Origin: Shimia aestuarii
GTDB taxonomy: Bacteria; Pseudomonadota; Alphaproteobacteria; Rhodobacterales; Rhodobacteraceae
Length of the DNA: 64,000 nt
Direction of reading: 5' to 3'
Assembly (NCBI RefSeq): GCF_900114635.1
Contig: NZ_FOTQ01000003.1
Span: forward strand, 2,501 to 66,500
This document shows positions 1-64,000 of this stretch, in pieces. Both the position numbers and the translations under genes were made by a program. The notes under the pieces are model-generated. The model saw nothing but the letters and a program-made list of their open reading frames with translations, ran no database searches and was not told where the DNA came from. Position 1 is the first letter of the stretch; each line of letters begins with the position of its first letter.

Positions 1-271
1 CTCAGTTTGGTGCCTATCTTCGGATAGGCGAGCGTATGACAAGATTGTTTCCTCGATCTTCCATGCGTCTGCCGGCTGAAACGAACAGAGTTGTCCAAGT
101 CAAGTACACTAACCCGAGCAACAGCGATGTTGCTCACAAGTTCCTTATCCTCTGCGTGGGGCCGACCGACATCGGCAGCGCGGGTTCCAGGGTAAGGAGC
201 GGGAAAGTATGACTTTTGGTTCAGAAACAGGACTGCATTGCTTGCCAGCTTATGCAGTCACGATAGATGCA
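1..271 (+). other. 3' part of the 16S-23S internal transcribed spacer
   Basis: This is the sequence upstream of the 23S gene. No tRNA cloverleaf can be folded in it, so any spacer tRNAs (Ile and Ala in most relatives) and the 16S gene must lie to the left of the window. The first 40 bases contain a short hairpin (CCTATC, TTCG loop, GATAGG). The stretch ends in the 5' strand of the 23S processing stem. Confidence 0.8.
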
Positions 272-300
272 AGTCTGTCTCTTTCTGGATCAAATCAAGC
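272..300 (+). other. 5' strand of the 23S pre-rRNA processing stem
   Basis: Bases 272-300 are complementary at 27 of 29 positions to bases 3112-3140, immediately after the 23S gene. This is the usual long stem that brings the two ends of pre-23S rRNA together for RNase III cleavage. The pairing is directly visible; the enzyme assignment follows from what is known of rrn operons. Confidence 0.85.
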
Positions 301-433
301 GCGAGAAGGGCGTTTGGTGGATGCCTTGGCAGTAAGAGGCGATGAAAGACGTGATACTCTGCGATAAGCCATGAGGAGCTGAGAATAAGCTTTGATCCAT
401 GGATCTCTGAATGGGGGAACCCACCTGAAAGTT

Positions 434-462
434 CATTATAATTACTTCGGTAGTTTATAATG
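434..462 (+). other. Helix 9 extension hairpin of 23S rRNA (possible fragmentation site)
   Basis: An AT-rich hairpin capped by a TTCG tetraloop (446-449) has arms pairing CATTATAA with TTATAATG. It sits where E. coli helix 9 has only a short loop. In many Alphaproteobacteria an intervening sequence at this site is cut by RNase III and splits the 23S molecule. The hairpin is seen; cleavage is inferred and not shown. Confidence 0.6.
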
Positions 463-1362
463 TTCTTAACCAGGTACTTTTGACCTGAATACATAGGGTC
501 TTAAGAGCAAACCCGGGGAACTGAAACATCTAAGTACCCGGAGGAAAGGAAATCAATTGATACTCCCCTAGTAGCGGCGAGCGAACGGGGACCAGCCAAG
601 CCGAGATTGTGACCAGAACGACCTGGAAAGGTCGGCCATAGTGGGTGACAGCCCCGTATGGGAAGCATGACCGGATGTATTAAGTAGGGCGGGACACGTG
701 AAATCCTGTCTGAAGATCGGAGGACCACCTTCGAAGGCTAAGTACTCCTTACTGACCGATAGCGAACCAGTACCGTGAGGGAAAGGTGAAAAGCACCCCG
801 ACGAGGGGAGTGAAACAGTACCTGAAACCGAACGCCTACAATCAGTCGGAGGCTCCTTGCGAGCTGACGGCGTACCTTTTGTATAATGGGTCATCGACTT
901 GGTCTATCTAGCAAGCTTAAGCCGTTAGGTGTAGGCGCAGCGAAAGCGAGTCTTAATAGGGCGTCGAGTTAGATGGATCAGACCCGAAACCGAGTGATCT
1001 AGGCATGACCAGGATGAAGGTAAGGTAACACTTACTGGAGGTCCGAACCCACACCTGTTGAAAAAGGTCGGGATGAGTTGTGCCTAGGGGTGAAAGGCCA
1101 ATCAAACTCGGAGATAGCTGGTTCTCTGCGAAATCTATTTAGGTAGAGCGTCATCCGAATACCCCGGGGGGTAGAGCACTGGATGGGTAATGGGGCCCCA
1201 CAGGCTTACTGATCCTAACCAAACTCCGAATACCCGGGAGTACTAGATGGCAGACACACTGCGGATGCTAACGTCCGTAGTGGAGAGGGAAACAACCCTG
1301 ACCTACGACTAAGGCCCCTAATTCATGGCTAAGTGGGAAAGCAGGTGGGACGACCAAAACAA

Positions 1363-1393
<31 letters not shown>

Positions 1394-1518
1394 TAAAGAT
1401 AGCGTAACAGCTCACTGGTCTAAATAAGTTGTCCTGCGGCGAAGATGTAACGGGGCTCAAGCCATGAGCCGAAGTCTAGGATGCACATAGTGCATGGTAG
1501 CAGAGCGTAGTGTGACAT

Positions 1519-1569
1519 AGTTCCTGTCCTCTTTAGCCTTCTTCGGAAGGTCATGGAGGATAAGGAGCT
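1519..1569 (+). other. Helix 45 extension hairpin of 23S rRNA
   Basis: An extra stem-loop of about 50 bases lies at the helix 45 position. The outer arms AGTTCCT/AGGAGCT pair (with one G-U), then CCTC/GAGG, then an inner GCCTTC-TTCG-GAAGGT hairpin. E. coli has only a few bases here. This is a second classic location for 23S intervening sequences, though this one may simply be a lineage-specific helix extension that stays in the mature molecule. Confidence 0.55.
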
Positions 1570-2130
1570 TTCTGTGAAGCCGGCGCGTGAGCGATCCGGT
1601 GGAGAGATCACTAGTGAGAATGATGACATGAGTAGCGACAAAGAGTGTGAGAGACACTCTCGCCGAAAGTCCAAGGGTTCCTGCTTAAAGCTAATCTGAG
1701 CAGGGTAAGCCGGCCCCTAAGCCGAGGGCGAAAGCCGTAGGCGATGGGAACCAGTTTAATATTACTGGGCCAGGAGGATGTGACGGATCGTGACTGTTGT
1801 TCACCCTTATCGGATTGGGTGGGCCGCTGATCGGTTCCTGGAAATAGCCCTCCATCAGACCGTACCCTAAACCAACACAGGTGGACTGGTAGAGCATACC
1901 AAGGCGCTTGAGAGAACGATGTTGAAGGAACTCGGCAAAATACCTCCGTAAGTTCGCGAGAAGGAGGCCCAGTTTCTACGCAAGTATTGGCTGGGGGCAC
2001 AAACCAGGGGGTGGCGACTGTTTACTAAAAACACAGGGCTCTGCGAAGTCGCAAGACGACGTATAGGGTCTGACGCCTGCCCGGTGCCTGAAGGTTAAAA
2101 GGAGGGGTGAGAGCTCTGAATTGAAGCCCA

Positions 2131-2213
<83 letters not shown>

Positions 2214-2468
2214 CGACTTCCCCGCTGTCTCCAACATCGACTCAGCGAAATTGAATTGCCTGTCAAGATGCAGGCTTCCCGCGGTTAGACGGAAAGACCC
2301 CGTGCACCTTTACTACAGCTTCGCACTGGCATCAGGCACAATATGTGCAGGATAGGTGGTGGGCTTTGAAACCGGGACGCCAGTTCCGGTGGAGCCTCCC
2401 TTGAGATACCACCCTTATTCTGCTTGATGTCTAACCGCGGTCCGTTATCCGGATCCGGGACCCTGCGT

Positions 2469-2503
<35 letters not shown>

Positions 2504-2646
2504 GCGTAACGGAGGCGCGCGAAGGTTGGCTCAGAGCGGTCGGAAATCGCTCGTTGAGTGCAATGGCAGAAGCCAGCCTGACTGCGAGACTGACAAGTCG
2601 AGCAGAGTCGAAAGACGGCCATAGTGATCCGGTGGTCCCAAGTGGG

Positions 2647-2695
<49 letters not shown>

Positions 2696-3221
2696 ACTGC
2701 CCAAGAGTCCATATCGACGGCAGTGTTTGGCACCTCGATGTCGGCTCATCTCATCCTGGGGCTGGAGCAGGTCCCAAGGGTACGGCTGTTCGCCGTTTAA
2801 AGAGGTACGTGAGCTGGGTTTAGAACGTCGTGAGACAGTTCGGTCCCTATCTGCCGTGGGTGTAGGATACTTGAGAGGAGTTGCCCCTAGTACGAGAGGA
2901 CCGGGGTGAACGATCCACTGGTGGACCTGTTGTTGCGCCAGCAGCAGTGCAGGGTAGCTATGATCGGACAGGATAACCGCTGAAGGCATCTAAGCGGGAA
3001 GCCCCCCTCAAAACAAGGTATCCCTGAGGGCCGAGGTAGACCACCTCGTCGATAGGCCGGAGATGTAAGTGCAGCAATGCATTCAGTTGACCGGTACTAA
3101 TTGCCCGATAGGCTTGATTTGATCCAGTAAAAGACAGACTGGAAATCAAAAGCATACACAAAACACAGACGTACGTGACTTGGACACGCCGAAAGGCGAA
3201 ATTAAGCGAAGCCGTTTACTC

Positions 3222-3339
3222 GGTTTGGTGATCATAGCGCGAGTGAAACACCCGGTCCCATCCCGAACCCGGCCGTTAAGCACCGTAGCGCCGATGGTAC
3301 TGCATCTTAAGGTGTGGGAGAGTAGGTCATCGCCAAACC
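3222..3339 (+). rRNA. rrf: 5S ribosomal RNA
   Basis: About 118 bases downstream of 23S in the standard rrn order. The 5' GGTTTGGTG and 3' CGCCAAACC ends are complementary and form helix I. The internal CCCATCCCGAAC and GGGAGAGTAGG blocks are typical of bacterial 5S rRNA. The ends are set by the terminal helix. Confidence 0.95.
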
Positions 3340-3434
3340 TAGTAAACGACTTCCCTTAACGTATCTCTCAATTCGATGATTATCTGGCCTCTTTCCTTAT
3401 AGCATGAGGCCATGCGGCCAAAATAGCCGCCTGT

Positions 3435-3511
<77 letters not shown>

Positions 3512-3521
3512 TTGATACAGA

Positions 3522-3558
3522 ACGGCCTTGAGAAACACTCTCAGAGGCCGTTTTTGTT
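3522..3558 (+). terminator. Rho-independent terminator of the rrn/tRNA-fMet operon
   Basis: The stem ACGGCC...TGAGA pairs with TCTCA...GGCCGT around an AACAC loop, followed directly by TTTTTG. It starts 11 bases after the tRNA CCA end, the expected place to end the rrn transcript. Confidence 0.88.
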
Positions 3559-4450
3559 TGCCCCAATGCCAGCAGACCGGCCAACTCCCCGACAAGTTCC
3601 AAGGCAAGACCCTCACCGTCAGGCACGATCCGGATCTTTGACAGAAGGCTCCGAATGGCCAACAGGCCCGACATGCGGGAATGCGGGTTGGCATCGGCGC
3701 GGTCCATCAAGTCTTCAGGCAGGCTCATGAGACGAACCACGTTTTGCCAGTCGTCAAACTTGGCAAGGCGCTTGGCGTTCTTGGCCGTCATCCCTTCGGG
3801 ATTGTGGGCCACCTTCTTTTTAACCTTGAGGACCGCCTTCAACTTCTTGGGCTTGAGGCCAATATGATGGCGCCCAATTGCGGTCAGCGTGCAGACGATA
3901 TTGTGCAGCGCAGGCGGGAAATCATCGAGACCACGGCGATCCATGATCTGCGTGAATGCCTTCTTGATCAGGTCTGCCGTCACCACATCCTTCAACGAAC
4001 CAAACGACTTCGGGTCTTCACCAGCGTTGACAAGCGCATCGAGATATTGCCGCAGGTGAGCTTGCGTATTGCGAATGGATGCCGGGCGCAGAGGTTTTTC
4101 CGGACCGTCTTCGTCAAACGGGTCGGAGTGGGCCAACTTGTTGAGATAGGATTTGATCTCTTCCTGAAGGCTAAGCGGATAGATCGTCATCGGGCGCGTC
4201 CGATACTGCGCACCTTTCTCGTAGCTGAGAATGGAAAGGTGCAAAACCATTGCGCTTCACAACGGCGTTCCAGGTCTGCGCCATTTCCTTGCACAGTTTG
4301 GCCGGGTCCTTGCCGAGGAGACGGACATCGAGATAGGCCTTGAATTCCGTCATGACGGTGTCGTTGACCGCGTCCGGTTCGATGCCGCGAAAGCAGCAAT
4401 AGGCCACCAAGCGAGACAATATCTTCGGGCTTCGGTCGCTTGTTCGCCAT
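3555..4450 (-). pseudogene. Decayed site-specific recombinase: frameshifted tyrosine-integrase N-terminal part joined to a serine-recombinase-like tail
   Basis: Reading right to left, a gene start at 4450 (ATG, with GGAGGA upstream) encodes MANKRPKPEDI. The reading then jumps frame near 4420 (RLVAYCCFRGIEPDAVND) and again near 4245 (KGAQYRTRPMTIYPLSL). The continuous part to about 3690 resembles the N-terminal/core-binding half of a phage-type integrase. The catalytic Arg-His-Arg-Tyr domain is absent. From about 3690 the protein changes character to a segment (SLLSKIRIVPDGEGLALEL) like the C-terminal end of large serine recombinases. The apparent C-terminus VGFEPTTFRL is only a translation of the terminator and tRNA. 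Family assignments come from recalled similarity and were not searched. It reads as layered wreckage at a tRNA integration site, not a functional gene. Confidence 0.7.
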
Positions 4451-4672
4451 TCTTTGTCCTCCGTTTCCTAAACATAACGGTGGACCAATTCAGATGGGGA
4501 GGCTCAATGGCTGCGATGAGCAACAAACCCTCTCCTAGCAAACAGCCCTATTTGGTCCCATAAGCGCTGACGTCAGACATCGAGACATTGGAAAGGCCAG
4601 AATCTAAAAAGGAATGCCACGTGGAAACGCTGGAAGTCAGTTGACTGGCTCTACAGAGATGCACGTTGCAAG

Positions 4673-5905
4673 TTACTTGCCGCGAACTTCCTGTACCCAC
4701 GCGACGATCAACTGGCGGGCCTCAAGATCCATCTCGATCGCGTTCGGCGGGGGCATGGCGTGGGTGCGCCCGGCTTGCAGATATATCTGCTCTGCGTGGC
4801 GTGCGACATCGGCCTCTGTTTCCAGCACCACGCCCTTGGGAGGCCAATGCAGACCCTCCCAGGACGGTTCGCGCGCATGACACATCGAACAATTGCCTGT
4901 CACGGCGTAGTAAGCGTCTTCGAAACGCTCCGCCGATGCGTATTTCTGCTCATAAGGCGTCAGGGCGCGGGCCTCGGATTCTTCGTAGGTTTCCATGCTG
5001 GATACCGTGGACAGCCAGGCAATCGCAACCATCAGCAAAACCGTTACCGCCCAGGTCCAATTCGGCCCCTTGCCGGTTTTGTGCATTGTGTTGAAGTAGT
5101 GACGGATCGTGACACCGGTAAGGAAAATGAGGCTGGCAATGATCCAGGCGTACTCGGTCGCAAACGCAAGCGGGTAATGGTTCGACAACATCAGGAAAAC
5201 GACCGGCAGCGTGAGGTAGTTGTTGTGCGTTGAGCGGACCTTGGCGATCTTGCCGTACTTGGCATCCGGCGTGCGCCCGTTCTTGAGATCATCCACAACG
5301 ATGCGCTGGTTCGGCATGATCTGGAAGAATACGTTGGCGGTCATGATCGTCGCCGTGAAAGCTCCAAGGTGCAGCAGCGCCGCGCGGCCCGTAAAGATCT
5401 GGTTATAGCCCCAAGACATGATCACGAGGATCACAAACAGCAGCAACATCAACAGGGTAGGTTGCTCACTCAGTTTGGATTTACACATGAAATCATAGGC
5501 CAGCCAGCCGATTGTCAAAGACCCGCCCGAGATCAGGATACCCTGCCACAGCGACAGCTCCGCCTTGGTCGGATCCAGCAGGAACAGCTCGCCCCCTACC
5601 CAGTAGACGATCATCAGAAGTGCGGCACCTGAGAGCCATGTCGTATAGCTTTGCCATTTGTGCCATGTCAGGTGCTCGGGCATTTCTGCGGGTGCCACGA
5701 GATACTTTACCGTGTGATAAAACCCGCCACCATGCACTTCCCATTCTTCGCCATAGGCCCCTTTGGGCAAATGCGCGGCGGGTTTCAGCATCAGATCGAG
5801 CGCAATGAAATAAAAGGACGCGCCAATCCATGCCATCGCGGTGATGACATGCAGCCAGCGGACCGAAAACGCGATCCAGTCCCATAGAATTGCCAGATCA
5901 TACAT
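4673..5905 (-). CDS. puuD: Membrane-bound urate hydroxylase PuuD with C-terminal cytochrome c domain
   Basis: PuuD oxidises urate to 5-hydroxyisourate at the cytoplasmic membrane and replaces soluble uricase, passing electrons to a respiratory chain instead of to H2O2. The 410-residue protein has an N-terminal region with about eight hydrophobic helices (WLHVITAMAWIGASFYFIA is the first clear one) and a C-terminal class I cytochrome c domain with heme motif CSMCH at 339-343 and a likely Met ligand in MPPP near 383. The start at 5905 is chosen because GGGAGA lies 6 bases upstream and the longer reading frame adds 29 basic residues without homology. It is divergent from a LysR gene with 100 bp between. 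The 222 bp downstream (4451-4672) show no gene. Confidence 0.93.
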   Translation of the reverse strand: MYDLAILWDWIAFSVRWLHVITAMAWIGASFYFIALDLMLKPAAHLPKGAYGEEWEVHGGGFYHTVKYLVAPAEMPEHLTWHKWQSYTTWLSGAALLMIVYWVGGELFLLDPTKAELSLWQGILISGGSLTIGWLAYDFMCKSKLSEQPTLLMLLLFVILVIMSWGYNQIFTGRAALLHLGAFTATIMTANVFFQIMPNQRIVVDDLKNGRTPDAKYGKIAKVRSTHNNYLTLPVVFLMLSNHYPLAFATEYAWIIASLIFLTGVTIRHYFNTMHKTGKGPNWTWAVTVLLMVAIAWLSTVSSMETYEESEARALTPYEQKYASAERFEDAYYAVTGNCSMCHAREPSWEGLHWPPKGVVLETEADVARHAEQIYLQAGRTHAMPPPNAIEMDLEARQLIVAWVQEVRGK

Positions 5906-5949
5906 GGCAGGTCTCCCAAGATTCGAACTTTCGAACACTCTATTCGAGC

Positions 5950-5980
5950 GGCTTTTATTCTGGTATTGCTGGTAAAAGCC
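5950..5980. promoter_or_regulatory. Candidate operator in the puuD-LysR divergent promoter
   Basis: A perfect inverted repeat GGCTTTTA - 15 bases - TAAAAGCC lies between the divergent starts of puuD (5905) and the LysR gene (6006). A second symmetric patch, TTCGAACTTTCGAA (5922-5935), is closer to puuD. LysR regulators usually bind dyads of this size in a shared divergent promoter. Binding is inferred. Confidence 0.5.
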
Positions 5981-6005
5981 AAGCAGTATCAAAAAAAGCG
6001 AAACA

Positions 6006-6926
6006 ATGTCCTATTTCGATAATATCCGCACCTTTGTCCGTGTCTACGAGCTTGGCAGCATGTCAGCCGCCGGGCGAGACCTGCGTGTCTCCCCTGCGGT
6101 CACGTCGTCTAGAATTTCACAGCTTGAAGAACATCTTGGGGTGCGCTTGTTCCAACGCACCACCCGAAGCCTTGCCCCGACCGAGCAGGGCAAGTCGTTT
6201 TATCGCGGCGCGACCGATATCCTTGAATCGGTCGAGCGGGCCGAGGCGCAGATCGTCAACATCACCGAAAATCTCAAAGGGGCGCTCTATGTGGCCGCGC
6301 CCTTGGGGGTCGGGCGGCGGCTGATCGCGCCGCAAGTTCCTGATTTCCTGAAACAATACCCCGAAGTCAACATGCGCCTGCGCCTGACCGACCGGAATGT
6401 TGATCTCACCACCGAAGGGCTCGATCTGTCATTCTTTCTGGGTCAACCCGAGGATAGCAACCTCAGAATCCGCAAGATTGCCGATGTGGAGCGGGTGCTC
6501 TGTGCCTCGCCGGATTACATCGCCGCGCGCGGTATGCCTGCCAACGGCGACGCTCTGGTCGCGGACAATCACGAATGCCTGAGCCTGCGCTTTCCCGGCG
6601 CGACCGAGTTCCAGTGGCGCCTTTCGACGCCTGATGGCCCGCGCCGGTTCCGGGTGTCGGGGCGCTATGAATCAGATGATGGGGATGTGCTGACCGACTG
6701 GGCTTTGGCAGGTCATGGGGTGGCAATGAAGCCGGTTTTCGAAGTGATCGAACACCTCAATGCCGGGACGCTGGTACCCGTAGCGGTTGAAACGCCACCT
6801 GAACCGATCCAGATGGCGTGTCTTTTTACGCATCGCCGAATGCAGGACCCGAAAACCCGGCTGTTCATGGAATTCATGATCGAGCGCATCGCCACGGCCG
6901 TGCGCGTTTCGCCAAAACCGGCTTAG
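6006..6926 (+). CDS. LysR-family transcriptional regulator, probably of purine catabolism
   Basis: A 306-residue LysR-type regulator. An N-terminal winged helix-turn-helix (about residues 3-62, including [20 protein letters not shown]) is followed by a linker helix and a periplasmic-binding-like effector domain (about 90-295). It is transcribed away from puuD and converges on uraH, overlapping its end by 4 bp. By position it should control puuD and possibly the neighbouring ureide genes, with urate or a downstream ureide as plausible inducer; that is inference. The start is the first ATG of the frame and gives the standard LysR N-terminus. Confidence 0.88.
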
Positions 6927-7276
6927 CTGCCGCGATAGGTTGAATACCCGAAGGGCGAGAGCAACAGCGGCACGTGGTAATGCGAGGCCTCGGACATGCC
7001 AAACCGGATCGGGATAATGTCAAGGAACCGCGGATTTTCGGGCGGCGTACCCGAGGCGTCAAGATAGGCACCTGCGTAGAAGATCAGCTCATATTCGCCC
7101 AACTCGAATTCGGACGCCGGAAGGATCTGTTCATCGGTACGCCCGTCGTCATTGGTCACAAGCGTCTTGAGGTGGCTGCGCGTGTCGCCGTTGATCCGGT
7201 AGAGCTCGATTTTGAGACCTTGCGCCGGACACCCGCGCGCGGTGTCAAGGACATGGGTGGTCAGATAACCCGACAT
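6923..7276 (-). CDS. uraH: 5-hydroxyisourate hydrolase
   Basis: UraH (HIU hydrolase, transthyretin-related) hydrolyses 5-hydroxyisourate, the PuuD product, to OHCU. The 117-residue length is normal. The N-terminal [14 protein letters not shown] motif and the C-terminal YRGS tetrapeptide are diagnostic of the enzyme, as opposed to vertebrate transthyretin, and the active-site His and Arg residues are in the expected blocks. The start at 7276 is preceded by AGGAGA; the longer frame adds 16 unlikely residues. It is divergent from puuE with 147 bp between, and converges on the LysR gene. Confidence 0.95.
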
Positions 7277-7423
7277 GGCAATATCTCCTAATTGTTTGAG
7301 ACCTTCTAGTCCGGTTGCCCGCATCGAGGCAAAGGCGGACTGCCCAAAGGCTCTTTATCATTTTTTTTGAAAAACTACTTACATTGTTTGGTATATCAAG
7401 CATCAAAACCAGAGGAACATGCT

Positions 7424-8836
7424 TTGAATAGATATCCACGAGATCTGACCGGGTATGGTGCCAATATTCCGGCGGCAAATTGGCCGGGTGGCGCCCGGAT
7501 CGCCGTTCAGATTGTGCTGAACTACGAAGAGGGCGGCGAGAACAACGTATTGCACGGCGATCCCGCGTCCGAGGCATTCCTGTCCGAAATCACCGGCGCA
7601 CAGCCTTGGCCCGGGCAGCGGCACTGGAACATGGAATCGATCTATGAATACGGCGCGCGGGCCGGGTTCTGGCGGGTGCATCGTCTGCTCAAAGACACAC
7701 CACTCACGGTTTACGGTGTCGCCACAGCGCTGGCCCGCGCGCCCGAACAGGTCGCGGCGATGAAGGCCGCGGGCTGGGAGATTGCCAGCCATGGTCTGAA
7801 GTGGATCGAACACAAGGACATGTCCCCCGAGGAAGAGCGCGCGCAAATCCGCGAGTCGATCCGGTTGCATGCCGAGGTCACGGGCACCCCGCCGCGCGGC
7901 TGGTACACCGGGCGCTGTTCCATGAACACGGTCGATCTGGCCGCCGAAGAGGGCGACTTTGCCTATATCGCCGACAGCTATGCCGACGATCTCCCCTATT
8001 GGGTCAGGGCCGGGAGCAAGGATCAGCTGATCGTTCCCTACACCATGGATTGCAACGACATGCGCTTTGCCATTCAGGCGGGCTATACCAACGGCGATCA
8101 GTTCGAAAGCTATCTCAAGGACAGCTTTGACATGCTCTATGCGGAAGGGCAGGCGGGTGCGCCCAAGATGCTCTCGATCGGGTTGCACTGCCGCCTTATC
8201 GGGCGTCCCGGACGCGCCGCCGCGCTCAAGCGTGTGCTCGATCATTTCAACAAACATGAAGGTGTCTGGTTCGCGACCCGAGAACAGATCGCCGATCATT
8301 GGGCCAAGGAACATCCCCCCATGCAGACAACGCGCCCCTCCGAAATGGACCAACAGACTTTTGTGTCCGAGTTTGGCGGTATCTTTGAACACAGCCCGTG
8401 GATCGCCGAAGGGGCCTTTGAGCTTGAACTGGGGCCGACCCATGATACGGCGGCTGGTGTGCACAACGCCCTAGCCCGCGTGTTCCGGTCAGCCAGCGAG
8501 GAGCAGCGGCTAGGCGTGCTGGTGGCCCACCCGGACCTTGCCGGAAAGCTGGCCGAGGCCAAGCGTTTGACCGCCGAGTCGACCGCTGAGCAGGCGTCCG
8601 TGGGCTTGGATGCGCTGACTGACGAAGAACGTGCCATGTTCACCGAGCTGAACAGCGCCTATGTCGCAAAATTCGGGTTTCCCTTCATCATCGCCGTGCG
8701 CGACAACACCAAGGCAACCATCACCGAGGCTTTCAAGCGCCGGATCAACAACGACCGCGCCACCGAATTCGCCGAAGCCTGCCGTCAGGTTGAACGTATC
8801 GCCGAGTTGCGCCTGCAGGAAAAACTGGGCGCATGA
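7424..8836 (+). CDS. puuE: Bifunctional allantoinase (PuuE) / OHCU decarboxylase (UraD) fusion
   Basis: A two-domain enzyme. Residues about 1-305 form a cofactor-independent allantoinase of the polysaccharide-deacetylase fold (NRYPRDLTGYG start, NYEEGGE, SHGLKWIEH), opening allantoin to allantoate. Residues about 315-470 form the OHCU decarboxylase domain (HPDLAGK, FGFPFIIAVR), making S-allantoin. The fusion thus carries out two successive steps, with the product of the C-terminal domain feeding the N-terminal one. The start is taken as TTG at 7424, 7 bases after AGAGGA, because homologues begin at NRYPRDLTGYG; another TTG at 7367 would add 19 residues with no RBS. It overlaps allA by 4 bp (ATGA), indicating translational coupling. 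Confidence 0.93.
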   Translation: MNRYPRDLTGYGANIPAANWPGGARIAVQIVLNYEEGGENNVLHGDPASEAFLSEITGAQPWPGQRHWNMESIYEYGARAGFWRVHRLLKDTPLTVYGVATALARAPEQVAAMKAAGWEIASHGLKWIEHKDMSPEEERAQIRESIRLHAEVTGTPPRGWYTGRCSMNTVDLAAEEGDFAYIADSYADDLPYWVRAGSKDQLIVPYTMDCNDMRFAIQAGYTNGDQFESYLKDSFDMLYAEGQAGAPKMLSIGLHCRLIGRPGRAAALKRVLDHFNKHEGVWFATREQIADHWAKEHPPMQTTRPSEMDQQTFVSEFGGIFEHSPWIAEGAFELELGPTHDTAAGVHNALARVFRSASEEQRLGVLVAHPDLAGKLAEAKRLTAESTAEQASVGLDALTDEERAMFTELNSAYVAKFGFPFIIAVRDNTKATITEAFKRRINNDRATEFAEACRQVERIAELRLQEKLGA

Positions 8837-9321
8837 CCCGGCACATCCGCATTGAGCCGCTGACCCAAGAGGCGTTTGCACCTTTTGGCGAGGTGCTCGA
8901 CACGTCGGGCGCGCCGGACAAACTCATCAACCAGGGGCTTTGCGGGCGCTATCACGATCGCGCTACGCTGGATTTCGTTGAGGGGCGCGCAGGGATCAGC
9001 CTGTTTCAGGCCGAACTGCGCAGCCTGCCCTATCAACTCGATATGATGGAGCGGCACCCCGACGGATCACAGGCCTTCATTCCGATGAGCATGGAGGCAT
9101 TTCTGGTCATTGTTGCCGAAGATACAGGCAACGGCCCCGCAACGCCCCGCGCGTTCATCACGTCCCCCGGTCAGGCCATCAACTTTGCCCGCAACACGTG
9201 GCACGGAGTCCTGACACCGATCACAGGATCGGGGCTGTTTGCCGTGGTCGATCGGATCGGCGCTGGGGCCAACTTGGAAGAATTCTGGTTCGACACCCCT
9301 TTCACGGTGGTGGCGGACTAG
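8833..9321 (+). CDS. allA: Ureidoglycolate lyase
   Basis: AllA splits S-ureidoglycolate into glyoxylate and urea, the last carbon-skeleton step of purine breakdown. The 162-residue single-domain protein fits the family; recognisable stretches are PLTQEAFAPFGEV near the start, FIPMSMEAFLVIVA in the middle and NFARNTWHGVLTPI with the conserved HG of the active-site cupin-like barrel. The start codon overlaps the puuE stop (ATGA). The glyoxylate it releases is the substrate of the bhc cycle encoded about 10 kb away. Confidence 0.93.
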   Translation: MTRHIRIEPLTQEAFAPFGEVLDTSGAPDKLINQGLCGRYHDRATLDFVEGRAGISLFQAELRSLPYQLDMMERHPDGSQAFIPMSMEAFLVIVAEDTGNGPATPRAFITSPGQAINFARNTWHGVLTPITGSGLFAVVDRIGAGANLEEFWFDTPFTVVAD

Positions 9322-9381
9322 AACCCAAGGGCCACCAGGGAGGAGAGGTGGCCCCAACAACAGCTAGTGGGGAGACACATT

Positions 9382-10806
9382 ATGGCTGATGCTTCAATCG
9401 GGACGCCGGAACAGCTGCGCGATCCGAACTATACACCACCCATTGCCAAGGCGGTTCCGCTTGGAATCCAACACGTGCTGGCCATGTTCGTTTCGAACGT
9501 GACGCCCGCCATTATCGTGTGTGGAGCTGCCGGGTTCGGGTTCGGCTCGAACAGCCCGGACTTTCCGCAGATGATCTACATGATCCAGATGTCGATGTTC
9601 TTTGCGGGCATCGCGACCCTCTTCCAGACAGTGGGGATCGGTCCCGTTGGTGCGCGCCTGCCCATCGTTCAGGGAACATCCTTTGCCTTTATCCCGATCA
9701 TGATCCCGCTGGTTGCGGGCAAAGGGGTGGACGCGATTGCCGTTCTAATGGGCGGTATTTTGGTCGGCGGCCTGTTCCATGCCTTCTTGGGCTTGTTCAT
9801 CGGCAAGATCCGCTTTGCCCTGCCACCGCTGGTCACGGGCCTCGTGGTGACGATGATTGGTTTGGCGCTGGTCAAGGTCGGTATTCAGTATGCCGCAGGT
9901 GGTGTGCCTGCCATTGGCAAGCCCGAATACGGATCGCTCATCAACTGGACCATGGCGCTGATCGTGATCTTCGTGACGCTGGGGCTCAAGTTCTTTGCCA
10001 AGGGCATGATGTCGGTCTCGGCGGTACTGATCGGGCTGATCGTGGGCTATGTCTTTGCTTTCGTGATGGGAGAAGTCAGCCTTGCCAATGTGGGCCGCGC
10101 GGCGACATTCGCCCTGCCGAATCCTCTGCACTTCGGCCTTGAGTTTTCGATGGCCGCCATCATCGGCTTCTGCCTGATGTCCTTTGTCTCGGCGGTAGAA
10201 ACCGTGGGTGACGTGTCCGGGATCACCAAAGGTGGCGCCGGACGTGAGGCCACCGATACGGAAATCCAGGGCGCAACCTATGCCGACGGGTTCGGCACCG
10301 CGATCTCGGGTCTCTTCGGTGCGCTGCCCAACACCTCGTTCAGCCAGAATGTCGGCCTGATCGCCATGACCGGCGTGATGAGCCGGGGGGTTGTGACCAT
10401 CGGCGCACTCTTCCTGATCCTTGCTGGGCTTGTCCCCAAGATCGGGGCGGTGATCTCGTCAATCCCGATCGAGGTTCTGGGTGGTGGCGTGATTGTGATG
10501 TTCGGCATGGTCGCGGCTGCAGGTATCTCAATGCTCTCGGACGTGCACTGGAACCGCCGCAACATGGTGATCTTCGCGATTTCCCTGTCACTGGGGTTGG
10601 GTCTTCAGCTTGAGCCGGGTGCGTTGCAGCACCTGCCGAGCACGATCAAGGTGCTGGCCACCTCGGGCATCCTGCCAGCGGCGCTGATTGCCATCGTCTT
10701 GAACCTGATCCTGCCCGAAGAACTCTCCGATGAAGCAACCGAGGAAGTGTCGGGCGGAATGTCGGGCCATTCCAAAGGTTCATTGCCCCATGATGATCAC
10801 GTCTAA
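9382..10806 (+). CDS. NCS2-family purine permease, probably urate/xanthine
   Basis: A 474-residue inner-membrane transporter of the nucleobase-cation symporter-2 family with about 14 hydrophobic segments. The signature region (SAVETVGDVSGITKG followed by GLFGALPNTSFSQNVGLIAM) matches the xanthine/urate branch, in which the Glu and the NTSFSQNVG loop contact substrate. It sits 60 bp downstream of allA and is probably co-transcribed with puuE-allA. ATG 9382 is chosen over an upstream in-frame GTG because GGGGAGA lies just before it. A perfect hairpin terminator follows. Substrate is inferred from context and motif. Confidence 0.9.
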   Translation: MADASIGTPEQLRDPNYTPPIAKAVPLGIQHVLAMFVSNVTPAIIVCGAAGFGFGSNSPDFPQMIYMIQMSMFFAGIATLFQTVGIGPVGARLPIVQGTSFAFIPIMIPLVAGKGVDAIAVLMGGILVGGLFHAFLGLFIGKIRFALPPLVTGLVVTMIGLALVKVGIQYAAGGVPAIGKPEYGSLINWTMALIVIFVTLGLKFFAKGMMSVSAVLIGLIVGYVFAFVMGEVSLANVGRAATFALPNPLHFGLEFSMAAIIGFCLMSFVSAVETVGDVSGITKGGAGREATDTEIQGATYADGFGTAISGLFGALPNTSFSQNVGLIAMTGVMSRGVVTIGALFLILAGLVPKIGAVISSIPIEVLGGGVIVMFGMVAAAGISMLSDVHWNRRNMVIFAISLSLGLGLQLEPGALQHLPSTIKVLATSGILPAALIAIVLNLILPEELSDEATEEVSGGMSGHSKGSLPHDDHV

Positions 10807-10853
10807 GGGGCGAGTGCATTGACAACCGCCTGACGCGGTTTGAAAAAGAATGG

Positions 10854-10885
10854 AAAGCGGCGTGGCCCCCACGCCGCTTTTCTCT
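10854..10885 (+). terminator. Rho-independent terminator after the purine permease
   Basis: A perfect 12-bp stem AAAGCGGCGTGG / CCACGCCGCTTT with a 3-base loop, followed by TTCTCTT. It lies between the permease stop and the TauE/SafE start and probably ends the puuE-allA-permease transcript. Confidence 0.75.
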
Positions 10886-10900
10886 TGGAAGGGGAAGACG

Positions 10901-11659
10901 ATGAGCGTTCTGGAAATTGTTGTGCTGGCGTTGGCAGGGTTCGGGGCCGGTGTCGTCAACACCATCGCAGGTGGAGGGACGTTTCTGACCTTTCCGGCGC
11001 TTGTCTGGGCCGGGGTGCCGCCCGTCGCGGCCAATGCCACCAGCGCCGTGTCGGTGTTTCCCGGCTATCTCGGCGGCGCCATCGGGTTCCTTTCGGAACT
11101 CAAAACCCTCTCACGCGCACAGATGATCCGCCTGACGGCGATCACCCTTGCTGGCGGTCTGACCGGATCCTTGCTTCTGCTGGTGTCTTCGAACGAGGCG
11201 TTTTCGCTGATTGTCCCGTTCCTATTGTTCTTTGCGACCACGGCTTTCCTGTTGGGCGGTAAACTACGCGCTTGGGCGGAACGCAGATCGCGCGCTCTGA
11301 AACCCGAAGGCGCGCTCGGACTTTTTCTGGTCAGCGTCTATGGCGGCTATTTCAACGGTGGGCTTGGCATCGTTTTGCTGGCGCTGTTCGCCATGTGGGG
11401 CTGGCGCGATATCCACCTGATGAATGGCGTCAAGAACGGTCTGTCCTTTGCCCTTTCGGCCATCTCTGTCGCCACCTTTGCCGTTGCCGGGCTGGTCGTC
11501 TGGCCGATGGCGGTTCTGATGATGGTGTTCGCGGTGCTCGGGGGCTATGGCGGGGCATGGATTGCCAAGGCCGTGCCTGCCTCGGTGGTCCGCATCATCG
11601 TGATCCTCATCGGCTATGGCATGAGCGCCATCTTCCTCGGCCGTTTGTTTGTCGGCTGA
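10901..11659 (+). CDS. TauE/SafE-family membrane protein (anion exporter or importer)
   Basis: A 252-residue protein with about eight transmembrane segments and the two conserved family repeats (GFGAGVVNTIAGGGTFLTFP and YGGYFNGGLGI). The family moves sulfite, sulfonates and small organic anions; no purine substrate is established. Start 10901 follows GGAAGGGGAAG, while the longer frame would begin inside the terminator. It lies downstream of a terminator and converges on guaD, so its membership of the purine pathway is suggested only by position. Confidence 0.85.
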   Translation: MSVLEIVVLALAGFGAGVVNTIAGGGTFLTFPALVWAGVPPVAANATSAVSVFPGYLGGAIGFLSELKTLSRAQMIRLTAITLAGGLTGSLLLLVSSNEAFSLIVPFLLFFATTAFLLGGKLRAWAERRSRALKPEGALGLFLVSVYGGYFNGGLGIVLLALFAMWGWRDIHLMNGVKNGLSFALSAISVATFAVAGLVVWPMAVLMMVFAVLGGYGGAWIAKAVPASVVRIIVILIGYGMSAIFLGRLFVG

Positions 11660-11697
11660 TGCCCTAGATTGGCACCAGCCGACCAAGTTACTCAGGC

Positions 11698-13053
11698 TCA
11701 GGCCAGTTGCAGAGCCGCCTGAACCGCCTCCGGACGTGCTCCGGCGTGGTCCCGTTTTTGCGGCACACCCGCCACATAGGTCTCTTCAATCGCGCGATCA
11801 TCGCCCAGCATCTGAAGGATGAACAATTCTTCCGAAAGGGTTTGTGCGCGCTGCATCCGAAGCGCCATGGCCGGAGTGGCGCGCGCATTCAAGACCACGA
11901 TATCGGCGTCCGATCCGTTGGCCAGTGTCCCGATCCGGTCCGCAAGACCCAGGACCTCGGCATTGCCCCGCGTGATCCAGTGAAAGGCACGCAGGGGGTG
12001 CAGTTTCTGGTTTTGAAGTTGCAGCACCTTGTAGCCTTCGTTCAGCGTTTGCAGCATCGAATAGCTGGTGCCTGCGCCGATGTCGGTGGCAATTGCGTTC
12101 TGAATGCCGCGCCCGCGCAGGCCCGCATCATCAAACAGACCACTGCCCAGAAACAGGTTTGACGTCGGGCAAAACACCGGCTTGGCTCTTGTCTCGGCCA
12201 GCACGTCGATCTCGCGCGAGGTAAGGTGGATCGAATGCCCCAAGAGCATCTTGGGCGTCAGCAGACCATAGTTTTCATAAACGCCCAGATAATCCGGCGC
12301 ATCCGGGTAAAGCTCTGCGGTATAGGCAATCTCGTCGTGGTTTTCGCTGAGGTGGGTTTGCACAAAACAGTCGGGATGCTCTGTGACCAGCGCACCCGCA
12401 ATCTCAAGCTGTTCCGGCGTCGAGGTGATGGCGAAACGCGGCGTGATCGCATAATGCGCGCGCCCCTTTCCATGCCATTTCGCGATCAGCGCCTTGCTGT
12501 CGTCATAGCTTGATTGCGGCGTGTCGGTCAGCGCCTCGGGTGCATTGCGGTCCATCATCACCTTGCCGCCGATCATGCACATGTTGCGCTGGGCGGCCTC
12601 TGTGAAATAGGCATCCACCGATGCGGGATGCACCGAGCAATAGGCCACAGCGGTGGTGGTGCCATGGCAGGTCAGAAGGTCAAGGAACTGCCCCGCCATG
12701 GCGGCGCCATGGGCCGGGTCCGCAAAACGGGTCTCTTCGGGGAAAGTGTAACTGTTGAGCCAGTCAAGAAGCTGCGCGCCCCACGAGGCGATGACCTGCA
12801 CCTGCGGAAAATGCACATGGGTGTCGATAAAGCCCGCCATCAAAAGGTTGGGGCGGTGGTCCGTGATCGAAGCGTCGGGGGCAAGAGCGACAATCTCCGC
12901 GAACGCTCCGGTGGCCTTGATCTTGCCACCCGCCAACAAGATCGCGCCATCCTCGATATAGCGATAGGCCTCGGTGTCTGTCTCGTCCTGCGGCGCGGCG
13001 TGGAAATCCAGAATACGGCCACGCAAAAGCGTGTATTGATCCGTCTGTGTCAT
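11698..13053 (-). CDS. guaD: Guanine deaminase
   Basis: GuaD hydrolyses guanine to xanthine and ammonia, feeding the xanthine dehydrogenase encoded upstream. It is a 451-residue amidohydrolase with the zinc site visible as GFIDTHVHFPQ (about residues 73-83), HLSENHDE, LGHSIHL and the ATDIGAGTS block carrying the final Asp. The FPQ after the HxH and the FPEETRFAD stretch are typical of guanine deaminases and absent from general cytosine/adenosine deaminases. It is in line with the upstream permease and xdh genes on the same strand. Confidence 0.94.
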   Translation of the reverse strand: MTQTDQYTLLRGRILDFHAAPQDETDTEAYRYIEDGAILLAGGKIKATGAFAEIVALAPDASITDHRPNLLMAGFIDTHVHFPQVQVIASWGAQLLDWLNSYTFPEETRFADPAHGAAMAGQFLDLLTCHGTTTAVAYCSVHPASVDAYFTEAAQRNMCMIGGKVMMDRNAPEALTDTPQSSYDDSKALIAKWHGKGRAHYAITPRFAITSTPEQLEIAGALVTEHPDCFVQTHLSENHDEIAYTAELYPDAPDYLGVYENYGLLTPKMLLGHSIHLTSREIDVLAETRAKPVFCPTSNLFLGSGLFDDAGLRGRGIQNAIATDIGAGTSYSMLQTLNEGYKVLQLQNQKLHPLRAFHWITRGNAEVLGLADRIGTLANGSDADIVVLNARATPAMALRMQRAQTLSEELFILQMLGDDRAIEETYVAGVPQKRDHAGARPEAVQAALQLA

Positions 13054-13154
13054 GAGCGGGTCCAGTCTGAAAGCTGAGTCATTGAAAGGGATGCGCGGGC
13101 CAGAACCGGGGAGACGGTCCGGCCCGCGCCATGTCTATTCGGGGAGACGAACAG

Positions 13155-14738
13155 TTATTCCGCGGGCAGGGTTGGGGCCTCTTCCACCACCACGTTTTCA
13201 TTCACCAGATCATCTTCCTTGTGAAAGAGCGGATAGATGTAGAGGAACGCCGCCGCGATCAGGTAGCCTGCCGATACGCCGCTCAGCTCGGGCCAATGCA
13301 GGCTCGCGCCGTGGATGATGCCAAAGACCGACATGACAGCCGCGGCAAGAGCAAACCCGCCCGCATTGCGGAACCGTCCGTCGATCACGCTGGCCACGAT
13401 GGCGCCCCAGATCAACCCGGTCAGGATCGCACCCTGCGACAGCGCAAGGTGCCCCTCGAAATGCGCGCCCTGCTGCAACAGTGCGGCGGTCAGGTTCGCA
13501 TCGCCCAACTGCGGCAGGCCCGTAACCCCGACCGCACCAAGCGCTCCCATGAGCGAGCCCCACTTGACGATCAGGAAGGACGATACATGCGGCATCATCG
13601 CGATGGTGACGGCGGCCATGTGGTCGGTTTTGACCGAATGGGCCGTGTTGGTGATCAGGCTCAGGGCCACGAACACCAGAACCGGCGCAGCAGCTGCCAC
13701 GGGGATCAGGTTGTTGAGGAACGCCAACAGCCCAAGGAAGGCCGCCGCCGGGATCACAACTCCAACGCCGATGACATAGCCCGCATGCGCGCCCATGCGT
13801 TTATAGGCCGGATGCCCGATATAGGCGGTGGTCGGGAAGGGCGAGCCAAAAACCGCCCCCACCATGGTTCCAAGCCCGTCCGTGATCTGGCAGGTCGCGA
13901 CCGGGTAATGGTCGCCAGCCGCCTCGGCGCTTTCGACGTTGTTCATGGTTTCGATGAAGTTGTAGATCTGCACCGGCACCAGAACGAGGAACAGTTCCGG
14001 GTTGGCAAAGAGGTACTGAATACCCGCCATCAGGTCGCCGAGATACGGCAGCGGCGGATAGAACCCGACCCCTTCGATGCTGAGTTTTGCTTCGCCTATG
14101 GCAAAGGCCACAACGGTCCCGACGATGAGCGCCAAAAGGCCGGCGGGGATGTTGTAGGGCAGGCGGAACCGGCCCACGAGGCCCCAAAGGATGATGATCA
14201 TCGAGGCAAAGCCGATGAACGGATTTTCGAACACGGTGGCCAGAGGCACGGTCCCGATGAACACCAACGCGATGCCACAAAGCGTCCCCAACATGCCCGC
14301 GCGCGGTGTCACCCGCTTGAGCCACGGTCCGATCACCGCGCCAAGTGCGGCGACGATGCCGCCCATGAACCCCGCGCCTATGCCCACCTGCCAGGCCAGA
14401 ACCGGATCATTGGTCGACCAATAGATCGGCCCGATCACGCCAAAAAGATAGACGAACATGACCGGTGTCGAGATGCCATAGGGCAGGGCGGTCACGTCCC
14501 GCCCATGCTGGGCTGCCGCCCGTTTGGCCAGCCCGACATAAACGGCTATGCCTGCCAGAATGGCGACGGCCGCGCCCGGCACGATCCGGCCATAGACGAT
14601 TTCCGCCGGCATCTGAAAAACGAACTGGCACACGCCGGCCAGCACCATCAGGTTGATCAGGTTGTCAGTAAACAGCGCCCAGAACGCGCTGAAGTCGCTG
14701 CGGTGAAACAGCTTGTAGGTATAGCTACCATCCCTCAT
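13155..14738 (-). CDS. NCS2-like purine/xanthine permease
   Basis: A 527-residue polytopic membrane protein (12-14 hydrophobic segments) of the xanthine/uracil/vitamin C permease superfamily, diverged from the NCS2 protein at 9.4 kb. QIYNFIETMNNVESAEAAGD and TDGLGTMVGAVFGSPFPTTAY occupy the place of the NCS2 signature, with a conserved Glu in FIETMNNVESAE. The start at 14738 is fixed by GGAGGT four bases upstream. It lies between guaD and xdhC on the same strand, so guanine or hypoxanthine uptake is a reasonable guess; the substrate is not shown by sequence. Confidence 0.85.
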   Translation of the reverse strand: MRDGSYTYKLFHRSDFSAFWALFTDNLINLMVLAGVCQFVFQMPAEIVYGRIVPGAAVAILAGIAVYVGLAKRAAAQHGRDVTALPYGISTPVMFVYLFGVIGPIYWSTNDPVLAWQVGIGAGFMGGIVAALGAVIGPWLKRVTPRAGMLGTLCGIALVFIGTVPLATVFENPFIGFASMIIILWGLVGRFRLPYNIPAGLLALIVGTVVAFAIGEAKLSIEGVGFYPPLPYLGDLMAGIQYLFANPELFLVLVPVQIYNFIETMNNVESAEAAGDHYPVATCQITDGLGTMVGAVFGSPFPTTAYIGHPAYKRMGAHAGYVIGVGVVIPAAAFLGLLAFLNNLIPVAAAAPVLVFVALSLITNTAHSVKTDHMAAVTIAMMPHVSSFLIVKWGSLMGALGAVGVTGLPQLGDANLTAALLQQGAHFEGHLALSQGAILTGLIWGAIVASVIDGRFRNAGGFALAAAVMSVFGIIHGASLHWPELSGVSAGYLIAAAFLYIYPLFHKEDDLVNENVVVEEAPTLPAE

Positions 14739-14805
14739 TGGGACCTCCATTAGCAAACCGATGCCCTGCCGCCTCCTCCTCGACGCAACAGAACCCGGCG
14801 TTTTC

Positions 14806-15657
14806 TCACTGAGCCGCGATCTGCGAAACAGTGCCCCCGAAGTGGGGAGTTGCGGTAGTTTCAGAGGTCAGTGCCGTGATCACTTCGGCCGCGACCTGCG
14901 CGGCGATCACGGGCGGCCGCTTGTCGCGGCTACCGCCTGCCCCGATGGGGCAGATCAAGGGTGCGATGGACAAGCCATCACAGTGGTCTTTGCACCAGCT
15001 GGCAAACTTGGCGCGTTTCGTGTCTGAGCCGATCAGCCCGACATAACTTGCATCCCCGCGCTGCAGCGCCGCCGAGGCCAGCAGGAAATCCAGACCGTGA
15101 TCATGGGTCAGCACGACAAAGGCGCTGCCTGCAGGGGCGTTCTGCACATCCACTTCCGGGATGACGCTCAGGCGTTTTTCCACCTGCGCATTGGATTGCG
15201 CCAGTTCCCCTTCGCGTGGGTCCACCAGCACGGTGCGCACGGGCATATGCTGCAGCTGATCGGCCAGCGCGCGCCCCACATGGCCCGCGCCAAGAACGAA
15301 TACGGTCGGTTGCGCTGCTTCATCCTGTTTCACGGCAACAATCGCGTCTTCCCTGTCGGTGTTGCCAAGGCGCGAGATCACCAGTTCGACCCGACCGCCA
15401 CAGCACTGGCCAATCTCTGGCCCCAAAGGCACGTCCATGTGTTGTGACAGGTTGCCTTCGGACAAAAGTTTGCGCGCCGCCTCGATAGCCAGATGTTCCA
15501 GCTGACCGCCGCCAATCGTGCCCCACAATGCATCCGTGCGCACGAACATCTCCGTCCCGGACGCGCGCGGAGAAGATCCGCGCACGCGGGTCAACCGCAC
15601 CGAGGCAACGGCGCCGGGGCCGTTCATGAAGTCTGCGAGGGCACGTGCGGTGGTCAT
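14806..15657 (-). CDS. xdhC: Xanthine dehydrogenase accessory protein XdhC
   Basis: XdhC binds molybdenum cofactor, promotes its sulfuration and inserts it into XdhB. The 283-residue protein has the N-terminal domain with RVRGSSPRASGTEM and GTIGGGQLE, then a Rossmann-like C-terminal domain with VLGAGHVGRAL, and a cysteine pair QCCGG near residue 90. It follows xdhB by 4 bp on the same strand, giving the operon xdhA-xdhB-xdhC. Confidence 0.93.
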   Translation of the reverse strand: MTTARALADFMNGPGAVASVRLTRVRGSSPRASGTEMFVRTDALWGTIGGGQLEHLAIEAARKLLSEGNLSQHMDVPLGPEIGQCCGGRVELVISRLGNTDREDAIVAVKQDEAAQPTVFVLGAGHVGRALADQLQHMPVRTVLVDPREGELAQSNAQVEKRLSVIPEVDVQNAPAGSAFVVLTHDHGLDFLLASAALQRGDASYVGLIGSDTKRAKFASWCKDHCDGLSIAPLICPIGAGGSRDKRPPVIAAQVAAEVITALTSETTATPHFGGTVSQIAAQ

Positions 15658-15661
15658 GGGA

Positions 15662-17986
15662 TCACACCTCTGCTTTCAGCCGTTCAATGGTCATCAACAC
15701 CCGTTCCGGCGTGGCAGGCGCATCCATGCGCGGACAGACGCGGTAATCGGCAACGCTGGCCACGGCCATGGAAAGTGCCTCGAAAACCGAGATGCCCAGC
15801 ATGAAGGGCGGCTCGCCCACGGCCTTGGATCGCTTGATCGTCATTTCGCGGTTCTCCGACCAATCGGCGAGGTTCGTGTTGAAAATGCGCGGGCGGTCGC
15901 TTGCCAGCGGGATCTTGTAGGTCGAGGGCGCATGGGTGCGCAGCCGTCCCGCATCATCCCACCAAAGCTCCTCGGTCGTGAGCCAGCCCATCCCCTGAAT
16001 GAACGCGCCTTCCACCTGCCCCTTGTCGAGGATCGGGTTAAGCGAGCGTCCGACATCATGCAGGATATCAGTGCGTTCCACCCGGTATTCGCCGGTGAGT
16101 GTATCAATCGCCACTTCCGAACAGGCCGCGCCATAGGCGTAGTAATAGAACGGACGCCCCTTGCCGGCCTCACGGTCCCAATGGATTTTCGGCGTCTTGT
16201 AGAACCCAGCCGCCGAAAGGTGAACGCGGGCCATGTAGGCTTCTTTGACGAAGCTATCAAAAGCGACGGACTCGTCCCCGATGACAATCCGGTTGGGCGC
16301 GAAGCTGACTGCCTCTTCCGGCACGCCCCGGCTTTCGGCGGCGAATTTCACCAGTCGTGCCTTGATCTGCTCCGCAGCATCCAGCGCCGCCATGCCGTTA
16401 AGGTCGGACCCGGAAGAGGCCGCCGTGGCAGAGGTGTTTGGCACTTTCTCGGTCGTGGTCTTGGTGATCTTGATCCGGTCGAAATCCACCTGCAACGCAT
16501 CGGCCACAACCTGCGCCACTTTGGTGTTTAGCCCCTGTCCCATTTCGGTGCCGCCATGGTTCAGCATGATCGACCCGTCATTATAGACATGCAGCAGGCA
16601 TCCGGCCTGATTGTACCAGGTAGCCGTAAAGGAAATGCCGAACTTGACCGGGGTCAGCGCGATACCACGGCGGATGATCCCGCCCTTGGCGTTGTCGTCC
16701 AGAATGGCCTTGCGACGTGCCTGATAGTCGGCGCTGGTTTCCAGCTCTTCCACCACGCGGCCAATGACGTTGTCCTCGACCTCCTGATGATAGGGCGTCA
16801 GGTTCCGTCCATCGCTGGCATCGCCATAAAAATTGGCCTTGCGCACCTCAAGCGGGTCTTTGCCAAGCGCATAGGCGATCTCCTCGATCATGCGTTCGGC
16901 GGCCACGACGCCCTGCGGCCCGCCAAAGCCGCGAAAGGCGGTGTTGGAGACGGTGTTGGTCTTTTGCGGGCGCGAGGTAAGGCGCACATGCGGATAGAAA
17001 TAGGCATTGTCCGCATGAAACAGGGCGCGATCCGTCACCGGCCCAGAAAGATCGGAGGAATACCCGCAGCGCGCGGCAAACTGGCCCTCGACCACCTCGA
17101 TCCGGCCGTCGTCGTCAAAGCCGAGGTCATAGTCGATCACGAAATCATGCCGTTTGCCGGTCGCGGTCATGTCCTGATCGCGATCAGGGCGGATTTTCAC
17201 CGGACGGTTCAGCTTTTTGGCGCCGATGGCCGCGACGGCACAGAACAGGTTCATCTGGCTTTCCTTGCCACCAAACCCGCCACCCATGCGGCGCACGTTC
17301 ACCACCACGGCGTTCGAGGGCACGCCCAGAACATGGGCGACCATGTGCTGCGCCTCGCTCGGGTGCTGGGTCGAACAATGTACGATCACATCCTCGTCTT
17401 CGCCGGGAATGGCAAAGGCGATATGCCCTTCCAAATACATGTGATCCTGCCCGCCCACGACCATGCGCGCCGAGACGCGGTTCGCAACACCTTCAAAAGC
17501 CGCGTCCACGTCACCCCGTTCCAGCTTGAGCGGGTCCGTCACCAGCGGCATTCCGGCCTCATGCGCCGACACCGCGTCTATCGCGTGGGGCAGCACCTCG
17601 TACTCTACCTCCGCCAGTTCTGCCGCGCGCCGCGCCGCATCGCGGCTTTCCGCAATCACCGCAAAAATCGGCTGGCCGTGAAATTCGACCTTGTCGGTGG
17701 GAAAGACCGGCTCGTCATGTTTGCCCGTGGGGCTGACATCGTTGACGCCGGGGATGTCCTCGGCGGTCAGCACATCCACCACGCCGGGGGCCGCGCGCAC
17801 GCGCGACAGGTCCATGCCCTTGATCCGGCCATGGGCCACGCTGGAAACACCCAGATAGGCATGCAACGTGCCAACAGGTTCGTCAATATCATCGGTGTAA
17901 TCCGCGCGCCCCTGCACCTGTTTGACGGCGCTATCGTGTTTCTGGTTCTGGTGAACGGCGCCGCGAATGGTCGTTTGATCCTTCAT
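15662..17986 (-). CDS. xdhB: Xanthine dehydrogenase molybdenum-binding subunit XdhB
   Basis: The 774-residue catalytic subunit hydroxylates hypoxanthine and xanthine to urate at the Mo-pterin centre. Recognisable features are the N-terminal ald/xan dehydrogenase alpha/beta hammerhead (GRADYTDDI), the Moco-binding block (VRRMGGGFGGKES), RGFGGPQG, the NHGGTEMGQGLNTK segment, and AVGEPPFML near the C-terminus, where the Glu acts as catalytic base in characterised enzymes. ATG 17986 follows GAGGAG; the in-frame GTG at 18001 overlaps the xdhA stop and is unlikely. Electrons pass to the XdhA Fe-S clusters and FAD. Confidence 0.95.
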   Translation of the reverse strand: MKDQTTIRGAVHQNQKHDSAVKQVQGRADYTDDIDEPVGTLHAYLGVSSVAHGRIKGMDLSRVRAAPGVVDVLTAEDIPGVNDVSPTGKHDEPVFPTDKVEFHGQPIFAVIAESRDAARRAAELAEVEYEVLPHAIDAVSAHEAGMPLVTDPLKLERGDVDAAFEGVANRVSARMVVGGQDHMYLEGHIAFAIPGEDEDVIVHCSTQHPSEAQHMVAHVLGVPSNAVVVNVRRMGGGFGGKESQMNLFCAVAAIGAKKLNRPVKIRPDRDQDMTATGKRHDFVIDYDLGFDDDGRIEVVEGQFAARCGYSSDLSGPVTDRALFHADNAYFYPHVRLTSRPQKTNTVSNTAFRGFGGPQGVVAAERMIEEIAYALGKDPLEVRKANFYGDASDGRNLTPYHQEVEDNVIGRVVEELETSADYQARRKAILDDNAKGGIIRRGIALTPVKFGISFTATWYNQAGCLLHVYNDGSIMLNHGGTEMGQGLNTKVAQVVADALQVDFDRIKITKTTTEKVPNTSATAASSGSDLNGMAALDAAEQIKARLVKFAAESRGVPEEAVSFAPNRIVIGDESVAFDSFVKEAYMARVHLSAAGFYKTPKIHWDREAGKGRPFYYYAYGAACSEVAIDTLTGEYRVERTDILHDVGRSLNPILDKGQVEGAFIQGMGWLTTEELWWDDAGRLRTHAPSTYKIPLASDRPRIFNTNLADWSENREMTIKRSKAVGEPPFMLGISVFEALSMAVASVADYRVCPRMDAPATPERVLMTIERLKAEV

Positions 17987-17997
17987 CGCCCTACTCC

Positions 17998-19461
17998 TCA
18001 CGCGATGGCCAGACGCACAGGCGCGTCTTGGGCGGTGTCGTGTTCAAGATGGAAACGCCGCAACAGATTGCCCGCAACCAGCAACCGGTACTCGGCAGAG
18101 GCCCGCCAGTCCGAAAGCGGGGTGAAATCCTGCGCCAGCGCCTTGGCGGCGGCGTCGAACGCCTCTGCAGTCCAGCTTTGCCCGACCAACGCGGCCTCGG
18201 CAGACGCGGCGCGTTTTGGCGTCGCGGCCATGCCACCAAAAGCAATCCGGGCCTCGGTTATCGTGCCGCTTTCAAGAACAACACTGATCCCCACGGCGAC
18301 CGAGGAAATATCCTCGTCCCGCCGCTTGGAAATCTTGTAGGCGGCGTCGATCTGTCCCGGTTTCGCGCGCGGAATGCGGATGCTGGCGACAAAATCCCCG
18401 GCTTCCCGATCCTGCTTGCCATAGTCGATAAAGAACGCTTCCAGCGGCAGGGTGCGCGCCCCCCCCGCCTTTTGCAACGTCACTTCGGCGCCAAGCGAGA
18501 TCAGAACCGGCGGCGTGTCCCCGATGGGCGACCCGTTGGCGACATTGCCCCCGATCGTGCCCATGTTGCGCACCTGCCAGCCGGCAATGCGGTCCCAGTA
18601 TTCGCGCAGATGCGGGAACGCCTCGCGGATGGCGGCTTCGCTCTCGCTATAGGTCACGCCCGCACCGACGGTCAGCGCGTCGTCGTCCAGCGTGATGTCT
18701 TTCAACTCTTCCAGGTGGTTGATGAACACCACCGGAGAAATCGGGCGCATGAATTTCGTCACCCAAAGGCCCACATCGGTCGATCCGGCAACGATGGTCG
18801 CCTTGGGATTGTCCGCAAGAACCTCCGCCAGATCGGCCACGTCATGTGGCAGGATAGCCCGGTCATCCTCTGGCCCGGTCTCGATCCGCCCTTCGGGCTG
18901 CAATGCCGCAAGCCGTGTGGTCACGTCGGCGCGCTCGCGGTTCAGGTAATCATGCGATGGGCTGCCATACTGGTTCACGGCCAATGCGGCCTGCACAATC
19001 GGCTCATACCCGGTGCAACGGCACAGGTTGCCCTGCAGCGCAGTTTCCACCTCTTGCGCGCTGGGCGTCGCGTTTTCCATCCACAGCGCATAAAGCGACA
19101 TTACAAAGCCCGGCGTGCAGAATCCGCACTGGCTGCCGTGATGCTCGACCATGGCCTCCTGCACCGGGTGAAGCCGGCCATCCGGGCCGGACAGGTGTTC
19201 AATCGTGACAATGTGACAGCCATTCAGCGACGCAAGGAAACGGATGCATGCATTGATCGTCTCATAGTGCAGCACACCATTGCGCAGCCGCCCGACCAAG
19301 ACCGTGCAGGCACCGCAATCGCCCTCGGCACAGCCTTCCTTGGAGCCCGTCAGGCGCTGCTCGATACGCAAATAATCGAGCAGTGTCAGGGTCGCCTTCG
19401 GATCGGTAACCGTAGTTTCCTTGCCGTTCAGCAGAAACCGGATTTCGTTTTGATGTGCCAT
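17998..19461 (-). CDS. xdhA: Xanthine dehydrogenase iron-sulfur/FAD subunit XdhA
   Basis: A 487-residue subunit carrying two [2Fe-2S] clusters and FAD. Cluster cysteines are visible at C44, C49, C52 and C72 (plant-ferredoxin fold) and at C112, C115, C147, C149 (QCGFCTPGF and CRCTGY). The FAD domain follows from about residue 185 (TIVAGSTDVGLW, GTIGGNVANGSPIGD). It passes electrons from XdhB to NAD+. ATG 19461 has GGGAG upstream; the long open frame beyond it is not coding-like. It is the first gene of xdhABC, with about 175 bp to the bhc operon terminator. Confidence 0.95.
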   Translation of the reverse strand: MAHQNEIRFLLNGKETTVTDPKATLTLLDYLRIEQRLTGSKEGCAEGDCGACTVLVGRLRNGVLHYETINACIRFLASLNGCHIVTIEHLSGPDGRLHPVQEAMVEHHGSQCGFCTPGFVMSLYALWMENATPSAQEVETALQGNLCRCTGYEPIVQAALAVNQYGSPSHDYLNRERADVTTRLAALQPEGRIETGPEDDRAILPHDVADLAEVLADNPKATIVAGSTDVGLWVTKFMRPISPVVFINHLEELKDITLDDDALTVGAGVTYSESEAAIREAFPHLREYWDRIAGWQVRNMGTIGGNVANGSPIGDTPPVLISLGAEVTLQKAGGARTLPLEAFFIDYGKQDREAGDFVASIRIPRAKPGQIDAAYKISKRRDEDISSVAVGISVVLESGTITEARIAFGGMAATPKRAASAEAALVGQSWTAEAFDAAAKALAQDFTPLSDWRASAEYRLLVAGNLLRRFHLEHDTAQDAPVRLAIA

Positions 19462-19635
19462 TGGAACTCCCGTGTCGCCCCGGATTCTAGGGGATATCAG
19501 ACAGTGTAGCGCGTGTGACTGCCACGAAAAACGAGTGGTATCACGAAATACTTTCAACACTGCATTGAAAAAGACTTTAGCGCCATGGCCTTGGCGGGGC
19601 TGCCCAGAAAAGCGCCACACCGGAGCACACAGCGC

Positions 19636-19666
19636 AAAAAACGCCCCGCGCATTGGCGGGGCGTTT
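19636..19666 (-). terminator. Rho-independent terminator of the bhcABCD operon
   Basis: On the minus strand AACGCCCCGC and GCGGGGCGTT form a perfect stem around a short loop, followed by six T. It lies 37 bp beyond the bhcD stop and separates the bhc operon from xdhA. Confidence 0.85.
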
Positions 19667-19702
19667 CGTTGGATAGTCAGGGTGTAACAGGTGATCCGAG
19701 CG

Positions 19703-20668
19703 TCAGAAATCCACCTCGATCGCCACGCCTTTTTCCACGGCAAGATCGACCACCGAAGCCGCCACCGCGAGGTCCTGCAAACCCACACCAGTGCCGTCAA
19801 ACAGCGTGATCTGGTCATCGGAACTGCGGCCCGGATGCGTGCCATTGATCACCGCGCCAAGCTCTGCCACATCTTCGGCACGGATCAGCCCCTCGGCAAC
19901 CGCGTGTTGCGCCTCTCCGATGGAAATCGACTGCGCGACCTCGTCCGTGAACACGGTGGCCTTGGCCAAGAGGCGCGCCTCAACCTCTTGTTTTCCCTTG
20001 GTATCTGTCCCCATACAGGCGACATGCGTGCCTTCCGAGACGTGATCGGCCAAAAGTGACGGTGCAAAGGCCGAGGTGATCGAGACGATCACATCCGCCT
20101 CCCGCATCCCTTCAAGGTCAACCGCCTCAAACGGCACGCCCGCCTCTTCTGCGACTGTGGCAATGTTAGGCAGCATCTCGGGGTGATAGTTCCAGCCGAT
20201 GACCTTTTCGAAATCCCGCTGTTCCAAGGCGGCACGCAGTTGGAACGTCGCCTGATGGCCAGCGCCGATCATGCCCAGAACCTTGGCGTCCTTGCGCGCC
20301 AGATGCTTGATAGACACTGAAGATGCCGCTGCCGTGCGCAGCGCGGTCAAAAGGTTGCCCCCGACCATCGCCCGCACCATGCCCGTGTCAGGATCAAACA
20401 GGAACACCGTCGACTGATGATTGATCAGCCCGCGCTTTTCCAAATTGTTGGGCCAATAGCCCCCGGCCTTGAGGCCAAGCGTCAACCCCGCGCGGTCAAA
20501 TCCGCCCTTGAAGCCATAAAGCGCGTCTTCATGACCGATCGCCTCGCGCACGACCGGAAAATTATAGGCATCCTTGGATGCCATTGCGGCAAAAACCTGT
20601 TCCACGGCCTCAAAGGCCGCGGCGCGCGTCATCAGGTCCGCGATATCGCGTTCGGGTACGATCAGCAT
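19703..20668 (-). CDS. bhcD: Iminosuccinate reductase (beta-hydroxyaspartate cycle)
   Basis: BhcD reduces iminosuccinate to L-aspartate, regenerating the amino donor of the cycle. The 321-residue protein belongs to the ornithine cyclodeaminase/mu-crystallin family, with the Rossmann motif LGMIGAGHQA at 131-140 and the family segment VGGNLLTALRTAAASSVS just before it. The family contains many enzymes, so the specific function rests on its place as last gene of a complete bhcABCD set. Start 20668 follows GGAGA. A 108-bp gap separates it from bhcC. Confidence 0.92.
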   Translation of the reverse strand: MLIVPERDIADLMTRAAAFEAVEQVFAAMASKDAYNFPVVREAIGHEDALYGFKGGFDRAGLTLGLKAGGYWPNNLEKRGLINHQSTVFLFDPDTGMVRAMVGGNLLTALRTAAASSVSIKHLARKDAKVLGMIGAGHQATFQLRAALEQRDFEKVIGWNYHPEMLPNIATVAEEAGVPFEAVDLEGMREADVIVSITSAFAPSLLADHVSEGTHVACMGTDTKGKQEVEARLLAKATVFTDEVAQSISIGEAQHAVAEGLIRAEDVAELGAVINGTHPGRSSDDQITLFDGTGVGLQDLAVAASVVDLAVEKGVAIEVDF

Positions 20669-20776
20669 GGGAAGTCTCCAAATCTAGTCAGGTCCGCCCA
20701 TGTGCTCAGCAGGATGAGAAACTGGCGCATGGGCGGTCTCCGGGCGGGGCCGCCGCCCGGATGGGTCACTCTTGGA

Positions 20777-21931
20777 TCAATAGGCGCGGCCGCGCGCCGA
20801 GACGGGCCAGACGGTTTCCACCTTGCTGTTCCGCACTCCGACATACCAATCGTGCACGTTTGCGGTCGGGTCACAGTGGCCGGGCACGAGCCGCAGCTTG
20901 TCATTCACCTTGAGCACGCCGTTGGGGTCCATGACCACGCCATGTTCGTCCGAGCATTTGATGTATTCGACATCATCCCGGCCAAAGATCACCGGCAGGC
21001 CCGAGTCGACCGACTGTGCCTTGAGGCCCGCATCCACGATGGCCTTGTCCGCCTTGGCATGCGACATGACCGAGGTCAGGATGAAGAATGCGTTTTCCCA
21101 TTCGCCCTGATCGATACGCTTGCCATCCTTGTCCAGAATGCGCCCGTAATCGGCGTCCATGAACGCATAGGATCCACATTGCAGCTCGTTATAAACGCCG
21201 CTGTTGGACTCAAAGTAATACGATCCGGTGCCGCCGCCGGAAACCAGCTCACAGGTGATCCCCTCGGCTTTAAGCCCGTCCACGGCGTCCTGCACCATGG
21301 CAATCGCCACGTCGAGCTTGTCCTTGCGGTCCTCATAGCTGTCCAGATGCTGCATCGCGCCCTGATAGGCCTGAATGCCCGAGAACTTCAGGTTCTCTGC
21401 CGCCTCGACCGCCTTGGCAATCGCCACGACCTCGGGCGTGGTGGTGACACCGCACCGTCCCGCGCCGCAATCGATCTCGATGAACACCTCGATTTCGGTG
21501 CCATGTTTGACCGCTGCCGCCGAAAGCTCGGCGACATTTTCGATGTCATCCACGCAAACAATTGTGCGGCTGCCGAACTTGGGCAGGCGGGCCAGACGGT
21601 CGATCTTGGCCGGGTCGCGCACCTGGTTCGAGACAAGGATGTCCTTGATCCCGCCGCGGGCAAACACCTCGGCCTCGGACACTTTCTGACAGCACACGCC
21701 AACCGCGCCGCCAAGGCTTTCCTGAAGCTTGGCGACATCGACAGACTTATGCATTTTGCCATGCACCCGATGCCGCATCCCATGCGCCTTGGCATAGTCG
21801 CCCATTTTCTTGATGTTGCGCTCCAGCGCGTCCAGATCCAGCACCAGTGCGGGCGTCTGGATCTCGGCCTCGTCCATGCCGGGCTTGGCCGGGATGTCAA
21901 AGCCCACTTCGTAAGTGTCCAGGTTTGTCAT
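20777..21931 (-). CDS. bhcC: Beta-hydroxyaspartate aldolase
   Basis: BhcC condenses glyoxylate with glycine to (2R,3S)-beta-hydroxyaspartate. The 384-residue PLP enzyme has the alanine racemase/D-threonine aldolase barrel: TPALVLDLDALERNI near residue 27, the PLP lysine in RVHGKMHKS (K59), VSGGGTGSY for phosphate binding, and GHCDPT near the C-terminus where the family binds its divalent metal. Start 21931 is taken; an in-frame ATG nine bases upstream (21940) is also possible, and neither has a strong RBS. Third gene of the bhc operon. Confidence 0.92.
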   Translation of the reverse strand: MTNLDTYEVGFDIPAKPGMDEAEIQTPALVLDLDALERNIKKMGDYAKAHGMRHRVHGKMHKSVDVAKLQESLGGAVGVCCQKVSEAEVFARGGIKDILVSNQVRDPAKIDRLARLPKFGSRTIVCVDDIENVAELSAAAVKHGTEIEVFIEIDCGAGRCGVTTTPEVVAIAKAVEAAENLKFSGIQAYQGAMQHLDSYEDRKDKLDVAIAMVQDAVDGLKAEGITCELVSGGGTGSYYFESNSGVYNELQCGSYAFMDADYGRILDKDGKRIDQGEWENAFFILTSVMSHAKADKAIVDAGLKAQSVDSGLPVIFGRDDVEYIKCSDEHGVVMDPNGVLKVNDKLRLVPGHCDPTANVHDWYVGVRNSKVETVWPVSARGRAY

Positions 21932-22012
21932 GTCTCTCATCTTTCGATCTTTCGGTACGGGGCGGTGCGTGCAAGCACACACCCTACAGTTTCGTTGGTT
22001 GGGTGCGTGATC

Positions 22013-22969
22013 TCACGCACCATGGGTCCACGGCAGTCGATCCAGATCGACATTGCCGCCGGTGATGATCAGCCCCACGCGCTTGCCCTTGAACGCGTCC
22101 GGGTTCTTGAGAACGGTCGCCATGGGCACCGCGCTTGACGGCTCCATGACAATCCGCAGATGTTTCCAGATCAGCTTCATCGCATCGATGATTTCCTGTT
22201 CGGACGCGGTGTAGATCTCGCTCACATGGTTCGACACGAAATGCCATGTCAGGTCCTTGAGCGGCACCAACAGCCCGTCCGCGATGGTCTTGGGCGCATC
22301 ATCGGCAATGATGTGCCCCGCCTTGAAGCTGCGATAGGCGTCATCGGCCTGTTCCGGCTCGGCGGCGATCACCTGCGTCTCAGGCGCCAGCGTCGCCAGC
22401 GTCAGGCAGGTGCCCGAGATCATGCCCCCCCCGCCAATCGGCGCGACCACCATGTCGAGCCCATCGGTTTGTTCCATGAACTCGCGCGAACAGGTGCCCT
22501 GACCGGCGATGACGCGCGGATCGTTATAGGGGTGCACGAAATCACCGCCCGATTCCGCCTGAACCCGCGCAAAGGTTTCTTCGCGCGACGAGGTGGACGG
22601 CTCACATTCCGTGATCTGACCGCCATAGCGACGGACCGTGTCCTTCTTGGCCTGCGGGGCCGTGCGCGGCATCACCACGTTACAGGGGATGCCGCGCTTC
22701 ATGGCGGCATAACTCAGACAGGACGCATGATTGCCCGAGGAATGCGTGGCCACGCCCCTGGCGGCTTGTGCATCATCCAGCCCGAACACGGCGTTCGAGG
22801 CACCGCGAACCTTGAACGCGCCAGGTTCCTGGAAGTTCTCGCACTTGAAGAACAGCTCGGCGCCGGTCAGTTCATTGAGGTAATCCGAGGTCCGCACCGG
22901 GGTGCGCCGGATATACGGTTTGATGCGCTCATGCGCGTCCAGCATGTCCTGATAGGTTGGAATATACAT
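22013..22969 (-). CDS. bhcB: Beta-hydroxyaspartate dehydratase
   Basis: BhcB dehydrates beta-hydroxyaspartate to iminosuccinate. The 318-residue fold-type II PLP enzyme resembles serine/threonine dehydratase and serine racemase: the PLP lysine is K53 in EPGAFKVRGA, SSGNHASCLSY follows at about 77-87, and the phosphate loop IGGGG is at 178-182. ATG 22969 is chosen (AAGGA eight bases upstream). The alternative ATG at 22984 overlaps the bhcA stop codon (TGATG) and would add five residues. Either way the pair is tightly coupled. Confidence 0.92.
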   Translation of the reverse strand: MYIPTYQDMLDAHERIKPYIRRTPVRTSDYLNELTGAELFFKCENFQEPGAFKVRGASNAVFGLDDAQAARGVATHSSGNHASCLSYAAMKRGIPCNVVMPRTAPQAKKDTVRRYGGQITECEPSTSSREETFARVQAESGGDFVHPYNDPRVIAGQGTCSREFMEQTDGLDMVVAPIGGGGMISGTCLTLATLAPETQVIAAEPEQADDAYRSFKAGHIIADDAPKTIADGLLVPLKDLTWHFVSNHVSEIYTASEQEIIDAMKLIWKHLRIVMEPSSAVPMATVLKNPDAFKGKRVGLIITGGNVDLDRLPWTHGA

Positions 22970-22983
22970 CGCGGTATCCTTCA

Positions 22984-24174
22984 TCACGCGGCATCTTTCT
23001 GGGCTTCGATCCCGTGTCCACGGTAATACTCCTGCGCGGCAGCAACCCCCGAACCCAGCCGGACATCCAGCCCCAGATCGACCATGCACATCTCGGCCGT
23101 TGCAATCCCCGAAAGCGCCATGACATCGGTCAGACTTCCCAGATGGCCAATGCGGAACACCTTGCCCGCCACTTCGCCAAGCCCCACGCCAAAGGCGACG
23201 CCGTATTTGCTGGCGGCATGGGTGACGATGTCGGTCGCGTTGAACCCGTCAGGTGTGCGGATGGCGCTGACCGTGTCGGAATAGACCGACGGATTGGCCG
23301 CGCACAGCTCCAGCCCCCAAGCGCCTACAGCGGCTCGCACGCCTTCGGCGATGCGGTGATGGCGGGCAAATACGTTCTCCAACCCTTCGTTCAGCAGCAT
23401 CGCGCAGGCTTCGTTCAGCCCGTTCAACAAGCCAACGGCGGGTGTGTATGGATAGGCATTGTTAGCATAGCCTGCGGTCATGTCGTTGATGTCAAAAAAG
23501 GTGCGGGGCAGGGTGGCGGACTTGGTGGCCTCGATCGCCTTGGCGCTAAAGCCCACGATGGCCAGCCCAGCGGTCAGCATGAACCCCTTTTGCGAACCGG
23601 TCACGGCAACATCCACGCCCCATTCGTCCATGCGGAAATCCATCGACGCAATCGATGACACGCCGTCCACGAACAACAGCGCGGGGTGCCCCGCCGCATC
23701 CAGCGCGCGGCGCACAGCAGCGATGTCCGACTTCACGCCTGTGGCGGTCTCGTTATGCGTGGCCAGAACCACCTTGATCTTATGGGCGGTGTCTGCCGTC
23801 AGAATTTCTTCATAGCGGTCCGCCGGAAGCCCTTCGCCCCACGGGGTCTCCACAACCTGAACATCCAGCCCGTGCCGCTGGCACATGTCGATCCAGCGAT
23901 GGCTGAACATGCCATTGCGCGCCGCCAGAACCTTGTCACCCGACGAAAGACAATTGGTCAGAGCGGTTTCCCAACCACCGGTGCCGGTCGAGGGGAAAAT
24001 GAAAACTTCCGCCGTCTCGCTCTTGAGGATCTTGCGTACGCCCGCGCGGGCCGGGTGCAGGATTTGCCCAAACAGTGACGACCGGTGGTCGATGGTGGGC
24101 ATGTCACAGGCCTTGCGCAGGCTCTCGGGGATATTGGTCGGGCCGGGAATAAAGACCGGGTTCTGAAAGCTCAT
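22984..24174 (-). CDS. bhcA: L-aspartate:glyoxylate aminotransferase
   Basis: BhcA transfers the amino group of aspartate to glyoxylate, giving glycine and oxaloacetate, and oxaloacetate is the net product of the cycle. It is a 396-residue class V PLP aminotransferase with N-terminal NPVFIPGPTNIPESL, FPSTGTGGWE for cofactor phosphate, and the PLP lysine K196 in VTGSQKGFM. The same fold includes serine- and ureidoglycine-glyoxylate aminotransferases, which is notable beside ureide genes; the bhcABCD order supports the BHA-cycle call. Start 24174 follows AAGGAGA. First gene of the operon, divergent from bhcR. Confidence 0.92.
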   Translation of the reverse strand: MSFQNPVFIPGPTNIPESLRKACDMPTIDHRSSLFGQILHPARAGVRKILKSETAEVFIFPSTGTGGWETALTNCLSSGDKVLAARNGMFSHRWIDMCQRHGLDVQVVETPWGEGLPADRYEEILTADTAHKIKVVLATHNETATGVKSDIAAVRRALDAAGHPALLFVDGVSSIASMDFRMDEWGVDVAVTGSQKGFMLTAGLAIVGFSAKAIEATKSATLPRTFFDINDMTAGYANNAYPYTPAVGLLNGLNEACAMLLNEGLENVFARHHRIAEGVRAAVGAWGLELCAANPSVYSDTVSAIRTPDGFNATDIVTHAASKYGVAFGVGLGEVAGKVFRIGHLGSLTDVMALSGIATAEMCMVDLGLDVRLGSGVAAAQEYYRGHGIEAQKDAA

Positions 24175-24233
24175 GGATCGTCTCCTTGCATCGTTGCCCT
24201 GACCATAGACGCGCTTCCCTGCAGGTGAAATTT

Positions 24234-24315
24234 TTTTGAAATCATTTTTCAAAAGTGGAGAGGTGAGAAAAAACCAAGTCTTGTCAGCGGCTTGAATTTT
24301 TCATATTGTGAAAAA
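24234..24315. promoter_or_regulatory. Paired inverted repeats in the bhcA-bhcR divergent promoter
   Basis: Two perfect dyads lie between the divergent genes: TTTTGAAA-N5-TTTCAAAA (24234-24254) and TTTTTCA-N5-TGAAAAA (24297-24315). They share a 5-base spacer and TTTTTCA/TGAAA elements, with centres 62 bp apart. BhcR of Paracoccus is known to bind the bhc promoter in a glyoxylate-sensitive way; that these are its sites here is inferred. The right dyad abuts the bhcR ribosome-binding region, which would allow autoregulation. Confidence 0.6.
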
Positions 24316-24343
24316 GGCTTTCACTTTGATGGAGAGACATTTT

Positions 24344-25189
24344 ATGGATTCTCAGGAAAATGGTCCGAACGAGGGTCGCAGAGCGCGTGGGCGCCCGCGC
24401 GACTGGCATGACAAAACAGAACAGAACACCATCAAATCGCTGGATCGCGCAATGGCGGTGCTTGAGTATCTGAGCCGGTCAAAGGGCTTGCCCCTGACCC
24501 GTATTGCCGAGGATATGGGTCAGTCTCCGGCCACGGTGTACCGCGTTCTGGTCACGCTCGAAGGGCGCGGCCTTGTGGATTTCGATGCGGATGAACAGGT
24601 CTGGAATATCGGCCCCGGTGCTTTTGTGATCGGCGCCCGTTTCCTGCGCCGCACCAGCCTTGTCGACCGTGCCCGCCCGATCATGCGCAAGCTGATGGAA
24701 GACACCGGCGAAACCGCCAACCTCGGGATCGAAAAGGAAGGCAGCGTTCTGTTTCTGAGCCAGGTGGAAACCCACGAAACCATCCGCGCCTTTTTCCCGC
24801 CCGGCACGCTCTCTGACATGCACTCGTCCGGGATCGGCAAGGCGCTTATGGCGCATATGGAGACGGATCGTCTGCAAAGGGTTCTCGCCAAAAGCAGTTT
24901 GCAGGCCTTTACCGAGTACACCATCACGGACCGTGACGCGCTCATGCAAGACCTCGCTCAAATCCGCGCCCGAGGGTTTTCCATCGACAACGAAGAACGC
25001 ACGGCGGGCATGCGCTGTATCGCGGCGCCGGTTTTCGACATGAACGGAGAGGCCCTGGCCGGGATTTCCGTCTCGGGACCGACCAGCCGGGTCAGCCCGG
25101 AGGAGATTGCGCGCCTGGGCGCCCCGGTCACCGAGGCAGCCAAGGCGCTGACGCAGGCGATCGGGGGCGTAGCGCCAGCGTTAACGTGA
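24344..25189 (+). CDS. bhcR: IclR-family regulator of the bhc operon
   Basis: A 281-residue IclR regulator. After a basic N-terminal tail (RRARGRPRDWHDK) comes the winged helix-turn-helix (about 30-90, LTRIAEDMGQSPATVYRVL) and the effector domain (about 105-270, with TGETANLGI and AGMRCIAAPVFD). It is divergent from bhcA, the arrangement known for bhcR/bhcABCD, where glyoxylate modulates binding. ATG 24344 has GGAGAG upstream; the in-frame GTG at 24308 lies inside an inverted repeat and is rejected as the start. Its 3' end overlaps allE by 9 bp tail-to-tail. Confidence 0.92.
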   Translation: MDSQENGPNEGRRARGRPRDWHDKTEQNTIKSLDRAMAVLEYLSRSKGLPLTRIAEDMGQSPATVYRVLVTLEGRGLVDFDADEQVWNIGPGAFVIGARFLRRTSLVDRARPIMRKLMEDTGETANLGIEKEGSVLFLSQVETHETIRAFFPPGTLSDMHSSGIGKALMAHMETDRLQRVLAKSSLQAFTEYTITDRDALMQDLAQIRARGFSIDNEERTAGMRCIAAPVFDMNGEALAGISVSGPTSRVSPEEIARLGAPVTEAAKALTQAIGGVAPALT

Positions 25190-26014
25190 GAGCCGCGGAC
25201 GCAGCGACATGTGCCGGTTGACGTCCTTGTAAAGCAGGTACCGGAACTTGCCCGGCCCACCGGCATAACAAGCCTGCGGGCAGAAGGCGCGCAGCCACAT
25301 GTAATCCCCGGCCTCGACCTCGACCCAGTCATTGTTCAAGCGATAGGCCGCCTTGCCTTCAAGCACGTAAAGCCCGTGCTCCATCACATGGGTTTCCAGA
25401 AACGGAATCACGGCGCCCGGTTCAAACGTGACAATGGTCACATGCATGTCATGGCGCAGGTCTGCCGGGTCGACGAAGCGCGTCGTCGCCCACTTGCCCT
25501 CGGTGCCCGGCATCACGTTGGGCGCGATATCCTGCTCATTGAGCACCAGCACATCCGGTGTGTCCAACCCTTCAACCGCTTCATAAGCCTTGCGAATCCA
25601 ATGAAACCGCAGCGTCTCATCGCCACGGTTGCGCAGGGTCCAACCCGACGAAGGGGGCAGATAGGCATAACCGCCCGGCGTCATCTCATGGGTCTCTCCG
25701 CCCACGTTCAACGTGGCGGTGCCTTCCACGACAAACAGAACCCCTTCGGCCTCGGGATCGGTTTCGGGCCGATCCGAGCCACCATCAGGTTGGACTTCCA
25801 TGATGTACTGCGAAAACGTCTCGGCAAATCCGGTCATGGGCCGTGCAATCACCCAGAGCCGCGTATCGTCCCAGAACGGCAGAAAACTCGTCACGATGTC
25901 GCGCATGGTGCCCTTGGGAATAACGGCATAGGCGTCGGTGAAAATCGCACGATCCGTCAGAAGTTGTTCCTGGCCGGGGTGCCCCCCGCGCGGTGCATAA
26001 TAGGTGGTGCTCAT
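25181..26014 (-). CDS. allE: (S)-ureidoglycine aminohydrolase
   Basis: AllE releases ammonia from S-ureidoglycine to give S-ureidoglycolate, the AllA substrate. The 277-residue protein is a bicupin: the first barrel spans about residues 55-135 (EGVLFVVEGTATLNVGGE) and the second about 175-262 (HVMEHGLYVLEGKAAYRL), the second carrying the expected Mn-binding Glu/His residues. The start at 26014 follows AGGAG. The gene is separated from the other ureide genes by the xdh and bhc operons and converges on bhcR with a 9-bp overlap. Confidence 0.92.
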   Translation of the reverse strand: MSTTYYAPRGGHPGQEQLLTDRAIFTDAYAVIPKGTMRDIVTSFLPFWDDTRLWVIARPMTGFAETFSQYIMEVQPDGGSDRPETDPEAEGVLFVVEGTATLNVGGETHEMTPGGYAYLPPSSGWTLRNRGDETLRFHWIRKAYEAVEGLDTPDVLVLNEQDIAPNVMPGTEGKWATTRFVDPADLRHDMHVTIVTFEPGAVIPFLETHVMEHGLYVLEGKAAYRLNNDWVEVEAGDYMWLRAFCPQACYAGGPGKFRYLLYKDVNRHMSLRPRLSR

Positions 26015-26484
26015 GGACGCTCCTGAAGGCCGACTTGAATATTCGACCAACTATGCGTCCTGCCAACCCGAGCTGCCAGCCACAAAGATGCGACAACTCT
26101 TTTCCGGAGTATTTGAAAATTGGGAGCAGCTGTCTCGAAATTCGGAATAAATCGAGGGTACCTTCCAATTCGAGTGGTATCTTTGTCGAAATCGACTTTC
26201 TAGGTGTGACGAAGACGGCAAAGGAACGGAGCGGGGACTAAAGTCCGGAAGACGGGAGGCGCTTCTTGGGCGATAGGGTGCCACCAGTCAAAAACGGACT
26301 GAGGACATACCGTGCGCGAAATGTTGGAGATGTCGCTGGAGACGACCAAGTAAACAACAAAGGCGTCCGAGGGCGCTCGTCTGCTTGGTCGGAGTCAGGG
26401 GACCGGGCGGTCCCATTCATTCCAATAGTTTAGCGTCGAACCGGCCCAAACACCCCCGTTGACACGTCACGGAAATCTTCCCCT
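26015..26484. other. Intergenic DNA upstream of allE, no gene seen
   Basis: Neither strand has a frame with coding character here. The left end should hold the allE promoter, but no clear sigma-70 hexamer pair stands out. With the following 480 bp it forms a degenerate stretch of nearly 1 kb containing an insertion sequence relic. Confidence 0.5.
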
Positions 26485-26673
26485 GTGTCGAACTTCGTTC
26501 CCGAGCTGTCGAGGGCGGTCAAATTCATTTTGAAGTGCATCGCAGCACCGGATGTTTATGAGGACGAGGAAATCGCATATGTAATTTCACTCGATGATGC
26601 TGATCAGCTCGCTATCCAAATGTTGGAAGAAGCCAGCGCAATGCGCGAGGCGTGGGGTAACCCCGCACCGTGA
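26485..26673 (+). pseudogene. Truncated small open frame cut by an IS relic
   Basis: A GTG-initiated frame of 62 residues, acidic in the middle (DVYEDEEIAYVISLDDADQL), with no recognised family. Its last residues (NPAP) and stop codon come from the IS3-type transposase remnant on the other strand, so the natural 3' end has been lost. It may be the start of a broken gene or a chance frame. No convincing ribosome-binding site precedes it. Confidence 0.3.
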
Positions 26674-26785
26674 TCAGATGCACTTCGTGCCGCTTAAACC
26701 CGTCACTGTAATTGCTTGTCCCCATATCGGCCTCCTTGTTTCAAAGTTAGGGGCAAAGCGTCCACAAATTTTGGGGCTCCTCACA
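26653..26785 (-). mobile_element. Relic of an IS3-family insertion sequence (5' end with start of orfA)
   Basis: On the minus strand an AAGGAGG ribosome-binding site (26731-26737) precedes ATG at 26725 and a frame beginning MGTSNYSDGFKRHEVHLITV followed by RGYP. This is the conserved N-terminus of IS3-family OrfA transposases. After RGYP, near 26653, the similarity stops, so the rest of the element is gone. The outer end at about 26783-26785 reads TGAGGAGCCCC on the minus strand, compatible with an IS3 terminal repeat (TG start). Family call is from recalled similarity. Confidence 0.65.
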
Positions 26786-26959
26786 CCATCTCCGCACAGC
26801 CGGAAAACCGCGCAAGGTCGAAATCACAGCGGTCGCTTAAGAGCTTGTCAACTTCGCAATGGCTGTGTCGGAACTGGTGGAATTGGGCATCTCGGATTCC
26901 GTGACAGATACAATTTCCGGAGCACGAAAAGGGGTTGGACGACACAAACTCTGGACAAG
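26786..26959. other. Degenerate intergenic DNA
   Basis: No gene, tRNA or clear regulatory structure was seen between the IS relic and the end of the TPR regulator gene. Confidence 0.4.
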
Positions 26960-28270
26960 TTACTGATCCTTTGGCCAACCTGCCGCCATTAAGTGGACGA
27001 GTACAGCATCCACGTGTTCGTGACTCGCATAGAACTTGCTCAATGCGACCTCTGGCTGAAACAGAGGCCAGGTTCGTGACAATTCCGCGAGAAGTTTCTG
27101 AGCCTCGTCAGTCTGCGCATTTGCCTGGTATGACGCAGCCATATAGAGCAGCGTCAGTTCACTGACAGGAGCGCCTGACGCAATCGCGGAATCGAAGGAA
27201 GAAACAGCAGTCTCGTAGTCACCAAGATGAAAACTGGCGACCCCATGAATATTCAGGTTTGCCTGGTGCGAACCCGCATCTCTGCGCGGCGCGTCAGGCG
27301 CTGAAATCTTTTGCGCTTCCGCAAAGCTCCCTGTCAGCAAAAGAATGAGAGCACGGAAGTTCAAAACCCTGCCATCTATTTCGCTCAGCAAATAGGCCCG
27401 GTGAGAGAGCGTTTTCGCGTTTTCGAAATCCGCGCTGGCGAAGGCCAGCCAGGCTTGGGACGAAATGCCCCAACCATCAGTCGGGTCAAGATCGACGGCA
27501 GCGCCGGACATGAGCGACGCCGCCTTAAGCTTTTCCTCACGTTGCTCGAGATCCGGTGCCAAAATGGCCAGAGTAGACAAGCTGTGAGCTGCTCCCGCAT
27601 ACCCACCTGCATAGGCAGGATCGATGCGAATGGCCTCTTCGAACAACTTGAGAGCTGCGGTTTGAAGTTCGACATCCGCGATCGGGAACAGCATTTCGCT
27701 TGCTTTTGCTGCCATATTCGAGGCCTGCAACGTCGCCATGGATTTCTCTGCCAGCGCCTTGCGTTCCTGCACCGCGCGCTCCTGCACGTTGATGTCCGCG
27801 CTGTCCGGGCTCGGGGGAAAATCGATACCTCTCCCAACCGACCAGACGAGCAGAGCCACAGCGAACAGCGATATTGACGCTATCGGAATTCGGAATTGTG
27901 CGAGGCGCGATTTGGCCAGCTTTTGTGTTTCTTTGCCTCCTTCGCGAAACTCGAACCTGGGAACATAGCCGCCGCTATCGATGTGGATCACGACGGCGTC
28001 ATTACCGCCATGTGTCGCATAGTAGTCTGACAGGGCGCGGCGCAATCGGCGGGCATCGACCCGCACAATATTGTCGCTGCCATCGGCGGGCTGACGCCCG
28101 TAAACGTCCTGGGCGATGATCTTTCCAACGATCTCTTCAGGGTGGCCCTGCAGGCTTTGTTCGACCACGTAAGTCAGAAAACCCTGCAGACGGGCGGAGC
28201 CGGACAGCTGCGGACTTTTCAGAATGTCCTCCAGCGCAATTCGAATGGATTTTTCGTTTTCCGGACTCAT
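26960..28270 (-). CDS. Membrane-anchored TPR protein with N-terminal DNA-binding-like domain (putative regulator)
   Basis: A 436-residue protein in three parts. Residues about 10-108 form a domain seen at the front of TPR and cyclase-like regulators (LQGFLTYVVEQSLQGH, YGRQPADGSDNIVRVDARRL, IHIDSGGYVPRFE), probably a winged-helix fold. One transmembrane helix follows at about 128-147. The remainder is helical TPR-like sequence presumably outside the cytoplasm. The layout suggests a one-component sensor that touches DNA from the membrane. It is divergent from the sulfatase operon (145 bp), its most likely target. Start ATG 28270; GTG 28285 is possible. Function is inferred. Confidence 0.7.
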   Translation of the reverse strand: MSPENEKSIRIALEDILKSPQLSGSARLQGFLTYVVEQSLQGHPEEIVGKIIAQDVYGRQPADGSDNIVRVDARRLRRALSDYYATHGGNDAVVIHIDSGGYVPRFEFREGGKETQKLAKSRLAQFRIPIASISLFAVALLVWSVGRGIDFPPSPDSADINVQERAVQERKALAEKSMATLQASNMAAKASEMLFPIADVELQTAALKLFEEAIRIDPAYAGGYAGAAHSLSTLAILAPDLEQREEKLKAASLMSGAAVDLDPTDGWGISSQAWLAFASADFENAKTLSHRAYLLSEIDGRVLNFRALILLLTGSFAEAQKISAPDAPRRDAGSHQANLNIHGVASFHLGDYETAVSSFDSAIASGAPVSELTLLYMAASYQANAQTDEAQKLLAELSRTWPLFQPEVALSKFYASHEHVDAVLVHLMAAGWPKDQ

Positions 28271-28415
28271 GAATCGAATCTGCACCCCTACTCAGTCATG
28301 CGCTAAGAAAACAAACCAAAACAAATGCCTAAGAGAATTTCTCCGGTGCGTTTCACGTCATCTTTCACCGTATAACCCTTGTTCCGACCTTTCAACCGCA
28401 AGGAGGATTGGTGAG

Positions 28416-28766
28416 ATGGGCTCCAATGACGAAAACCCAGCGGCCTACCCCGCTCAAGCAGAAGAATGCCTGCCAAAAGCGCGCGACGCGATCAAAAGTT
28501 TGCGTGCGACGGACGCCATCTTTGCAGAGATCTGCGACGATTACGAGTTGCTCGTGGGGGACCTGCACGTCCTGTCGCAGTGTGAGGGTGCCTCGGAAGA
28601 GGATTTGCAGAAGGCACGCGACCTTTTTCTGGAGAGTTTAAAAGGCCTCACAGACGAAATCCGCGCCGCGCTCGAGAGAGCTTCGCGCAGGGTCGGAGGG
28701 CCCCGGGGGCCCGACAGTACCAGTTCGAGCCCACACCAATTTTCACAATCTGGAGAAGACACATGA
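28416..28766 (+). CDS. Small helical protein translationally coupled to a sulfatase
   Basis: A 116-residue acidic protein, no signal peptide, predicted almost wholly helical up to about residue 90, then a Gly/Pro/Ser-rich tail (RVGGPRGPDSTSSSP). I do not recognise a family. AAGGAGG lies about 9 bases before ATG 28416. Its stop codon overlaps the sulfatase start (ATGA at 28763), so the two are made in step. It is too short and lacks the motifs to be a formylglycine-generating enzyme; a chaperone or partner role for the sulfatase is only a guess. Confidence 0.65.
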   Translation: MGSNDENPAAYPAQAEECLPKARDAIKSLRATDAIFAEICDDYELLVGDLHVLSQCEGASEEDLQKARDLFLESLKGLTDEIRAALERASRRVGGPRGPDSTSSSPHQFSQSGEDT

Positions 28767-30472
28767 AACTGAAATCAGGCAAGGCATCATGCAGTGCGTT
28801 GGCACTTGTGATGATGTCGCTGACCGGCGCACATGCCGAAAGTGGCAAGATCATTCATGATGCCGAACACTATGTTCTCGAAGCACAGCATGGCGAACGG
28901 TGGGCCGCCGAAGATGCGTCACTTCAGGAGAAGCTGGACGCGCTGGAGGCCAAGTTCGGCACCAAGCCCAACATCATCCACATCATGTGGGATGACACTG
29001 CGGTGGGCGAGGTCGGCATCCCGGAAATTCAGGCGGTTCGCGGGTTCGAGACGCCACACATGAACCGGATGGCGGATGAAGGCATCAACTTCATGCGCAT
29101 GTACACGGAACCCGCCTGTACGCCTACGCGTGCAGCGCTTCAGACCGGTCGGTACGCCGTGCGGAGCGGCATGCACACCGTTTCTTTCCCGGTTGAGTAT
29201 TCCGGCATGGATGCCGAGGAAGTGACCATTGCCGAGGTGCTGTCGAATGTTGGGTACAAAACCGCGTTTTACGGCAAATGGCACCTTGGCGACACAGAGT
29301 TTTCCTATGCTCACAACCAAGGCTACGACGAGGCGTTCTTTACCCCCTACAACCAGGTGCCTTCGATGTGGAACCCCGGGGCCGAGGTTGGCAACGTCAT
29401 AACCGGGCTTTATCCCGAGCTTTACGGCGAAGACAAATATGACATGGATAAATCCTGGCAGCCGCTGGGTCAGGTCTGGACACTGGAAGGCACCAAGGGC
29501 GGGGAAACCCTTGAATGGGGCCCGCCGCCAAACATTGAAAACTACTGGGATATCGAAACTGAATCCCAGCGCCGGACACTGGCCTTCATCGACAAGAGCG
29601 TCGAAGCCGGCGAGCCATTCTTTATCGCCTACCAGCCCATTCTCGGTGCGTTTTTTCCCGACCCCAGAGTTGCGAAGAGAGCGACGGCAAATAAGAACAT
29701 GCTTGCGGAAGGCCTGATCGCTGTCGATGACTTCGTTGGCGAACTTGTGGCGCATCTTGAGGAAAAGGGCATTGCCGAGAATACGCTCGTCATGGTGATG
29801 GCCGACAATGGGCCTTTCATTCACTATGGTCCTCGGGGCATGGCCGAAACCCTGTACTCCGGCGGCAAGGGTGACTTTACCGAAGGTGGCGTGCGTGTGC
29901 CGGCAATTGCGAAATGGAAGGGCGTGATCGAACCGGACCAGATCGTGGGTGACATCCTTCATGTCAGCGACCTGTTCACCACATTTGCCCGCCTCGGTGG
30001 CGCAATGGACCAGATCCCCACTGACCGGGTGATTGATGGTGTCGACCAGACATCGCTGTTCCTGAATGGAGATGGCTTCAGCCGCCGGGATTATGTGATG
30101 ATCTACCAGGGCCCGAACCTGGCCGCAGGCGTCAAAGGCCGGTTCAAGCGCGACTGGAAAAACGCGACACCAGGTCTTTCGAAGAACGAGTTCTATGATC
30201 TTTATACCGATCCGCGAGAAAGGACCGGGGAGATGATTCAGCAGTTCCACGTCAAATCGATGTTCAACCGCCAGCGTGCCCGGCACGAGTTGTGGATGCA
30301 GGAATATCCGAACCGCCCGGATGCAACCCCTGGGCCGGCATTGACGGGCATTTCAAACGAACGTCCCGAAACCCGCAAGCTCTACACGTCGCCGGTCGAG
30401 ACCGAAAAGCTGCCGTTCACACCACAGCAGATCGGCAACTACCCGCTGCCTTTCGCCGGTAGTGATATGTAA
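28763..30472 (+). CDS. Secreted sulfatase (arylsulfatase family)
   Basis: A 569-residue type I sulfatase hydrolysing sulfate esters. An N-terminal signal peptide (about 1-25, cut after ALALVMMSLTGAHA) sends it to the periplasm. The active-site motif is CTPTR at 119-123, whose Cys must be converted to formylglycine; metal ligands D77 and D78 in HIMWDDTA and the GKWHLG block at 171-176 are present, as is MADNGPF near 349. The Cys form needs an FGE or anSME maturase, neither of which is in this window. It ends in a short inverted repeat. The substrate is unknown. Confidence 0.9.
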   Translation: MKLKSGKASCSALALVMMSLTGAHAESGKIIHDAEHYVLEAQHGERWAAEDASLQEKLDALEAKFGTKPNIIHIMWDDTAVGEVGIPEIQAVRGFETPHMNRMADEGINFMRMYTEPACTPTRAALQTGRYAVRSGMHTVSFPVEYSGMDAEEVTIAEVLSNVGYKTAFYGKWHLGDTEFSYAHNQGYDEAFFTPYNQVPSMWNPGAEVGNVITGLYPELYGEDKYDMDKSWQPLGQVWTLEGTKGGETLEWGPPPNIENYWDIETESQRRTLAFIDKSVEAGEPFFIAYQPILGAFFPDPRVAKRATANKNMLAEGLIAVDDFVGELVAHLEEKGIAENTLVMVMADNGPFIHYGPRGMAETLYSGGKGDFTEGGVRVPAIAKWKGVIEPDQIVGDILHVSDLFTTFARLGGAMDQIPTDRVIDGVDQTSLFLNGDGFSRRDYVMIYQGPNLAAGVKGRFKRDWKNATPGLSKNEFYDLYTDPRERTGEMIQQFHVKSMFNRQRARHELWMQEYPNRPDATPGPALTGISNERPETRKLYTSPVETEKLPFTPQQIGNYPLPFAGSDM

Positions 30473-30480
30473 GACAGACT

Positions 30481-30508
30481 GGCACTGGAGCCTACGGGTT
30501 CCAGTGCC
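30481..30508 (+). terminator. Hairpin after the sulfatase gene
   Basis: The stem GGCACTGGA/TCCAGTGCC around a 9-10 base loop lies 8 bp after the sulfatase stop. There is no long T run (CCGCCTTCTTG follows), so it is a weak or Rho-assisted terminator. Confidence 0.5.
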
Positions 30509-30570
30509 CGCCTTCTTGCCAAGGCAATTCTCAGATCACTCGTCTGAAGGATGGAATGTGAGCGACTGCT

Positions 30571-31233
30571 TCAATACAAGTCGGTCAAACGCATGTATCG
30601 ATGTGTCGCCTCTTTCAGCGCAGCCCTGAGCGAATGGTCTCGTGTCGAGAAAACGTGGTAGTCGTTGACAAGGTCATTCTGAAGCGCACCGACGATGAGC
30701 TGAAAACAAAAGCTTAGTCTTTCCTTGGTCTCTTCCGGGGAGAAGGCAGGAAACAGTGTCGCACAGGCGCGGCGATAATTGCGCATGATCTCGCGTGCGC
30801 TGTCGCGCATCGGGGCCCACGGGTCATCGGGTTCGAGAATGCGCAGCAAGGATTCGCGAAGCACGCCACGGACCGGTCCGGTGAAGAGATCGGCCATCAG
30901 GTCAACCAAGGCATCGAGCGCTTCGCCGGGTTCCATTTCATAGAGTTTATCCACGTTGACGCGAGCATGGATTTCCGAGTTGCAGAGCTGGATTGCAGTT
31001 GCACGCAAGGCGCGAAAGTAGGCTTCCTTGTCCTCGAAGCGGGTGTAGAAGCTGCCGACGGACTGGCCACACTCTTCTGCAAGATCCGATATCTTGAGGT
31101 CGTTAAACCTATTGCTGTTCAACAGCTTTATGCCCGCCTCGATATAGGCATCGCGAATGCGGCGGCTGCGCGCCTGTTTGGCCGGGAGAACGCCGGGGAT
31201 GTCATCATCCATCAGTAACGCGCCGATATCCAT
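30571..31233 (-). CDS. TetR-family transcriptional regulator
   Basis: A 220-residue TetR/AcrR repressor. The N-terminal helix-turn-helix (about residues 24-70) has LKISDLAEECGQSVGSFYTRF as recognition segment, and the C-terminal helical domain should bind an inducer. It lies downstream of dctM on the same strand (80 bp gap), so it may be co-transcribed with the TRAP genes. The natural operator candidates are the two TGAAT-N4-ATTCA palindromes upstream of dctP. Inducer unknown. Confidence 0.88.
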   Translation of the reverse strand: MDIGALLMDDDIPGVLPAKQARSRRIRDAYIEAGIKLLNSNRFNDLKISDLAEECGQSVGSFYTRFEDKEAYFRALRATAIQLCNSEIHARVNVDKLYEMEPGEALDALVDLMADLFTGPVRGVLRESLLRILEPDDPWAPMRDSAREIMRNYRRACATLFPAFSPEETKERLSFCFQLIVGALQNDLVNDYHVFSTRDHSLRAALKEATHRYMRLTDLY

Positions 31234-31312
31234 GCCATTCCCTGTTGTTGAGGCCGCTCCATCCTTGATTTAAGCGTGTCGCGCCGCCCTGTCAAAGCGA
31301 CGCGAAGGTTCG

Positions 31313-32572
31313 TTATCGCACAAAGAACAGTGCTGTCTGAGGCACAAAGGTGACAACCATGAGCACTGCGAGGATAAGCGCGATGAATGGCAATACCGCG
31401 CGGCAGATCTCGATGAAGCTTTCTCGGAAGGCGGTCATCGCCACGATTAGGTTCAGCCCAAGGGGCGGCGTCAGGAAACCAATCTCGAGGTTGATCACCA
31501 TGATTACGCCGAAATGCACCGGGTTTATGCCATAGGCCACCGCCGGAACCATCAGGAGGGGACCCAGGATCAGGATTGCAGAGATCACGTCGAACAGGCA
31601 GCCGACGATCAGCAAGAGCACGTTGACGGCCAGCAGGAAGGCAATTTTGTTGTCGGTGACCGACGTGATCCACAGCGCCAGTTGGTCGGGGATTTCTTCG
31701 ATTGTCAGGATGGTCTTGAGGCTCAATGCGACGGCCACGATCGGGAACAGCATCCCCAGCAACTTCGCTGTGTCCACACAGGTATGGTAAAAGTCGATTG
31801 GCTTCAGCTCGCGGTGAATGAAAATCTCGACGAAGAGGGCATAGACCAGTGCCACCGCCGCCGCCTCGGTGGCCGAGAAATAGCCTGAATAGATCCCGCC
31901 CAGCAGGATCACCGGCAACAGCGCTGACCAGCCGCCGCGCCGCAAGGCGGTGGCAAACTCGCGCAGGTCGAACGGCTCGGACGGCATCTTGCGGTTGACC
32001 CAGTAGGAATACCCTGCCAGCACTCCAGCGATCATCAGCCCGGGAATGATCCCGGCGAGGAACAGGTCAGCGATGCTTTGTTCGTTCACGATGCCGTATA
32101 GGATGAGGGGGATGGACGGCGGAATGATGATGCCCAATGTGCCACCCGAAGTCAGCGCGCCGAGCGAGAAGCGCTTGGAATAGCCGTTTTCGAGGAGTGC
32201 TGGATAAAGGATCGTGCCCACTGCCAGCAATGTGACCGGCGAGGAACCGGAAATGGCGGCGAAGATGGCGCAACTCAGGATCGTGGCCACGGCGAGGCCC
32301 CCGGGAATGGGGCGCGTGACGCTGATGGCCAGGTCGATCAGGCGGCGCGCAATGGATCCGCGGGTCATGATCGAACCCGCCAGAAGGAACATCGGGATCG
32401 CCAGCAAAAGCGCGTTGTCGAGGCTGATCCAGATATCTTCGGCGAGGTATTCGAGGTGTCCGTCGCCCCAGACAAGGTGCACATAGGCCGCCGAAGCAAG
32501 CAGGATGACGATGATGTTCTGTCTGAACGCCAAAAGCGTCAGAACCATCGCGAGAAGAAGAACAGCATACAT
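31313..32572 (-). CDS. dctM: TRAP transporter large membrane subunit
   Basis: A 419-residue DctM-type permease with about 12 hydrophobic helices. Family marks include ISGSSPVTLLAVGTILYPAL, the PPSIPLILYGIVNE segment and GFLTPPLGLNL near the C-terminus. With DctQ and DctP it forms a sodium-coupled high-affinity importer for a carboxylate or sulfonate-type anion. It follows dctQ by 4 bp. Confidence 0.93.
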   Translation of the reverse strand: MYAVLLLAMVLTLLAFRQNIIVILLASAAYVHLVWGDGHLEYLAEDIWISLDNALLLAIPMFLLAGSIMTRGSIARRLIDLAISVTRPIPGGLAVATILSCAIFAAISGSSPVTLLAVGTILYPALLENGYSKRFSLGALTSGGTLGIIIPPSIPLILYGIVNEQSIADLFLAGIIPGLMIAGVLAGYSYWVNRKMPSEPFDLREFATALRRGGWSALLPVILLGGIYSGYFSATEAAAVALVYALFVEIFIHRELKPIDFYHTCVDTAKLLGMLFPIVAVALSLKTILTIEEIPDQLALWITSVTDNKIAFLLAVNVLLLIVGCLFDVISAILILGPLLMVPAVAYGINPVHFGVIMVINLEIGFLTPPLGLNLIVAMTAFRESFIEICRAVLPFIALILAVLMVVTFVPQTALFFVR

Positions 32573-32576
32573 GAGA

Positions 32577-33068
32577 TCAACCTGTCAGGATGTCGGAGTG
32601 AGGTTTGAGCGTGGGGCTTAGCGCAAAGATCAGGTGCTTGAGACCCGCAGAGGTGAATGCGTAGGGGATGACCAGTTGCAGTGGCCAGAGCAGAAAATAC
32701 AGCACGGGGGCCTTGTCTCCGCTTTCCATCGAAATCTGAACGAACGTCCATGACACATACGCGCCGGCAAAGAAGAAGCTGGCTGACAGCACATCGCCGA
32801 AACGTGCAACTGCTGCGCCGTGCCGACCTGCCAGTCCGTCCAAAAATTCGGGACGCAGGTGCGAATTGTCCGACGTGGCCAGCGTTAGCCCAAGAAACCC
32901 GGCCACGATCGCGCCATAGACTGCGAGTTGCTGAAGGCCAAGGAATGCCGAGGAGAAGACTTCGCGCCCAATCACATCCACCATCAGGAGAGTGGCAACG
33001 AGGGCATAGGCCACCGTCGCCACAATGGATTCGGTTAGCGTCAGTCCTTTGAGAACGGACTTTAACAT
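32577..33068 (-). CDS. dctQ: TRAP transporter small membrane subunit
   Basis: A 163-residue protein with four hydrophobic helices, the normal DctQ layout, including DVIGREVFSSAFLGLQQLAV. It holds the large permease in the complex. The start at 33068 is set by GAGGCCGAG just upstream and by the position of the first helix. It follows dctP by 7 bp and precedes dctM by 4 bp. Confidence 0.9.
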   Translation of the reverse strand: MLKSVLKGLTLTESIVATVAYALVATLLMVDVIGREVFSSAFLGLQQLAVYGAIVAGFLGLTLATSDNSHLRPEFLDGLAGRHGAAVARFGDVLSASFFFAGAYVSWTFVQISMESGDKAPVLYFLLWPLQLVIPYAFTSAGLKHLIFALSPTLKPHSDILTG

Positions 33069-33075
33069 CTCGGCC

Positions 33076-34059
33076 TCACGAACAGGATGCTTTGGCCGCA
33101 AGGATCGCATCCCACTTGGCCTTGGCATCATCACCCAGCTCGTTCAGGATGGCCTCTTGCGCTGCAGGGGCCAGAGCCTTCCACGCCTTGAGCTCGTCGT
33201 CATTGAGTTCAATGACGGTTGCCCCTTCGGACGCCGCCTTGCCCAGCAACGCGCCTTCGGCTCCCCGAATGGCGGCGCGCAATTCAAGGAAGGTGGGCGC
33301 AGCTTCGTTGATCCAGGCCTTCTCCTGGTCCGACAGTCCGTTCCACGTTCTTTGCGAGATGATCACGGCGCCAACCTGGTGCTGGTGGCGGGTCACGGTG
33401 ATTTGCGGTGCGACCTTGTCATATCCGGTGGCAACTCCGAACACGGAAAGTTGTGTCGCGGCGCTGACCTGTCCGGTCTTGAGTGCGGGCACGGCCTCGC
33501 TGGGCGCCAGGGGCACCGGTGTGCCGCCGGCAGTCTGGATGAACAGGGTATCTGTTGCAGAAGGCGCGGTGCGGATTTTGACGCCAGAGAGGTCTGCCGG
33601 GGTTCGGATCGCCTCTTTCGAGAAGATGACCTGATAGCCCACCTCCATCCAGCTCAGCGCGTGCACCTTGGCGGCGTCAAATTCTGCGGCATAGGTATCG
33701 AGTAGGTGATTGTCCGCTACGCAATCAAATTGTTCGGCGGTGTCAAAGGCGTAAGGAGACGCCAACAGGCCGAATTCCGGCACCAGAAGCGACACGGCGG
33801 TGTTTGACATGACGCCCATGTCGATCCGACCCCGTGCGATCTGTTTTACGACGTCCTGTTCGCCACCCAGCTTCGAGCCGAGATAGGGCTTGGCGGTCAG
33901 CTCTCCTCCAGAGACATCGGCGAGCTTGTCGACAAATTTCATGGTGATCTTGCCCCAGGGTGAGTTCGGGGGTGGGGCAGCGCTGAGCCGAAGTTCCTTG
34001 GCTTCGGCGGCAATGCCGCCTGCAACGACCAGTGCAGCGGCAATGGCTGTGAGTTTCAT
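33076..34059 (-). CDS. dctP: TRAP transporter periplasmic substrate-binding protein
   Basis: A 327-residue DctP-family receptor with a signal peptide of about 20 residues. GVKIRTAPSATDTLFIQTAG corresponds to the ligand-binding Arg region that pairs with a substrate carboxylate in characterised members, and LKTGQVSAATQL is the second conserved block. It is first in dctP-dctQ-dctM and is divergent from the NTF2-like/aldehyde dehydrogenase operon. The substrate is not deducible from the sequence, but the divergent catabolic genes presumably process it. Confidence 0.92.
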   Translation of the reverse strand: MKLTAIAAALVVAGGIAAEAKELRLSAAPPPNSPWGKITMKFVDKLADVSGGELTAKPYLGSKLGGEQDVVKQIARGRIDMGVMSNTAVSLLVPEFGLLASPYAFDTAEQFDCVADNHLLDTYAAEFDAAKVHALSWMEVGYQVIFSKEAIRTPADLSGVKIRTAPSATDTLFIQTAGGTPVPLAPSEAVPALKTGQVSAATQLSVFGVATGYDKVAPQITVTRHQHQVGAVIISQRTWNGLSDQEKAWINEAAPTFLELRAAIRGAEGALLGKAASEGATVIELNDDELKAWKALAPAAQEAILNELGDDAKAKWDAILAAKASCS

Positions 34060-34140
34060 GACGAGTTCCTCCCTGTCATCTCGCGTTTGCTAAGAACTGA
34101 GCACAGGCTATGTGGGAATGGTTGATTCTGTCAAATAAAA

Positions 34141-34230
34141 TGAATTTAAATTCACTTAAGTGTAAAAAAATCTATTGAAAACAATTAATAAGGCGCAACA
34201 TAAATGGCGATAATTATGAATGCTAATTCA
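34141..34230. promoter_or_regulatory. Two copies of a TGAAT-N4-ATTCA palindrome in a divergent promoter
   Basis: TGAATTTAAATTCA (34141-34154, perfectly palindromic over 14 bp) and TGAATGCTAATTCA (34217-34230) lie in the AT-rich gap between dctP and the NTF2-like gene, 76 bp apart start to start (about seven helical turns). Identical half-sites and spacer length argue for one dimeric regulator binding both. The adjacent TetR protein is the natural candidate. The sites are seen; the protein is inferred. Confidence 0.65.
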
Positions 34231-34340
34231 TTTTAGTTGACGAACCACCGTGCTCGTTGCTAGGTTTTCCAAAATTGAGTGTTGCCGAGTCGTCAATCAA
34301 TCGGCCGCTTTTTTGGAGAGAACTAGGGGGCTACGCGCTG

Positions 34341-35042
34341 ATGTCAGAGACAGGATCAAGACCGGGTTCGCGCAAGCCGGCCAAGGGCATAACGACCACT
34401 TCGCGCAGGACTCGCGCAGGCGAAACGCCCACGGGTTTGCGCGTGTTGAACAATGAGCGTGATCAGAGCATCGATGCCATTGCGTCCGTTCCAGCCCCAA
34501 CGCCACCACGCGCGGTGCCTTCTCAGGTCGTCGACAACCCGGCACCGCAGGCGGAAGAAGAGATTAGTGCCGCGCGCAGTGCGTCAAACGCCCCCAGGCT
34601 GGCCAATGGCTTCAAAGTTGTCGAGAACCGCGCCTACCAGCGCAAACAGAAAATCGCGCGCGCACCGCTCACAGTTCCCGCCGATGACGAGATGGGCCAC
34701 AAGAAGCTTTTCACCAAGTTCGAAGAGGCGTTCACGACTCGCGATATCGCGGCGTTGCGAGAATGCCTGTCCCCGGCCTTCACGTGGAAACTGCCAAACG
34801 GGCAGGTGGTCTATGGCCGTGATGCCGCTCTGGAGGAAATGGAGCGCCGCTTTGCCATGCCCAATGGACCAAGGTTTTCAGCTTCGGTGTGGCGCTTCCG
34901 CGGCAACACGGTGCTGCAAACCTATGACGTTGAATATCTCGGCCCCGATGGCGCTTGGCGTCAGTCGCAGGGCTTTGACCTTTACGAGATCGGCGACGGG
35001 CTGATCACCCTCAAGGACGCATATTGGAAAATGATCCCCTGA
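34341..35042 (+). CDS. NTF2-like (SnoaL-fold) protein with a disordered N-terminal half
   Basis: A 233-residue protein. The first ~115 residues are rich in Arg, Pro, Ala and Ser without apparent structure; residues about 120-233 (KKLFTKFEEAFTTRDIAALR, FTWKLPNGQVVYGRDAAL) match the NTF2/SnoaL cone fold used by small isomerases, cyclases and ligand-binding proteins. Such a long disordered front is unusual for this fold. ATG 34341 follows AGGGGG; the longer frame is rejected. It opens an apparent five-gene operon running to 38811. Catalytic role unknown. Confidence 0.7.
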   Translation: MSETGSRPGSRKPAKGITTTSRRTRAGETPTGLRVLNNERDQSIDAIASVPAPTPPRAVPSQVVDNPAPQAEEEISAARSASNAPRLANGFKVVENRAYQRKQKIARAPLTVPADDEMGHKKLFTKFEEAFTTRDIAALRECLSPAFTWKLPNGQVVYGRDAALEEMERRFAMPNGPRFSASVWRFRGNTVLQTYDVEYLGPDGAWRQSQGFDLYEIGDGLITLKDAYWKMIP

Positions 35043-35061
35043 GCGGGGATGGGAGGATGAC

Positions 35062-35298
35062 ATGAAGATTGATTCAGCAGCGGGCGAATTTTCGTTCGAC
35101 CTTGAAAAGCTGGACCTGCTTGAAGACGGCATCGTGCTGACCGGCAAGATGGGCGTCTGGGAGGCAGAGACCACCATGACCGATGCCGACCTGCGCAGGA
35201 TCGTGGGAATGGTTCTGCGCAAGCCGGGTGCATGGGGCTATCTGGTTCGCCTGCTTTTGGGTGTCCGCCGCGAAGTCGCGAAGGAGGCCCGGCAATGA
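35062..35298 (+). CDS. Small conserved-context protein of unknown function
   Basis: A 78-residue protein with no signal peptide, an acidic first half (DLEKLDLLEDGIVLTGKMGV) and a basic C-terminal helix (YLVRLLLGVRREVAKEARQ). GGGAGGATGAC precedes the ATG, a good ribosome-binding site. Its stop overlaps the start of the next gene (ATGA at 35295), so it is coupled to the nitroreductase-like protein and may form a complex with it. No family recognised. Confidence 0.65.
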   Translation: MKIDSAAGEFSFDLEKLDLLEDGIVLTGKMGVWEAETTMTDADLRRIVGMVLRKPGAWGYLVRLLLGVRREVAKEARQ

Positions 35299-36635
35299 GC
35301 ACTCGCAAACCCGAAGGCCTGCCACCACAGGCGCAGGCGGCATGGGACTACCCACTGTTCGATGCAATCATGGGGCGCCGTTCGCGCCGGTTCGGCATTG
35401 GCATGGAGATGACATCGGGCCCGTTCCAGCACAAATCCGAATACGAGCCCTATCCGCTGAGCGATCTGGAAACCGCCATGTTGGTGGCCGCTGCCACGGC
35501 CACAACGGGGCCGATCCTGGCCGAAACCAACCTGCCCGGTGCGATGGTGAAAACGATCGGCAAGCCATACCCCTCTGCGATGGGATCGCACCGCTCGCGG
35601 CTTTTCTTCACCAATGACGACGGGGTGTTCGTGGTTAAGGCCGATCAAGCCAAGATGACCAAGATGCGCGAGTATGAAACGGCAGGCGACCGCGACAAGC
35701 TGTTGGGCTTCTATGACGAATTCGTAGAGAAAATCGATGACAAGCGCATGGACCTGCCTCCCGCTGAACCGGGCATCTGGCCGCATAACCAGTGGGTCAC
35801 GAACATGCCCGGCACCACGATTTTCATGCCGGTAATCGACGTGACCAAGGACATCATCAAGCTGATGATCAACCTGTGCGACGGCAAGGCCGGGCGCTAT
35901 GCCCAGAACACCGGAGGCTATTATATCGTCGATGACCGCAACGGCATGCGCCCCTGCGGCAACCAGAAGTGGGTCGACAACGGTCTGTTGAACAAGCGCA
36001 AGGTGATGACGCTCAGCCGTTTGGAAAAGCTGCTGTCGGATGGGATGCTGGCCGAAGGCGCCTTCATGGGGCAGCTTATGGCGCTGACGCTCCAGGCAAC
36101 AGGCCTGGGCGGCTGGGTCTATGGCGGGTTCTCGTCGACCGTGGTTCTGGGCGGCACACCTGCCTGCCGCGGCCTTGGTTTCCGCTTCATCCAGTCCAAG
36201 TCGGACCCGTTCCCGATCCCGGTCGGGCGCGACGGTGTTTTCGAGGCCTATTGCCCCCCCTATTATGCCAACATGTCCGATGCGGTGGACGCAGCACTTG
36301 AGGGTGCGCTTCAGACCATGGACGAGTGGGAGGCCAAGGGCATGGTCAAACCCCACACCGCCCCGAATGCAGAGTTTGATGCCGCGACCATCCCGGCGAG
36401 CCCCGAGGGCATCCAGTGCGTCAAGGATATGTGTCAGTATATCTTTGATACGTATGGAAAATTCCCTGCGACGGTGGACCCGATCCAGATGACCCTGTTC
36501 ATTCAGGCGCACCACTTGGACCTCGACTTCTACGACAAGCATATGAAGCCGGGATCCTATCTCGATACTCACAAGAATCATTTCCGCGATTGGCACGGCA
36601 ACGACGGCCCCAAGAAGCGCAGCAAGGAGACCTGA
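35295..36635 (+). CDS. Large nitroreductase-like protein of unknown function
   Basis: A 446-residue soluble protein. The front (DAIMGRRSRRFGIGMEM, then YPLSDLETAMLVAAATATTG) is reminiscent of the N-terminus of FMN-dependent nitroreductases, which are normally about 200 residues, so this would be a double-length or strongly diverged form. A C-terminal His-rich segment (HHLDLDFYDKH, then THKNHFRDWHG) could bind metal. It is not a family I can name with certainty. It sits between an NTF2-like protein and an aldehyde dehydrogenase, suggesting an oxidoreductase or isomerase step before aldehyde oxidation. It is followed by ALDH after 1 bp. Confidence 0.6.
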   Translation: MSTRKPEGLPPQAQAAWDYPLFDAIMGRRSRRFGIGMEMTSGPFQHKSEYEPYPLSDLETAMLVAAATATTGPILAETNLPGAMVKTIGKPYPSAMGSHRSRLFFTNDDGVFVVKADQAKMTKMREYETAGDRDKLLGFYDEFVEKIDDKRMDLPPAEPGIWPHNQWVTNMPGTTIFMPVIDVTKDIIKLMINLCDGKAGRYAQNTGGYYIVDDRNGMRPCGNQKWVDNGLLNKRKVMTLSRLEKLLSDGMLAEGAFMGQLMALTLQATGLGGWVYGGFSSTVVLGGTPACRGLGFRFIQSKSDPFPIPVGRDGVFEAYCPPYYANMSDAVDAALEGALQTMDEWEAKGMVKPHTAPNAEFDAATIPASPEGIQCVKDMCQYIFDTYGKFPATVDPIQMTLFIQAHHLDLDFYDKHMKPGSYLDTHKNHFRDWHGNDGPKKRSKET

Positions 36636-36636
36636 T

Positions 36637-38052
36637 ATGGACCCGTTCCGCCTGATTATCGACGGCAAGAAAGTGCCGACCAAGCAGTGTTTCGAGGTGA
36701 TCAACCCGGGAACCGAGAAGGTCGCCGGGCTGGCCCCGCTGGCGACCAAGGATCAGCTCGAAGATGCCGTGCGCGCGGCCCGAGTTGCCCAGAAAAGCTG
36801 GGAAAAGCAAACCGAACGCAAACGCCAGACCGCGTGCCGTCGCATCGCCGAGCGCATCGAGGCCCATGCCGAGGAACTGGCTCAGCTTCTGACCGCTGAA
36901 CAGGGCAAGCCTCTGGGTGGTCTGGGGTCGCGCTGGGAAATCGGTGGGGCGATTGCGTGGACGCAATACACCGCCAGCCTGTCGATGCCGCCGAAGGTTT
37001 TGCAGGACAACAACGAAGGGCGTGTCGAGTTGTTCCGCAAGCCGATCGGCGTGGTGGGATCGATCCTGCCGTGGAACTTCCCTGTCATGATCGCCATATG
37101 GCACATCGTTCCGGCCGTGCTGGCGGGCAACGCGGTGGTGTGCAAACCGTCGCCCTACACGCCGCTGACCACACTGCGGCTGGTTGAGTTGATGAACGAA
37201 GTTCTGCCGCGCGGCGTGGTGAACTGCGTCACCGGCGACGATGACTTGGGCCCGATGATGACGAGCCATCCCGACATCGGCAAGATTGTCTTCACCGGCT
37301 CCTGCGCCACCGGCAAGAAGATCTACGCCAGCGCTGCCGACACCATGAAACGGATGACGCTGGAACTGGGTGGTAACGATGCCGGGATCGTGCTGCCGGA
37401 CGTCGACCCGAAACAGATCGCCGAGGGCCTGTTCTGGGGCGCTTTCATCAATGGTGGTCAGACCTGCGCCGCGCTCAAAAGGTTGTATGTGCACGACGAT
37501 GTCTATGAAGACGTCTGCGAGGAGTTGGTCAAATTCGCGCGCAAGATGCCCATGGGGATCGGCACGGACGAAGCCGCGATGCTCGGCCCGGTGCAGAACC
37601 TGAGGCAATACGAGATCGTCAGCGATCTTGTGGCAGACGCACGCGGCAAGGGCCGGGTATTGCTGGGTGGTGACGCTCCGGTGCGAAACGGTAAAAAGAC
37701 GGGCTATTTCTTTCCGCTGACCATCATCGCCGATCTCGACAATGGAGACCGGTTGGTGGACGAGGAACAGTTCGGACCGGCCTTGCCGATCATCCGCTAC
37801 CGCGATATCGACGAGGTGATCGAAAAGGCCAACGACAACCCCAATGGGCTGGGCGGATCGGTCTGGAGCCGCGACATCACCGCAGCGCGGCAAGTGGCCA
37901 GCCGGATGGAATGCGGATCGGTCTGGATCAACAAGCACGGCGCGATCCAGCCAAACGCGCCTTTTGGCGGGGTCAAACAATCTGGAGTAGGTGTAGAGTT
38001 CGGGCAGGAAGGGCTGGAAGAATACACTGACATCCAGGTCGTGTTTTCGTGA
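36637..38052 (+). CDS. Aldehyde dehydrogenase (NAD(P)+-dependent)
   Basis: A 471-residue class ALDH that oxidises an aldehyde to the acid. The catalytic Cys is C277 in NGGQTCAALK, the general base E243 in TLELGGND, the oxyanion Asn lies in ILPWNFPV (N147), and the cofactor Lys is K170 in CKPSPYTPL. It is closest in style to betaine/succinate-semialdehyde type enzymes but the substrate is not readable from the sequence. It follows the nitroreductase-like gene with one base between stop and start, AAGGAGA serving as RBS. Confidence 0.92.
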   Translation: MDPFRLIIDGKKVPTKQCFEVINPGTEKVAGLAPLATKDQLEDAVRAARVAQKSWEKQTERKRQTACRRIAERIEAHAEELAQLLTAEQGKPLGGLGSRWEIGGAIAWTQYTASLSMPPKVLQDNNEGRVELFRKPIGVVGSILPWNFPVMIAIWHIVPAVLAGNAVVCKPSPYTPLTTLRLVELMNEVLPRGVVNCVTGDDDLGPMMTSHPDIGKIVFTGSCATGKKIYASAADTMKRMTLELGGNDAGIVLPDVDPKQIAEGLFWGAFINGGQTCAALKRLYVHDDVYEDVCEELVKFARKMPMGIGTDEAAMLGPVQNLRQYEIVSDLVADARGKGRVLLGGDAPVRNGKKTGYFFPLTIIADLDNGDRLVDEEQFGPALPIIRYRDIDEVIEKANDNPNGLGGSVWSRDITAARQVASRMECGSVWINKHGAIQPNAPFGGVKQSGVGVEFGQEGLEEYTDIQVVFS

Positions 38053-38064
38053 CCCGCATTTGAG

Positions 38065-38811
38065 ATGCCGAGCTTTCTTGACCCTGGCACCGTGCCGCTT
38101 TTGTTGGTTGGCGCGGTGTTTTTCGCATCGCTCTTGCAGGCCGTGACGGGCATCGGCTTTGGCGTCATTGCCGGGCCGGTCCTGCTTGTCACCATGGCCA
38201 GCGCCGGGGCTATACAGGTCTCAATTGTGCTGAGCTTCCTGATCGCGCTAATGCTAACGCCGATCACTGTGCCGTACGTGAACTGGCGGCTGTTGCGTCC
38301 GCTCTTCGCCGGGGTCTGCATCGGGACCCCGCTGGGGGCGTTGGCCTACCTCAACCTGTCGCTGGAGCACCTGAAGCTTTTCGCTGCGGTTGTTGTTGGA
38401 GTGATGACGGTGATTGCTACGGGAGTCTTAGCCCGGTTCCCCTTCTTTCAGACCGACACGCGGGCGCGGCGCGGTGCGATTGGCGTTGTCTGCGGCATTC
38501 TCAATTCAGCGCTCGCCATGCCCGGACCGCCGGTTGCAGCCTATGTGACAGCCATCAAGAGCGACCCCATCGTAGTGCGGTCCACGACACTGGTGACGTT
38601 CTTGCTTTCCTACCCCATCGCACTTGGATTTCAGGCAATGTTCGTGGGCATTTCTGATACGCTATTGCCTACCGCGTCTGCTTTGGTATTGCCGACAATT
38701 GCCGGAACAGTTTCCGGGGTTTTCTTGTCGCGGAAACTAAAGCCGCAGCATCTGATGTGGCTCACTGTCCTGTTTTTGATGACAAGCACGCTCATGTTGA
38801 TCTTTGGGTAG
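38065..38811 (+). CDS. TauE/SafE-family membrane protein
   Basis: A 248-residue protein with about eight hydrophobic helices and the family repeats (LLQAVTGIGFGVIAGPVLL and GILNSALAMPGPPVAAY). Members export sulfite or import sulfonates and small organic anions. It ends the apparent operon starting at 34341, 12 bp after the aldehyde dehydrogenase stop. In a locus with a TRAP importer and a nearby sulfatase, export of an anionic product is plausible but unproven. Confidence 0.87.
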   Translation: MPSFLDPGTVPLLLVGAVFFASLLQAVTGIGFGVIAGPVLLVTMASAGAIQVSIVLSFLIALMLTPITVPYVNWRLLRPLFAGVCIGTPLGALAYLNLSLEHLKLFAAVVVGVMTVIATGVLARFPFFQTDTRARRGAIGVVCGILNSALAMPGPPVAAYVTAIKSDPIVVRSTTLVTFLLSYPIALGFQAMFVGISDTLLPTASALVLPTIAGTVSGVFLSRKLKPQHLMWLTVLFLMTSTLMLIFG

Positions 38812-39257
38812 AGTCAAGGCGCGTTGCCTGACTGATTGTCGGGATGGGACTACACTTACAATTTTTTGCCATCTCGGCGCAAAGGTCGAGGCGCGAACTG
38901 GTGCGGGCGGTTCTGGTTGCAGTTCCCGGGCGAGGTGAGAAACGGTGGCGACTCCATCCGGTATGAAAAGTTGGAGATCGAAGATACGATCATGGTCCCT
39001 CCGCATGTGCCCGGCCAAAATGCAGAGGATTCCTGTGCCGTTTGGGTGATGCAGGTAATGAGTTCCGCACTAAGAAGTCAGATGAGATGAAGGTAAAATG
39101 CGATCAGTTTCTGCGAAACATCGAAGATCACATGGATGCCTGAAGTCCGGCGATCTCGTTGCCTCGCCCAACTGGTGTTCAGGCTTCATCGGTTCGGAGA
39201 CAATGGAAACAGAGATTATGGGGCCGAGCTCATAAACTTGCTTCGCAAAAAGCTAAC
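38812..39257. other. Intergenic region, no supported gene
   Basis: About 450 bp between the TauE/SafE gene and the tRNA-Pro terminator. Short frames exist on both strands but none has a ribosome-binding site, homology I recognise, or coding-like composition. It may be decayed DNA flanking the tRNA. Confidence 0.5.
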
Positions 39258-39258
39258 A

Positions 39259-39280
39259 AAGGCGCCCTAGGGCGCCTTGC
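39259..39280 (-). terminator. Terminator after tRNA-Pro
   Basis: On the minus strand AAGGCGCC and GGCGCCTT form a perfect stem around CTAG, followed by TGTTAGCTTTTTG. It starts 6 bp past the tRNA 3' end. Confidence 0.75.
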
Positions 39281-39285
39281 TCTAT

Positions 39286-39362
39286 TGGTCGGAGTGAGAG
39301 GATTCGAACCTCCGACCCCTGCCTCCCGAAGACAGTGCTCTACCAGGCTGAGCTACACTCCG
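39286..39362 (-). tRNA. tRNA-Pro (CGG)
   Basis: A 77-base cloverleaf on the minus strand: acceptor CGGAGTG/CACTCCG, D arm GTAGCTCAGCCTGGTAGAGCAC, anticodon arm CTGTC-TTCGGGA-GGCAG giving anticodon CGG, T arm GGAGGTTCGAATCCTCT, and encoded CCA. It reads Pro CCG codons. Confidence 0.95.
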
Positions 39363-39420
39363 ACCGTGACGCGCGGGATAGTCGGTTCGTGGGGCTTTGG
39401 CAAGCCCATATCGCGCGAAT

Positions 39421-40365
39421 TTATTCGTCTCCGGGGCGCCGCAGCATTTGCGAGACCCGGAAGCTGCCCGGCGACAATCCGCGGGTGCGGGTGCGCAGGA
39501 CCGGAGTCTGTCTCGATGTGCCACCCGTTGCCTCGCGCACGATGATGAATAACCCGCTGGCCACGATGAGCGCCACTCCTGCCAGCGTGACACTGTCCGG
39601 GAGCTCGCCAAACAGGAGAGCCCCAAAAATAATCGCCCAGATGATCTGGGAATACTGCATGGGTGCGACCATTGCGGCCTCTCCGAGCGTATAGGCCTGC
39701 ACCAACAGAAGGGTCGCCGTAAACCCGAACAGCGCCACGAAAGCCATCGCGCCGAGGTCCGGCAGGCTCACCGGCTGATAGACAAAGGCCATGCTGATCC
39801 CCATCACCACGACGCTTGCCAGCAACGGGAACAGCATCAATACCACCCGCCGCTCATCCCGCCCGATCTTGCGCACGATCACCGATTGCAATGCACCCCC
39901 CGCGGCCGTCACAAAGGCCGCAGCATGACCCCAGCTCACGCCGTTTACACCGGGGCGCACCACGATCAGCACCCCGACCAACCCGACCAGAACGGCTGAC
40001 AACCGCCACACCCCGACCCGTTCCCCCAGAATCGGGATAGACAGGACCGTGATGAGCAAGGGTGTAGAGAAGATCACCGCGTAAACCTGTGCCAGGGGCA
40101 GCATGGTAAAGGCGAAGAAAGCCGCGGTCGGCGCCGCGACCAAACAGACCGAACGCAGCGCCACCCACCATGGATGCACCGGGCGCAGGTTGCCTGGGCT
40201 TGGATCGCGCACCATCATCACCGTGATCAGAGGAAAGCTGAACAGGCTGGCAAAGAACACGATCTGAAGCGGCGAATAGATCGCGCCCAGGTATTTCACC
40301 ACCACGTCATGCGTGGAAAACAGCGCATACGCCAGCAGCGCCAGTATCGTGGCCTTGAGGTTCAT
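39421..40365 (-). CDS. DMT-superfamily (EamA) metabolite exporter
   Basis: A 314-residue inner-membrane protein with ten hydrophobic helices arranged as two EamA repeats (about 5-135 and 145-285). It has the family pattern FSTPLLITVLSIPILGERVG and GALLFGELPDSVTLAGVALI at the ends of the two halves. The ~30-residue cytoplasmic tail is basic. Transported compound unknown. It stands alone between tRNA-Pro and leuB. Confidence 0.88.
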   Translation of the reverse strand: MNLKATILALLAYALFSTHDVVVKYLGAIYSPLQIVFFASLFSFPLITVMMVRDPSPGNLRPVHPWWVALRSVCLVAAPTAAFFAFTMLPLAQVYAVIFSTPLLITVLSIPILGERVGVWRLSAVLVGLVGVLIVVRPGVNGVSWGHAAAFVTAAGGALQSVIVRKIGRDERRVVLMLFPLLASVVVMGISMAFVYQPVSLPDLGAMAFVALFGFTATLLLVQAYTLGEAAMVAPMQYSQIIWAIIFGALLFGELPDSVTLAGVALIVASGLFIIVREATGGTSRQTPVLRTRTRGLSPGSFRVSQMLRRPGDE

Positions 40366-40422
40366 CGCGCGGCTCCGGATCGGTTATTGCACTTGTTCGG
40401 TTATACGGCCTTTGCCCGAATG

Positions 40423-40452
40423 AAAAAGACCCCGGCACAATGTACCGGGGTC
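40423..40452 (-). terminator. Rho-independent terminator of leuB
   Basis: On the minus strand GACCCCGGTAC pairs with GTGCCGGGGTC (one G-U), followed by TTTTTC. It lies 25 bp beyond the leuB stop. Confidence 0.85.
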
Positions 40453-40476
40453 CTTTGAATTTTCAGATGCGTCAGA

Positions 40477-41580
40477 TTACAGGCTGGCGTCCAGCGCGGC
40501 GAGGATCGCGTCGCCCATATCGCTGGTCGATGCGGGGGTGCCGCCTTCGGCCTGCATCAGGTCTGCGGTGCGCACGCCATCGGCCAGAACCTTTTCCACC
40601 GCAGCTTCAAGGCGATCGGCCTCTGCGCCCTGATCAAAGGAATAGCGCAGCGCCATGGCAAAGCTCAGGATACAGGCGCTGGGGTTTGCAATGCCCTTGC
40701 CAGCAATGTCCGGGGCCGAGCCGTGTACGGGTTCGTAAAGCGCCTTGGGGCGGCCGTTTTCCATCGGCGCACCAAGCGACGCCGAGGGTAGCATGCCCAG
40801 CGAACCGGTAAGCATCGCGGCACAATCCGACAGGATGTCGCCAAACAGGTTGTCGGTATAGATCACGTCGAACTGTTTCGGAGCGCGCACAAGCTGCATC
40901 GCGCCGTTGTCGGCATACATGTGCGAAAGCTCGACCTCAGGGTAATCCTTGGCCACCTCGGTCACGACTTCGCGCCACAGGATGCCCGATTCCATGACGT
41001 TGGCTTTTTCCATCGAGCACAGTTTCTTGTTCCGGCGCATGGCCAGCTCGAATGCCGAACGCGCACCGCGTTCGATCTCGCTTTCGGTGTAACGCTGGGT
41101 GTTGATGCCCACACGCTCGTTGCCTTCTTCAAAGATGCCGCGCGGCTCGCCAAAGTAGACGCCCCCGGTCAGCTCGCGCACGATCATGATATCAAGCCCG
41201 GAAACGATGTCGGTCTTGAGCGACGAGAAATCCGCCAGCGCGTCAAAACACTGCGCCGGGCGCAGGTTGGCATAAAGGTCCATTTCCTTGCGCAGGCGCA
41301 GCAGGCCGCGCTCCGGCTTCACGCTGAAATCCAGATCGTCGTATTTCGGGCCACCCACGGCACCCAGCAGAACCGCGTCCACTTCCTGTGCCTTGGCCAT
41401 CGTGTCGTCATGCAGCGGCACGCCGTGCTTGTCATAGGCCGAACCGCCCACGAGGTCTTCGCTCACGTCGAATTTCAGGCCGCGCTTGTCACCCATCCAG
41501 TCGATGATCCGGCGTACCTGGGCCATGACTTCGGGGCCAATGCCGTCACCGGCAAGAATAAGAAGCGAAGGGTTGCTCAT
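40477..41580 (-). CDS. leuB: 3-isopropylmalate dehydrogenase
   Basis: LeuB oxidatively decarboxylates 3-isopropylmalate to 2-oxoisocaproate in leucine synthesis, using NAD+. The 367-residue length is normal. [10 protein letters not shown] at the N-terminus, [11 protein letters not shown], the substrate-binding [15 protein letters not shown], and the metal/NAD block [16 protein letters not shown] with [14 protein letters not shown] are all intact. It is monocistronic by appearance, ended by its own terminator, and lies about 5 kb from leuCD on the same strand. Confidence 0.96.
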
Positions 41581-41640
41581 GGGGCTGTCCGTCCTTGGTA
41601 AAAATCGTCCGCTCTGCCCTAGCCGGACCCGGGCAAAAGA

Positions 41641-42537
41641 TCAAGAAACGAAGGGCCGCAGCCCCGCCTCCAAAAGGGTCCAGACACGGGAAATGCGCTG
41701 CGTGTGGCGCAGGCTCTCATGCGCGGTCAGCCACACGGGCAAAACGGGCAGGGGAAAGTCGACCCGAACCTCTTCAAGTCCCGGCGTGGCAAGGGCGATG
41801 TTGCGCTGACAAAAGCCAAGTCCACAGCCAGCACGGATCAACTCCCAATAGGCGCTCTGATTGTCACACCGGACCGAAAACCAGTCGCGCGCGGCAGGAA
41901 TACCCATCGCGCGCATCTCGCGCAGGATGTCATCATTGGCGTCATACCCGACCATGTCGTGAAGGCGCAGGTCTTCGGCAGCGCGCGGGCGCCCCTTGCG
42001 GTCAAGATATCCGGTGGTGGCGAACATGCCGAGCGTGATGTCGCCCAGATGTTTCGTCACCATATCCAGCTGTTCGGGGCGGTACATGCGAACGGCAATA
42101 TCCGCCTCGCGAAACAGCAGGTTTTCAGACGCGTCCGAGGGGACAAGGTCGATATGGATGTCTGGTTCCTGCGCACGGATATCCGCGATGATGCCCGGCA
42201 TGGCGTGGTGGGCCATGAACACGCTTGTGGCGATGCGCACATCCCCGGCCAGCCGCGTCTCGCCACCCGCAGCCGTCAGCGCCAACGCCGCCATGGCTTC
42301 TTCCATCCGCCTTGCGTAGTTCTGGATATCATGCCCCAGCCGGGTGAGTTCGAAACCCCGCGCATGGCGATGGAACAGCTCGATCCCCAAAGTCTCTTCC
42401 AGCGTCTTGATGTGGCGCCCGAGCGTGGGTTGCGAGGCGTTCAGCCTGCGCGCCGCACCTGACAGGGAACCCGTTTCAGCCACGGCTAGGAAAGACTGAA
42501 TCAGGGACCAGTCGAGATTTGTCAGTCGCGTATCCAT
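41641..42537 (-). CDS. LysR-family transcriptional regulator
   Basis: A 298-residue LysR regulator with a winged helix-turn-helix at about residues 8-66 (GSLSGAARRLNASQPTLGRH) and an effector-binding domain (about 95-290). It is divergent from the NAD-dependent epimerase-like gene (95 bp apart), its likely target, and tail-to-head with leuB. Effector unknown; a link to leucine synthesis is not supported by anything in the sequence. Confidence 0.88.
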   Translation of the reverse strand: MDTRLTNLDWSLIQSFLAVAETGSLSGAARRLNASQPTLGRHIKTLEETLGIELFHRHARGFELTRLGHDIQNYARRMEEAMAALALTAAGGETRLAGDVRIATSVFMAHHAMPGIIADIRAQEPDIHIDLVPSDASENLLFREADIAVRMYRPEQLDMVTKHLGDITLGMFATTGYLDRKGRPRAAEDLRLHDMVGYDANDDILREMRAMGIPAARDWFSVRCDNQSAYWELIRAGCGLGFCQRNIALATPGLEEVRVDFPLPVLPVWLTAHESLRHTQRISRVWTLLEAGLRPFVS

Positions 42538-42632
42538 TCAGTTTTGAATATCACACTTTTGATTTTCGCCAATTCATATTTGCAAATGAAGGGGACATCT
42601 TTGTGGTACACCTTCCAAAAGGAGCTTCTCTC

Positions 42633-43547
42633 ATGACCCAGACCGTTCTCATCCTCGGGGCCTCGGGCCGTTTTGGCCGCAACGCGGCTGACGCCTTCGC
42701 CGCCGCAGGCTGGCAAGTGCGCCGCTTTGATCGCAAGACCGACACGCTCGCAACCGCCGTTCAGGGCGTGGACGTGATCGTCAATGCCTGGAACCCGGCT
42801 TATCCCGACTGGGCCGCGCAGGTGCCGCGGCTGCATGCCGACGTCATCGCCGCCGCCAAATCCGTGGATGCGACCGTGATCCTGCCCGGCAATGTCTATG
42901 TCTTCGGTGCCGGCACCCCGGCGCCGTGGTCACAGTACTCGCCGCATGCGGCGACCAACCCCTTGGGCCAAATCCGCCGTGGCATGGAGCAGGCCTATCG
43001 CGACAGCGGCGTGCGCACGATCATTCTGCGGGCCGGGGATTTCCTCGATACCGAGGCGTCTGGCAACTGGTTCGACCAAATCATGATCCCGAAAGTGGGC
43101 AAAGGCGTTTTCACGTATCCCGGAAACCCGAAGATCGCCCACGCCTGGGCCTACCTGCCCGATCTGTGTCGTGCCGCCGTGTCTCTTGCCGAGATGCGCC
43201 AGCATCTCGACCGGTTCGAAGACATCCCCTTTCCCGGATACACGTTGAGCGGAGAGGAGATTTCGGACCACCTGTCGCGGGTCACTGGTCGGCCGGTGCG
43301 TCTCAAGCGCATGAACTGGGTGCTGCTGCATCTCGCGCGTCCTTTCTGGAAACTGGCGCGACACCTGCTCGAGATGCGCTATCTCTGGAACACGCCACAC
43401 AGTCTGGATGGTACGCGTTTCAATGCGCTCCTGCCGGGATTCACGCACACGCCCGTGACCACCGCCCTTGCTTCGGCGCTGCCGCAGGACACGCTGCGCC
43501 CAATGCTGTCCTCTCAGAACGCAAGGTCGACCCAAACCATCCTGTGA
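42633..43547 (+). CDS. NAD(P)-binding epimerase/dehydratase-family protein
   Basis: A 304-residue extended short-chain dehydrogenase-like protein. The N-terminal Rossmann motif LILGASGRFGRNAADAF binds the nucleotide; NVYVFGAG and RTIILRAGDFLD are later family blocks. The classic YxxxK catalytic pair is not obvious, so it may be an atypical (NmrA/epimerase-like) member with a regulatory or quinone-reductase role. The start at 42633 follows AAAAGGAG; the longer frame runs into the divergent promoter. It is divergent from a LysR gene and overlaps the next, convergent gene by 34 bp. Confidence 0.8.
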   Translation: MTQTVLILGASGRFGRNAADAFAAAGWQVRRFDRKTDTLATAVQGVDVIVNAWNPAYPDWAAQVPRLHADVIAAAKSVDATVILPGNVYVFGAGTPAPWSQYSPHAATNPLGQIRRGMEQAYRDSGVRTIILRAGDFLDTEASGNWFDQIMIPKVGKGVFTYPGNPKIAHAWAYLPDLCRAAVSLAEMRQHLDRFEDIPFPGYTLSGEEISDHLSRVTGRPVRLKRMNWVLLHLARPFWKLARHLLEMRYLWNTPHSLDGTRFNALLPGFTHTPVTTALASALPQDTLRPMLSSQNARSTQTIL

Positions 43548-44533
43548 CGGCTGGCCGTGGCCACCGCCTCGCCCAGCGTCTCCTCGGCGCTGGGCCAGAC
43601 CACCCCGGCGTCCCGCACTTTCAGGTCGGACGACGGCAGAACGTAGTCCACCCGCAAGTCACCCGGCTCCGGCTCGGGCCAGTCCACCGTTGACCCCGTG
43701 TCGGCATGCGGGTCCTGAAGGCGTGGATCGTTTAGCAGTCTCCGCATCACCTCGCGCCGCCCCTCTCCGTGTTCCGGGTCGAGATTGGCATTGCCCATGA
43801 TCACGAACGCCCCGTCCGGGGGCGTACCAAGCCCGCCATCCAGCACCACCTGCCAAAGCCGGATCTCGTCTGCGTTGCGCAATCCGTTGCGATCCTCGGG
43901 CCCGTCAAACACCGGCGGCCCCGCAGCGAACAGCATCAGCGTCACCCGCTGCCCCTCGGGCCCGACAATCGGCACCATCCACGCCCCGTGCGAGGGCAAT
44001 AGCTGCACCGCTTGGGCCGTTTCAGAAGGGAAGGGCGCTCCATTGATCTCCGGCAAAACCGCGCCCGGCAGATCACGCCACAACACGCCGCTGAAATCCT
44101 GTACGCCGTCCGGCGCTACGGGCCAGCGCGACAGCAGCACCATGCCGCCTTCCCCTCGAAACCGTCCGAAACCCTGCGCATCGCGTGGCCCATGCGCCCG
44201 CCCGTCGCCATCAAGATCCACACCGCTCGGCACGCCCGCATTCTGTGACAGGGCAATTACATGCGGATAACCCAAACCAGCCTCGGCGAACACATCCCGC
44301 AGGGCCCTTGCCCCATGCAGCCGATAGTCGATATCCACCCCTTGGAGGAACAACACGTCCGGTGTCACCGATGCGACCACCTCGGAAATTGCGTCGACCT
44401 GCGGATCGCCGCGCCGGATATCGCGCAGCATCAGCCCCGGCCCTTTGCGGGCCAATTCCACGTCATATGTTGCCAGCCGCAGCCCCTCGGCCCCGGCGGG
44501 TGCGCCCCACAAAAAGCACAGGAAAAGGATCAG
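43514..44533 (-). CDS. Secreted endonuclease/exonuclease/phosphatase-family protein
   Basis: A protein of about 339 residues with a short signal-like front (ILFLCFLWGAPAGA) and an EEP domain (LRLATYDVEL, FLQGVDIDYRL, VIMGNANLDPEHGEG, the final SRHRMVWVDLAF). The family cleaves phosphodiester bonds in nucleic acids or lipids. The usual Glu in the second motif is replaced: FLQGVD instead of LQEV. The start is uncertain: no ATG, GTG or good TTG fits a signal peptide, and CTG at 44533, overlapping the TGA of the upstream gene, fits best; the ATG at 44650 would lie well inside that gene. Confidence 0.7.
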   Translation of the reverse strand: MILFLCFLWGAPAGAEGLRLATYDVELARKGPGLMLRDIRRGDPQVDAISEVVASVTPDVLFLQGVDIDYRLHGARALRDVFAEAGLGYPHVIALSQNAGVPSGVDLDGDGRAHGPRDAQGFGRFRGEGGMVLLSRWPVAPDGVQDFSGVLWRDLPGAVLPEINGAPFPSETAQAVQLLPSHGAWMVPIVGPEGQRVTLMLFAAGPPVFDGPEDRNGLRNADEIRLWQVVLDGGLGTPPDGAFVIMGNANLDPEHGEGRREVMRRLLNDPRLQDPHADTGSTVDWPEPEPGDLRVDYVLPSSDLKVRDAGVVWPSAEETLGEAVATASRHRMVWVDLAF

Positions 44534-45363
44534 GCGGTTTGCAAGGCCCTTGCAGCGGCATAGGCGCGACGACGGTTGTCGCGGATCATCTCGGCCACGC
44601 GGGTCATCGCCATGCCCCGCATGATCAGGCTTGCCGGAATGAAGGCCCATGCGCTTATCGTCCAGATCAAGGTCATCGGATCGTCCAGATAGATCGGATC
44701 CACCAGATCGGACATCATCTGAACCACCGCCGGGATCAAGAATGGCATCAGAAACCCTAACGCAATGTTAAGACGTCCATCGCGCTGCAATCGGGGCAGC
44801 ACATCGCCCCCCGCCGTAGGATCGAACAGGGGCAGGTTGACCCAGACATTGAACGCCCCGTTGCGCGCCGGCCATCCAAGGATGCGCACATAGAAATAGA
44901 ACACCATCAGCGCGATCATCGAGATCAGGTAGGAAAGACCGGACGAGGTGCGCACGGCTTCGACCAGTTGTGGAGAGGCATTGTCGGGCAGCATGATCAC
45001 CATCAGGCGCACCGGCGAATACGGGAAATCAATCGCGTTGCCGACCACGATCCCCAGCGTATGCAGGAACGACGTAAACGCATTGGGCGCATAGGCGCCA
45101 CGCGCGATCACCGACAGGCAGAACACAGCAAAAAAGATCGCCAGAAACCGCAGGCGGTTAAAGGGCGCGGCATAGCGGAATTCGATGATCGACGGATAGG
45201 TCGAATAATACTCGATAAAGACGAGACAGCCGGAAAACAGCGCGAACAGCAACACGATTTCAATCGCGTCGGGGCTTACATTGGGGAGGATCAACGCCGG
45301 AGTTGCAAACAGCAACGCCACCAACAATGCCCGCGTCAAGGCGCTTACGATTTTTCCCAACAC
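44530..45363 (-). CDS. Polytopic membrane protein of unknown function
   Basis: A 277-residue protein with about seven hydrophobic helices (ALLVALLFATPALILP, IVLLFALFSGCLVFIEYY, FLAIFFAVFCLSVIARG and others). I do not recognise a named domain. GTG 45363 is chosen as start because GAAGGGAAAAGGG precedes it and it places a hydrophobic helix near the N-terminus; the upstream extension is strongly basic and unlike a membrane protein lead-in. Its stop overlaps the presumed start of the phosphatase-family gene, so the two are probably one operon. Confidence 0.75.
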   Translation of the reverse strand: MLGKIVSALTRALLVALLFATPALILPNVSPDAIEIVLLFALFSGCLVFIEYYSTYPSIIEFRYAAPFNRLRFLAIFFAVFCLSVIARGAYAPNAFTSFLHTLGIVVGNAIDFPYSPVRLMVIMLPDNASPQLVEAVRTSSGLSYLISMIALMVFYFYVRILGWPARNGAFNVWVNLPLFDPTAGGDVLPRLQRDGRLNIALGFLMPFLIPAVVQMMSDLVDPIYLDDPMTLIWTISAWAFIPASLIMRGMAMTRVAEMIRDNRRRAYAAARALQTA

Positions 45364-45770
45364 TGCCCTTTTCCCTTCAAACTGGACGCTCGCGATACGT
45401 TGCCGCGATCTTTTTCCAACTTGATCCCGCCTGCTCAGACGGGGGTGCCTCATTCTTGCCTTAATCTTGCCGCCTTTCGCTGCCGCGCTCAAGGTTTACT
45501 TTGGATCAGGGTTAAGAAGTCTGCGCCTGCCGTGGCGACTGGTGCGCGAATGCATCAATTCGGAACGAAAAAATTCAGCAAAGCCAAGGCACTACAAGAT
45601 GTGGTGTCCTCCTTGGGGCGGGGCACCATTGCCGACAGGCTATTGCGTGCGCTTAAACTCAATTGAGGCAGGGCAAAAGAATGCGCCCTATTTCTGCCAC
45701 ATTTTGGGCCCGAGGCCGCGATCCGCCACATTTGAGGACGCCGGTTTGCACCGCGCGACGGCCCGTGTCC
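45364..45770. other. Intergenic region with one possible 38-codon frame
   Basis: A 406-bp stretch. On the plus strand an ATG at 45550 opens 38 codons ending at 45666; the product is basic and helical (SKAKALQDVVSSLGRGTIADR). There is no clear ribosome-binding site and I know no matching family, so it could be a gene fragment. Otherwise only the promoter of the minus-strand membrane protein is expected here. Confidence 0.35.
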
Positions 45771-46607
45771 CTACGCTGTGTCGGCGCTATGTTCGGCCGT
45801 GGGCCCATGCGCGTCCATGTCAAACCCGATTGTCTCTGCAAACCGGGCCATGAAAGACCCGGCCATTGGTCTGACCTGCTTGTGGTGTCTGCGAATTCGC
45901 GAGGTGTAGATATGAACGGCCATGGTTTGATCGTTCAGCCAGGGCTCCACCCCGCCATGCGGATTGAAATAGACATCGGCCAATGACCACGGCAGCGGGT
46001 TCAGGATCTGGTAGGGCAGCACATGCCCGTCTTCACCGTGTTTGGGCAACATATGTGTCAGCGCTTTTGGCCCGACGACATTGGGGGCAAGACGGCAGGC
46101 TTCGTACAGCGCCCGCTCCGGCCCTGCCTTGCGCGCCTTGCCCTTGAAACGGTGAAACAACCAGTCGGGCACAAAGGAGGGATCGTCAAAACGGGTTATC
46201 AGTTCGTTGAGCGTGGGTGAACTGTCCGGCAGCATCAGAACCGCGCCATTGATCCAGCCACCATGTTCATACCCCACAAGGTAGCCGTCCCGGGGCACAA
46301 AAGGGCGCACGCACAGGACGTCGGTATCGGCCCAGATCATCCGGGCCTTGCGGATCATGTGCAGACGAAAGAAATCCGAAAACACCGCCGGGCTAACATG
46401 AGTCAACAGCGTCTCCGGATAGTCCCAAAGCTCCCGTGCCGGAACAAGCGAAAGTCCGGGGAGTTTGGGGTCCTGAATCGTGTCGGTATGAAAAAGCGTC
46501 ACCGGGTGGCCCGCATGCAGCAATGACTGCAGGGACATCCTGGCAATCCAGTTCAGCTCCGGCCCCACCCAGACCGTACCAACCGGGAGCAAATCATGGC
46601 TTTGCAT
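45771..46607 (-). CDS. Glycosyltransferase with DXD sugar-binding motif
   Basis: A 278-residue GT-A-like protein. MIWADTDVLCVRPF (about residue 88) contains the DXD metal/nucleotide-sugar motif, preceded by SDFFRLHMIRKA, the standard arrangement of the Gly_transf_sug family. No transmembrane helix. ATG 46607 follows GGGAG; ATG 46628 would add seven residues. It begins 35 bp after leuD on the same strand and may be co-transcribed with leuCD although unrelated in function. Acceptor unknown. Confidence 0.8.
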   Translation of the reverse strand: MQSHDLLPVGTVWVGPELNWIARMSLQSLLHAGHPVTLFHTDTIQDPKLPGLSLVPARELWDYPETLLTHVSPAVFSDFFRLHMIRKARMIWADTDVLCVRPFVPRDGYLVGYEHGGWINGAVLMLPDSSPTLNELITRFDDPSFVPDWLFHRFKGKARKAGPERALYEACRLAPNVVGPKALTHMLPKHGEDGHVLPYQILNPLPWSLADVYFNPHGGVEPWLNDQTMAVHIYTSRIRRHHKQVRPMAGSFMARFAETIGFDMDAHGPTAEHSADTA

Positions 46608-46641
46608 ATCAGCTTTGCTCCCGGTCATGTCTTTTAAAGGA

Positions 46642-47247
46642 TCAGGCCCAGGGGCGCTCGATCTTGGCCTTGGCTTCAAAGGCGTCGATGGATGCGGCCT
46701 TCTCCATGGTCAGGCCGATATCGTCCAGCCCGTTGAGCAGGCAATGCTTCTTGAACGGGTCCACGTCGAACGGGATCACCTCGCCGTCCGAGGTGGTGAT
46801 TTCCTGTGCTTCCAGATCAACGGTCATGCGGGCGTTTTCGCCCTTTTCCGCGTCTTTCATCAGGATATCGACCTGCTCTTGCGGCAGCACGATCGGCAGG
46901 ATGCCGTTCTTGAACGAGTTGTTGAAGAAGATATCCGCAAACGAGGTCGACACGATGCACTTGATGCCGAAATCGGCAATCGCCCAAGGGGCGTGTTCGC
47001 GGCTCGATCCGCAGCCAAAGTTGTCGCCCACGATCAGGATCTCGGCATTGCGATACTGCGGCTTGTTCAGCACGAAATCAGGAATCTCGGTGCCATCACG
47101 GTTAAACCGCATCTCGTCAAACAGGTTCGCACCAAACCCGGTGCGCTGGATCGACTTCAGGAACACCTTGGGGATGATCATGTCAGTGTCGATGTTCACC
47201 AGCGGCATAGGCGCCGCGATGCCGTGCAGTTTTTCAAACTTTTCCAT
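46642..47247 (-). CDS. leuD: 3-isopropylmalate dehydratase small subunit
   Basis: LeuD is the swivelling small subunit of isopropylmalate isomerase. The 201-residue length is normal; [14 protein letters not shown] near the N-terminus and [17 protein letters not shown] (about 75-91), which contributes substrate-binding Ser/Arg residues, are intact. It follows leuC by 12 bp and acts with it to convert 2- to 3-isopropylmalate. Confidence 0.96.
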
Positions 47248-47259
47248 GTCACAGGTTCC

Positions 47260-48666
47260 TTAAATCAATTCGCGCACGTCGGTGAGCTTGCCGGTCAGCG
47301 CAGCCGCTGCGGCCATTGCCGGGGACACGAGGTGCGTGCGGCCCTTGTAGCCCTGACGCCCTTCAAAGTTCCGGTTCGAGGTCGAGGCGCAGCGTTCATT
47401 CTCGCTGAGCTGGTCGGGGTTCATCGCCAGACACATCGAGCATCCTGCCAGACGCCATTCGAAACCGGCGTCCTTGAAGATATCCGCCAGACCTTCTTCC
47501 TCGGCCTGTGCGCGGACAAGGCCCGAACCGGGCACGATCATGGCGCGGATGCCATCCTTGATTTTCTTGCCCTTGACCACTTCGGCCACTGCACGCATGT
47601 CCTCGATCCGCCCGTTGGTGCAGGACCCGATGAACACGGTGTCGATCTCGATCTCGTTGAGCTTCTGACCCGGAGTGAGGCCCATGTACTCGATCGAGCG
47701 GCGCGCCGCTTCGATCTTGCCGCCGGTAAAGTCCTCGGGGTTCGGCACCACGCCGGTGATCGGCAGAACGTCCTCGGGGCTGGTACCCCATGTGACGACC
47801 GGCTCGATGTCTTCGGCGGCGATGGTCACGACCTTGTCAAAATGCGCGCCTTCATCCGTGTAGAGCGTTTTCCAGTATTCCAGAGCCTGTTCGAACGCCG
47901 CGCCCTTGGGGCTGTGCGGACGGCCCTTGACGTATTCGAACGTGGTCTCGTCCGGTGCGATCAGACCGGCGCGCGCTCCACCTTCGATGGCCATGTTGCA
48001 AACGGTCATGCGGCCTTCCATGCTGAGGTCGCGGATCGCTTCACCGCAATACTCGATCACATAGCCGGTGCCGCCAGCGGTCCCGGTTTTACCGATCACG
48101 GCCAGCGTGATGTCCTTGGCGGTCACGCCCGGCTTCAGCTTGCCGGTGATCTCGACCTTCATGTTCTTGGACTTTTTCTGGATCAGAGTCTGGGTGGCCA
48201 GAACGTGCTCCACTTCCGACGTGCCGATCCCGTGGGCCAGCGCGCCGAAAGCGCCGTGGGTGGCCGTATGCGAGTCGCCGCACACCACGGTCATGCCGGG
48301 CAGGGTCCAGCCCTGTTCCGGGCCAACAATGTGCACGATGCCCTGACGCACGTCAGACACCGGATAATAATGCACACCAAACTCCTTGGCGTTCTTGTCC
48401 AGCGCCTCAACCTGAATGCGGCTTTCCTCGGTCATCTGGCTGGGATCTTCCCGGCCCGCGGTGGTCGGAACGTTGTGATCCGGCACGGCAATGGTCTTTT
48501 CCGGGGCGCGCACCTTGCGGCCCGCCATGCGCAGCCCTTCAAAGGCCTGCGGGCTGGTCACTTCGTGAACAAGGTGACGGTCGATATAAAGCAGGCAGGT
48601 GCCGTCCTCGGCCTCGTGGGCAACATGGGCATCCCAGATCTTGTCATAGAGTGTTTTGGGGGACAT
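47260..48666 (-). CDS. leuC: 3-isopropylmalate dehydratase large subunit
   Basis: LeuC carries the [4Fe-4S] cluster of isopropylmalate isomerase. In the 468-residue protein the three cluster cysteines lie in [12 protein letters not shown] and in the [10 protein letters not shown] block; [17 protein letters not shown] and the [15 protein letters not shown] substrate loop are also clear. It is the first leu gene of leuC-leuD; no leader peptide rich in Leu codons is visible in the 74 bp upstream. Confidence 0.96.
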
Positions 48667-48740
48667 CGGTCCTCTCCATTTCTTTTACATTGGCTGATAT
48701 GGCTTCGCAGGTATGGCACGCGAAAAGGCGCGCCGCGCAC

Positions 48741-48917
48741 TCATAGAGCGGCGATGACGGATTTCGACTGACCAAAAAAGCGCCAGGGCAAAAAGGCGCG
48801 GTCGTCAATGTCATAGATGCGTTTCATGGCCCCGCCATACACCGCCTGCGAGATTCCTTCAAGCGCGGCTTGCAGCGTTGCAAGATCATTGCCCAGCCCG
48901 CCCAAGCCGTGCAACAT
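48741..48917 (-). CDS. Possible small protein upstream of leuC
   Basis: A 58-residue frame on the minus strand whose C-terminal half (KRIYDIDDRAFLPWRFFGQS) looks protein-like, with aromatic and charged residues in a non-random pattern. Its start codon overlaps the start region of the MscS gene on the other strand. No strong ribosome-binding site and no known family. It may be real, possibly co-transcribed with leuCD, or a chance frame. Confidence 0.4.
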   Translation of the reverse strand: MLHGLGGLGNDLATLQAALEGISQAVYGGAMKRIYDIDDRAFLPWRFFGQSKSVIAAL

Positions 48918-50349
48918 GGGCTCAATGGAAGAAGAAATCGCAACCGGCACCGAAACCACCACAGCCGACGCACAGGCGGATGCGCTCAACCGCACCGCCG
49001 GGGCCGCGCGCGAGGTTGATACGCCGGCCCCCGACACTGAAACCACGCAGATCGTGCTGGGTATCTGGGACCAGGTGAGAGGTTTTCTCGAAGACCTGCT
49101 ACGCCCATGGAATGCCTATCAGGTGGCCATCGCGCTCGGCCTCGTCGCGCTTTCCTTCCTGATTGCCCGCACCCTGCAGCCCCGGCTCTATGACTGGCTC
49201 AAGACCCGCGAAGGCTGGGCCAAGTGGCGCTACCGATACGCGATGATGATCTATCGGCGCTTGCCGCTGGTGGTGTTCGTTGCGATCACCTGGCTCACGG
49301 TGCTGGTCATGCGCGAACTGACATGGCCAAGCCGCTCTTACCTGTTGGCGGTGCTGGCCAATCTCGGCACGGCCTGGCTTGTCGTGGTGCTGGTCGTGCG
49401 TCTTGTTCAAAACTCCGCCTTGCGCAGCTTTCTACGCTACGGCGCTTGGGCGTGGATCACGATTGTCATCCTTGGCCTCTCGCAAGAGGCGATGCAACTC
49501 ATGGACAGCATCGCCATCGAAATAGGTGATTCCCGCCTCACACTCTGGATGGTGATCCAGGCGGCGCTGATCCTCGGGCTGACCTTCGCGCTGGTGCGAT
49601 TCCTGTCCCGCCAGACCGCCAGCCGAATCCGCTCCAACGAAGACATTTCGCCCTCGATGCAAGTGCTCTTCGTCAAGTTTCTGCAGGTGCTACTGTACGG
49701 CGCAGCCTTCTTCATTGGGCTGCGCACCATCGGGTTCGATTTGCGCGGGCTGGCGTTTCTCTCGGGTGCGATTGGTGTCGGCATCGGTTTCGGCCTGCAA
49801 AAGGTGGTGTCGAACCTTGTCTCGGGCGTCATCATCCTTTTGGACAAGTCGATCAAACCCGGCGACGTGATCTCTCTGGGGGAAACCTTCGGCTGGATCA
49901 ACTCGCTGTCGGCCCGCTACGTGAGCGTGGTGACCCGGGACGGCAAGGAGTTCCTGATTCCGAACGAAGACCTGATCACCGGGCAGGTGGTGAACTGGTC
50001 CCATTCCGACACCTATGTGCGGCTCGATATCTACTTCGGGACCGCCTATGACGATGACCCTCACGCGGTGCGCAAGATCGCCATCGAAGCTGCCAAAGGG
50101 GTCGACCGGGTGCTGAGTTTTCCCAAGACGCCGGTTTGCCACATCGTCGGCTTTGGTGACAGCAGCGTGGATTACATCCTGCGTTTCTGGATCGAGGATC
50201 CGACCGGCGGGCTGACCAATATCCGCGGTAACGTCTATCTCGCCCTTTGGGATGCGTTTCAGGAAAACGGCATCTCCATTCCCTTCCCGCAGCGCGAAGT
50301 GCGGATGCTTGGGGAGGAAAACTCCACTGGCCCGGAATCAAGCCCGTAG
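48916..50349 (+). CDS. MscS-family mechanosensitive channel
   Basis: A protein of about 477 residues. After an Ala/Thr-rich front come five or six transmembrane helices, then the pore helix and beta domain typical of MscS: LSGAIGVGIGFGLQKVVSNL, SGVIILLDKSIKPGDVI and RDGKEFLIPNEDLITGQVVNW. The extra N-terminal helices place it with the longer KefA/YnaI-type members that release solutes on hypo-osmotic shock. The start is uncertain: ATG 48916 or 48925, neither with a clear ribosome-binding site; an ATG at 48817 is less likely. Confidence 0.9.
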   Translation: MGSMEEEIATGTETTTADAQADALNRTAGAAREVDTPAPDTETTQIVLGIWDQVRGFLEDLLRPWNAYQVAIALGLVALSFLIARTLQPRLYDWLKTREGWAKWRYRYAMMIYRRLPLVVFVAITWLTVLVMRELTWPSRSYLLAVLANLGTAWLVVVLVVRLVQNSALRSFLRYGAWAWITIVILGLSQEAMQLMDSIAIEIGDSRLTLWMVIQAALILGLTFALVRFLSRQTASRIRSNEDISPSMQVLFVKFLQVLLYGAAFFIGLRTIGFDLRGLAFLSGAIGVGIGFGLQKVVSNLVSGVIILLDKSIKPGDVISLGETFGWINSLSARYVSVVTRDGKEFLIPNEDLITGQVVNWSHSDTYVRLDIYFGTAYDDDPHAVRKIAIEAAKGVDRVLSFPKTPVCHIVGFGDSSVDYILRFWIEDPTGGLTNIRGNVYLALWDAFQENGISIPFPQREVRMLGEENSTGPESSP

Positions 50350-50694
50350 GGCGCCGGGCCAACGGCGGACCGGCCCCATGTGGGCCGCCGTATTCTCAAG
50401 GGGTCCGTGCCTCTCAAATCACGCTTGTATTCCGCAAGAAAAAACACTGCCGATCCAGCGTCGCAACGGCGTCCTCCGGTCCGCCGCTGGCCCGTCTTGT
50501 GATCCATTTCGCGGCAAACCCTGCGCCTTTTGGCAACAATCGGCTCGCAGCCTCTTGCCTTTCATTGAGAAGTGCTATTGACGGTGCTATCTTGAAAATA
50601 CGCCCGGCACCGGGGCATTGCGGTGCGTTGCAAGGAGGGCAGGAATCTGTCTCTGAATACGGATGTGGCAAATGCTGCTGAAGAAGGCGCGGCC
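50350..50694. other. Intergenic region between the MscS gene and rsfS
   Basis: GC-rich inverted repeats just after the MscS stop (within 50360-50395, CGGCGG...GGCCC / GGGCC...GCCG) could end transcription, though without a T run. An AAGGAGGG motif at about 50630 lies inside this stretch and may be the true rsfS ribosome-binding site. No other gene is seen. Confidence 0.5.
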
Positions 50695-51048
50695 ATGACG
50701 ACCGCCCAGTCCGATACGACAAGCGAGCAACTGCTTGCGCGTATCCTTACCTCTCTCGAAGAAGACAAGGCCGAAGACATCGTGCAGATTGATCTGCGCG
50801 GCAAGTCGTCGATCGGGGACTATATGGTGGTCTGCTCCGGGCGTTCGTCCCGTCAGGTGGCCGCGATCTCCGAAAAGCTGGTTGAACGGCTCAAGGCCGA
50901 GTTTGGCCGTGGGGCCAAGGTCGAAGGCAAGGAAACTGGCGACTGGGTGTTGATCGACACCGGCGACGTGATCGTGCATGTCTTCCGTCCCGAAGTGCGC
51001 GAGTTCTACCAGCTCGAAAAGATGTGGCTTCCGGCAGGCACCGCCTGA
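50695..51048 (+). CDS. rsfS: Ribosomal silencing factor RsfS
   Basis: RsfS (Iojap/YbeB family) binds uL14 on the 50S subunit and blocks subunit joining when nutrients fall. The 117-residue protein has the conserved core DIVQIDLRGKSSIGDYMVVCSG and GDWVLIDTGDVIVHVFRPEVREFYQLEKMW. ATG 50695 has only a weak upstream RBS; a stronger AAGGAGGG near 50630 suggests a longer N-terminus starting at a non-ATG codon between 50640 and 50665. It is 39 bp upstream of rlmH, the usual pairing. Confidence 0.92.
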   Translation: MTTAQSDTTSEQLLARILTSLEEDKAEDIVQIDLRGKSSIGDYMVVCSGRSSRQVAAISEKLVERLKAEFGRGAKVEGKETGDWVLIDTGDVIVHVFRPEVREFYQLEKMWLPAGTA

Positions 51049-51087
51049 TCGGCTGACATCAAGGCGCAACCGCGCGCGGGAGAGAGT

Positions 51088-51564
51088 ATGGCACTGAAGG
51101 TGCATATCTGCGCCGTTGGTCGGCTGCGGTCCGGCCCCGAGCGCGAGTTGCTTGACGATTACCTCACACGATTTGACCGGACCGGCCGGGCGCTGGGCCT
51201 TGGCCCCGTTGCCGTGCACGAGGTCGAAGACCGCAAGGGCGGTGGGATGTCTGCCGAGGCAGGTCTCCTCTCGGGGGTGATCCCACGCGGCGCGGTGATC
51301 TGTGCGCTGGATGAGCGGGGCAAGCTGATGTCCTCGCCCGATTTTGCCAACATGCTGGCAGGCTGGCGTGACGAAGGGCGCGGGGATTTGGCCTTTGTCA
51401 TCGGTGGTGCGGATGGCATTGATCCCGCCTTGCGGGCTCAGGCCGATGCCAAGCTCAGTTTTGGTAAGATGGTTTGGCCACACATGCTCGCCCGCGTGAT
51501 GCTGGGCGAGCAGCTCTACCGCGCGGCCTCGATTCTTGCCGGCGCACCCTATCACCGCGTCTGA
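51088..51564 (+). CDS. rlmH: 23S rRNA (pseudouridine1915-N3)-methyltransferase
   Basis: RlmH methylates pseudouridine 1915 in helix 69 of 23S rRNA using SAM. The 158-residue SPOUT protein has LDERGKLMSSPDFA, the SAM loop FVIGGADGID and the C-terminal GEQLYRAASILAGAPYHRV (family Y-H near the end). GGGAGAGAGT precedes the ATG. It lies directly after rsfS, a conserved pair in Alphaproteobacteria. Confidence 0.95.
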   Translation: MALKVHICAVGRLRSGPERELLDDYLTRFDRTGRALGLGPVAVHEVEDRKGGGMSAEAGLLSGVIPRGAVICALDERGKLMSSPDFANMLAGWRDEGRGDLAFVIGGADGIDPALRAQADAKLSFGKMVWPHMLARVMLGEQLYRAASILAGAPYHRV

Positions 51565-51630
51565 CCAATTTCGGTTATCCCGAGGTTAAGGACTGTTCTG
51601 TCACGATCGCGATTTCCCTGAATGCCGTAT

Positions 51631-51692
51631 GACCCACCGACGCAATACCGACAGAATACCGACGTGATACCGACACGCGATTCGGTGGGGTC
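51631..51692. repeat. Three 11-bp tandem repeats inside an inverted repeat
   Basis: Three tandem units of consensus RATACCGACNN occupy 51644-51654, 51655-51665 and 51666-51676. They are flanked by GACCCACCGA (51631-51640) and TCGGTGGGGTC (51682-51692), complementary apart from one extra G. The block lies between the converging 3' ends of rlmH and the DUF599 gene, so a bidirectional terminator or protein-binding array is possible. Confidence 0.7.
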
Positions 51693-51716
51693 AGCCGCTA
51701 TTAACCATTGCGTTTC

Positions 51717-52412
51717 TCAGTCGACTTCCCGCAGCAGGGCTTCGCGTGATTGCGACGCAAATTCCCGTCGCCAGAGGACGAAAACCGTGATCGCCGTCCC
51801 GGCCATCAGGGCCATCGCGCCAAACAACCACGCCGAAGCCGCCAGCCCGAAATAGACCGAGCGCATCGCCCGGTTGAAGCTGCGCGAGGCGGTGATGTTG
51901 ATTTCGGCAGCAATGTTGGCACGTGGTAACGCATTGGGATCGCTTGCATTATTCGGGACGGATGACATCACGACCGAGCAGTATCCAAAAAGCCGGTGCG
52001 CCCAGACGAACTTGAGAAACGCGTTGGCGACAAAGATCAGCATGACCACGATCTTAAATTCCAGCAGGATCGGCTGTGCCTGCAGCGTGAAATCCCGCGC
52101 CACGCCGGCAAGCTGATCAGCATTGCCAATCAGAGCCAGCCCGCCGCCAATTGCGATCATCGTCGCCGAGGCGAAAAAAGCCGTTCCCTGTCGCAAGTTA
52201 CCCAGAATCTGCGCATCAAAAACCCGCGGGTTCCGATCCAGAAACGCAGCCATCCACTCGCGCCTGTAATGCTCCATCAACCGCGAAACCGAGGGGCGGC
52301 GCGTTGGGGGATTTTCAATGAAATACCCTATACTGGTCCAAGCCACGAAAAGCATCGCAAAAGCAACGATATCCAGCGTGGAAAAAAGCGCAAAACGTTC
52401 GGTCCAGGTCAT
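51717..52412 (-). CDS. DUF599-family membrane protein
   Basis: A 231-residue protein with four hydrophobic segments (IVAFAMLFVAWTSIGYFIE, an FFASATMIAIGGGLALIG stretch, VVMLIFVANAFLKFVWAHRLF, AASAWLFGAMALMAG). The WAHRLFGYCSVVM region and the general layout are those of the uncharacterised DUF599 family. Function unknown. It is divergent from glcD with 84 bp between, so the two may share a control region. Confidence 0.8.
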   Translation of the reverse strand: MTWTERFALFSTLDIVAFAMLFVAWTSIGYFIENPPTRRPSVSRLMEHYRREWMAAFLDRNPRVFDAQILGNLRQGTAFFASATMIAIGGGLALIGNADQLAGVARDFTLQAQPILLEFKIVVMLIFVANAFLKFVWAHRLFGYCSVVMSSVPNNASDPNALPRANIAAEINITASRSFNRAMRSVYFGLAASAWLFGAMALMAGTAITVFVLWRREFASQSREALLREVD

Positions 52413-52455
52413 GCCCGAACCCTAGCGCGACATATTGGGACTTGCCAGCATGTAA

Positions 52456-52480
52456 AATTGGTTATAAAAACTTACCAATT
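52456..52480. promoter_or_regulatory. Candidate operator upstream of glcD
   Basis: A perfect inverted repeat AATTGGT - 11 bases - ACCAATT lies 17 bp before the glcD start. The half-sites are those of GntR/FadR-type regulators of pyruvate, lactate and glycolate genes (PdhR consensus ATTGGT-N3-ACCAAT), but the spacer here is 8 bp longer than that consensus. No gntR-type gene is in the window, so the binding protein is unknown. Confidence 0.5.
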
Positions 52481-52496
52481 AAAGCGAGGTAAGCTT

Positions 52497-53936
52497 ATGG
52501 ACATGCCAGCCCCCAACCCGGCCATCCTGTCGCGCAAGGCCCAGATCGTGGCCCGCCTGCGCAGCGTTCTTCCGGCCGATGCGGTGATCGACGACCCGGT
52601 CGAAACGCGTGCCTATGAATGTGATGCGCTCACCGCCTACCGCTGCCCACCGCTGGCCGCCGTCTTGCCAGCCAGTACCGAAGAGGTGTCGGCGGTTTTG
52701 AGAGTCTGTCACGAGGAAGGCGTGCCCGTGGTGCCCCGGGGCGCCGGAACATCGCTTGCCGGGGGCGCCATGCCGACCGAGGACGCGATTATCCTCGGGG
52801 TGGCCAGAATGAACGAAGTCCTTGAAACGGATTACGAAAATCGCTTCATCCGGGTCCAAACCGGGCGCACGAATATGAGCGTATCCGGCGCGGTCGAGGA
52901 AGAAGATTTCTTCTACGCCCCCGACCCTTCGAGCCAGCTTGCCTGCGCCATCGCGGGCAATATCGCGATGAATTCGGGCGGCGCACATTGCCTCAAATAC
53001 GGTGTTACCACGAACAACCTTCTGGGCGTGAAAATGGTCATGATGGATGGCGAAGTTGTCGAGATCGGCGGCGCACATCTGGACGCGGCCGGACTTGATC
53101 TTCTGGGCTTGATTTGCGGTTCCGAAGGCCAGTTGGGGGTCGTGACCGAAGCCACCCTGCGAATTCTGCGCAAGCCCGAAGGTGCGCGCCCGGTGCTCAT
53201 GGGGTTTGATAGCAATGAGGTCGCAGGTCACTGCGTCAGCGACATCATCAAGGCCGGTATCCTGCCTGTCGCCATCGAGTTCATGGACCGCCCCTGCATC
53301 CGCGCCACCGAGGCCTTTGCCGGGGCAGGCTATCCTGATTGCGAAGCACTTCTGATTGTCGAGGTCGAAGGCAGCGAAGAAGAGATCGAAGCGCAGCTTG
53401 AGCGCATCATCGCCATCGCCCGCACCCATAACCCCGTCGAACTGCGTGAAAGCGGGTCGGCTGAGGAAAGCGCAAAAATCTGGCTTGGCCGCAAGTCGGC
53501 CTTTGGCGCAATGGGACAAATCAATGATTACATGTGCTTGGACGGAACAATCCCGGTGAGCCAACTTCCCCTGGTGCTGCGCCGGATCGGTGAGATGTCC
53601 AAGGATTTCGGTTTGGATGTCGGCAACGTCTTCCACGCCGGGGACGGCAACATGCACCCGCTGATCCTGTTTGATGCCAACAAGCCGGGCGACCTTGAGA
53701 AATGCGAGGCCTTTGGGGCCGAGATTCTGAAACTCTGCGTCGAGGTGGGCGGTTGCCTCACCGGAGAACACGGCGTCGGGATCGAAAAGCGTGATCTTAT
53801 GGTGACGCAATACGAGCCCGGCGATCTGGAAATCCAGATGGCGGTAAAGGACGTGTTTGACCCGAAATGGCTGCTGAACCCAGCCAAGGTCTTTCCCCTT
53901 GCCGCCAGCGACGCGCGCCGGATTGCCGCCGAATAA
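52497..53936 (+). CDS. glcD: Glycolate oxidase FAD-binding subunit GlcD
   Basis: GlcD oxidises glycolate (or D-lactate) to glyoxylate (or pyruvate). The 479-residue flavoprotein has the PCMH-type FAD domain (VPVVPRGAGTSLAGGAMP, DPSSQLACAIAGNIAMNSGG, GSEGQLGVVTEATLRI) and the C-terminal FAD-oxidase domain (GNVFHAGDGNMHPLILF, the TGEHGVGIEKRDL block). ATG 52497 follows GAGGT. It heads glcD-glcE-glcF; the glyoxylate it makes can enter the BHA cycle encoded in this window. Confidence 0.93.
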   Translation: MDMPAPNPAILSRKAQIVARLRSVLPADAVIDDPVETRAYECDALTAYRCPPLAAVLPASTEEVSAVLRVCHEEGVPVVPRGAGTSLAGGAMPTEDAIILGVARMNEVLETDYENRFIRVQTGRTNMSVSGAVEEEDFFYAPDPSSQLACAIAGNIAMNSGGAHCLKYGVTTNNLLGVKMVMMDGEVVEIGGAHLDAAGLDLLGLICGSEGQLGVVTEATLRILRKPEGARPVLMGFDSNEVAGHCVSDIIKAGILPVAIEFMDRPCIRATEAFAGAGYPDCEALLIVEVEGSEEEIEAQLERIIAIARTHNPVELRESGSAEESAKIWLGRKSAFGAMGQINDYMCLDGTIPVSQLPLVLRRIGEMSKDFGLDVGNVFHAGDGNMHPLILFDANKPGDLEKCEAFGAEILKLCVEVGGCLTGEHGVGIEKRDLMVTQYEPGDLEIQMAVKDVFDPKWLLNPAKVFPLAASDARRIAAE

Positions 53937-53980
53937 CATCGCGCCAACTTCCCAAGAATTTCAGGACCAGTGAGATCAAG

Positions 53981-55102
53981 ATGAAACCAAATAACGAGAC
54001 CGAGCTGGCCGAAATGGTGGCAGCGGCCAAGGGGCCTTTGCAGATCATCGGGGGTGGGACGCGCGATATCGGTGCGCCGGTCGACGGCGATAGGCTGAGC
54101 GCAGCGGGCCTCTCTGGCGTGTCCTTGTATGAACCCGGCGCGCTGACGCTTGTTGCTGGCGCTGGTACACCTCTGGAAGAGATCGAAACCGTTTTAGCGG
54201 GTGAAAATCAGCGCCTTGCCTTTGAGCCGATGGATCATCGCGTCCTTCTAGGCACCGATGGAACGCCGACGATTGGCGGCGTGGTGGCTGCCAATGTTTC
54301 TGGCCCCCGCCGCATTCAGGTCGGAGCCTGTCGCGACTCGGCGCTTGGTGTGCGTTTTGTCGACGGCACCGGGCAAATTCTCAAGAATGGTGGCCGGGTC
54401 ATGAAAAACGTCACCGGCTATGATCTCGTGAAGCTGATGGCCGGGTCATGGGGCACGTTGGGTGTGCTCAGCGAGGTGTCGCTCAAGGTGCAGGCCATCC
54501 CGGAAGCTGAGGCAACACTTGTCGGGCGCGGTTTGTCAGCGCGAGACGCGATTGCGGCGCTATCCGCTGCACTTGGCTCGCCGTTTGATGTCTCTGGCGC
54601 GGCCTTCCTGACGGACGGGGGCGAAGCCTATGTGCGCGTTGAAGGTCTGGCCGATTCCGTGAACTATCGGATCAAGCGGATGCAGGCCGAGATGTGCGCC
54701 GGGTGGGAAGTTCTCGAAGGTGAAAAGAGCGCCGAAATGTGGCGCAACATCCGCGATGTGAGTCCGCTCTCCGGTTCGCACGACGCGATTTGGCGGTTGT
54801 CGGTCAAACCCACTGACGCCCCCGAAATTCTGCAGGAATTGGGTGATCCCAAGGCCGTATGTGATTGGGGCGGTGGGTTGATCTGGCTGGCCATGAGCGA
54901 AGGCGGCGATGGTGGGGCGGCGCGCGTGCGCGCGGTAGTAGCCCGCTTGGGCGGGCACGCCACCTTGGTGCGCGGCAGCGACGCGTTGCGCCGGAACGTG
55001 GACGTTTTCCAACCCGAAGCCGCACCCTTGGCGGCAATTTCCAAAGGCTTGCGCGCCCGGTTCGATCCGCGCGGCATCCTTAATCCGGGACTTATGGGGT
55101 AA
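53981..55102 (+). CDS. glcE: Glycolate oxidase subunit GlcE
   Basis: GlcE is the second FAD-domain subunit of glycolate oxidase. The 373-residue protein matches the short family layout: GPLQIIGGGTRDIG, GVVAANVSGPRRIQVGACRD and GRVMKNVTGYDLVKLMAGSWG, the glycine-rich FAD contacts. ATG 53981 is used, 44 bp after glcD; the ribosome-binding site is weak (TGAGATCAAG). It is followed by glcF after 5 bp. Confidence 0.92.
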   Translation: MKPNNETELAEMVAAAKGPLQIIGGGTRDIGAPVDGDRLSAAGLSGVSLYEPGALTLVAGAGTPLEEIETVLAGENQRLAFEPMDHRVLLGTDGTPTIGGVVAANVSGPRRIQVGACRDSALGVRFVDGTGQILKNGGRVMKNVTGYDLVKLMAGSWGTLGVLSEVSLKVQAIPEAEATLVGRGLSARDAIAALSAALGSPFDVSGAAFLTDGGEAYVRVEGLADSVNYRIKRMQAEMCAGWEVLEGEKSAEMWRNIRDVSPLSGSHDAIWRLSVKPTDAPEILQELGDPKAVCDWGGGLIWLAMSEGGDGGAARVRAVVARLGGHATLVRGSDALRRNVDVFQPEAAPLAAISKGLRARFDPRGILNPGLMG

Positions 55103-55107
55103 GCCAG

Positions 55108-56430
55108 ATGCAGACGACCTTTACCGAAGACCAGCTCAGGGATCCCGGCATCCAGCGCGCCAACGAAATCCTGCGCGCCTGTGTGCATTGCGGGTTTTGC
55201 ACGGCCACCTGCCCCACCTACCAGGTGCTGGGGGACGAGTTGGACAGCCCGCGCGGGCGGATCTACCAGATCAAGGATATGCTCGAAAACGAGCGTGATC
55301 CTGACCCGAAGACGGTGATGCATATCGACCGCTGCCTGTCCTGTCTGGCCTGTATGACGACATGCCCCTCAGGTGTGCATTACATGCATCTCGTGGACCA
55401 TGCGCGCGAGTATATCGAAGGTAAATACAAACGTCCGTTCATGGACCGGATGCTGCGCTGGACGCTGGCGCGTATTCTGCCCTATCCAACACGATTTCGT
55501 CTGGCCCTTCTAGGGGCCAAGATCGGGCGGCCCTTTGCCTTTCTGATGCCGGATGCGCGGCTCAAGGCGATGCTGGAAATGGCGCCGAAGCACATTCCCC
55601 CCGTGAGCCGGAATGATGATCCACAAAGCTTTGCGCCAGAGCAGCCCCGCAAGAAACGGGTCGCGCTGATGACGGGCTGTGCGCAAAAGGCGCTGAACAC
55701 GGATATCAACGACGCCACGATCCGGCTTCTGACGCGGCAGGGCTGTGAAGTTGTGGTGGCCGAGGGGGCCGGGTGCTGTGGGGCGCTGACGCATCACATG
55801 GGCAAGACCGAAGAAAGCCACGCGACCGCGGCCAAGAACATCCGGGCCTGGTGCCGCGAGATGGACGGCGAGGGACTGGATGCCATTGTAATCAACACCA
55901 GCGGCTGTGGTACCACGGTCAAGGATTACGGCTTTATGTTCCGCAACGAGGCGCTGGCCGAAGATGCCAAACGGGTCAGCGACCTCGCCATGGATGTCTC
56001 GGAACTCCTGATGACGCTGGACATGCCCGAAGGCGAGGACAAGGAAACCGTCGTGGCCTATCACGCCGCTTGTTCCCTGCAGCATGGCCAGCAGATAAAG
56101 ACCTATCCCAAGGACTTGCTGAAGCGCGCCGGGTACACGGTGGTCGAGCCGGCTGACAGCCATCTCTGCTGCGGGTCGGCGGGGACGTATAACCTCATGC
56201 AGCCTGAGATCTCCAAACAGCTCAAGGCCCGAAAGGTGCGCACGCTGGAGGCCAAGAACCCCGACATCATCGCGGCCGGCAATATTGGTTGCATGATGCA
56301 GATCGGCGGGGGAACGGACGTGCCGATCGTGCATACGGTCGAACTTCTGGACTGGGCCACAGGCGGCCCGCAACCCCCGGCGCTGACAGCCGAAGGCAAG
56401 CGGGTGCCGGAGATACCGATCTTGCGGTAA
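55108..56430 (+). CDS. glcF: Glycolate oxidase iron-sulfur subunit GlcF
   Basis: GlcF passes electrons from the flavin subunits to the membrane quinone pool. The 440-residue protein has two [4Fe-4S] motifs, C25/C28/C31/C35 (ACVHCGFCTATCPTYQ) and C76/C79/C82/C86 (CLSCLACMTTCPSG), followed by two CCG-type domains (GAGCCGALTHHMG and SHLCCGSAGTYNLMQ). It completes the glcDEF operon. Confidence 0.94.
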   Translation: MQTTFTEDQLRDPGIQRANEILRACVHCGFCTATCPTYQVLGDELDSPRGRIYQIKDMLENERDPDPKTVMHIDRCLSCLACMTTCPSGVHYMHLVDHAREYIEGKYKRPFMDRMLRWTLARILPYPTRFRLALLGAKIGRPFAFLMPDARLKAMLEMAPKHIPPVSRNDDPQSFAPEQPRKKRVALMTGCAQKALNTDINDATIRLLTRQGCEVVVAEGAGCCGALTHHMGKTEESHATAAKNIRAWCREMDGEGLDAIVINTSGCGTTVKDYGFMFRNEALAEDAKRVSDLAMDVSELLMTLDMPEGEDKETVVAYHAACSLQHGQQIKTYPKDLLKRAGYTVVEPADSHLCCGSAGTYNLMQPEISKQLKARKVRTLEAKNPDIIAAGNIGCMMQIGGGTDVPIVHTVELLDWATGGPQPPALTAEGKRVPEIPILR

Positions 56431-56523
56431 CCGGACCGGGGCCAAAGCAGGCCACGCTGCTGCCCCATTTCCGCCCAGTCCGGGTGCTAGGTGCTTGGGA
56501 AAGAGCCTACCGGAGGACGCGCT

Positions 56524-57327
56524 TTGGCCCGCATTCTGACCTTCATTGTCACGCTGTTTCTGGCAAATATTGCCTGGGCACAGGACACTTCCCTGCGCAG
56601 CCTGAACACGGGCGAGGACAGCAAGGGGTGGGGGGGCGTCGGGCGGCTGGAAATTGGTGGTCGGGGTTTTTGCACCGGCGCTCTGATTGCTCCGGACCTT
56701 GTGCTGACTGCCGCGCATTGCCTGTATGATCGCTCTACGGGCAAGCGTATTGATACAGAACAGATCGAGTTTCGAGCCGGCTGGCGCAACGGACGCGCCG
56801 AAGCCTATCGCAGCGTGCGTCGGGCCGTGGTTCATCCGGAATACAACTTTGTCCGCGCAGGCGGGGCCAAACGTGTCGTCAACGATCTCGCTGTGTTGAA
56901 ACTCCACCACCCGATCCGCAACACGACGATCAAGCCCTTCGAGACGGCCGGGCGTATTCGCAAGGGCACCAAGATCGGCGTGGTGTCCTATGCCGTGGGG
57001 CGCGAAGAAGCCCCCTCGTTTCAGGAAATGTGCCGTGTTTTGGGACGTCAGCAAGGGGTCTACGTCATGTCCTGCAACGTCGATTTTGGCAGCAGCGGCG
57101 CGCCGGTCTTTGCCTTTGAGAATGGCGAAACCCGTATTGCTTCGGTGGTCTCGGCCAAGGCGGAAATGGACGGCACCAAGGTGTCGCTTGGCATGGGCCT
57201 TGATGGTCCTCTTGAGCTGTTGATGGCCGAGCTGAACAGTGCCTCAGGCCCCAAGGTGCGCCGCATGTCAGTGCAAGAGGGGCGCCAGAGCACCGGCGCT
57301 AAATTCGTGCGTGCCAACGGGGGTTGA
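56524..57327 (+). CDS. Secreted trypsin-like serine protease
   Basis: A 267-residue S1-type protease with a signal peptide (RILTFIVTLFLANIAWA). The catalytic triad is visible as H65 (TAAHC), D121 (NDLAVLKL) and S191 (DFGSSGAPVF, GSSGAP instead of the classic GDSGGP). TTG 56524 is chosen because GGAGG lies 7 bases upstream and it gives a clean signal peptide; GTG 56491 would add 11 residues with no RBS. Substrate unknown; probably periplasmic. Confidence 0.85.
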   Translation: MARILTFIVTLFLANIAWAQDTSLRSLNTGEDSKGWGGVGRLEIGGRGFCTGALIAPDLVLTAAHCLYDRSTGKRIDTEQIEFRAGWRNGRAEAYRSVRRAVVHPEYNFVRAGGAKRVVNDLAVLKLHHPIRNTTIKPFETAGRIRKGTKIGVVSYAVGREEAPSFQEMCRVLGRQQGVYVMSCNVDFGSSGAPVFAFENGETRIASVVSAKAEMDGTKVSLGMGLDGPLELLMAELNSASGPKVRRMSVQEGRQSTGAKFVRANGG

Positions 57328-57447
57328 AACCCCAAATTTGCTTCCCAAATCATGTGGTATCGGAGCGCCGATGATCGGGTTCCGCTGAACTGGCCTGTCC
57401 GAAAAGGAAGGCTGACAACTGGTATCGCTCATGATGGAGGATAACCC

Positions 57448-57921
57448 ATGCGCAGTTTTGATTTTGCACCGCTTTACCGTTCGACCGTTGGCTTTGACCA
57501 ACTTGCCAACATGATGGACCGTGTTCTGTCCAACGAAGTCGGGCAGTCGAGCTACCCCCCCTATAACATCGAAAAAACCGCCGAAGATGCGTATCGCATC
57601 TCGATTGCGGTGGCCGGTTTTGCCGCCGAAGACCTGAGCATCGAGGTCAAGGAAAACGCGCTTGTCGTAACCGCGCGCAAAGCCGAAGATGTCGAGGAAA
57701 AAACCTATCTGCATCGCGGCATCGCCACCCGCGCATTCGAGCGCCGCTTCCACCTTGCCGATCATGTCCGCGTGACCGGGGCAAGCCATGTCGATGGCAT
57801 GCTGCACATTGATCTGGAGCGCGAGATTCCCGAAGCGCTCAAGCCGCGTCGGATCGAGATCGCGCGCGGCGATGCCGCCCAGATCGAAAAGGACGTGGTT
57901 GACGCCAAAGCCGTCAACTAA
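57448..57921 (+). CDS. Small heat-shock protein (Hsp20/IbpA type)
   Basis: A 157-residue alpha-crystallin-domain chaperone that holds unfolding proteins. The front RSFDFAPLYRSTVGFDQL is typical of the IbpA branch; the alpha-crystallin domain spans about residues 35-130 (DAYRISIAVAGFAAEDLSIE, AFERRFHLADHV, GMLHIDLEREIPE), and the C-terminal I-x-I-type anchor lies near RRIEIA. TGGAGGA precedes the ATG. A strong terminator follows. Heat control is expected but no sigma-32 promoter was recognised with confidence. Confidence 0.92.
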   Translation: MRSFDFAPLYRSTVGFDQLANMMDRVLSNEVGQSSYPPYNIEKTAEDAYRISIAVAGFAAEDLSIEVKENALVVTARKAEDVEEKTYLHRGIATRAFERRFHLADHVRVTGASHVDGMLHIDLEREIPEALKPRRIEIARGDAAQIEKDVVDAKAVN

Positions 57922-57943
57922 GCGGACCAACATCACACGCATC

Positions 57944-57974
57944 GGCGCGCCGGACCTCCGGCGCGCCTTTTGTT
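57944..57974 (+). terminator. Rho-independent terminator of the small heat-shock gene
   Basis: A perfect 11-bp stem GGCGCGCCGGA/TCCGGCGCGCC with a 2-base loop, followed by TTTTGTTT, 23 bp after the stop. Confidence 0.9.
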
Positions 57975-58035
57975 TGCGGGGTTGTTGTCTTGCCCGTGAT
58001 CCGCCAATCTCCGACTGTATTTCCTGAACAAGGCA

Positions 58036-59247
58036 ATGACTGTCGTGAACCTCGCCGCCCTCAAGTCCGCGAATTTCCGCACCTACGTATCGGGCAGCAT
58101 CTTTGGCCTGCTTGCCATCTGGATGCAGCGTGTGACGGTGGGGTGGATCGCGTGGGATTTGACCGGATCGTCAAGCTTTGTAGGTCTCATCGCCTTCGTG
58201 CAATTCGCCCCGGCCATTGTCCTGTCCCCGCTCTTCGGAGTCTGGGTCGACCGCGTCGATGTCAAGCGCGCGACGTTCCTGATCCAGTTGGTGAACTTCG
58301 GCGTGATGTTTGCTTTCTATATTTTCTTTGCCGTTGGATGGCTGGCCCCGGTGACGATGATCGCGCTGACGTTGATCTCTGGCATTGCGCTGGCGGCCAA
58401 TCACCCGATGCGTATGTCCTTGGCCCCGCGTCTCGTGCGGCGAGAGCTGGTCGGGTCCGTAGTTGCCATTGTCGCGATCAATTTCAACGTCGCGCGGACT
58501 TTGGGGCCAGCTATCGGCGGGGTCATGATCGGAACAATTGGCGTAGCCGCCACGCTTCTGGTTCAGGCGCTTCTGTTTCTTCCTTTTCTTGTCGCGCTGC
58601 TGCGGCTTGAGGTTCGTCCACGCCGGGACACGGCAACTGACCCCGGTTCTTTTTTCGAAGCGCTGCGACAGGGCCTTGCCCATGTGTGGCGCACGCCAGT
58701 GATCTGGCGCGCCATGGTGATTGGTGGTGCGCTGGCCACGATTGCGCGTGGAGCGCTGGAGATTCTGCCTCCGCTGGCGGATGGTGTGTTCCAGAGAGGT
58801 CCAGAGGGTCTCGGAGTTTTGTTGACGGCGACGGGGATGGGCGCTGTTGTCGGAGGGTTTTTTAAAGCGGCATTGCCGCCGCAAGCGCCGGGTCGTATTC
58901 CAAACATCACGATCAGCGCAATAGTTGTCGGATTGTTGATGGTTTCGGCTCTGGGCGCGGCTCCGGGTTGGATGCTTGCACTGACGGTCGCTGCTGCAAT
59001 CGCTTTTGTCACCACTTTGTCTGCAATTTCAATGCAGACGGCCATCCAGATGGAACTGGAGGACGACATGCGCGGCAGGGTCATGAGCCTTTGGGCGGTT
59101 GTTGTCGCGGGTGGCTCGGCAATCGGGGCTTGGGCTCTGGGGGTGCTGGCCGACCTGATCGGCTTTCAGGAAACACTGTTTTGGGCGGGTATTTTGTCAG
59201 CTGCCGGATTGACTTTGTACCTGGTTATCTCTCGCCGTCGTGGCTAG
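58036..59247 (+). CDS. Major facilitator superfamily transporter
   Basis: A 403-residue protein with 12 hydrophobic helices. GVWVDRVDVKRATFLIQ after the second helix is the MFS loop motif, and the layout (N-terminal ALKSANFRTYVSGS) is that of the enterobactin-exporter-like MFS_3 group. Substrate unknown; exporters of this group are often linked to siderophores or drugs, but no such genes are nearby. Confidence 0.87.
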   Translation: MTVVNLAALKSANFRTYVSGSIFGLLAIWMQRVTVGWIAWDLTGSSSFVGLIAFVQFAPAIVLSPLFGVWVDRVDVKRATFLIQLVNFGVMFAFYIFFAVGWLAPVTMIALTLISGIALAANHPMRMSLAPRLVRRELVGSVVAIVAINFNVARTLGPAIGGVMIGTIGVAATLLVQALLFLPFLVALLRLEVRPRRDTATDPGSFFEALRQGLAHVWRTPVIWRAMVIGGALATIARGALEILPPLADGVFQRGPEGLGVLLTATGMGAVVGGFFKAALPPQAPGRIPNITISAIVVGLLMVSALGAAPGWMLALTVAAAIAFVTTLSAISMQTAIQMELEDDMRGRVMSLWAVVVAGGSAIGAWALGVLADLIGFQETLFWAGILSAAGLTLYLVISRRRG

Positions 59248-59322
59248 GAAACCGGGCCGTCAGGGGGATGTTAACGTTCTTGTCCTAGGGTGCATCTATT
59301 GTGACTGCGAATTTGGAATGCG

Positions 59323-59730
59323 ATGCCCCCGGAACAAATCACCATTGTTCAAAAAAGTTTTCAGAAGGTGTTTCTGCAGAAGGCCGAAATCGCCAATGCC
59401 TTTTACGAGCATTTGTTCGCTTCGATGCCATCTGCGCGCGGCATGTTCCAAAACGACATGCAGCAGCAAAAGGAGATGTTTGCGACGATGTTGGTGATGA
59501 CCGTGCGCCTTCTCAATCGTCAGGACGAGTTGGCCGAAGTCGCAAAACGGCTTGTACTGGTGCATGGCCGTTTTGGTGTTACGAAAGATCAGTTTTTGCT
59601 TGCGGGCGATGCGGTTGTGCGGGCGTTGCGTGATGTTCTGGCCGAAGAGTTCACACCCGAAGTGGATGCGGCTTGGCAGCAGGCCACGCAGGAGCTGGTG
59701 TCCCGCGTGGCCGTGATGTTGCCGGATTAG
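59323..59730 (+). CDS. Single-domain globin
   Basis: A 135-residue globin-fold protein. F42 in MFQND fits the conserved CD1 Phe and H81 in VLVHGRFGV the proximal heme ligand. It lacks the C-terminal reductase of flavohemoglobins, so it belongs with the single-domain globins that bind O2 or NO. Its end overlaps the convergent gabD by 4 bp. The role (NO detoxification or O2 sensing) cannot be told from the sequence. Confidence 0.85.
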   Translation: MPPEQITIVQKSFQKVFLQKAEIANAFYEHLFASMPSARGMFQNDMQQQKEMFATMLVMTVRLLNRQDELAEVAKRLVLVHGRFGVTKDQFLLAGDAVVRALRDVLAEEFTPEVDAAWQQATQELVSRVAVMLPD

Positions 59731-61205
59731 ACAGACATGCAGATGTACTTCATTTCCAGGTAGTCTTCGATGCCATGATGGCTGCCTTCGCGGCCGAGCC
59801 CCGATTGCTTAACGCCGCCAAATGGAGCGACCTCGGTTGAGATGATGCCTGTGTTCACGCCGACGATGCCGTATTCCAACGCCTCGGCCACCTTGTAAAC
59901 GCGGCTGAGATCCTTGGCGTAGAAGTACGAGGCCAGCCCGAAGATCGTGTCATTCGCCATTGCGATGACCTCGTCTTCGTCCTCGAACTTGAAGAGCGGT
60001 GCCAGCGGCCCGAAGGTCTCGTCCGTGGCAAAGGCCATATCAGTGGTTGCGCCGGTGACGATCGTAGGCTGGAAGAATGTTCCGCCCAGTTCCGAGGGGT
60101 TGCCGCCAAGGATGACTTCCGCGCCTTTCGCCGTAGCATCAGCGATATGCTCCTGCACCTTCACAACCGCCTCGGCATTAATGAGTGGCCCAAAGATCGT
60201 GCCTTCATCAAGCCCGTCGCCGACTTTCATCGCGGCGACGCGCGCCTTGAGCTTTTCGGCAAAGGCGTCATAGACCCCGGCCTGCACATAGATGCGGTTG
60301 GCACAGACGCATGTCTGACCGTTGTTGCGGAACTTGCACAGGATTGCGCCTTCGACAGCCGCGTCCAGATCGGCGTCGTCAAACACGATGAAAGGTGCGT
60401 TGCCGCCCAGCTCCATCGAGCACTTCATCACGCTGTCTGCCGCCTGACGCAGCAGAATGCGACCGACCTCGGTGGACCCGGTGAAAGTCAGCTTGCGCAC
60501 GGCGTCGTTCTCGCAGAACTCCTTGCCGATCTCGCTTGAGCGCGACGATGGAACGATATTCAGAACGCCAGCGGGAATGCCCGCGCGTTCGGCCAGAACG
60601 CCGAGCACGATTGCCGAGAGAGGCGTCTCGGCTGCAGGCCGCGCCACAAAGGAGCAGCCGGCTGCAAGGGCGGGTCCCGCCTTGCGGGTGATCATGGCAT
60701 TGGGGAAGTTCCATGGCGTGATTGACGCTGCCACACCAATAGGCTGCTTGATCACCGTAATGCGCTTGTCACGCTGATGGCCGGGAATGGTTTCGCCATA
60801 GATACGTTTGGCCTCTTCGGCAAAAAACTCGATGAACGACGCGCCATAGGCAATCTCACCGACGGCCTCGGCCAGCGGCTTGCCCATTTCAGCGGTCAGG
60901 ATGATGCCAAGGTCCTGCTGGTTTTCCATCATCAGGTCGAACCATTTGCGCAGGACAGCCGCCCGCTCTTTGCCAGTCCACTTGGCCCAGTCCTTCTGAG
61001 CGGTTTCGGCCTGCGCAATCGCGCCTGCGACCTGTGCGCGGCTGACGTCGGCAACTTGCGCAACAACGTCCCCGCGCGCCGGGTTGGTGACATCGAAGGT
61101 TGCGCCTCCCTCTCCATCAACCCATTTGCCACCGATATAGGCGCGCGTTTCCAGCAGGCTGGGATCGTTAAGAAGGGATTTGAGATTAGTCACGGTATCA
61201 AGCAT
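59727..61205 (-). CDS. gabD: Succinate-semialdehyde dehydrogenase-type ALDH
   Basis: A 492-residue aldehyde dehydrogenase close to GabD (succinate/glutarate semialdehyde oxidation). The catalytic Cys is C299 (NNGQTCVC, with the neighbouring C301 typical of SSADHs), the general base E265 in MELGGNAP, and the oxyanion Asn lies in TPWNFP (N167). One odd residue: the conserved cofactor Lys in the KPA motif is Arg189 here (VARPAAETP). The start at 61205 follows GGGAGGT. GABA transaminase is not adjacent, so the source of semialdehyde is not shown. Confidence 0.9.
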   Translation of the reverse strand: MLDTVTNLKSLLNDPSLLETRAYIGGKWVDGEGGATFDVTNPARGDVVAQVADVSRAQVAGAIAQAETAQKDWAKWTGKERAAVLRKWFDLMMENQQDLGIILTAEMGKPLAEAVGEIAYGASFIEFFAEEAKRIYGETIPGHQRDKRITVIKQPIGVAASITPWNFPNAMITRKAGPALAAGCSFVARPAAETPLSAIVLGVLAERAGIPAGVLNIVPSSRSSEIGKEFCENDAVRKLTFTGSTEVGRILLRQAADSVMKCSMELGGNAPFIVFDDADLDAAVEGAILCKFRNNGQTCVCANRIYVQAGVYDAFAEKLKARVAAMKVGDGLDEGTIFGPLINAEAVVKVQEHIADATAKGAEVILGGNPSELGGTFFQPTIVTGATTDMAFATDETFGPLAPLFKFEDEDEVIAMANDTIFGLASYFYAKDLSRVYKVAEALEYGIVGVNTGIISTEVAPFGGVKQSGLGREGSHHGIEDYLEMKYICMSV

Positions 61206-61311
61206 TCTGACCTCCCGAAGTGAGCTTTGGTCTTGGCAGATCATTTTTGATCAAATTTGTCCAGTCAAGACTGATAACGTAAATAGACAACATGCCAAGG
61301 ATAATCGGTCA

Positions 61312-62094
61312 ATGAATCTTGACGACGACTATGCGAACGCGGCCTACATCGCGAACGCGGACGCGTTCCCGTCCATGTGGGAAAAGAAGGCCAAAGCCTT
61401 TCGAGCGGAAACCGACGCGCGCGAAGCGTTGCCGTATGGCGCTGGCACGCGGCACAAATTTGACCTGGTTTTGCCGTCTGGAGTACCGTTAGGCCTGTTC
61501 GTATTTGTGCATGGCGGTTACTGGCTGCGGTTTGATCGCAGCTACTGGACGCACCTTGCCAGAGGCGCCGTCGACCGTGGTTGGGCAGTAGCCATGCCCT
61601 CGTATAGTTTGGCGCCGCAGGCACGGATTTCGGAAATCACACAGCAAGTCGCGCGGGCGATTGACGTGGCCGCAGGCGAGGTGGACGGTCCAATCGTTCT
61701 AGCGGGACATTCCGCGGGCGGGCATTTGGTGGCGCGCATGGCCTGTCCCGGCGTCTTGGCCGACACTGTCGCAGAGCGCTTGCAGCATGTCGTGCCCATT
61801 TCGCCCTTAGCGGATTTGCGCCCGCTGATGCAGACCTCGATGAATGCCGATCTCAAACTTGACGATGCCGAATGCATTGCGGAAAGCCCGTCCTTGCTAA
61901 AGCCACACGCGGATGTCCCGGTAACGGTCTGGGTGGGCGCGCGGGAACGCCCCGCGTTTCTGGACCAGGCGCGCTGGTTGTCCGAAGCATGGGGGTGTGA
62001 TCGTTTTGTTGCAGGCGAAAAACACCACTTTGACGTGATCGACGTGTTGGAGAATCCCAACAGCGCCTTTTGCCGAATGCTGTTCCCGAACTAG
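61312..62094 (+). CDS. Alpha/beta hydrolase, arylformamidase (kynurenine formamidase)-like
   Basis: A 260-residue alpha/beta hydrolase. The HGGYW oxyanion motif at 67-71 is characteristic of N-formylkynurenine formamidases, and the nucleophile is S134 in GHSAGGH; an acidic residue and the final His (in EKHHFDVID) complete the triad. No other tryptophan-catabolic genes are in the window, so the exact amide or ester substrate is open. ATG 61312 has AAGGA about 10 bases upstream. It overlaps the convergent P1 peptidase by 4 bp. Confidence 0.85.
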   Translation: MNLDDDYANAAYIANADAFPSMWEKKAKAFRAETDAREALPYGAGTRHKFDLVLPSGVPLGLFVFVHGGYWLRFDRSYWTHLARGAVDRGWAVAMPSYSLAPQARISEITQQVARAIDVAAGEVDGPIVLAGHSAGGHLVARMACPGVLADTVAERLQHVVPISPLADLRPLMQTSMNADLKLDDAECIAESPSLLKPHADVPVTVWVGARERPAFLDQARWLSEAWGCDRFVAGEKHHFDVIDVLENPNSAFCRMLFPN

Positions 62095-63065
62095 AGCCTA
62101 TGGAAACAAGGCAAGGTGTCTCCTTCCTGAGGCGTAGCATGATAGACGCCCCGTGCAATCGCGCGCGCGAGGCAGGTTGCGGCGGCATGCCCGAGCCAGA
62201 GACTATCGGCAATTGGATCGTCGAGCGGTTTGACATCCGTCGACAGCGCAAAAATCAGGTCGCCGTCCATTGGAGTATGTGCGGGCACCAAGGCGCGGGC
62301 CATGCCGTCGTGGGCAGCGGTAGCCATGCGAGTACACTGTGCTTGCGTTAGAACCGCGTCGGTGGCGACGATTGCTATAGTTGTGTTGTGGGCGCCGAGT
62401 TTTGTGTTTGGCAAGGCATCCGGCGCTTTGGAAATGCAACCGTGGCCGCCGAACTCAGCTCCGAGTTCCCAAGGCGCTGCCCAGAAGCGGGTGCCATCCG
62501 GTGATGCATCGCCAAGGGCGTTGACAGCAACCAAAGCGCCGACAGTGTGACCGGAAGGCAAAACCATTGAAGCCGAGCCGAGGCCCCCTTTATGAGAGGC
62601 AAGAGTTGCCCCGGTTCCGGCGCCCACTGTCCCAAGGTCAAACTGCTCACCCGCGTTTTCAAGTGCCGAAACGCCAAGCGCGCGATAGGGGTTTTCTGGC
62701 CAGTCCTTGTCGCCCCCATTCAGAAGATCGAACAGGATCGCTCCCGGGACAATCGGCACAACCTGTGGTCCCGCAGCAAAACCACGCCCTTGGGCGCGCA
62801 GTGTGTCCACGACGCCAGATGCAGCATCAAGCCCAAAGGCCGACCCCCCCGACAGCACAAGCGCGTCAACTTGCTGAACGGTCTTGTCAGGAGCCAACAG
62901 ATCGGTTTCCCGGGTTCCCGGTGCGCCGCCCATGACACTCACCCCGCAGGTGAACGGCGCATCAGCCAAAAGAACTGTGCTTCCGGTCTTGATCTTGTCA
63001 TTTTGGGCATTGCCAACTCTGAGCCCCTCGACATCGGTGATGAGGTTGCGCGGTCCAGCTTGCAT
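62091..63065 (-). CDS. P1-family (DmpA-like) peptidase
   Basis: A 324-residue Ntn-hydrolase-like enzyme of the DmpA/NylC group, which cleave themselves and then hydrolyse aminopeptide or amide bonds. ITDVEGLRVGNAQ at the N-terminus, VDALVLSGGSAFGLDAASGV, and GTVGAGTGATLASHKGGLGSAS are family blocks; the self-cleavage nucleophile is probably the Ser of GGLGSAS. The start at 63065 is used because the longer frame is Cys- and His-rich without homology. Substrate unknown. Confidence 0.87.
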   Translation of the reverse strand: MQAGPRNLITDVEGLRVGNAQNDKIKTGSTVLLADAPFTCGVSVMGGAPGTRETDLLAPDKTVQQVDALVLSGGSAFGLDAASGVVDTLRAQGRGFAAGPQVVPIVPGAILFDLLNGGDKDWPENPYRALGVSALENAGEQFDLGTVGAGTGATLASHKGGLGSASMVLPSGHTVGALVAVNALGDASPDGTRFWAAPWELGAEFGGHGCISKAPDALPNTKLGAHNTTIAIVATDAVLTQAQCTRMATAAHDGMARALVPAHTPMDGDLIFALSTDVKPLDDPIADSLWLGHAAATCLARAIARGVYHATPQEGDTLPCFHRL

Positions 63066-63296
63066 GGGAGTGCCTTTCTTTTGTCCGAGCGGGAGCTTAT
63101 CGCGCTGAGTTTTGGGGACAAGCGGCACAGACACAAGGTGGCGGTGTCTAACCATGCGTCCAAGATGTCGGTTTTCCTGTACTTTCTTTTGTCCTGCGCA
63201 TTTGCAACACTCAACGCAAATCGCAGGGAGGGAGGATGTAAAAAACCGTAACATTCCCCATATCTGACCCAACCAATTGATATATAGGGAGTGTTT

Positions 63297-64000
63297 TATG
63301 GCTGATTTTGATGCCCAGGTCCGCGAATCTCAGGAACAGGTCGCTGCAGCGCAGGCGAAAATTGCCGAATTGACCAGCCGGATCGAAACCGCAAGGGCCA
63401 AGATGAAATCTGGCGATGACATTGCGATCGACATTGAAAATGCCACGCTCGACGACGTTCATGCTCATACCGAGGTCATGAACGCCAATATCGCCGAGCT
63501 GATCATGGGGCTGGACGATGTGACTTCGGCGTTTTCCAAGGACTTCGACGAGATGCGCGACAAAACTGGCTGGGAAAGTTTTGTAGGCATTTTCAGCCGC
63601 GCCAAATCGGAATCGATGCGCCAGGACCGGATTCGGACGGCCAACATCGACGACAAGCTGCAGGACCTGATCGCCAAGTCGGACGTGATTACATCCCTTC
63701 TTGAAAACCAGTTGGGTGTTCTGAACGAGCAAAAAACCAAGGTCGAAACAAACCTGACAGAAACGCTGGACGAGCGGGAAGCGACAGTCGGGGCGTTGGA
63801 GCAGGTCAAGGCCGAGATCGTGGCCATGGACCCCAAGATCATTGAGCTTGAGAACAAGATTGCGGTTGAACAGGACGCTGCTGCGCGCACCCAGTTGGAA
63901 AGCGAACTGGCGGCGTTGAACAACAAGTACAATGAGCTGGTGCAAGACGAGCAGGTCAAGCTGGCCAAGTCGCAGACTCTGGAACGCTACATAGAGAAGG
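63297..64000 (+). CDS. Coiled-coil protein, cut by the window end
   Basis: An open frame with AGGGAG before ATG 63297 that runs off the right edge (234 residues seen). The first 40 residues (VRESQEQVAAAQAKIAELTS) and the region after about 165 (VKAEIVAMDPKIIELENK and onward) have strong heptad character. Between them lies a helical stretch with WESFVGIFSRAKSES. No signal peptide or membrane segment in the visible part. I cannot name a family; a structural or cell-envelope-associated role is a guess. Confidence 0.75.

Follow-up and report, generated by a model that had tools for sequence, protein, structure and literature searches.

The window analyzed here, a stretch of 64,000 nucleotides of contig NZ_FOTQ01000003.1 from Shimia aestuarii, contains genes for purine catabolism on both sides of a bhcABCD-bhcR block. 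All of the genes named in the original prediction are found where it placed them, nearly all with scores above curated cut-offs; its gene list holds but omitted two transporters, a TauE-type protein, a LysR regulator and glcDEF. The gene puuD (4673–5992, minus strand) encodes a membrane urate hydroxylase, the urate oxidase N-terminal domain of which matches PF06181 over the Pfam gathering score (432.8 bits); the C-terminal cytochrome-c match falls under its gathering score, and the true start of the protein probably lies inside the open reading frame (ORF). A gene for a LysR-type regulator (6006–6926, plus strand), which recurs in purine clusters, is located between puuD and uraH (6923–7324, minus strand; hydroxyisourate hydrolase; PF00576, 121.7 bits, over the gathering score). 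On the plus strand, a puuE-uraD fusion encoding allantoinase and OHCU decarboxylase (7367–8836, with a start near 7430; TIGR03212, 504.5 bits, cut-off 424.6; TIGR03164, 206.7, cut-off 96.3) is followed by allA for ureidoglycolate lyase, which produces glyoxylate and urea (8833–9321; NF002952, 267.6, cut-off 260), by a gene for an NCS2 xanthine permease of the pbuX type (9367–10806; TIGR03173, 433.8 bits, cut-off 414.15; PF00860) and by one for a TauE/SafE-type membrane protein (10850–11659; PF01925). The minus strand then carries guaD for guanine deaminase (11698–13053; NF006679, 646.5, cut-off 351; TIGR02967 also over its cut-off) and a transporter gene (13155–14756) named “xanthine/uracil/vitamin C permease” in the annotation of relatives, which matches no Pfam or NCBIfam family and, at the sequence level, no PDB entry credibly. 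These are followed by xdhC (14806–15657; TIGR02964, 267.7, cut-off 161.6), xdhB (15662–18001; TIGR02965, 1318.6, cut-off 849.5) and xdhA (17998–19461; TIGR02963, 658.9, cut-off 467). The start of xdhA had been set at 19845, which is wrong; the sequence places it at about 19461, where an ATG is located, and the TIGR02963 match begins at residue 135 of the long ORF.

The remaining step enzyme is encoded by allE (25181–26014, minus strand), a cupin-type (S)-ureidoglycine aminohydrolase (NF040771, 510.6, cut-off 350; NF008376 over its cut-off). The NCBIfam exception model NF040771 labels this protein as bifunctional, with the allantoate step included. An enzyme is assigned in the window to every step from guanine to glyoxylate, the allantoate step depending on this label. 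The best AllC match of the genome scores 236.6 bits, below the cut-off of 597.75. The search for allantoicase returned no match in this genome and likewise none in any control genome, and thus does not demonstrate its absence.

Between xdhA and allE, the four genes that define a beta-hydroxyaspartate cycle cluster are contiguous on the minus strand, each over its curated cut-off: bhcD for iminosuccinate reductase (19703–20668; NF045643, 590.8, cut-off 500), bhcC for 3-hydroxyaspartate aldolase (20777–21940; NF045642, 765.1, cut-off 690), bhcB for beta-hydroxyaspartate dehydratase (22013–22963; NF045641, 586.2, cut-off 550) and bhcA for aspartate-glyoxylate aminotransferase (22984–24174; NF045640, 755.4, cut-off 650). 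The gene for the IclR-family regulator BhcR (24374–25189, plus strand; NF045644, 413.8, cut-off 350) is divergent from bhcA, with a conserved operator region between them. The attachment of allE to the bhc side, tail-to-tail with bhcR, was correctly described: bhcR ends at 25189 and allE at 25181 on the opposite strand, so that the ORFs overlap. Two exact matches to TGAAA-N5-TTTCA, a pattern conserved in bhcR-bhcA intergenic regions, form a bhcA-proximal (24237–24251) and a bhcR-proximal (24309–24323) predicted operator. BhcR binding and its response to glyoxylate have been published for Paracoccus, and BhcR would be expected from the motif to bind both sites here.

In the window, bhcABCD, xdhABC, the permease gene and guaD are nine genes on the same strand, and it is conceivable, though improbable, that they form a single operon transcribed from the bhcA promoter. 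The gap between bhcD and xdhA is about 240–260 bp, and the gaps from xdhA to guaD are 105 bp at most; a LysR gene found beside xdhA in relatives is missing here, its closest copy (71% identical) being located on another contig of the genome. However, a strong hairpin with a T-run, a predicted intrinsic terminator, stands straight after bhcD (19635–19668, minus strand; −23 kcal/mol, z −3.8) and argues against read-through from bhc into xdh. A pattern scan did not list this hairpin but gave two weaker, overlapping sites immediately after it, and no sigma-70-like promoter in 19300–20000. Given the terminator directly after bhcD, bhc and xdh are probably transcribed separately in this window.

A regulatory connection through BhcR was also considered. 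Exact predicted BhcR sites occur only upstream of bhc and are absent upstream of allE (0/82), puuE-uraD (0/81), allA (0/75), uraH (0/95), puuD (0/75), NCS2 permease (0/85) and xdhA (0/30) genes. Sites with at most one mismatch precede six of 81 puuE-uraD genes (0.8 in shuffles), two of 95 uraH genes (0.2) and two of seven amiS genes (0), with related loci counted separately in these numbers; these numbers are too small to support a conclusion, but are not negligible. BhcR as a shared regulator of both arms thus finds no support in exact sites ahead of these purine genes, although it may act through a different, unrecognised site.

The arrangement was compared in 196 genomes drawn evenly from the order Rhodobacterales. 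These contain 127 strong BhcC loci, of which 108 are complete bhcABCD loci from 55 genera, each read over about 20 kb; six have three of the four bhc genes (none linked to purine genes), and 13 have BhcC without most of the others, five of the 13 adjoining purine enzymes outside the 108. Purine-catabolic enzymes are encoded within about 10 kb of bhc in 59 of the 108 complete loci and 35 of the 55 genera, and the adjacency is therefore not confined to this genome; in 54 of the 59 linked loci (32 genera) there are at least two such enzymes, and in 39 the distance from the nearest one to the bhc block (counting bhcR as part of it) is below 300 bp. Contig ends shorten 10 of the 108 loci; when only loci of 19.9 kb or more are counted, the values become 53/98 loci and 33/51 genera. 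Linkage exceeds chance: if a single purine cluster were located randomly in a ~4-Mb genome, roughly 0.5% of loci would be expected to be linked by our own arithmetic. In the other 49 complete loci, no purine enzyme is encoded within ~10 kb of bhc.

The bhc-xdh-allE adjacency that the original prediction proposed to look for is conserved, though less so for xdh: allE is next to bhc in 41 loci (30 genera), and the tail-to-tail arrangement with bhcR is seen in 26 loci (19 genera), whereas direct bhc-xdh adjacency is rare (8/108 loci, six genera). The genes that recur next to bhc are allE and those of the NCS2-AllA-PuuE-UraH-PuuD block. In a ranking of unlabelled neighbours, the top seven families all come from the purine cluster (AllE in 29 of the 55 genera, PuuE-UraD and AllA in 26 each, UraH in 25, NCS2 in 23, LysR in 21 and PuuD in 18). 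Outside this cluster, a GAPDH-like gene occurs in 16 genera, ABC ATPases in 13 and one probably spurious ORF in eight, and every other family in five at most. The linked loci show 27 gene-order signatures, and linkage also occurs on a single contig of 4.19 Mb. The bhc cassette may occupy one recurrent slot between convergent allE and NCS2/allA, filled in many relatives and empty in others; at AllE loci that have no bhc, this slot is empty in 14 of 20.

In a tree of BhcABCD (139 rows), at least 25 changes of the linked label are required when rows with cut flanks are left out; with these counted as unlinked, the number is 27, and starred branches force 24 of the changes. One starred clade of 18 rows contains no linked locus (16 not linked, two flank cut). 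A BhcC-only tree (161 rows) gives 40 changes without the flank-cut rows and 43 with them, 17 of which are forced by starred branches; this tree is poorly resolved, and the four-gene tree was therefore relied on. Compared with shuffled labels (0/500 as low), the observed label is more clustered in each of the two trees, and thus linkage is partly inherited.

A second set of 80 named loci extends the range of layouts. In 25 of them, all Paracoccus by title, an NCS2 permease or 8-oxoguanine deaminase gene begins 35–90 bp after bhcD on the same strand and is followed by uraH, a spacing from which linkage in Paracoccus appears operon-like. A gene for a nucleobase/allantoin-type NCS1 permease is inserted between bhcC and bhcD in five loci (three of the order sample, Ruegeria sediminis and Pseudosulfitobacter). 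Purine genes are also found beside bhc in the Hyphomicrobiales Rhizobium tropici, R. lusitanum and Oricola, and likewise in Methylobacterium. In Sinorhizobium chiapasense, Hyphomicrobium and Allorhizobium, bhc adjoins glcDEF instead, and in Paracoccus marcusii and Aminobacter aminovorans it has neither purine genes nor glcDEF alongside.

Glycolate is the other evident source of glyoxylate. Genes for a GlcD-like glycolate oxidase subunit (52446–53936; TIGR00387, 453 bits, below the cut-off of 567.9), GlcE (53867–55102; NF008439, over cut-off) and GlcF (55108–56430; NF008434, over cut-off) lie on the plus strand of the same window, 27 kb away from bhc. A GlcD-like gene is present in 195 of the 196 genomes, in every case under the family cut-off; therefore, glycolate stays a full alternative source, and the co-occurrence of bhc and glycolate oxidase is useless as a test. 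The beta-hydroxyaspartate cycle was published as a glycolate route (PMC11323563), and many of the annotated loci are plasmid-borne, though the collection of named loci was chosen so. It might thus be argued that bhc serves glycolate alone and that its adjacency to purine genes reflects the joint movement of accessory catabolic genes carried by plasmids and chromids. This is hardly probable, since none of the 108 complete loci has glcD, glcE or glcF within about 10 kb of bhc, against 59 with purine enzymes, and since the remaining neighbour families, with the exceptions given above, do not recur in this way; in addition, the linkage appears in many gene orders, in the Paracoccus arrangement and on the large single contig.

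A stronger, though still minority, candidate is that purines are a nitrogen source only: bhc would serve to remove reactive glyoxylate, with recycling of the carbon as a side effect, and purine carbon would support no growth because only two of the five ring carbons reach glyoxylate. AllE is encoded in 187 of the 196 genomes (186 over the cut-off) whether or not bhc is present; its co-occurrence with bhc is therefore uninformative, and purine degradation is useful without bhc and does not need it. Malate synthase G is encoded in this genome, and the carbon yield of purines relative to nitrogen is very low. On the other hand, from what is known of the pathways, malate synthase by itself is able to remove glyoxylate, and a dedicated four-gene cycle for net assimilation exceeds the needs of disposal. 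A malate synthase gene is located near bhc in two of the 127 loci. Glyoxylate carboligase (gcl) has no match at E 1e-180 in any of the 196 genomes, the E. coli control being matched, and genes of the gcl-hyi-glxR-glxK pathway are near none of the 127 bhc loci, the 80 named loci or the 20 bhc-less AllE loci.

The region is best read, with considerable though not full confidence, as a purine-to-carbon catabolic island in which purines are converted to glyoxylate and glyoxylate enters the bhc block, a cassette in the purine cluster. GuaD and XdhABC would convert guanine and xanthine to urate; PuuD, UraH and PuuE-UraD would take urate to allantoate; and AllE, probably bifunctional, with AllA would produce glyoxylate, urea and ammonia. 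BhcABCD would then combine two glyoxylate into one oxaloacetate with no loss of carbon, and glyoxylate from glycolate oxidase would enter the same cycle. BhcR would sense glyoxylate and switch bhc on, and it is therefore proposed that purine breakdown, through its product, turns on the salvage of its own carbon as the next stage in a series; the purine operons would be controlled by their own LysR proteins. We infer flux along this route, its induction by purines, the role of the LysR proteins and growth on purine carbon. The adjacency of bhc and purine genes in many relatives suggests, at the level of gene layout, that purines feed carbon as well as nitrogen; strains with the bhc block are predicted to use purines as a carbon source and those lacking it as a nitrogen source only, and members of one genus would be expected to grow on purine carbon according to whether they carry the cassette. 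It is tempting to speculate, as a tentative extension on which we would not insist, that in Rhodobacterales the cycle primarily serves to assimilate purine carbon, the use of glycolate being secondary, and that the cassette switches a strain from nitrogen-only to carbon-and-nitrogen use. The cycle has so far been discussed as a large-scale sink of glycolate. If bhc is kept mostly beside purine catabolism, bhc transcripts in field samples could not be attributed to the use of glycolate alone, and purines would have to be counted as a carbon source in algal-bacterial exchange.

Among marine Rhodobacterales, Ruegeria pomeroyi DSS-3 reportedly has xanthine catabolic genes (Cunliffe 2016) in which Xdh occurs with the urate/allantoin pathway, as it does here. 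No report of bhc beside purine genes was found in the literature searched; Schada von Borzyskowski 2019 or Cunliffe 2016 may have noticed it. In SAR11, purine degradation likewise leads to glyoxylate and urea and also provides NADH, these products supplying carbon, nitrogen and energy, respectively (PMC11698098), whereas the word hydroxyaspartate does not appear in that paper. The bhc block itself resembles bhcR-bhcABCD of Paracoccus denitrificans in its four enzymes, BhcR, the divergent bhcR/bhcA and the conserved intergenic region; however, that cluster, which is outside the loci counted, was published as a glycolate pathway (PMC11323563), whereas bhc stands beside purine catabolism here and in 35 of the 55 genera. 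The closest functional parallel is the allantoin-glyoxylate cluster of E. coli K-12, annotated as allS-allA-allR-gcl-hyi-glxR-allW-allB-ybbY-glxK-allE-allC-allD. In both, ureide genes are clustered with net glyoxylate assimilation, AllA and AllE are shared, a purine-family transporter lies inside and the regulator is of the IclR family (AllR in E. coli, BhcR here). By contrast, entry is at guanine, xanthine and urate here and at allantoin in E. coli, homologs of AllB, AllC and AllD are beside none of the 127 bhc loci (E. coli queries, at least 35% identity), and bhc is separable from the purine operons. The beta-hydroxyaspartate cycle takes the place of the gcl-hyi-glxR-glxK glycerate pathway, and the layout would represent one glyoxylate-assimilation pathway swapped for another within a purine cluster.

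Profile matches recovered, in their predicted places, all of the genes that the original prediction had named. GuaD, XdhA, XdhB, XdhC, the PuuE-UraD fusion, AllA, AllE, BhcA, BhcB, BhcC, BhcD and BhcR exceeded the curated NCBIfam cut-offs, and PuuD and UraH gave clear Pfam matches. The bhcABCD genes of the beta-hydroxyaspartate cycle (bhc) are directed leftwards from the divergent IclR-family regulator gene bhcR, and allE is tail-to-tail with bhcR, as had been proposed, the two ORFs overlapping at 25181-25189. The island also encodes a pbuX-type xanthine permease, a LysR regulator and a TauE/SafE-type protein (10850-11659), whose gene recurs in some purine clusters (G041, G071 of the window's genus and, by annotation, Alloyangia). 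A 533-residue transporter encoded between xdhC and guaD (13155-14756) is 83-87% identical in three relatives, and relatives annotate it as a xanthine/uracil permease; it matched no Pfam or NCBIfam family and had no credible match among PDB sequences (best E 0.069), and possibly represents an undescribed family of purine transporters.

AllE matches the exception model "bifunctional allantoicase/(S)-ureidoglycine aminohydrolase," and because no AllC over the cut-off was found in the genome, AllE is also the leading candidate for the allantoate step. Five bhc-containing genomes of the order (G013, G016, G050, G170 and G174) have no AllE over the cut-off; in G013, G050 and G174, AllA and PuuE-UraD are nevertheless linked to bhc, so that another enzyme would be needed there for the allantoate and ureidoglycine steps. 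The window's genome contains malate synthase G, and no glyoxylate carboligase over the cut-off was found in it (best 339 bits vs. 711). Absent from the genes listed in the original prediction were those of a glycolate oxidase, glcDEF (52446-56430), 27 kb from bhc; GlcE and GlcF exceed their cut-offs and GlcD falls below, as does every GlcD match in the order sample described below. Since glcDEF shares the window, bhc of this genome has two glyoxylate sources within ~30 kb.

The order sample comprised 196 genomes from 87 genera of the window's order (Rhodobacterales, judging by named relatives), evenly drawn and at least 90% complete, in which BhcC of at least 500 bits occurred at 127 places in 122 genomes. 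The flanks of all 127 places, approximately 10 kb in either direction (less where a contig ends), were annotated with the window's proteins and further purine, glycolate and glycerate-pathway proteins as queries. Complete bhcABCD was present at 108 loci (55 genera). Purine-catabolic enzymes were encoded at 59 of these (35 genera), and two or more of them at 54 (32 genera); glcD, glcE and glcF were found within ~10 kb of none of the 108. Every sampled locus was purine-linked in 28 of the 55 genera and none in 20, and at 39 of the 59 linked loci less than 300 bp separates the bhc block from the nearest purine enzyme. As for the bhc-xdh-allE adjacency, AllE stands tail-to-tail with BhcR at 26 loci in 19 genera, at 25 of these no more than 117 bp apart, whereas fewer loci (8, in 6 genera) share the window's bhc-xdh linkage. 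XdhB in the order sample falls into two score classes, ~1280-1350 bits (including the window's) and ~1195-1255 bits, which co-occur in several genomes; XdhB beside bhc seems to belong to the higher.

Mere presence of these genes is uninformative, because AllE occurs in 187 and a GlcD-like gene in 195 of the 196 genomes. ORFs with 100 or more residues from the complete loci were clustered label-free, and the neighbour families ranked by genus. Behind the five bhc families came AllE (29 of 55 genera), PuuE-UraD and AllA (26 each), UraH (25), an NCS2 permease (23), LysR (21) and PuuD (18); the first non-purine families were a GAPDH-like protein (16), ABC ATPases (13) and an antisense-looking ORF (8), with the rest in at most 5 genera. 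Shared descent alone is insufficient to explain the linkage, since 27 arrangement signatures occur (some differing solely by the end of the fetched stretch) and a quick tree built from the concatenated BhcABCD of 139 loci (the complete order-sample loci and chosen named loci) requires no fewer than 25 changes of the linked label, with flank-cut rows omitted. When those rows are scored as unlinked there are 27 changes, gains and losses being indistinguishable, of which 24 are forced by starred branches. The label nonetheless clusters more strongly than chance would have it, none of 500 shuffles giving so low a count. One starred clade of 18 rows consists of 16 unlinked and 2 flank-cut rows; thus, a purine-independent bhc lineage also exists.

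The layouts are also seen on annotated plasmids of Alloyangia, Leisingera, Ruegeria, Sulfitobacter, Paracoccus and Pseudosulfitobacter; none was seen in Paracoccus marcusii or Aminobacter aminovorans. Among the best 80 of 574 named loci, which were ranked by Paracoccus ferrooxidans BhcC and are Paracoccus-biased (16 being under 19.9 kb), 43 contain a purine enzyme and 2 contain glcDEF; 64 have complete bhc, and 42 of these are linked. A gene for an NCS2 permease or an 8-oxoguanine deaminase comes 35-90 bp after bhcD, in the same orientation, at 25 of the 80 loci, each of them Paracoccus by its record title; UraH lies downstream at all 25 and PuuD at 20. The P. ferrooxidans permease exceeds the pbuX cut-off. 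This gene order is the strongest sign that bhc and purine genes may be co-transcribed. In the window, a hairpin with a T-run directly 3' of bhcD (-23 kcal/mol, z -3.8) stands between bhc and xdhABC-permease-guaD, and because of this separation the two are probably neighbours and not a single operon.

A nucleobase/allantoin-type NCS1 permease is encoded between bhcC and bhcD at three order-sample loci and at one locus each of Ruegeria sediminis and Pseudosulfitobacter; the nearest family of the Pseudosulfitobacter protein is allantoin permease, yet it scores far under that cut-off. In Leisingera (Pfam match) and Sulfitobacter (by annotation), the gene of an AmiS/UreI-type channel separates bhcD from the NCS2 gene (L003:30818-31330, L135:16599-17105), which would accord with urea release by AllA. 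Outside the order, purine genes adjoin bhc in Rhizobium tropici, R. lusitanum, Oricola and one Methylobacterium, and glcDEF adjoins it in Sinorhizobium chiapasense, a Hyphomicrobium and Allorhizobium. Since the neighbour differs by taxon, bhc is a module that couples to one glyoxylate source or another, and within Rhodobacterales the neighbour that recurs is purine catabolism. Contig L164, which bears the label Spirulina subsalsa, carries bhcB and bhcC, with BhcC 87% identical to that of P. ferrooxidans, and is probably a contaminating alphaproteobacterial contig.

In many relatives, the bhc block occupies a slot between convergent allE and NCS2/allA genes. Among bhc-less genomes, the surroundings of AllE were read in the 20 that have the highest AllE scores. 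At 14 of these loci AllE faces the NCS2/AllA end, which is the commonest bhc layout minus the bhc block; the gap is 5-277 bp in 5, holds a GAPDH-like gene in 4 and spans 0.8-3.5 kb in 5. Filled and empty slots coexist within two genera (g2 and g21). Glycerate-pathway genes were found near AllE at none of the 20 loci, and glyoxylate carboligase at 1e-180 in none of the 196 genomes (E. coli control positive).

The GAPDH-like gene recurs behind bhcD at 19 complete loci in 15 genera (16 by clustering), 17 of them purine-linked (e.g., L063:13299-14330 and L135:17108-18106). The one example tested belongs to the GAPDH-I family, below the cut-off; a role in gluconeogenesis, or in erythrose-4-phosphate oxidation for PLP, is a guess. 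At three loci of the window's genus (L125, L126 and L129, from G093, G109 and G001), a diverged BhcC, sharing 63-66% identity with that of the window, is encoded ~30 bp behind AllE in the same orientation; next come a GAPDH-like gene and an ORF of 758 residues, which in L129 (the one tested) belongs to the malic-enzyme family. No BhcA, BhcB or BhcD was recognized nearby, and G001 has no BhcA match at 1e-130; here the aldolase stands alone in a ureide operon.

Alignment of the bhcR-bhcA intergenic region revealed a conserved palindrome, TGAAA-N5-TTTCA, a predicted BhcR binding site. Both exact copies in the 64 kb window lie in this region; of 175 regions preceding bhcA, 80 have an exact copy, whereas none of the tested purine genes has one upstream. 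In Paracoccus, BhcR is reported to bind the bhcR-bhcA intergenic region and to respond to glyoxylate (PMC11323563). In the most likely model, permeases import purine bases, catabolism yields glyoxylate, urea and ammonia, and glyoxylate induces bhc through BhcR; the cycle would then convert two glyoxylate into one oxaloacetate with no carbon loss. NADH for BhcD can come from Xdh. The purine genes would thus act on bhc via glyoxylate, and LysR proteins would switch the purine genes themselves; the best copy of the LysR found beside xdhA in relatives is on another contig of the window's genome. Gene content, linkage and the lack of a Gcl match are direct observations; we infer the fluxes, the induction of bhc and growth on purine carbon.

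In an open-access literature search, incomplete for key papers, no report tied the cycle to purine genes beyond an introductory sentence that glyoxylate can arise from purines and allantoin (PMC11323563). Among known kinds of system, the nearest is the allantoin-glyoxylate cluster of E. coli, where the glycerate pathway, gcl-hyi-glxR-glxK, adjoins allA, allE and the gene of an IclR-type regulator. Of every four carbons that enter the glyoxylate route of E. coli, one is lost. By comparison, the assimilation arm here is the beta-hydroxyaspartate cycle in exchange for gcl-hyi-glxR-glxK, and regulation appears to be split.
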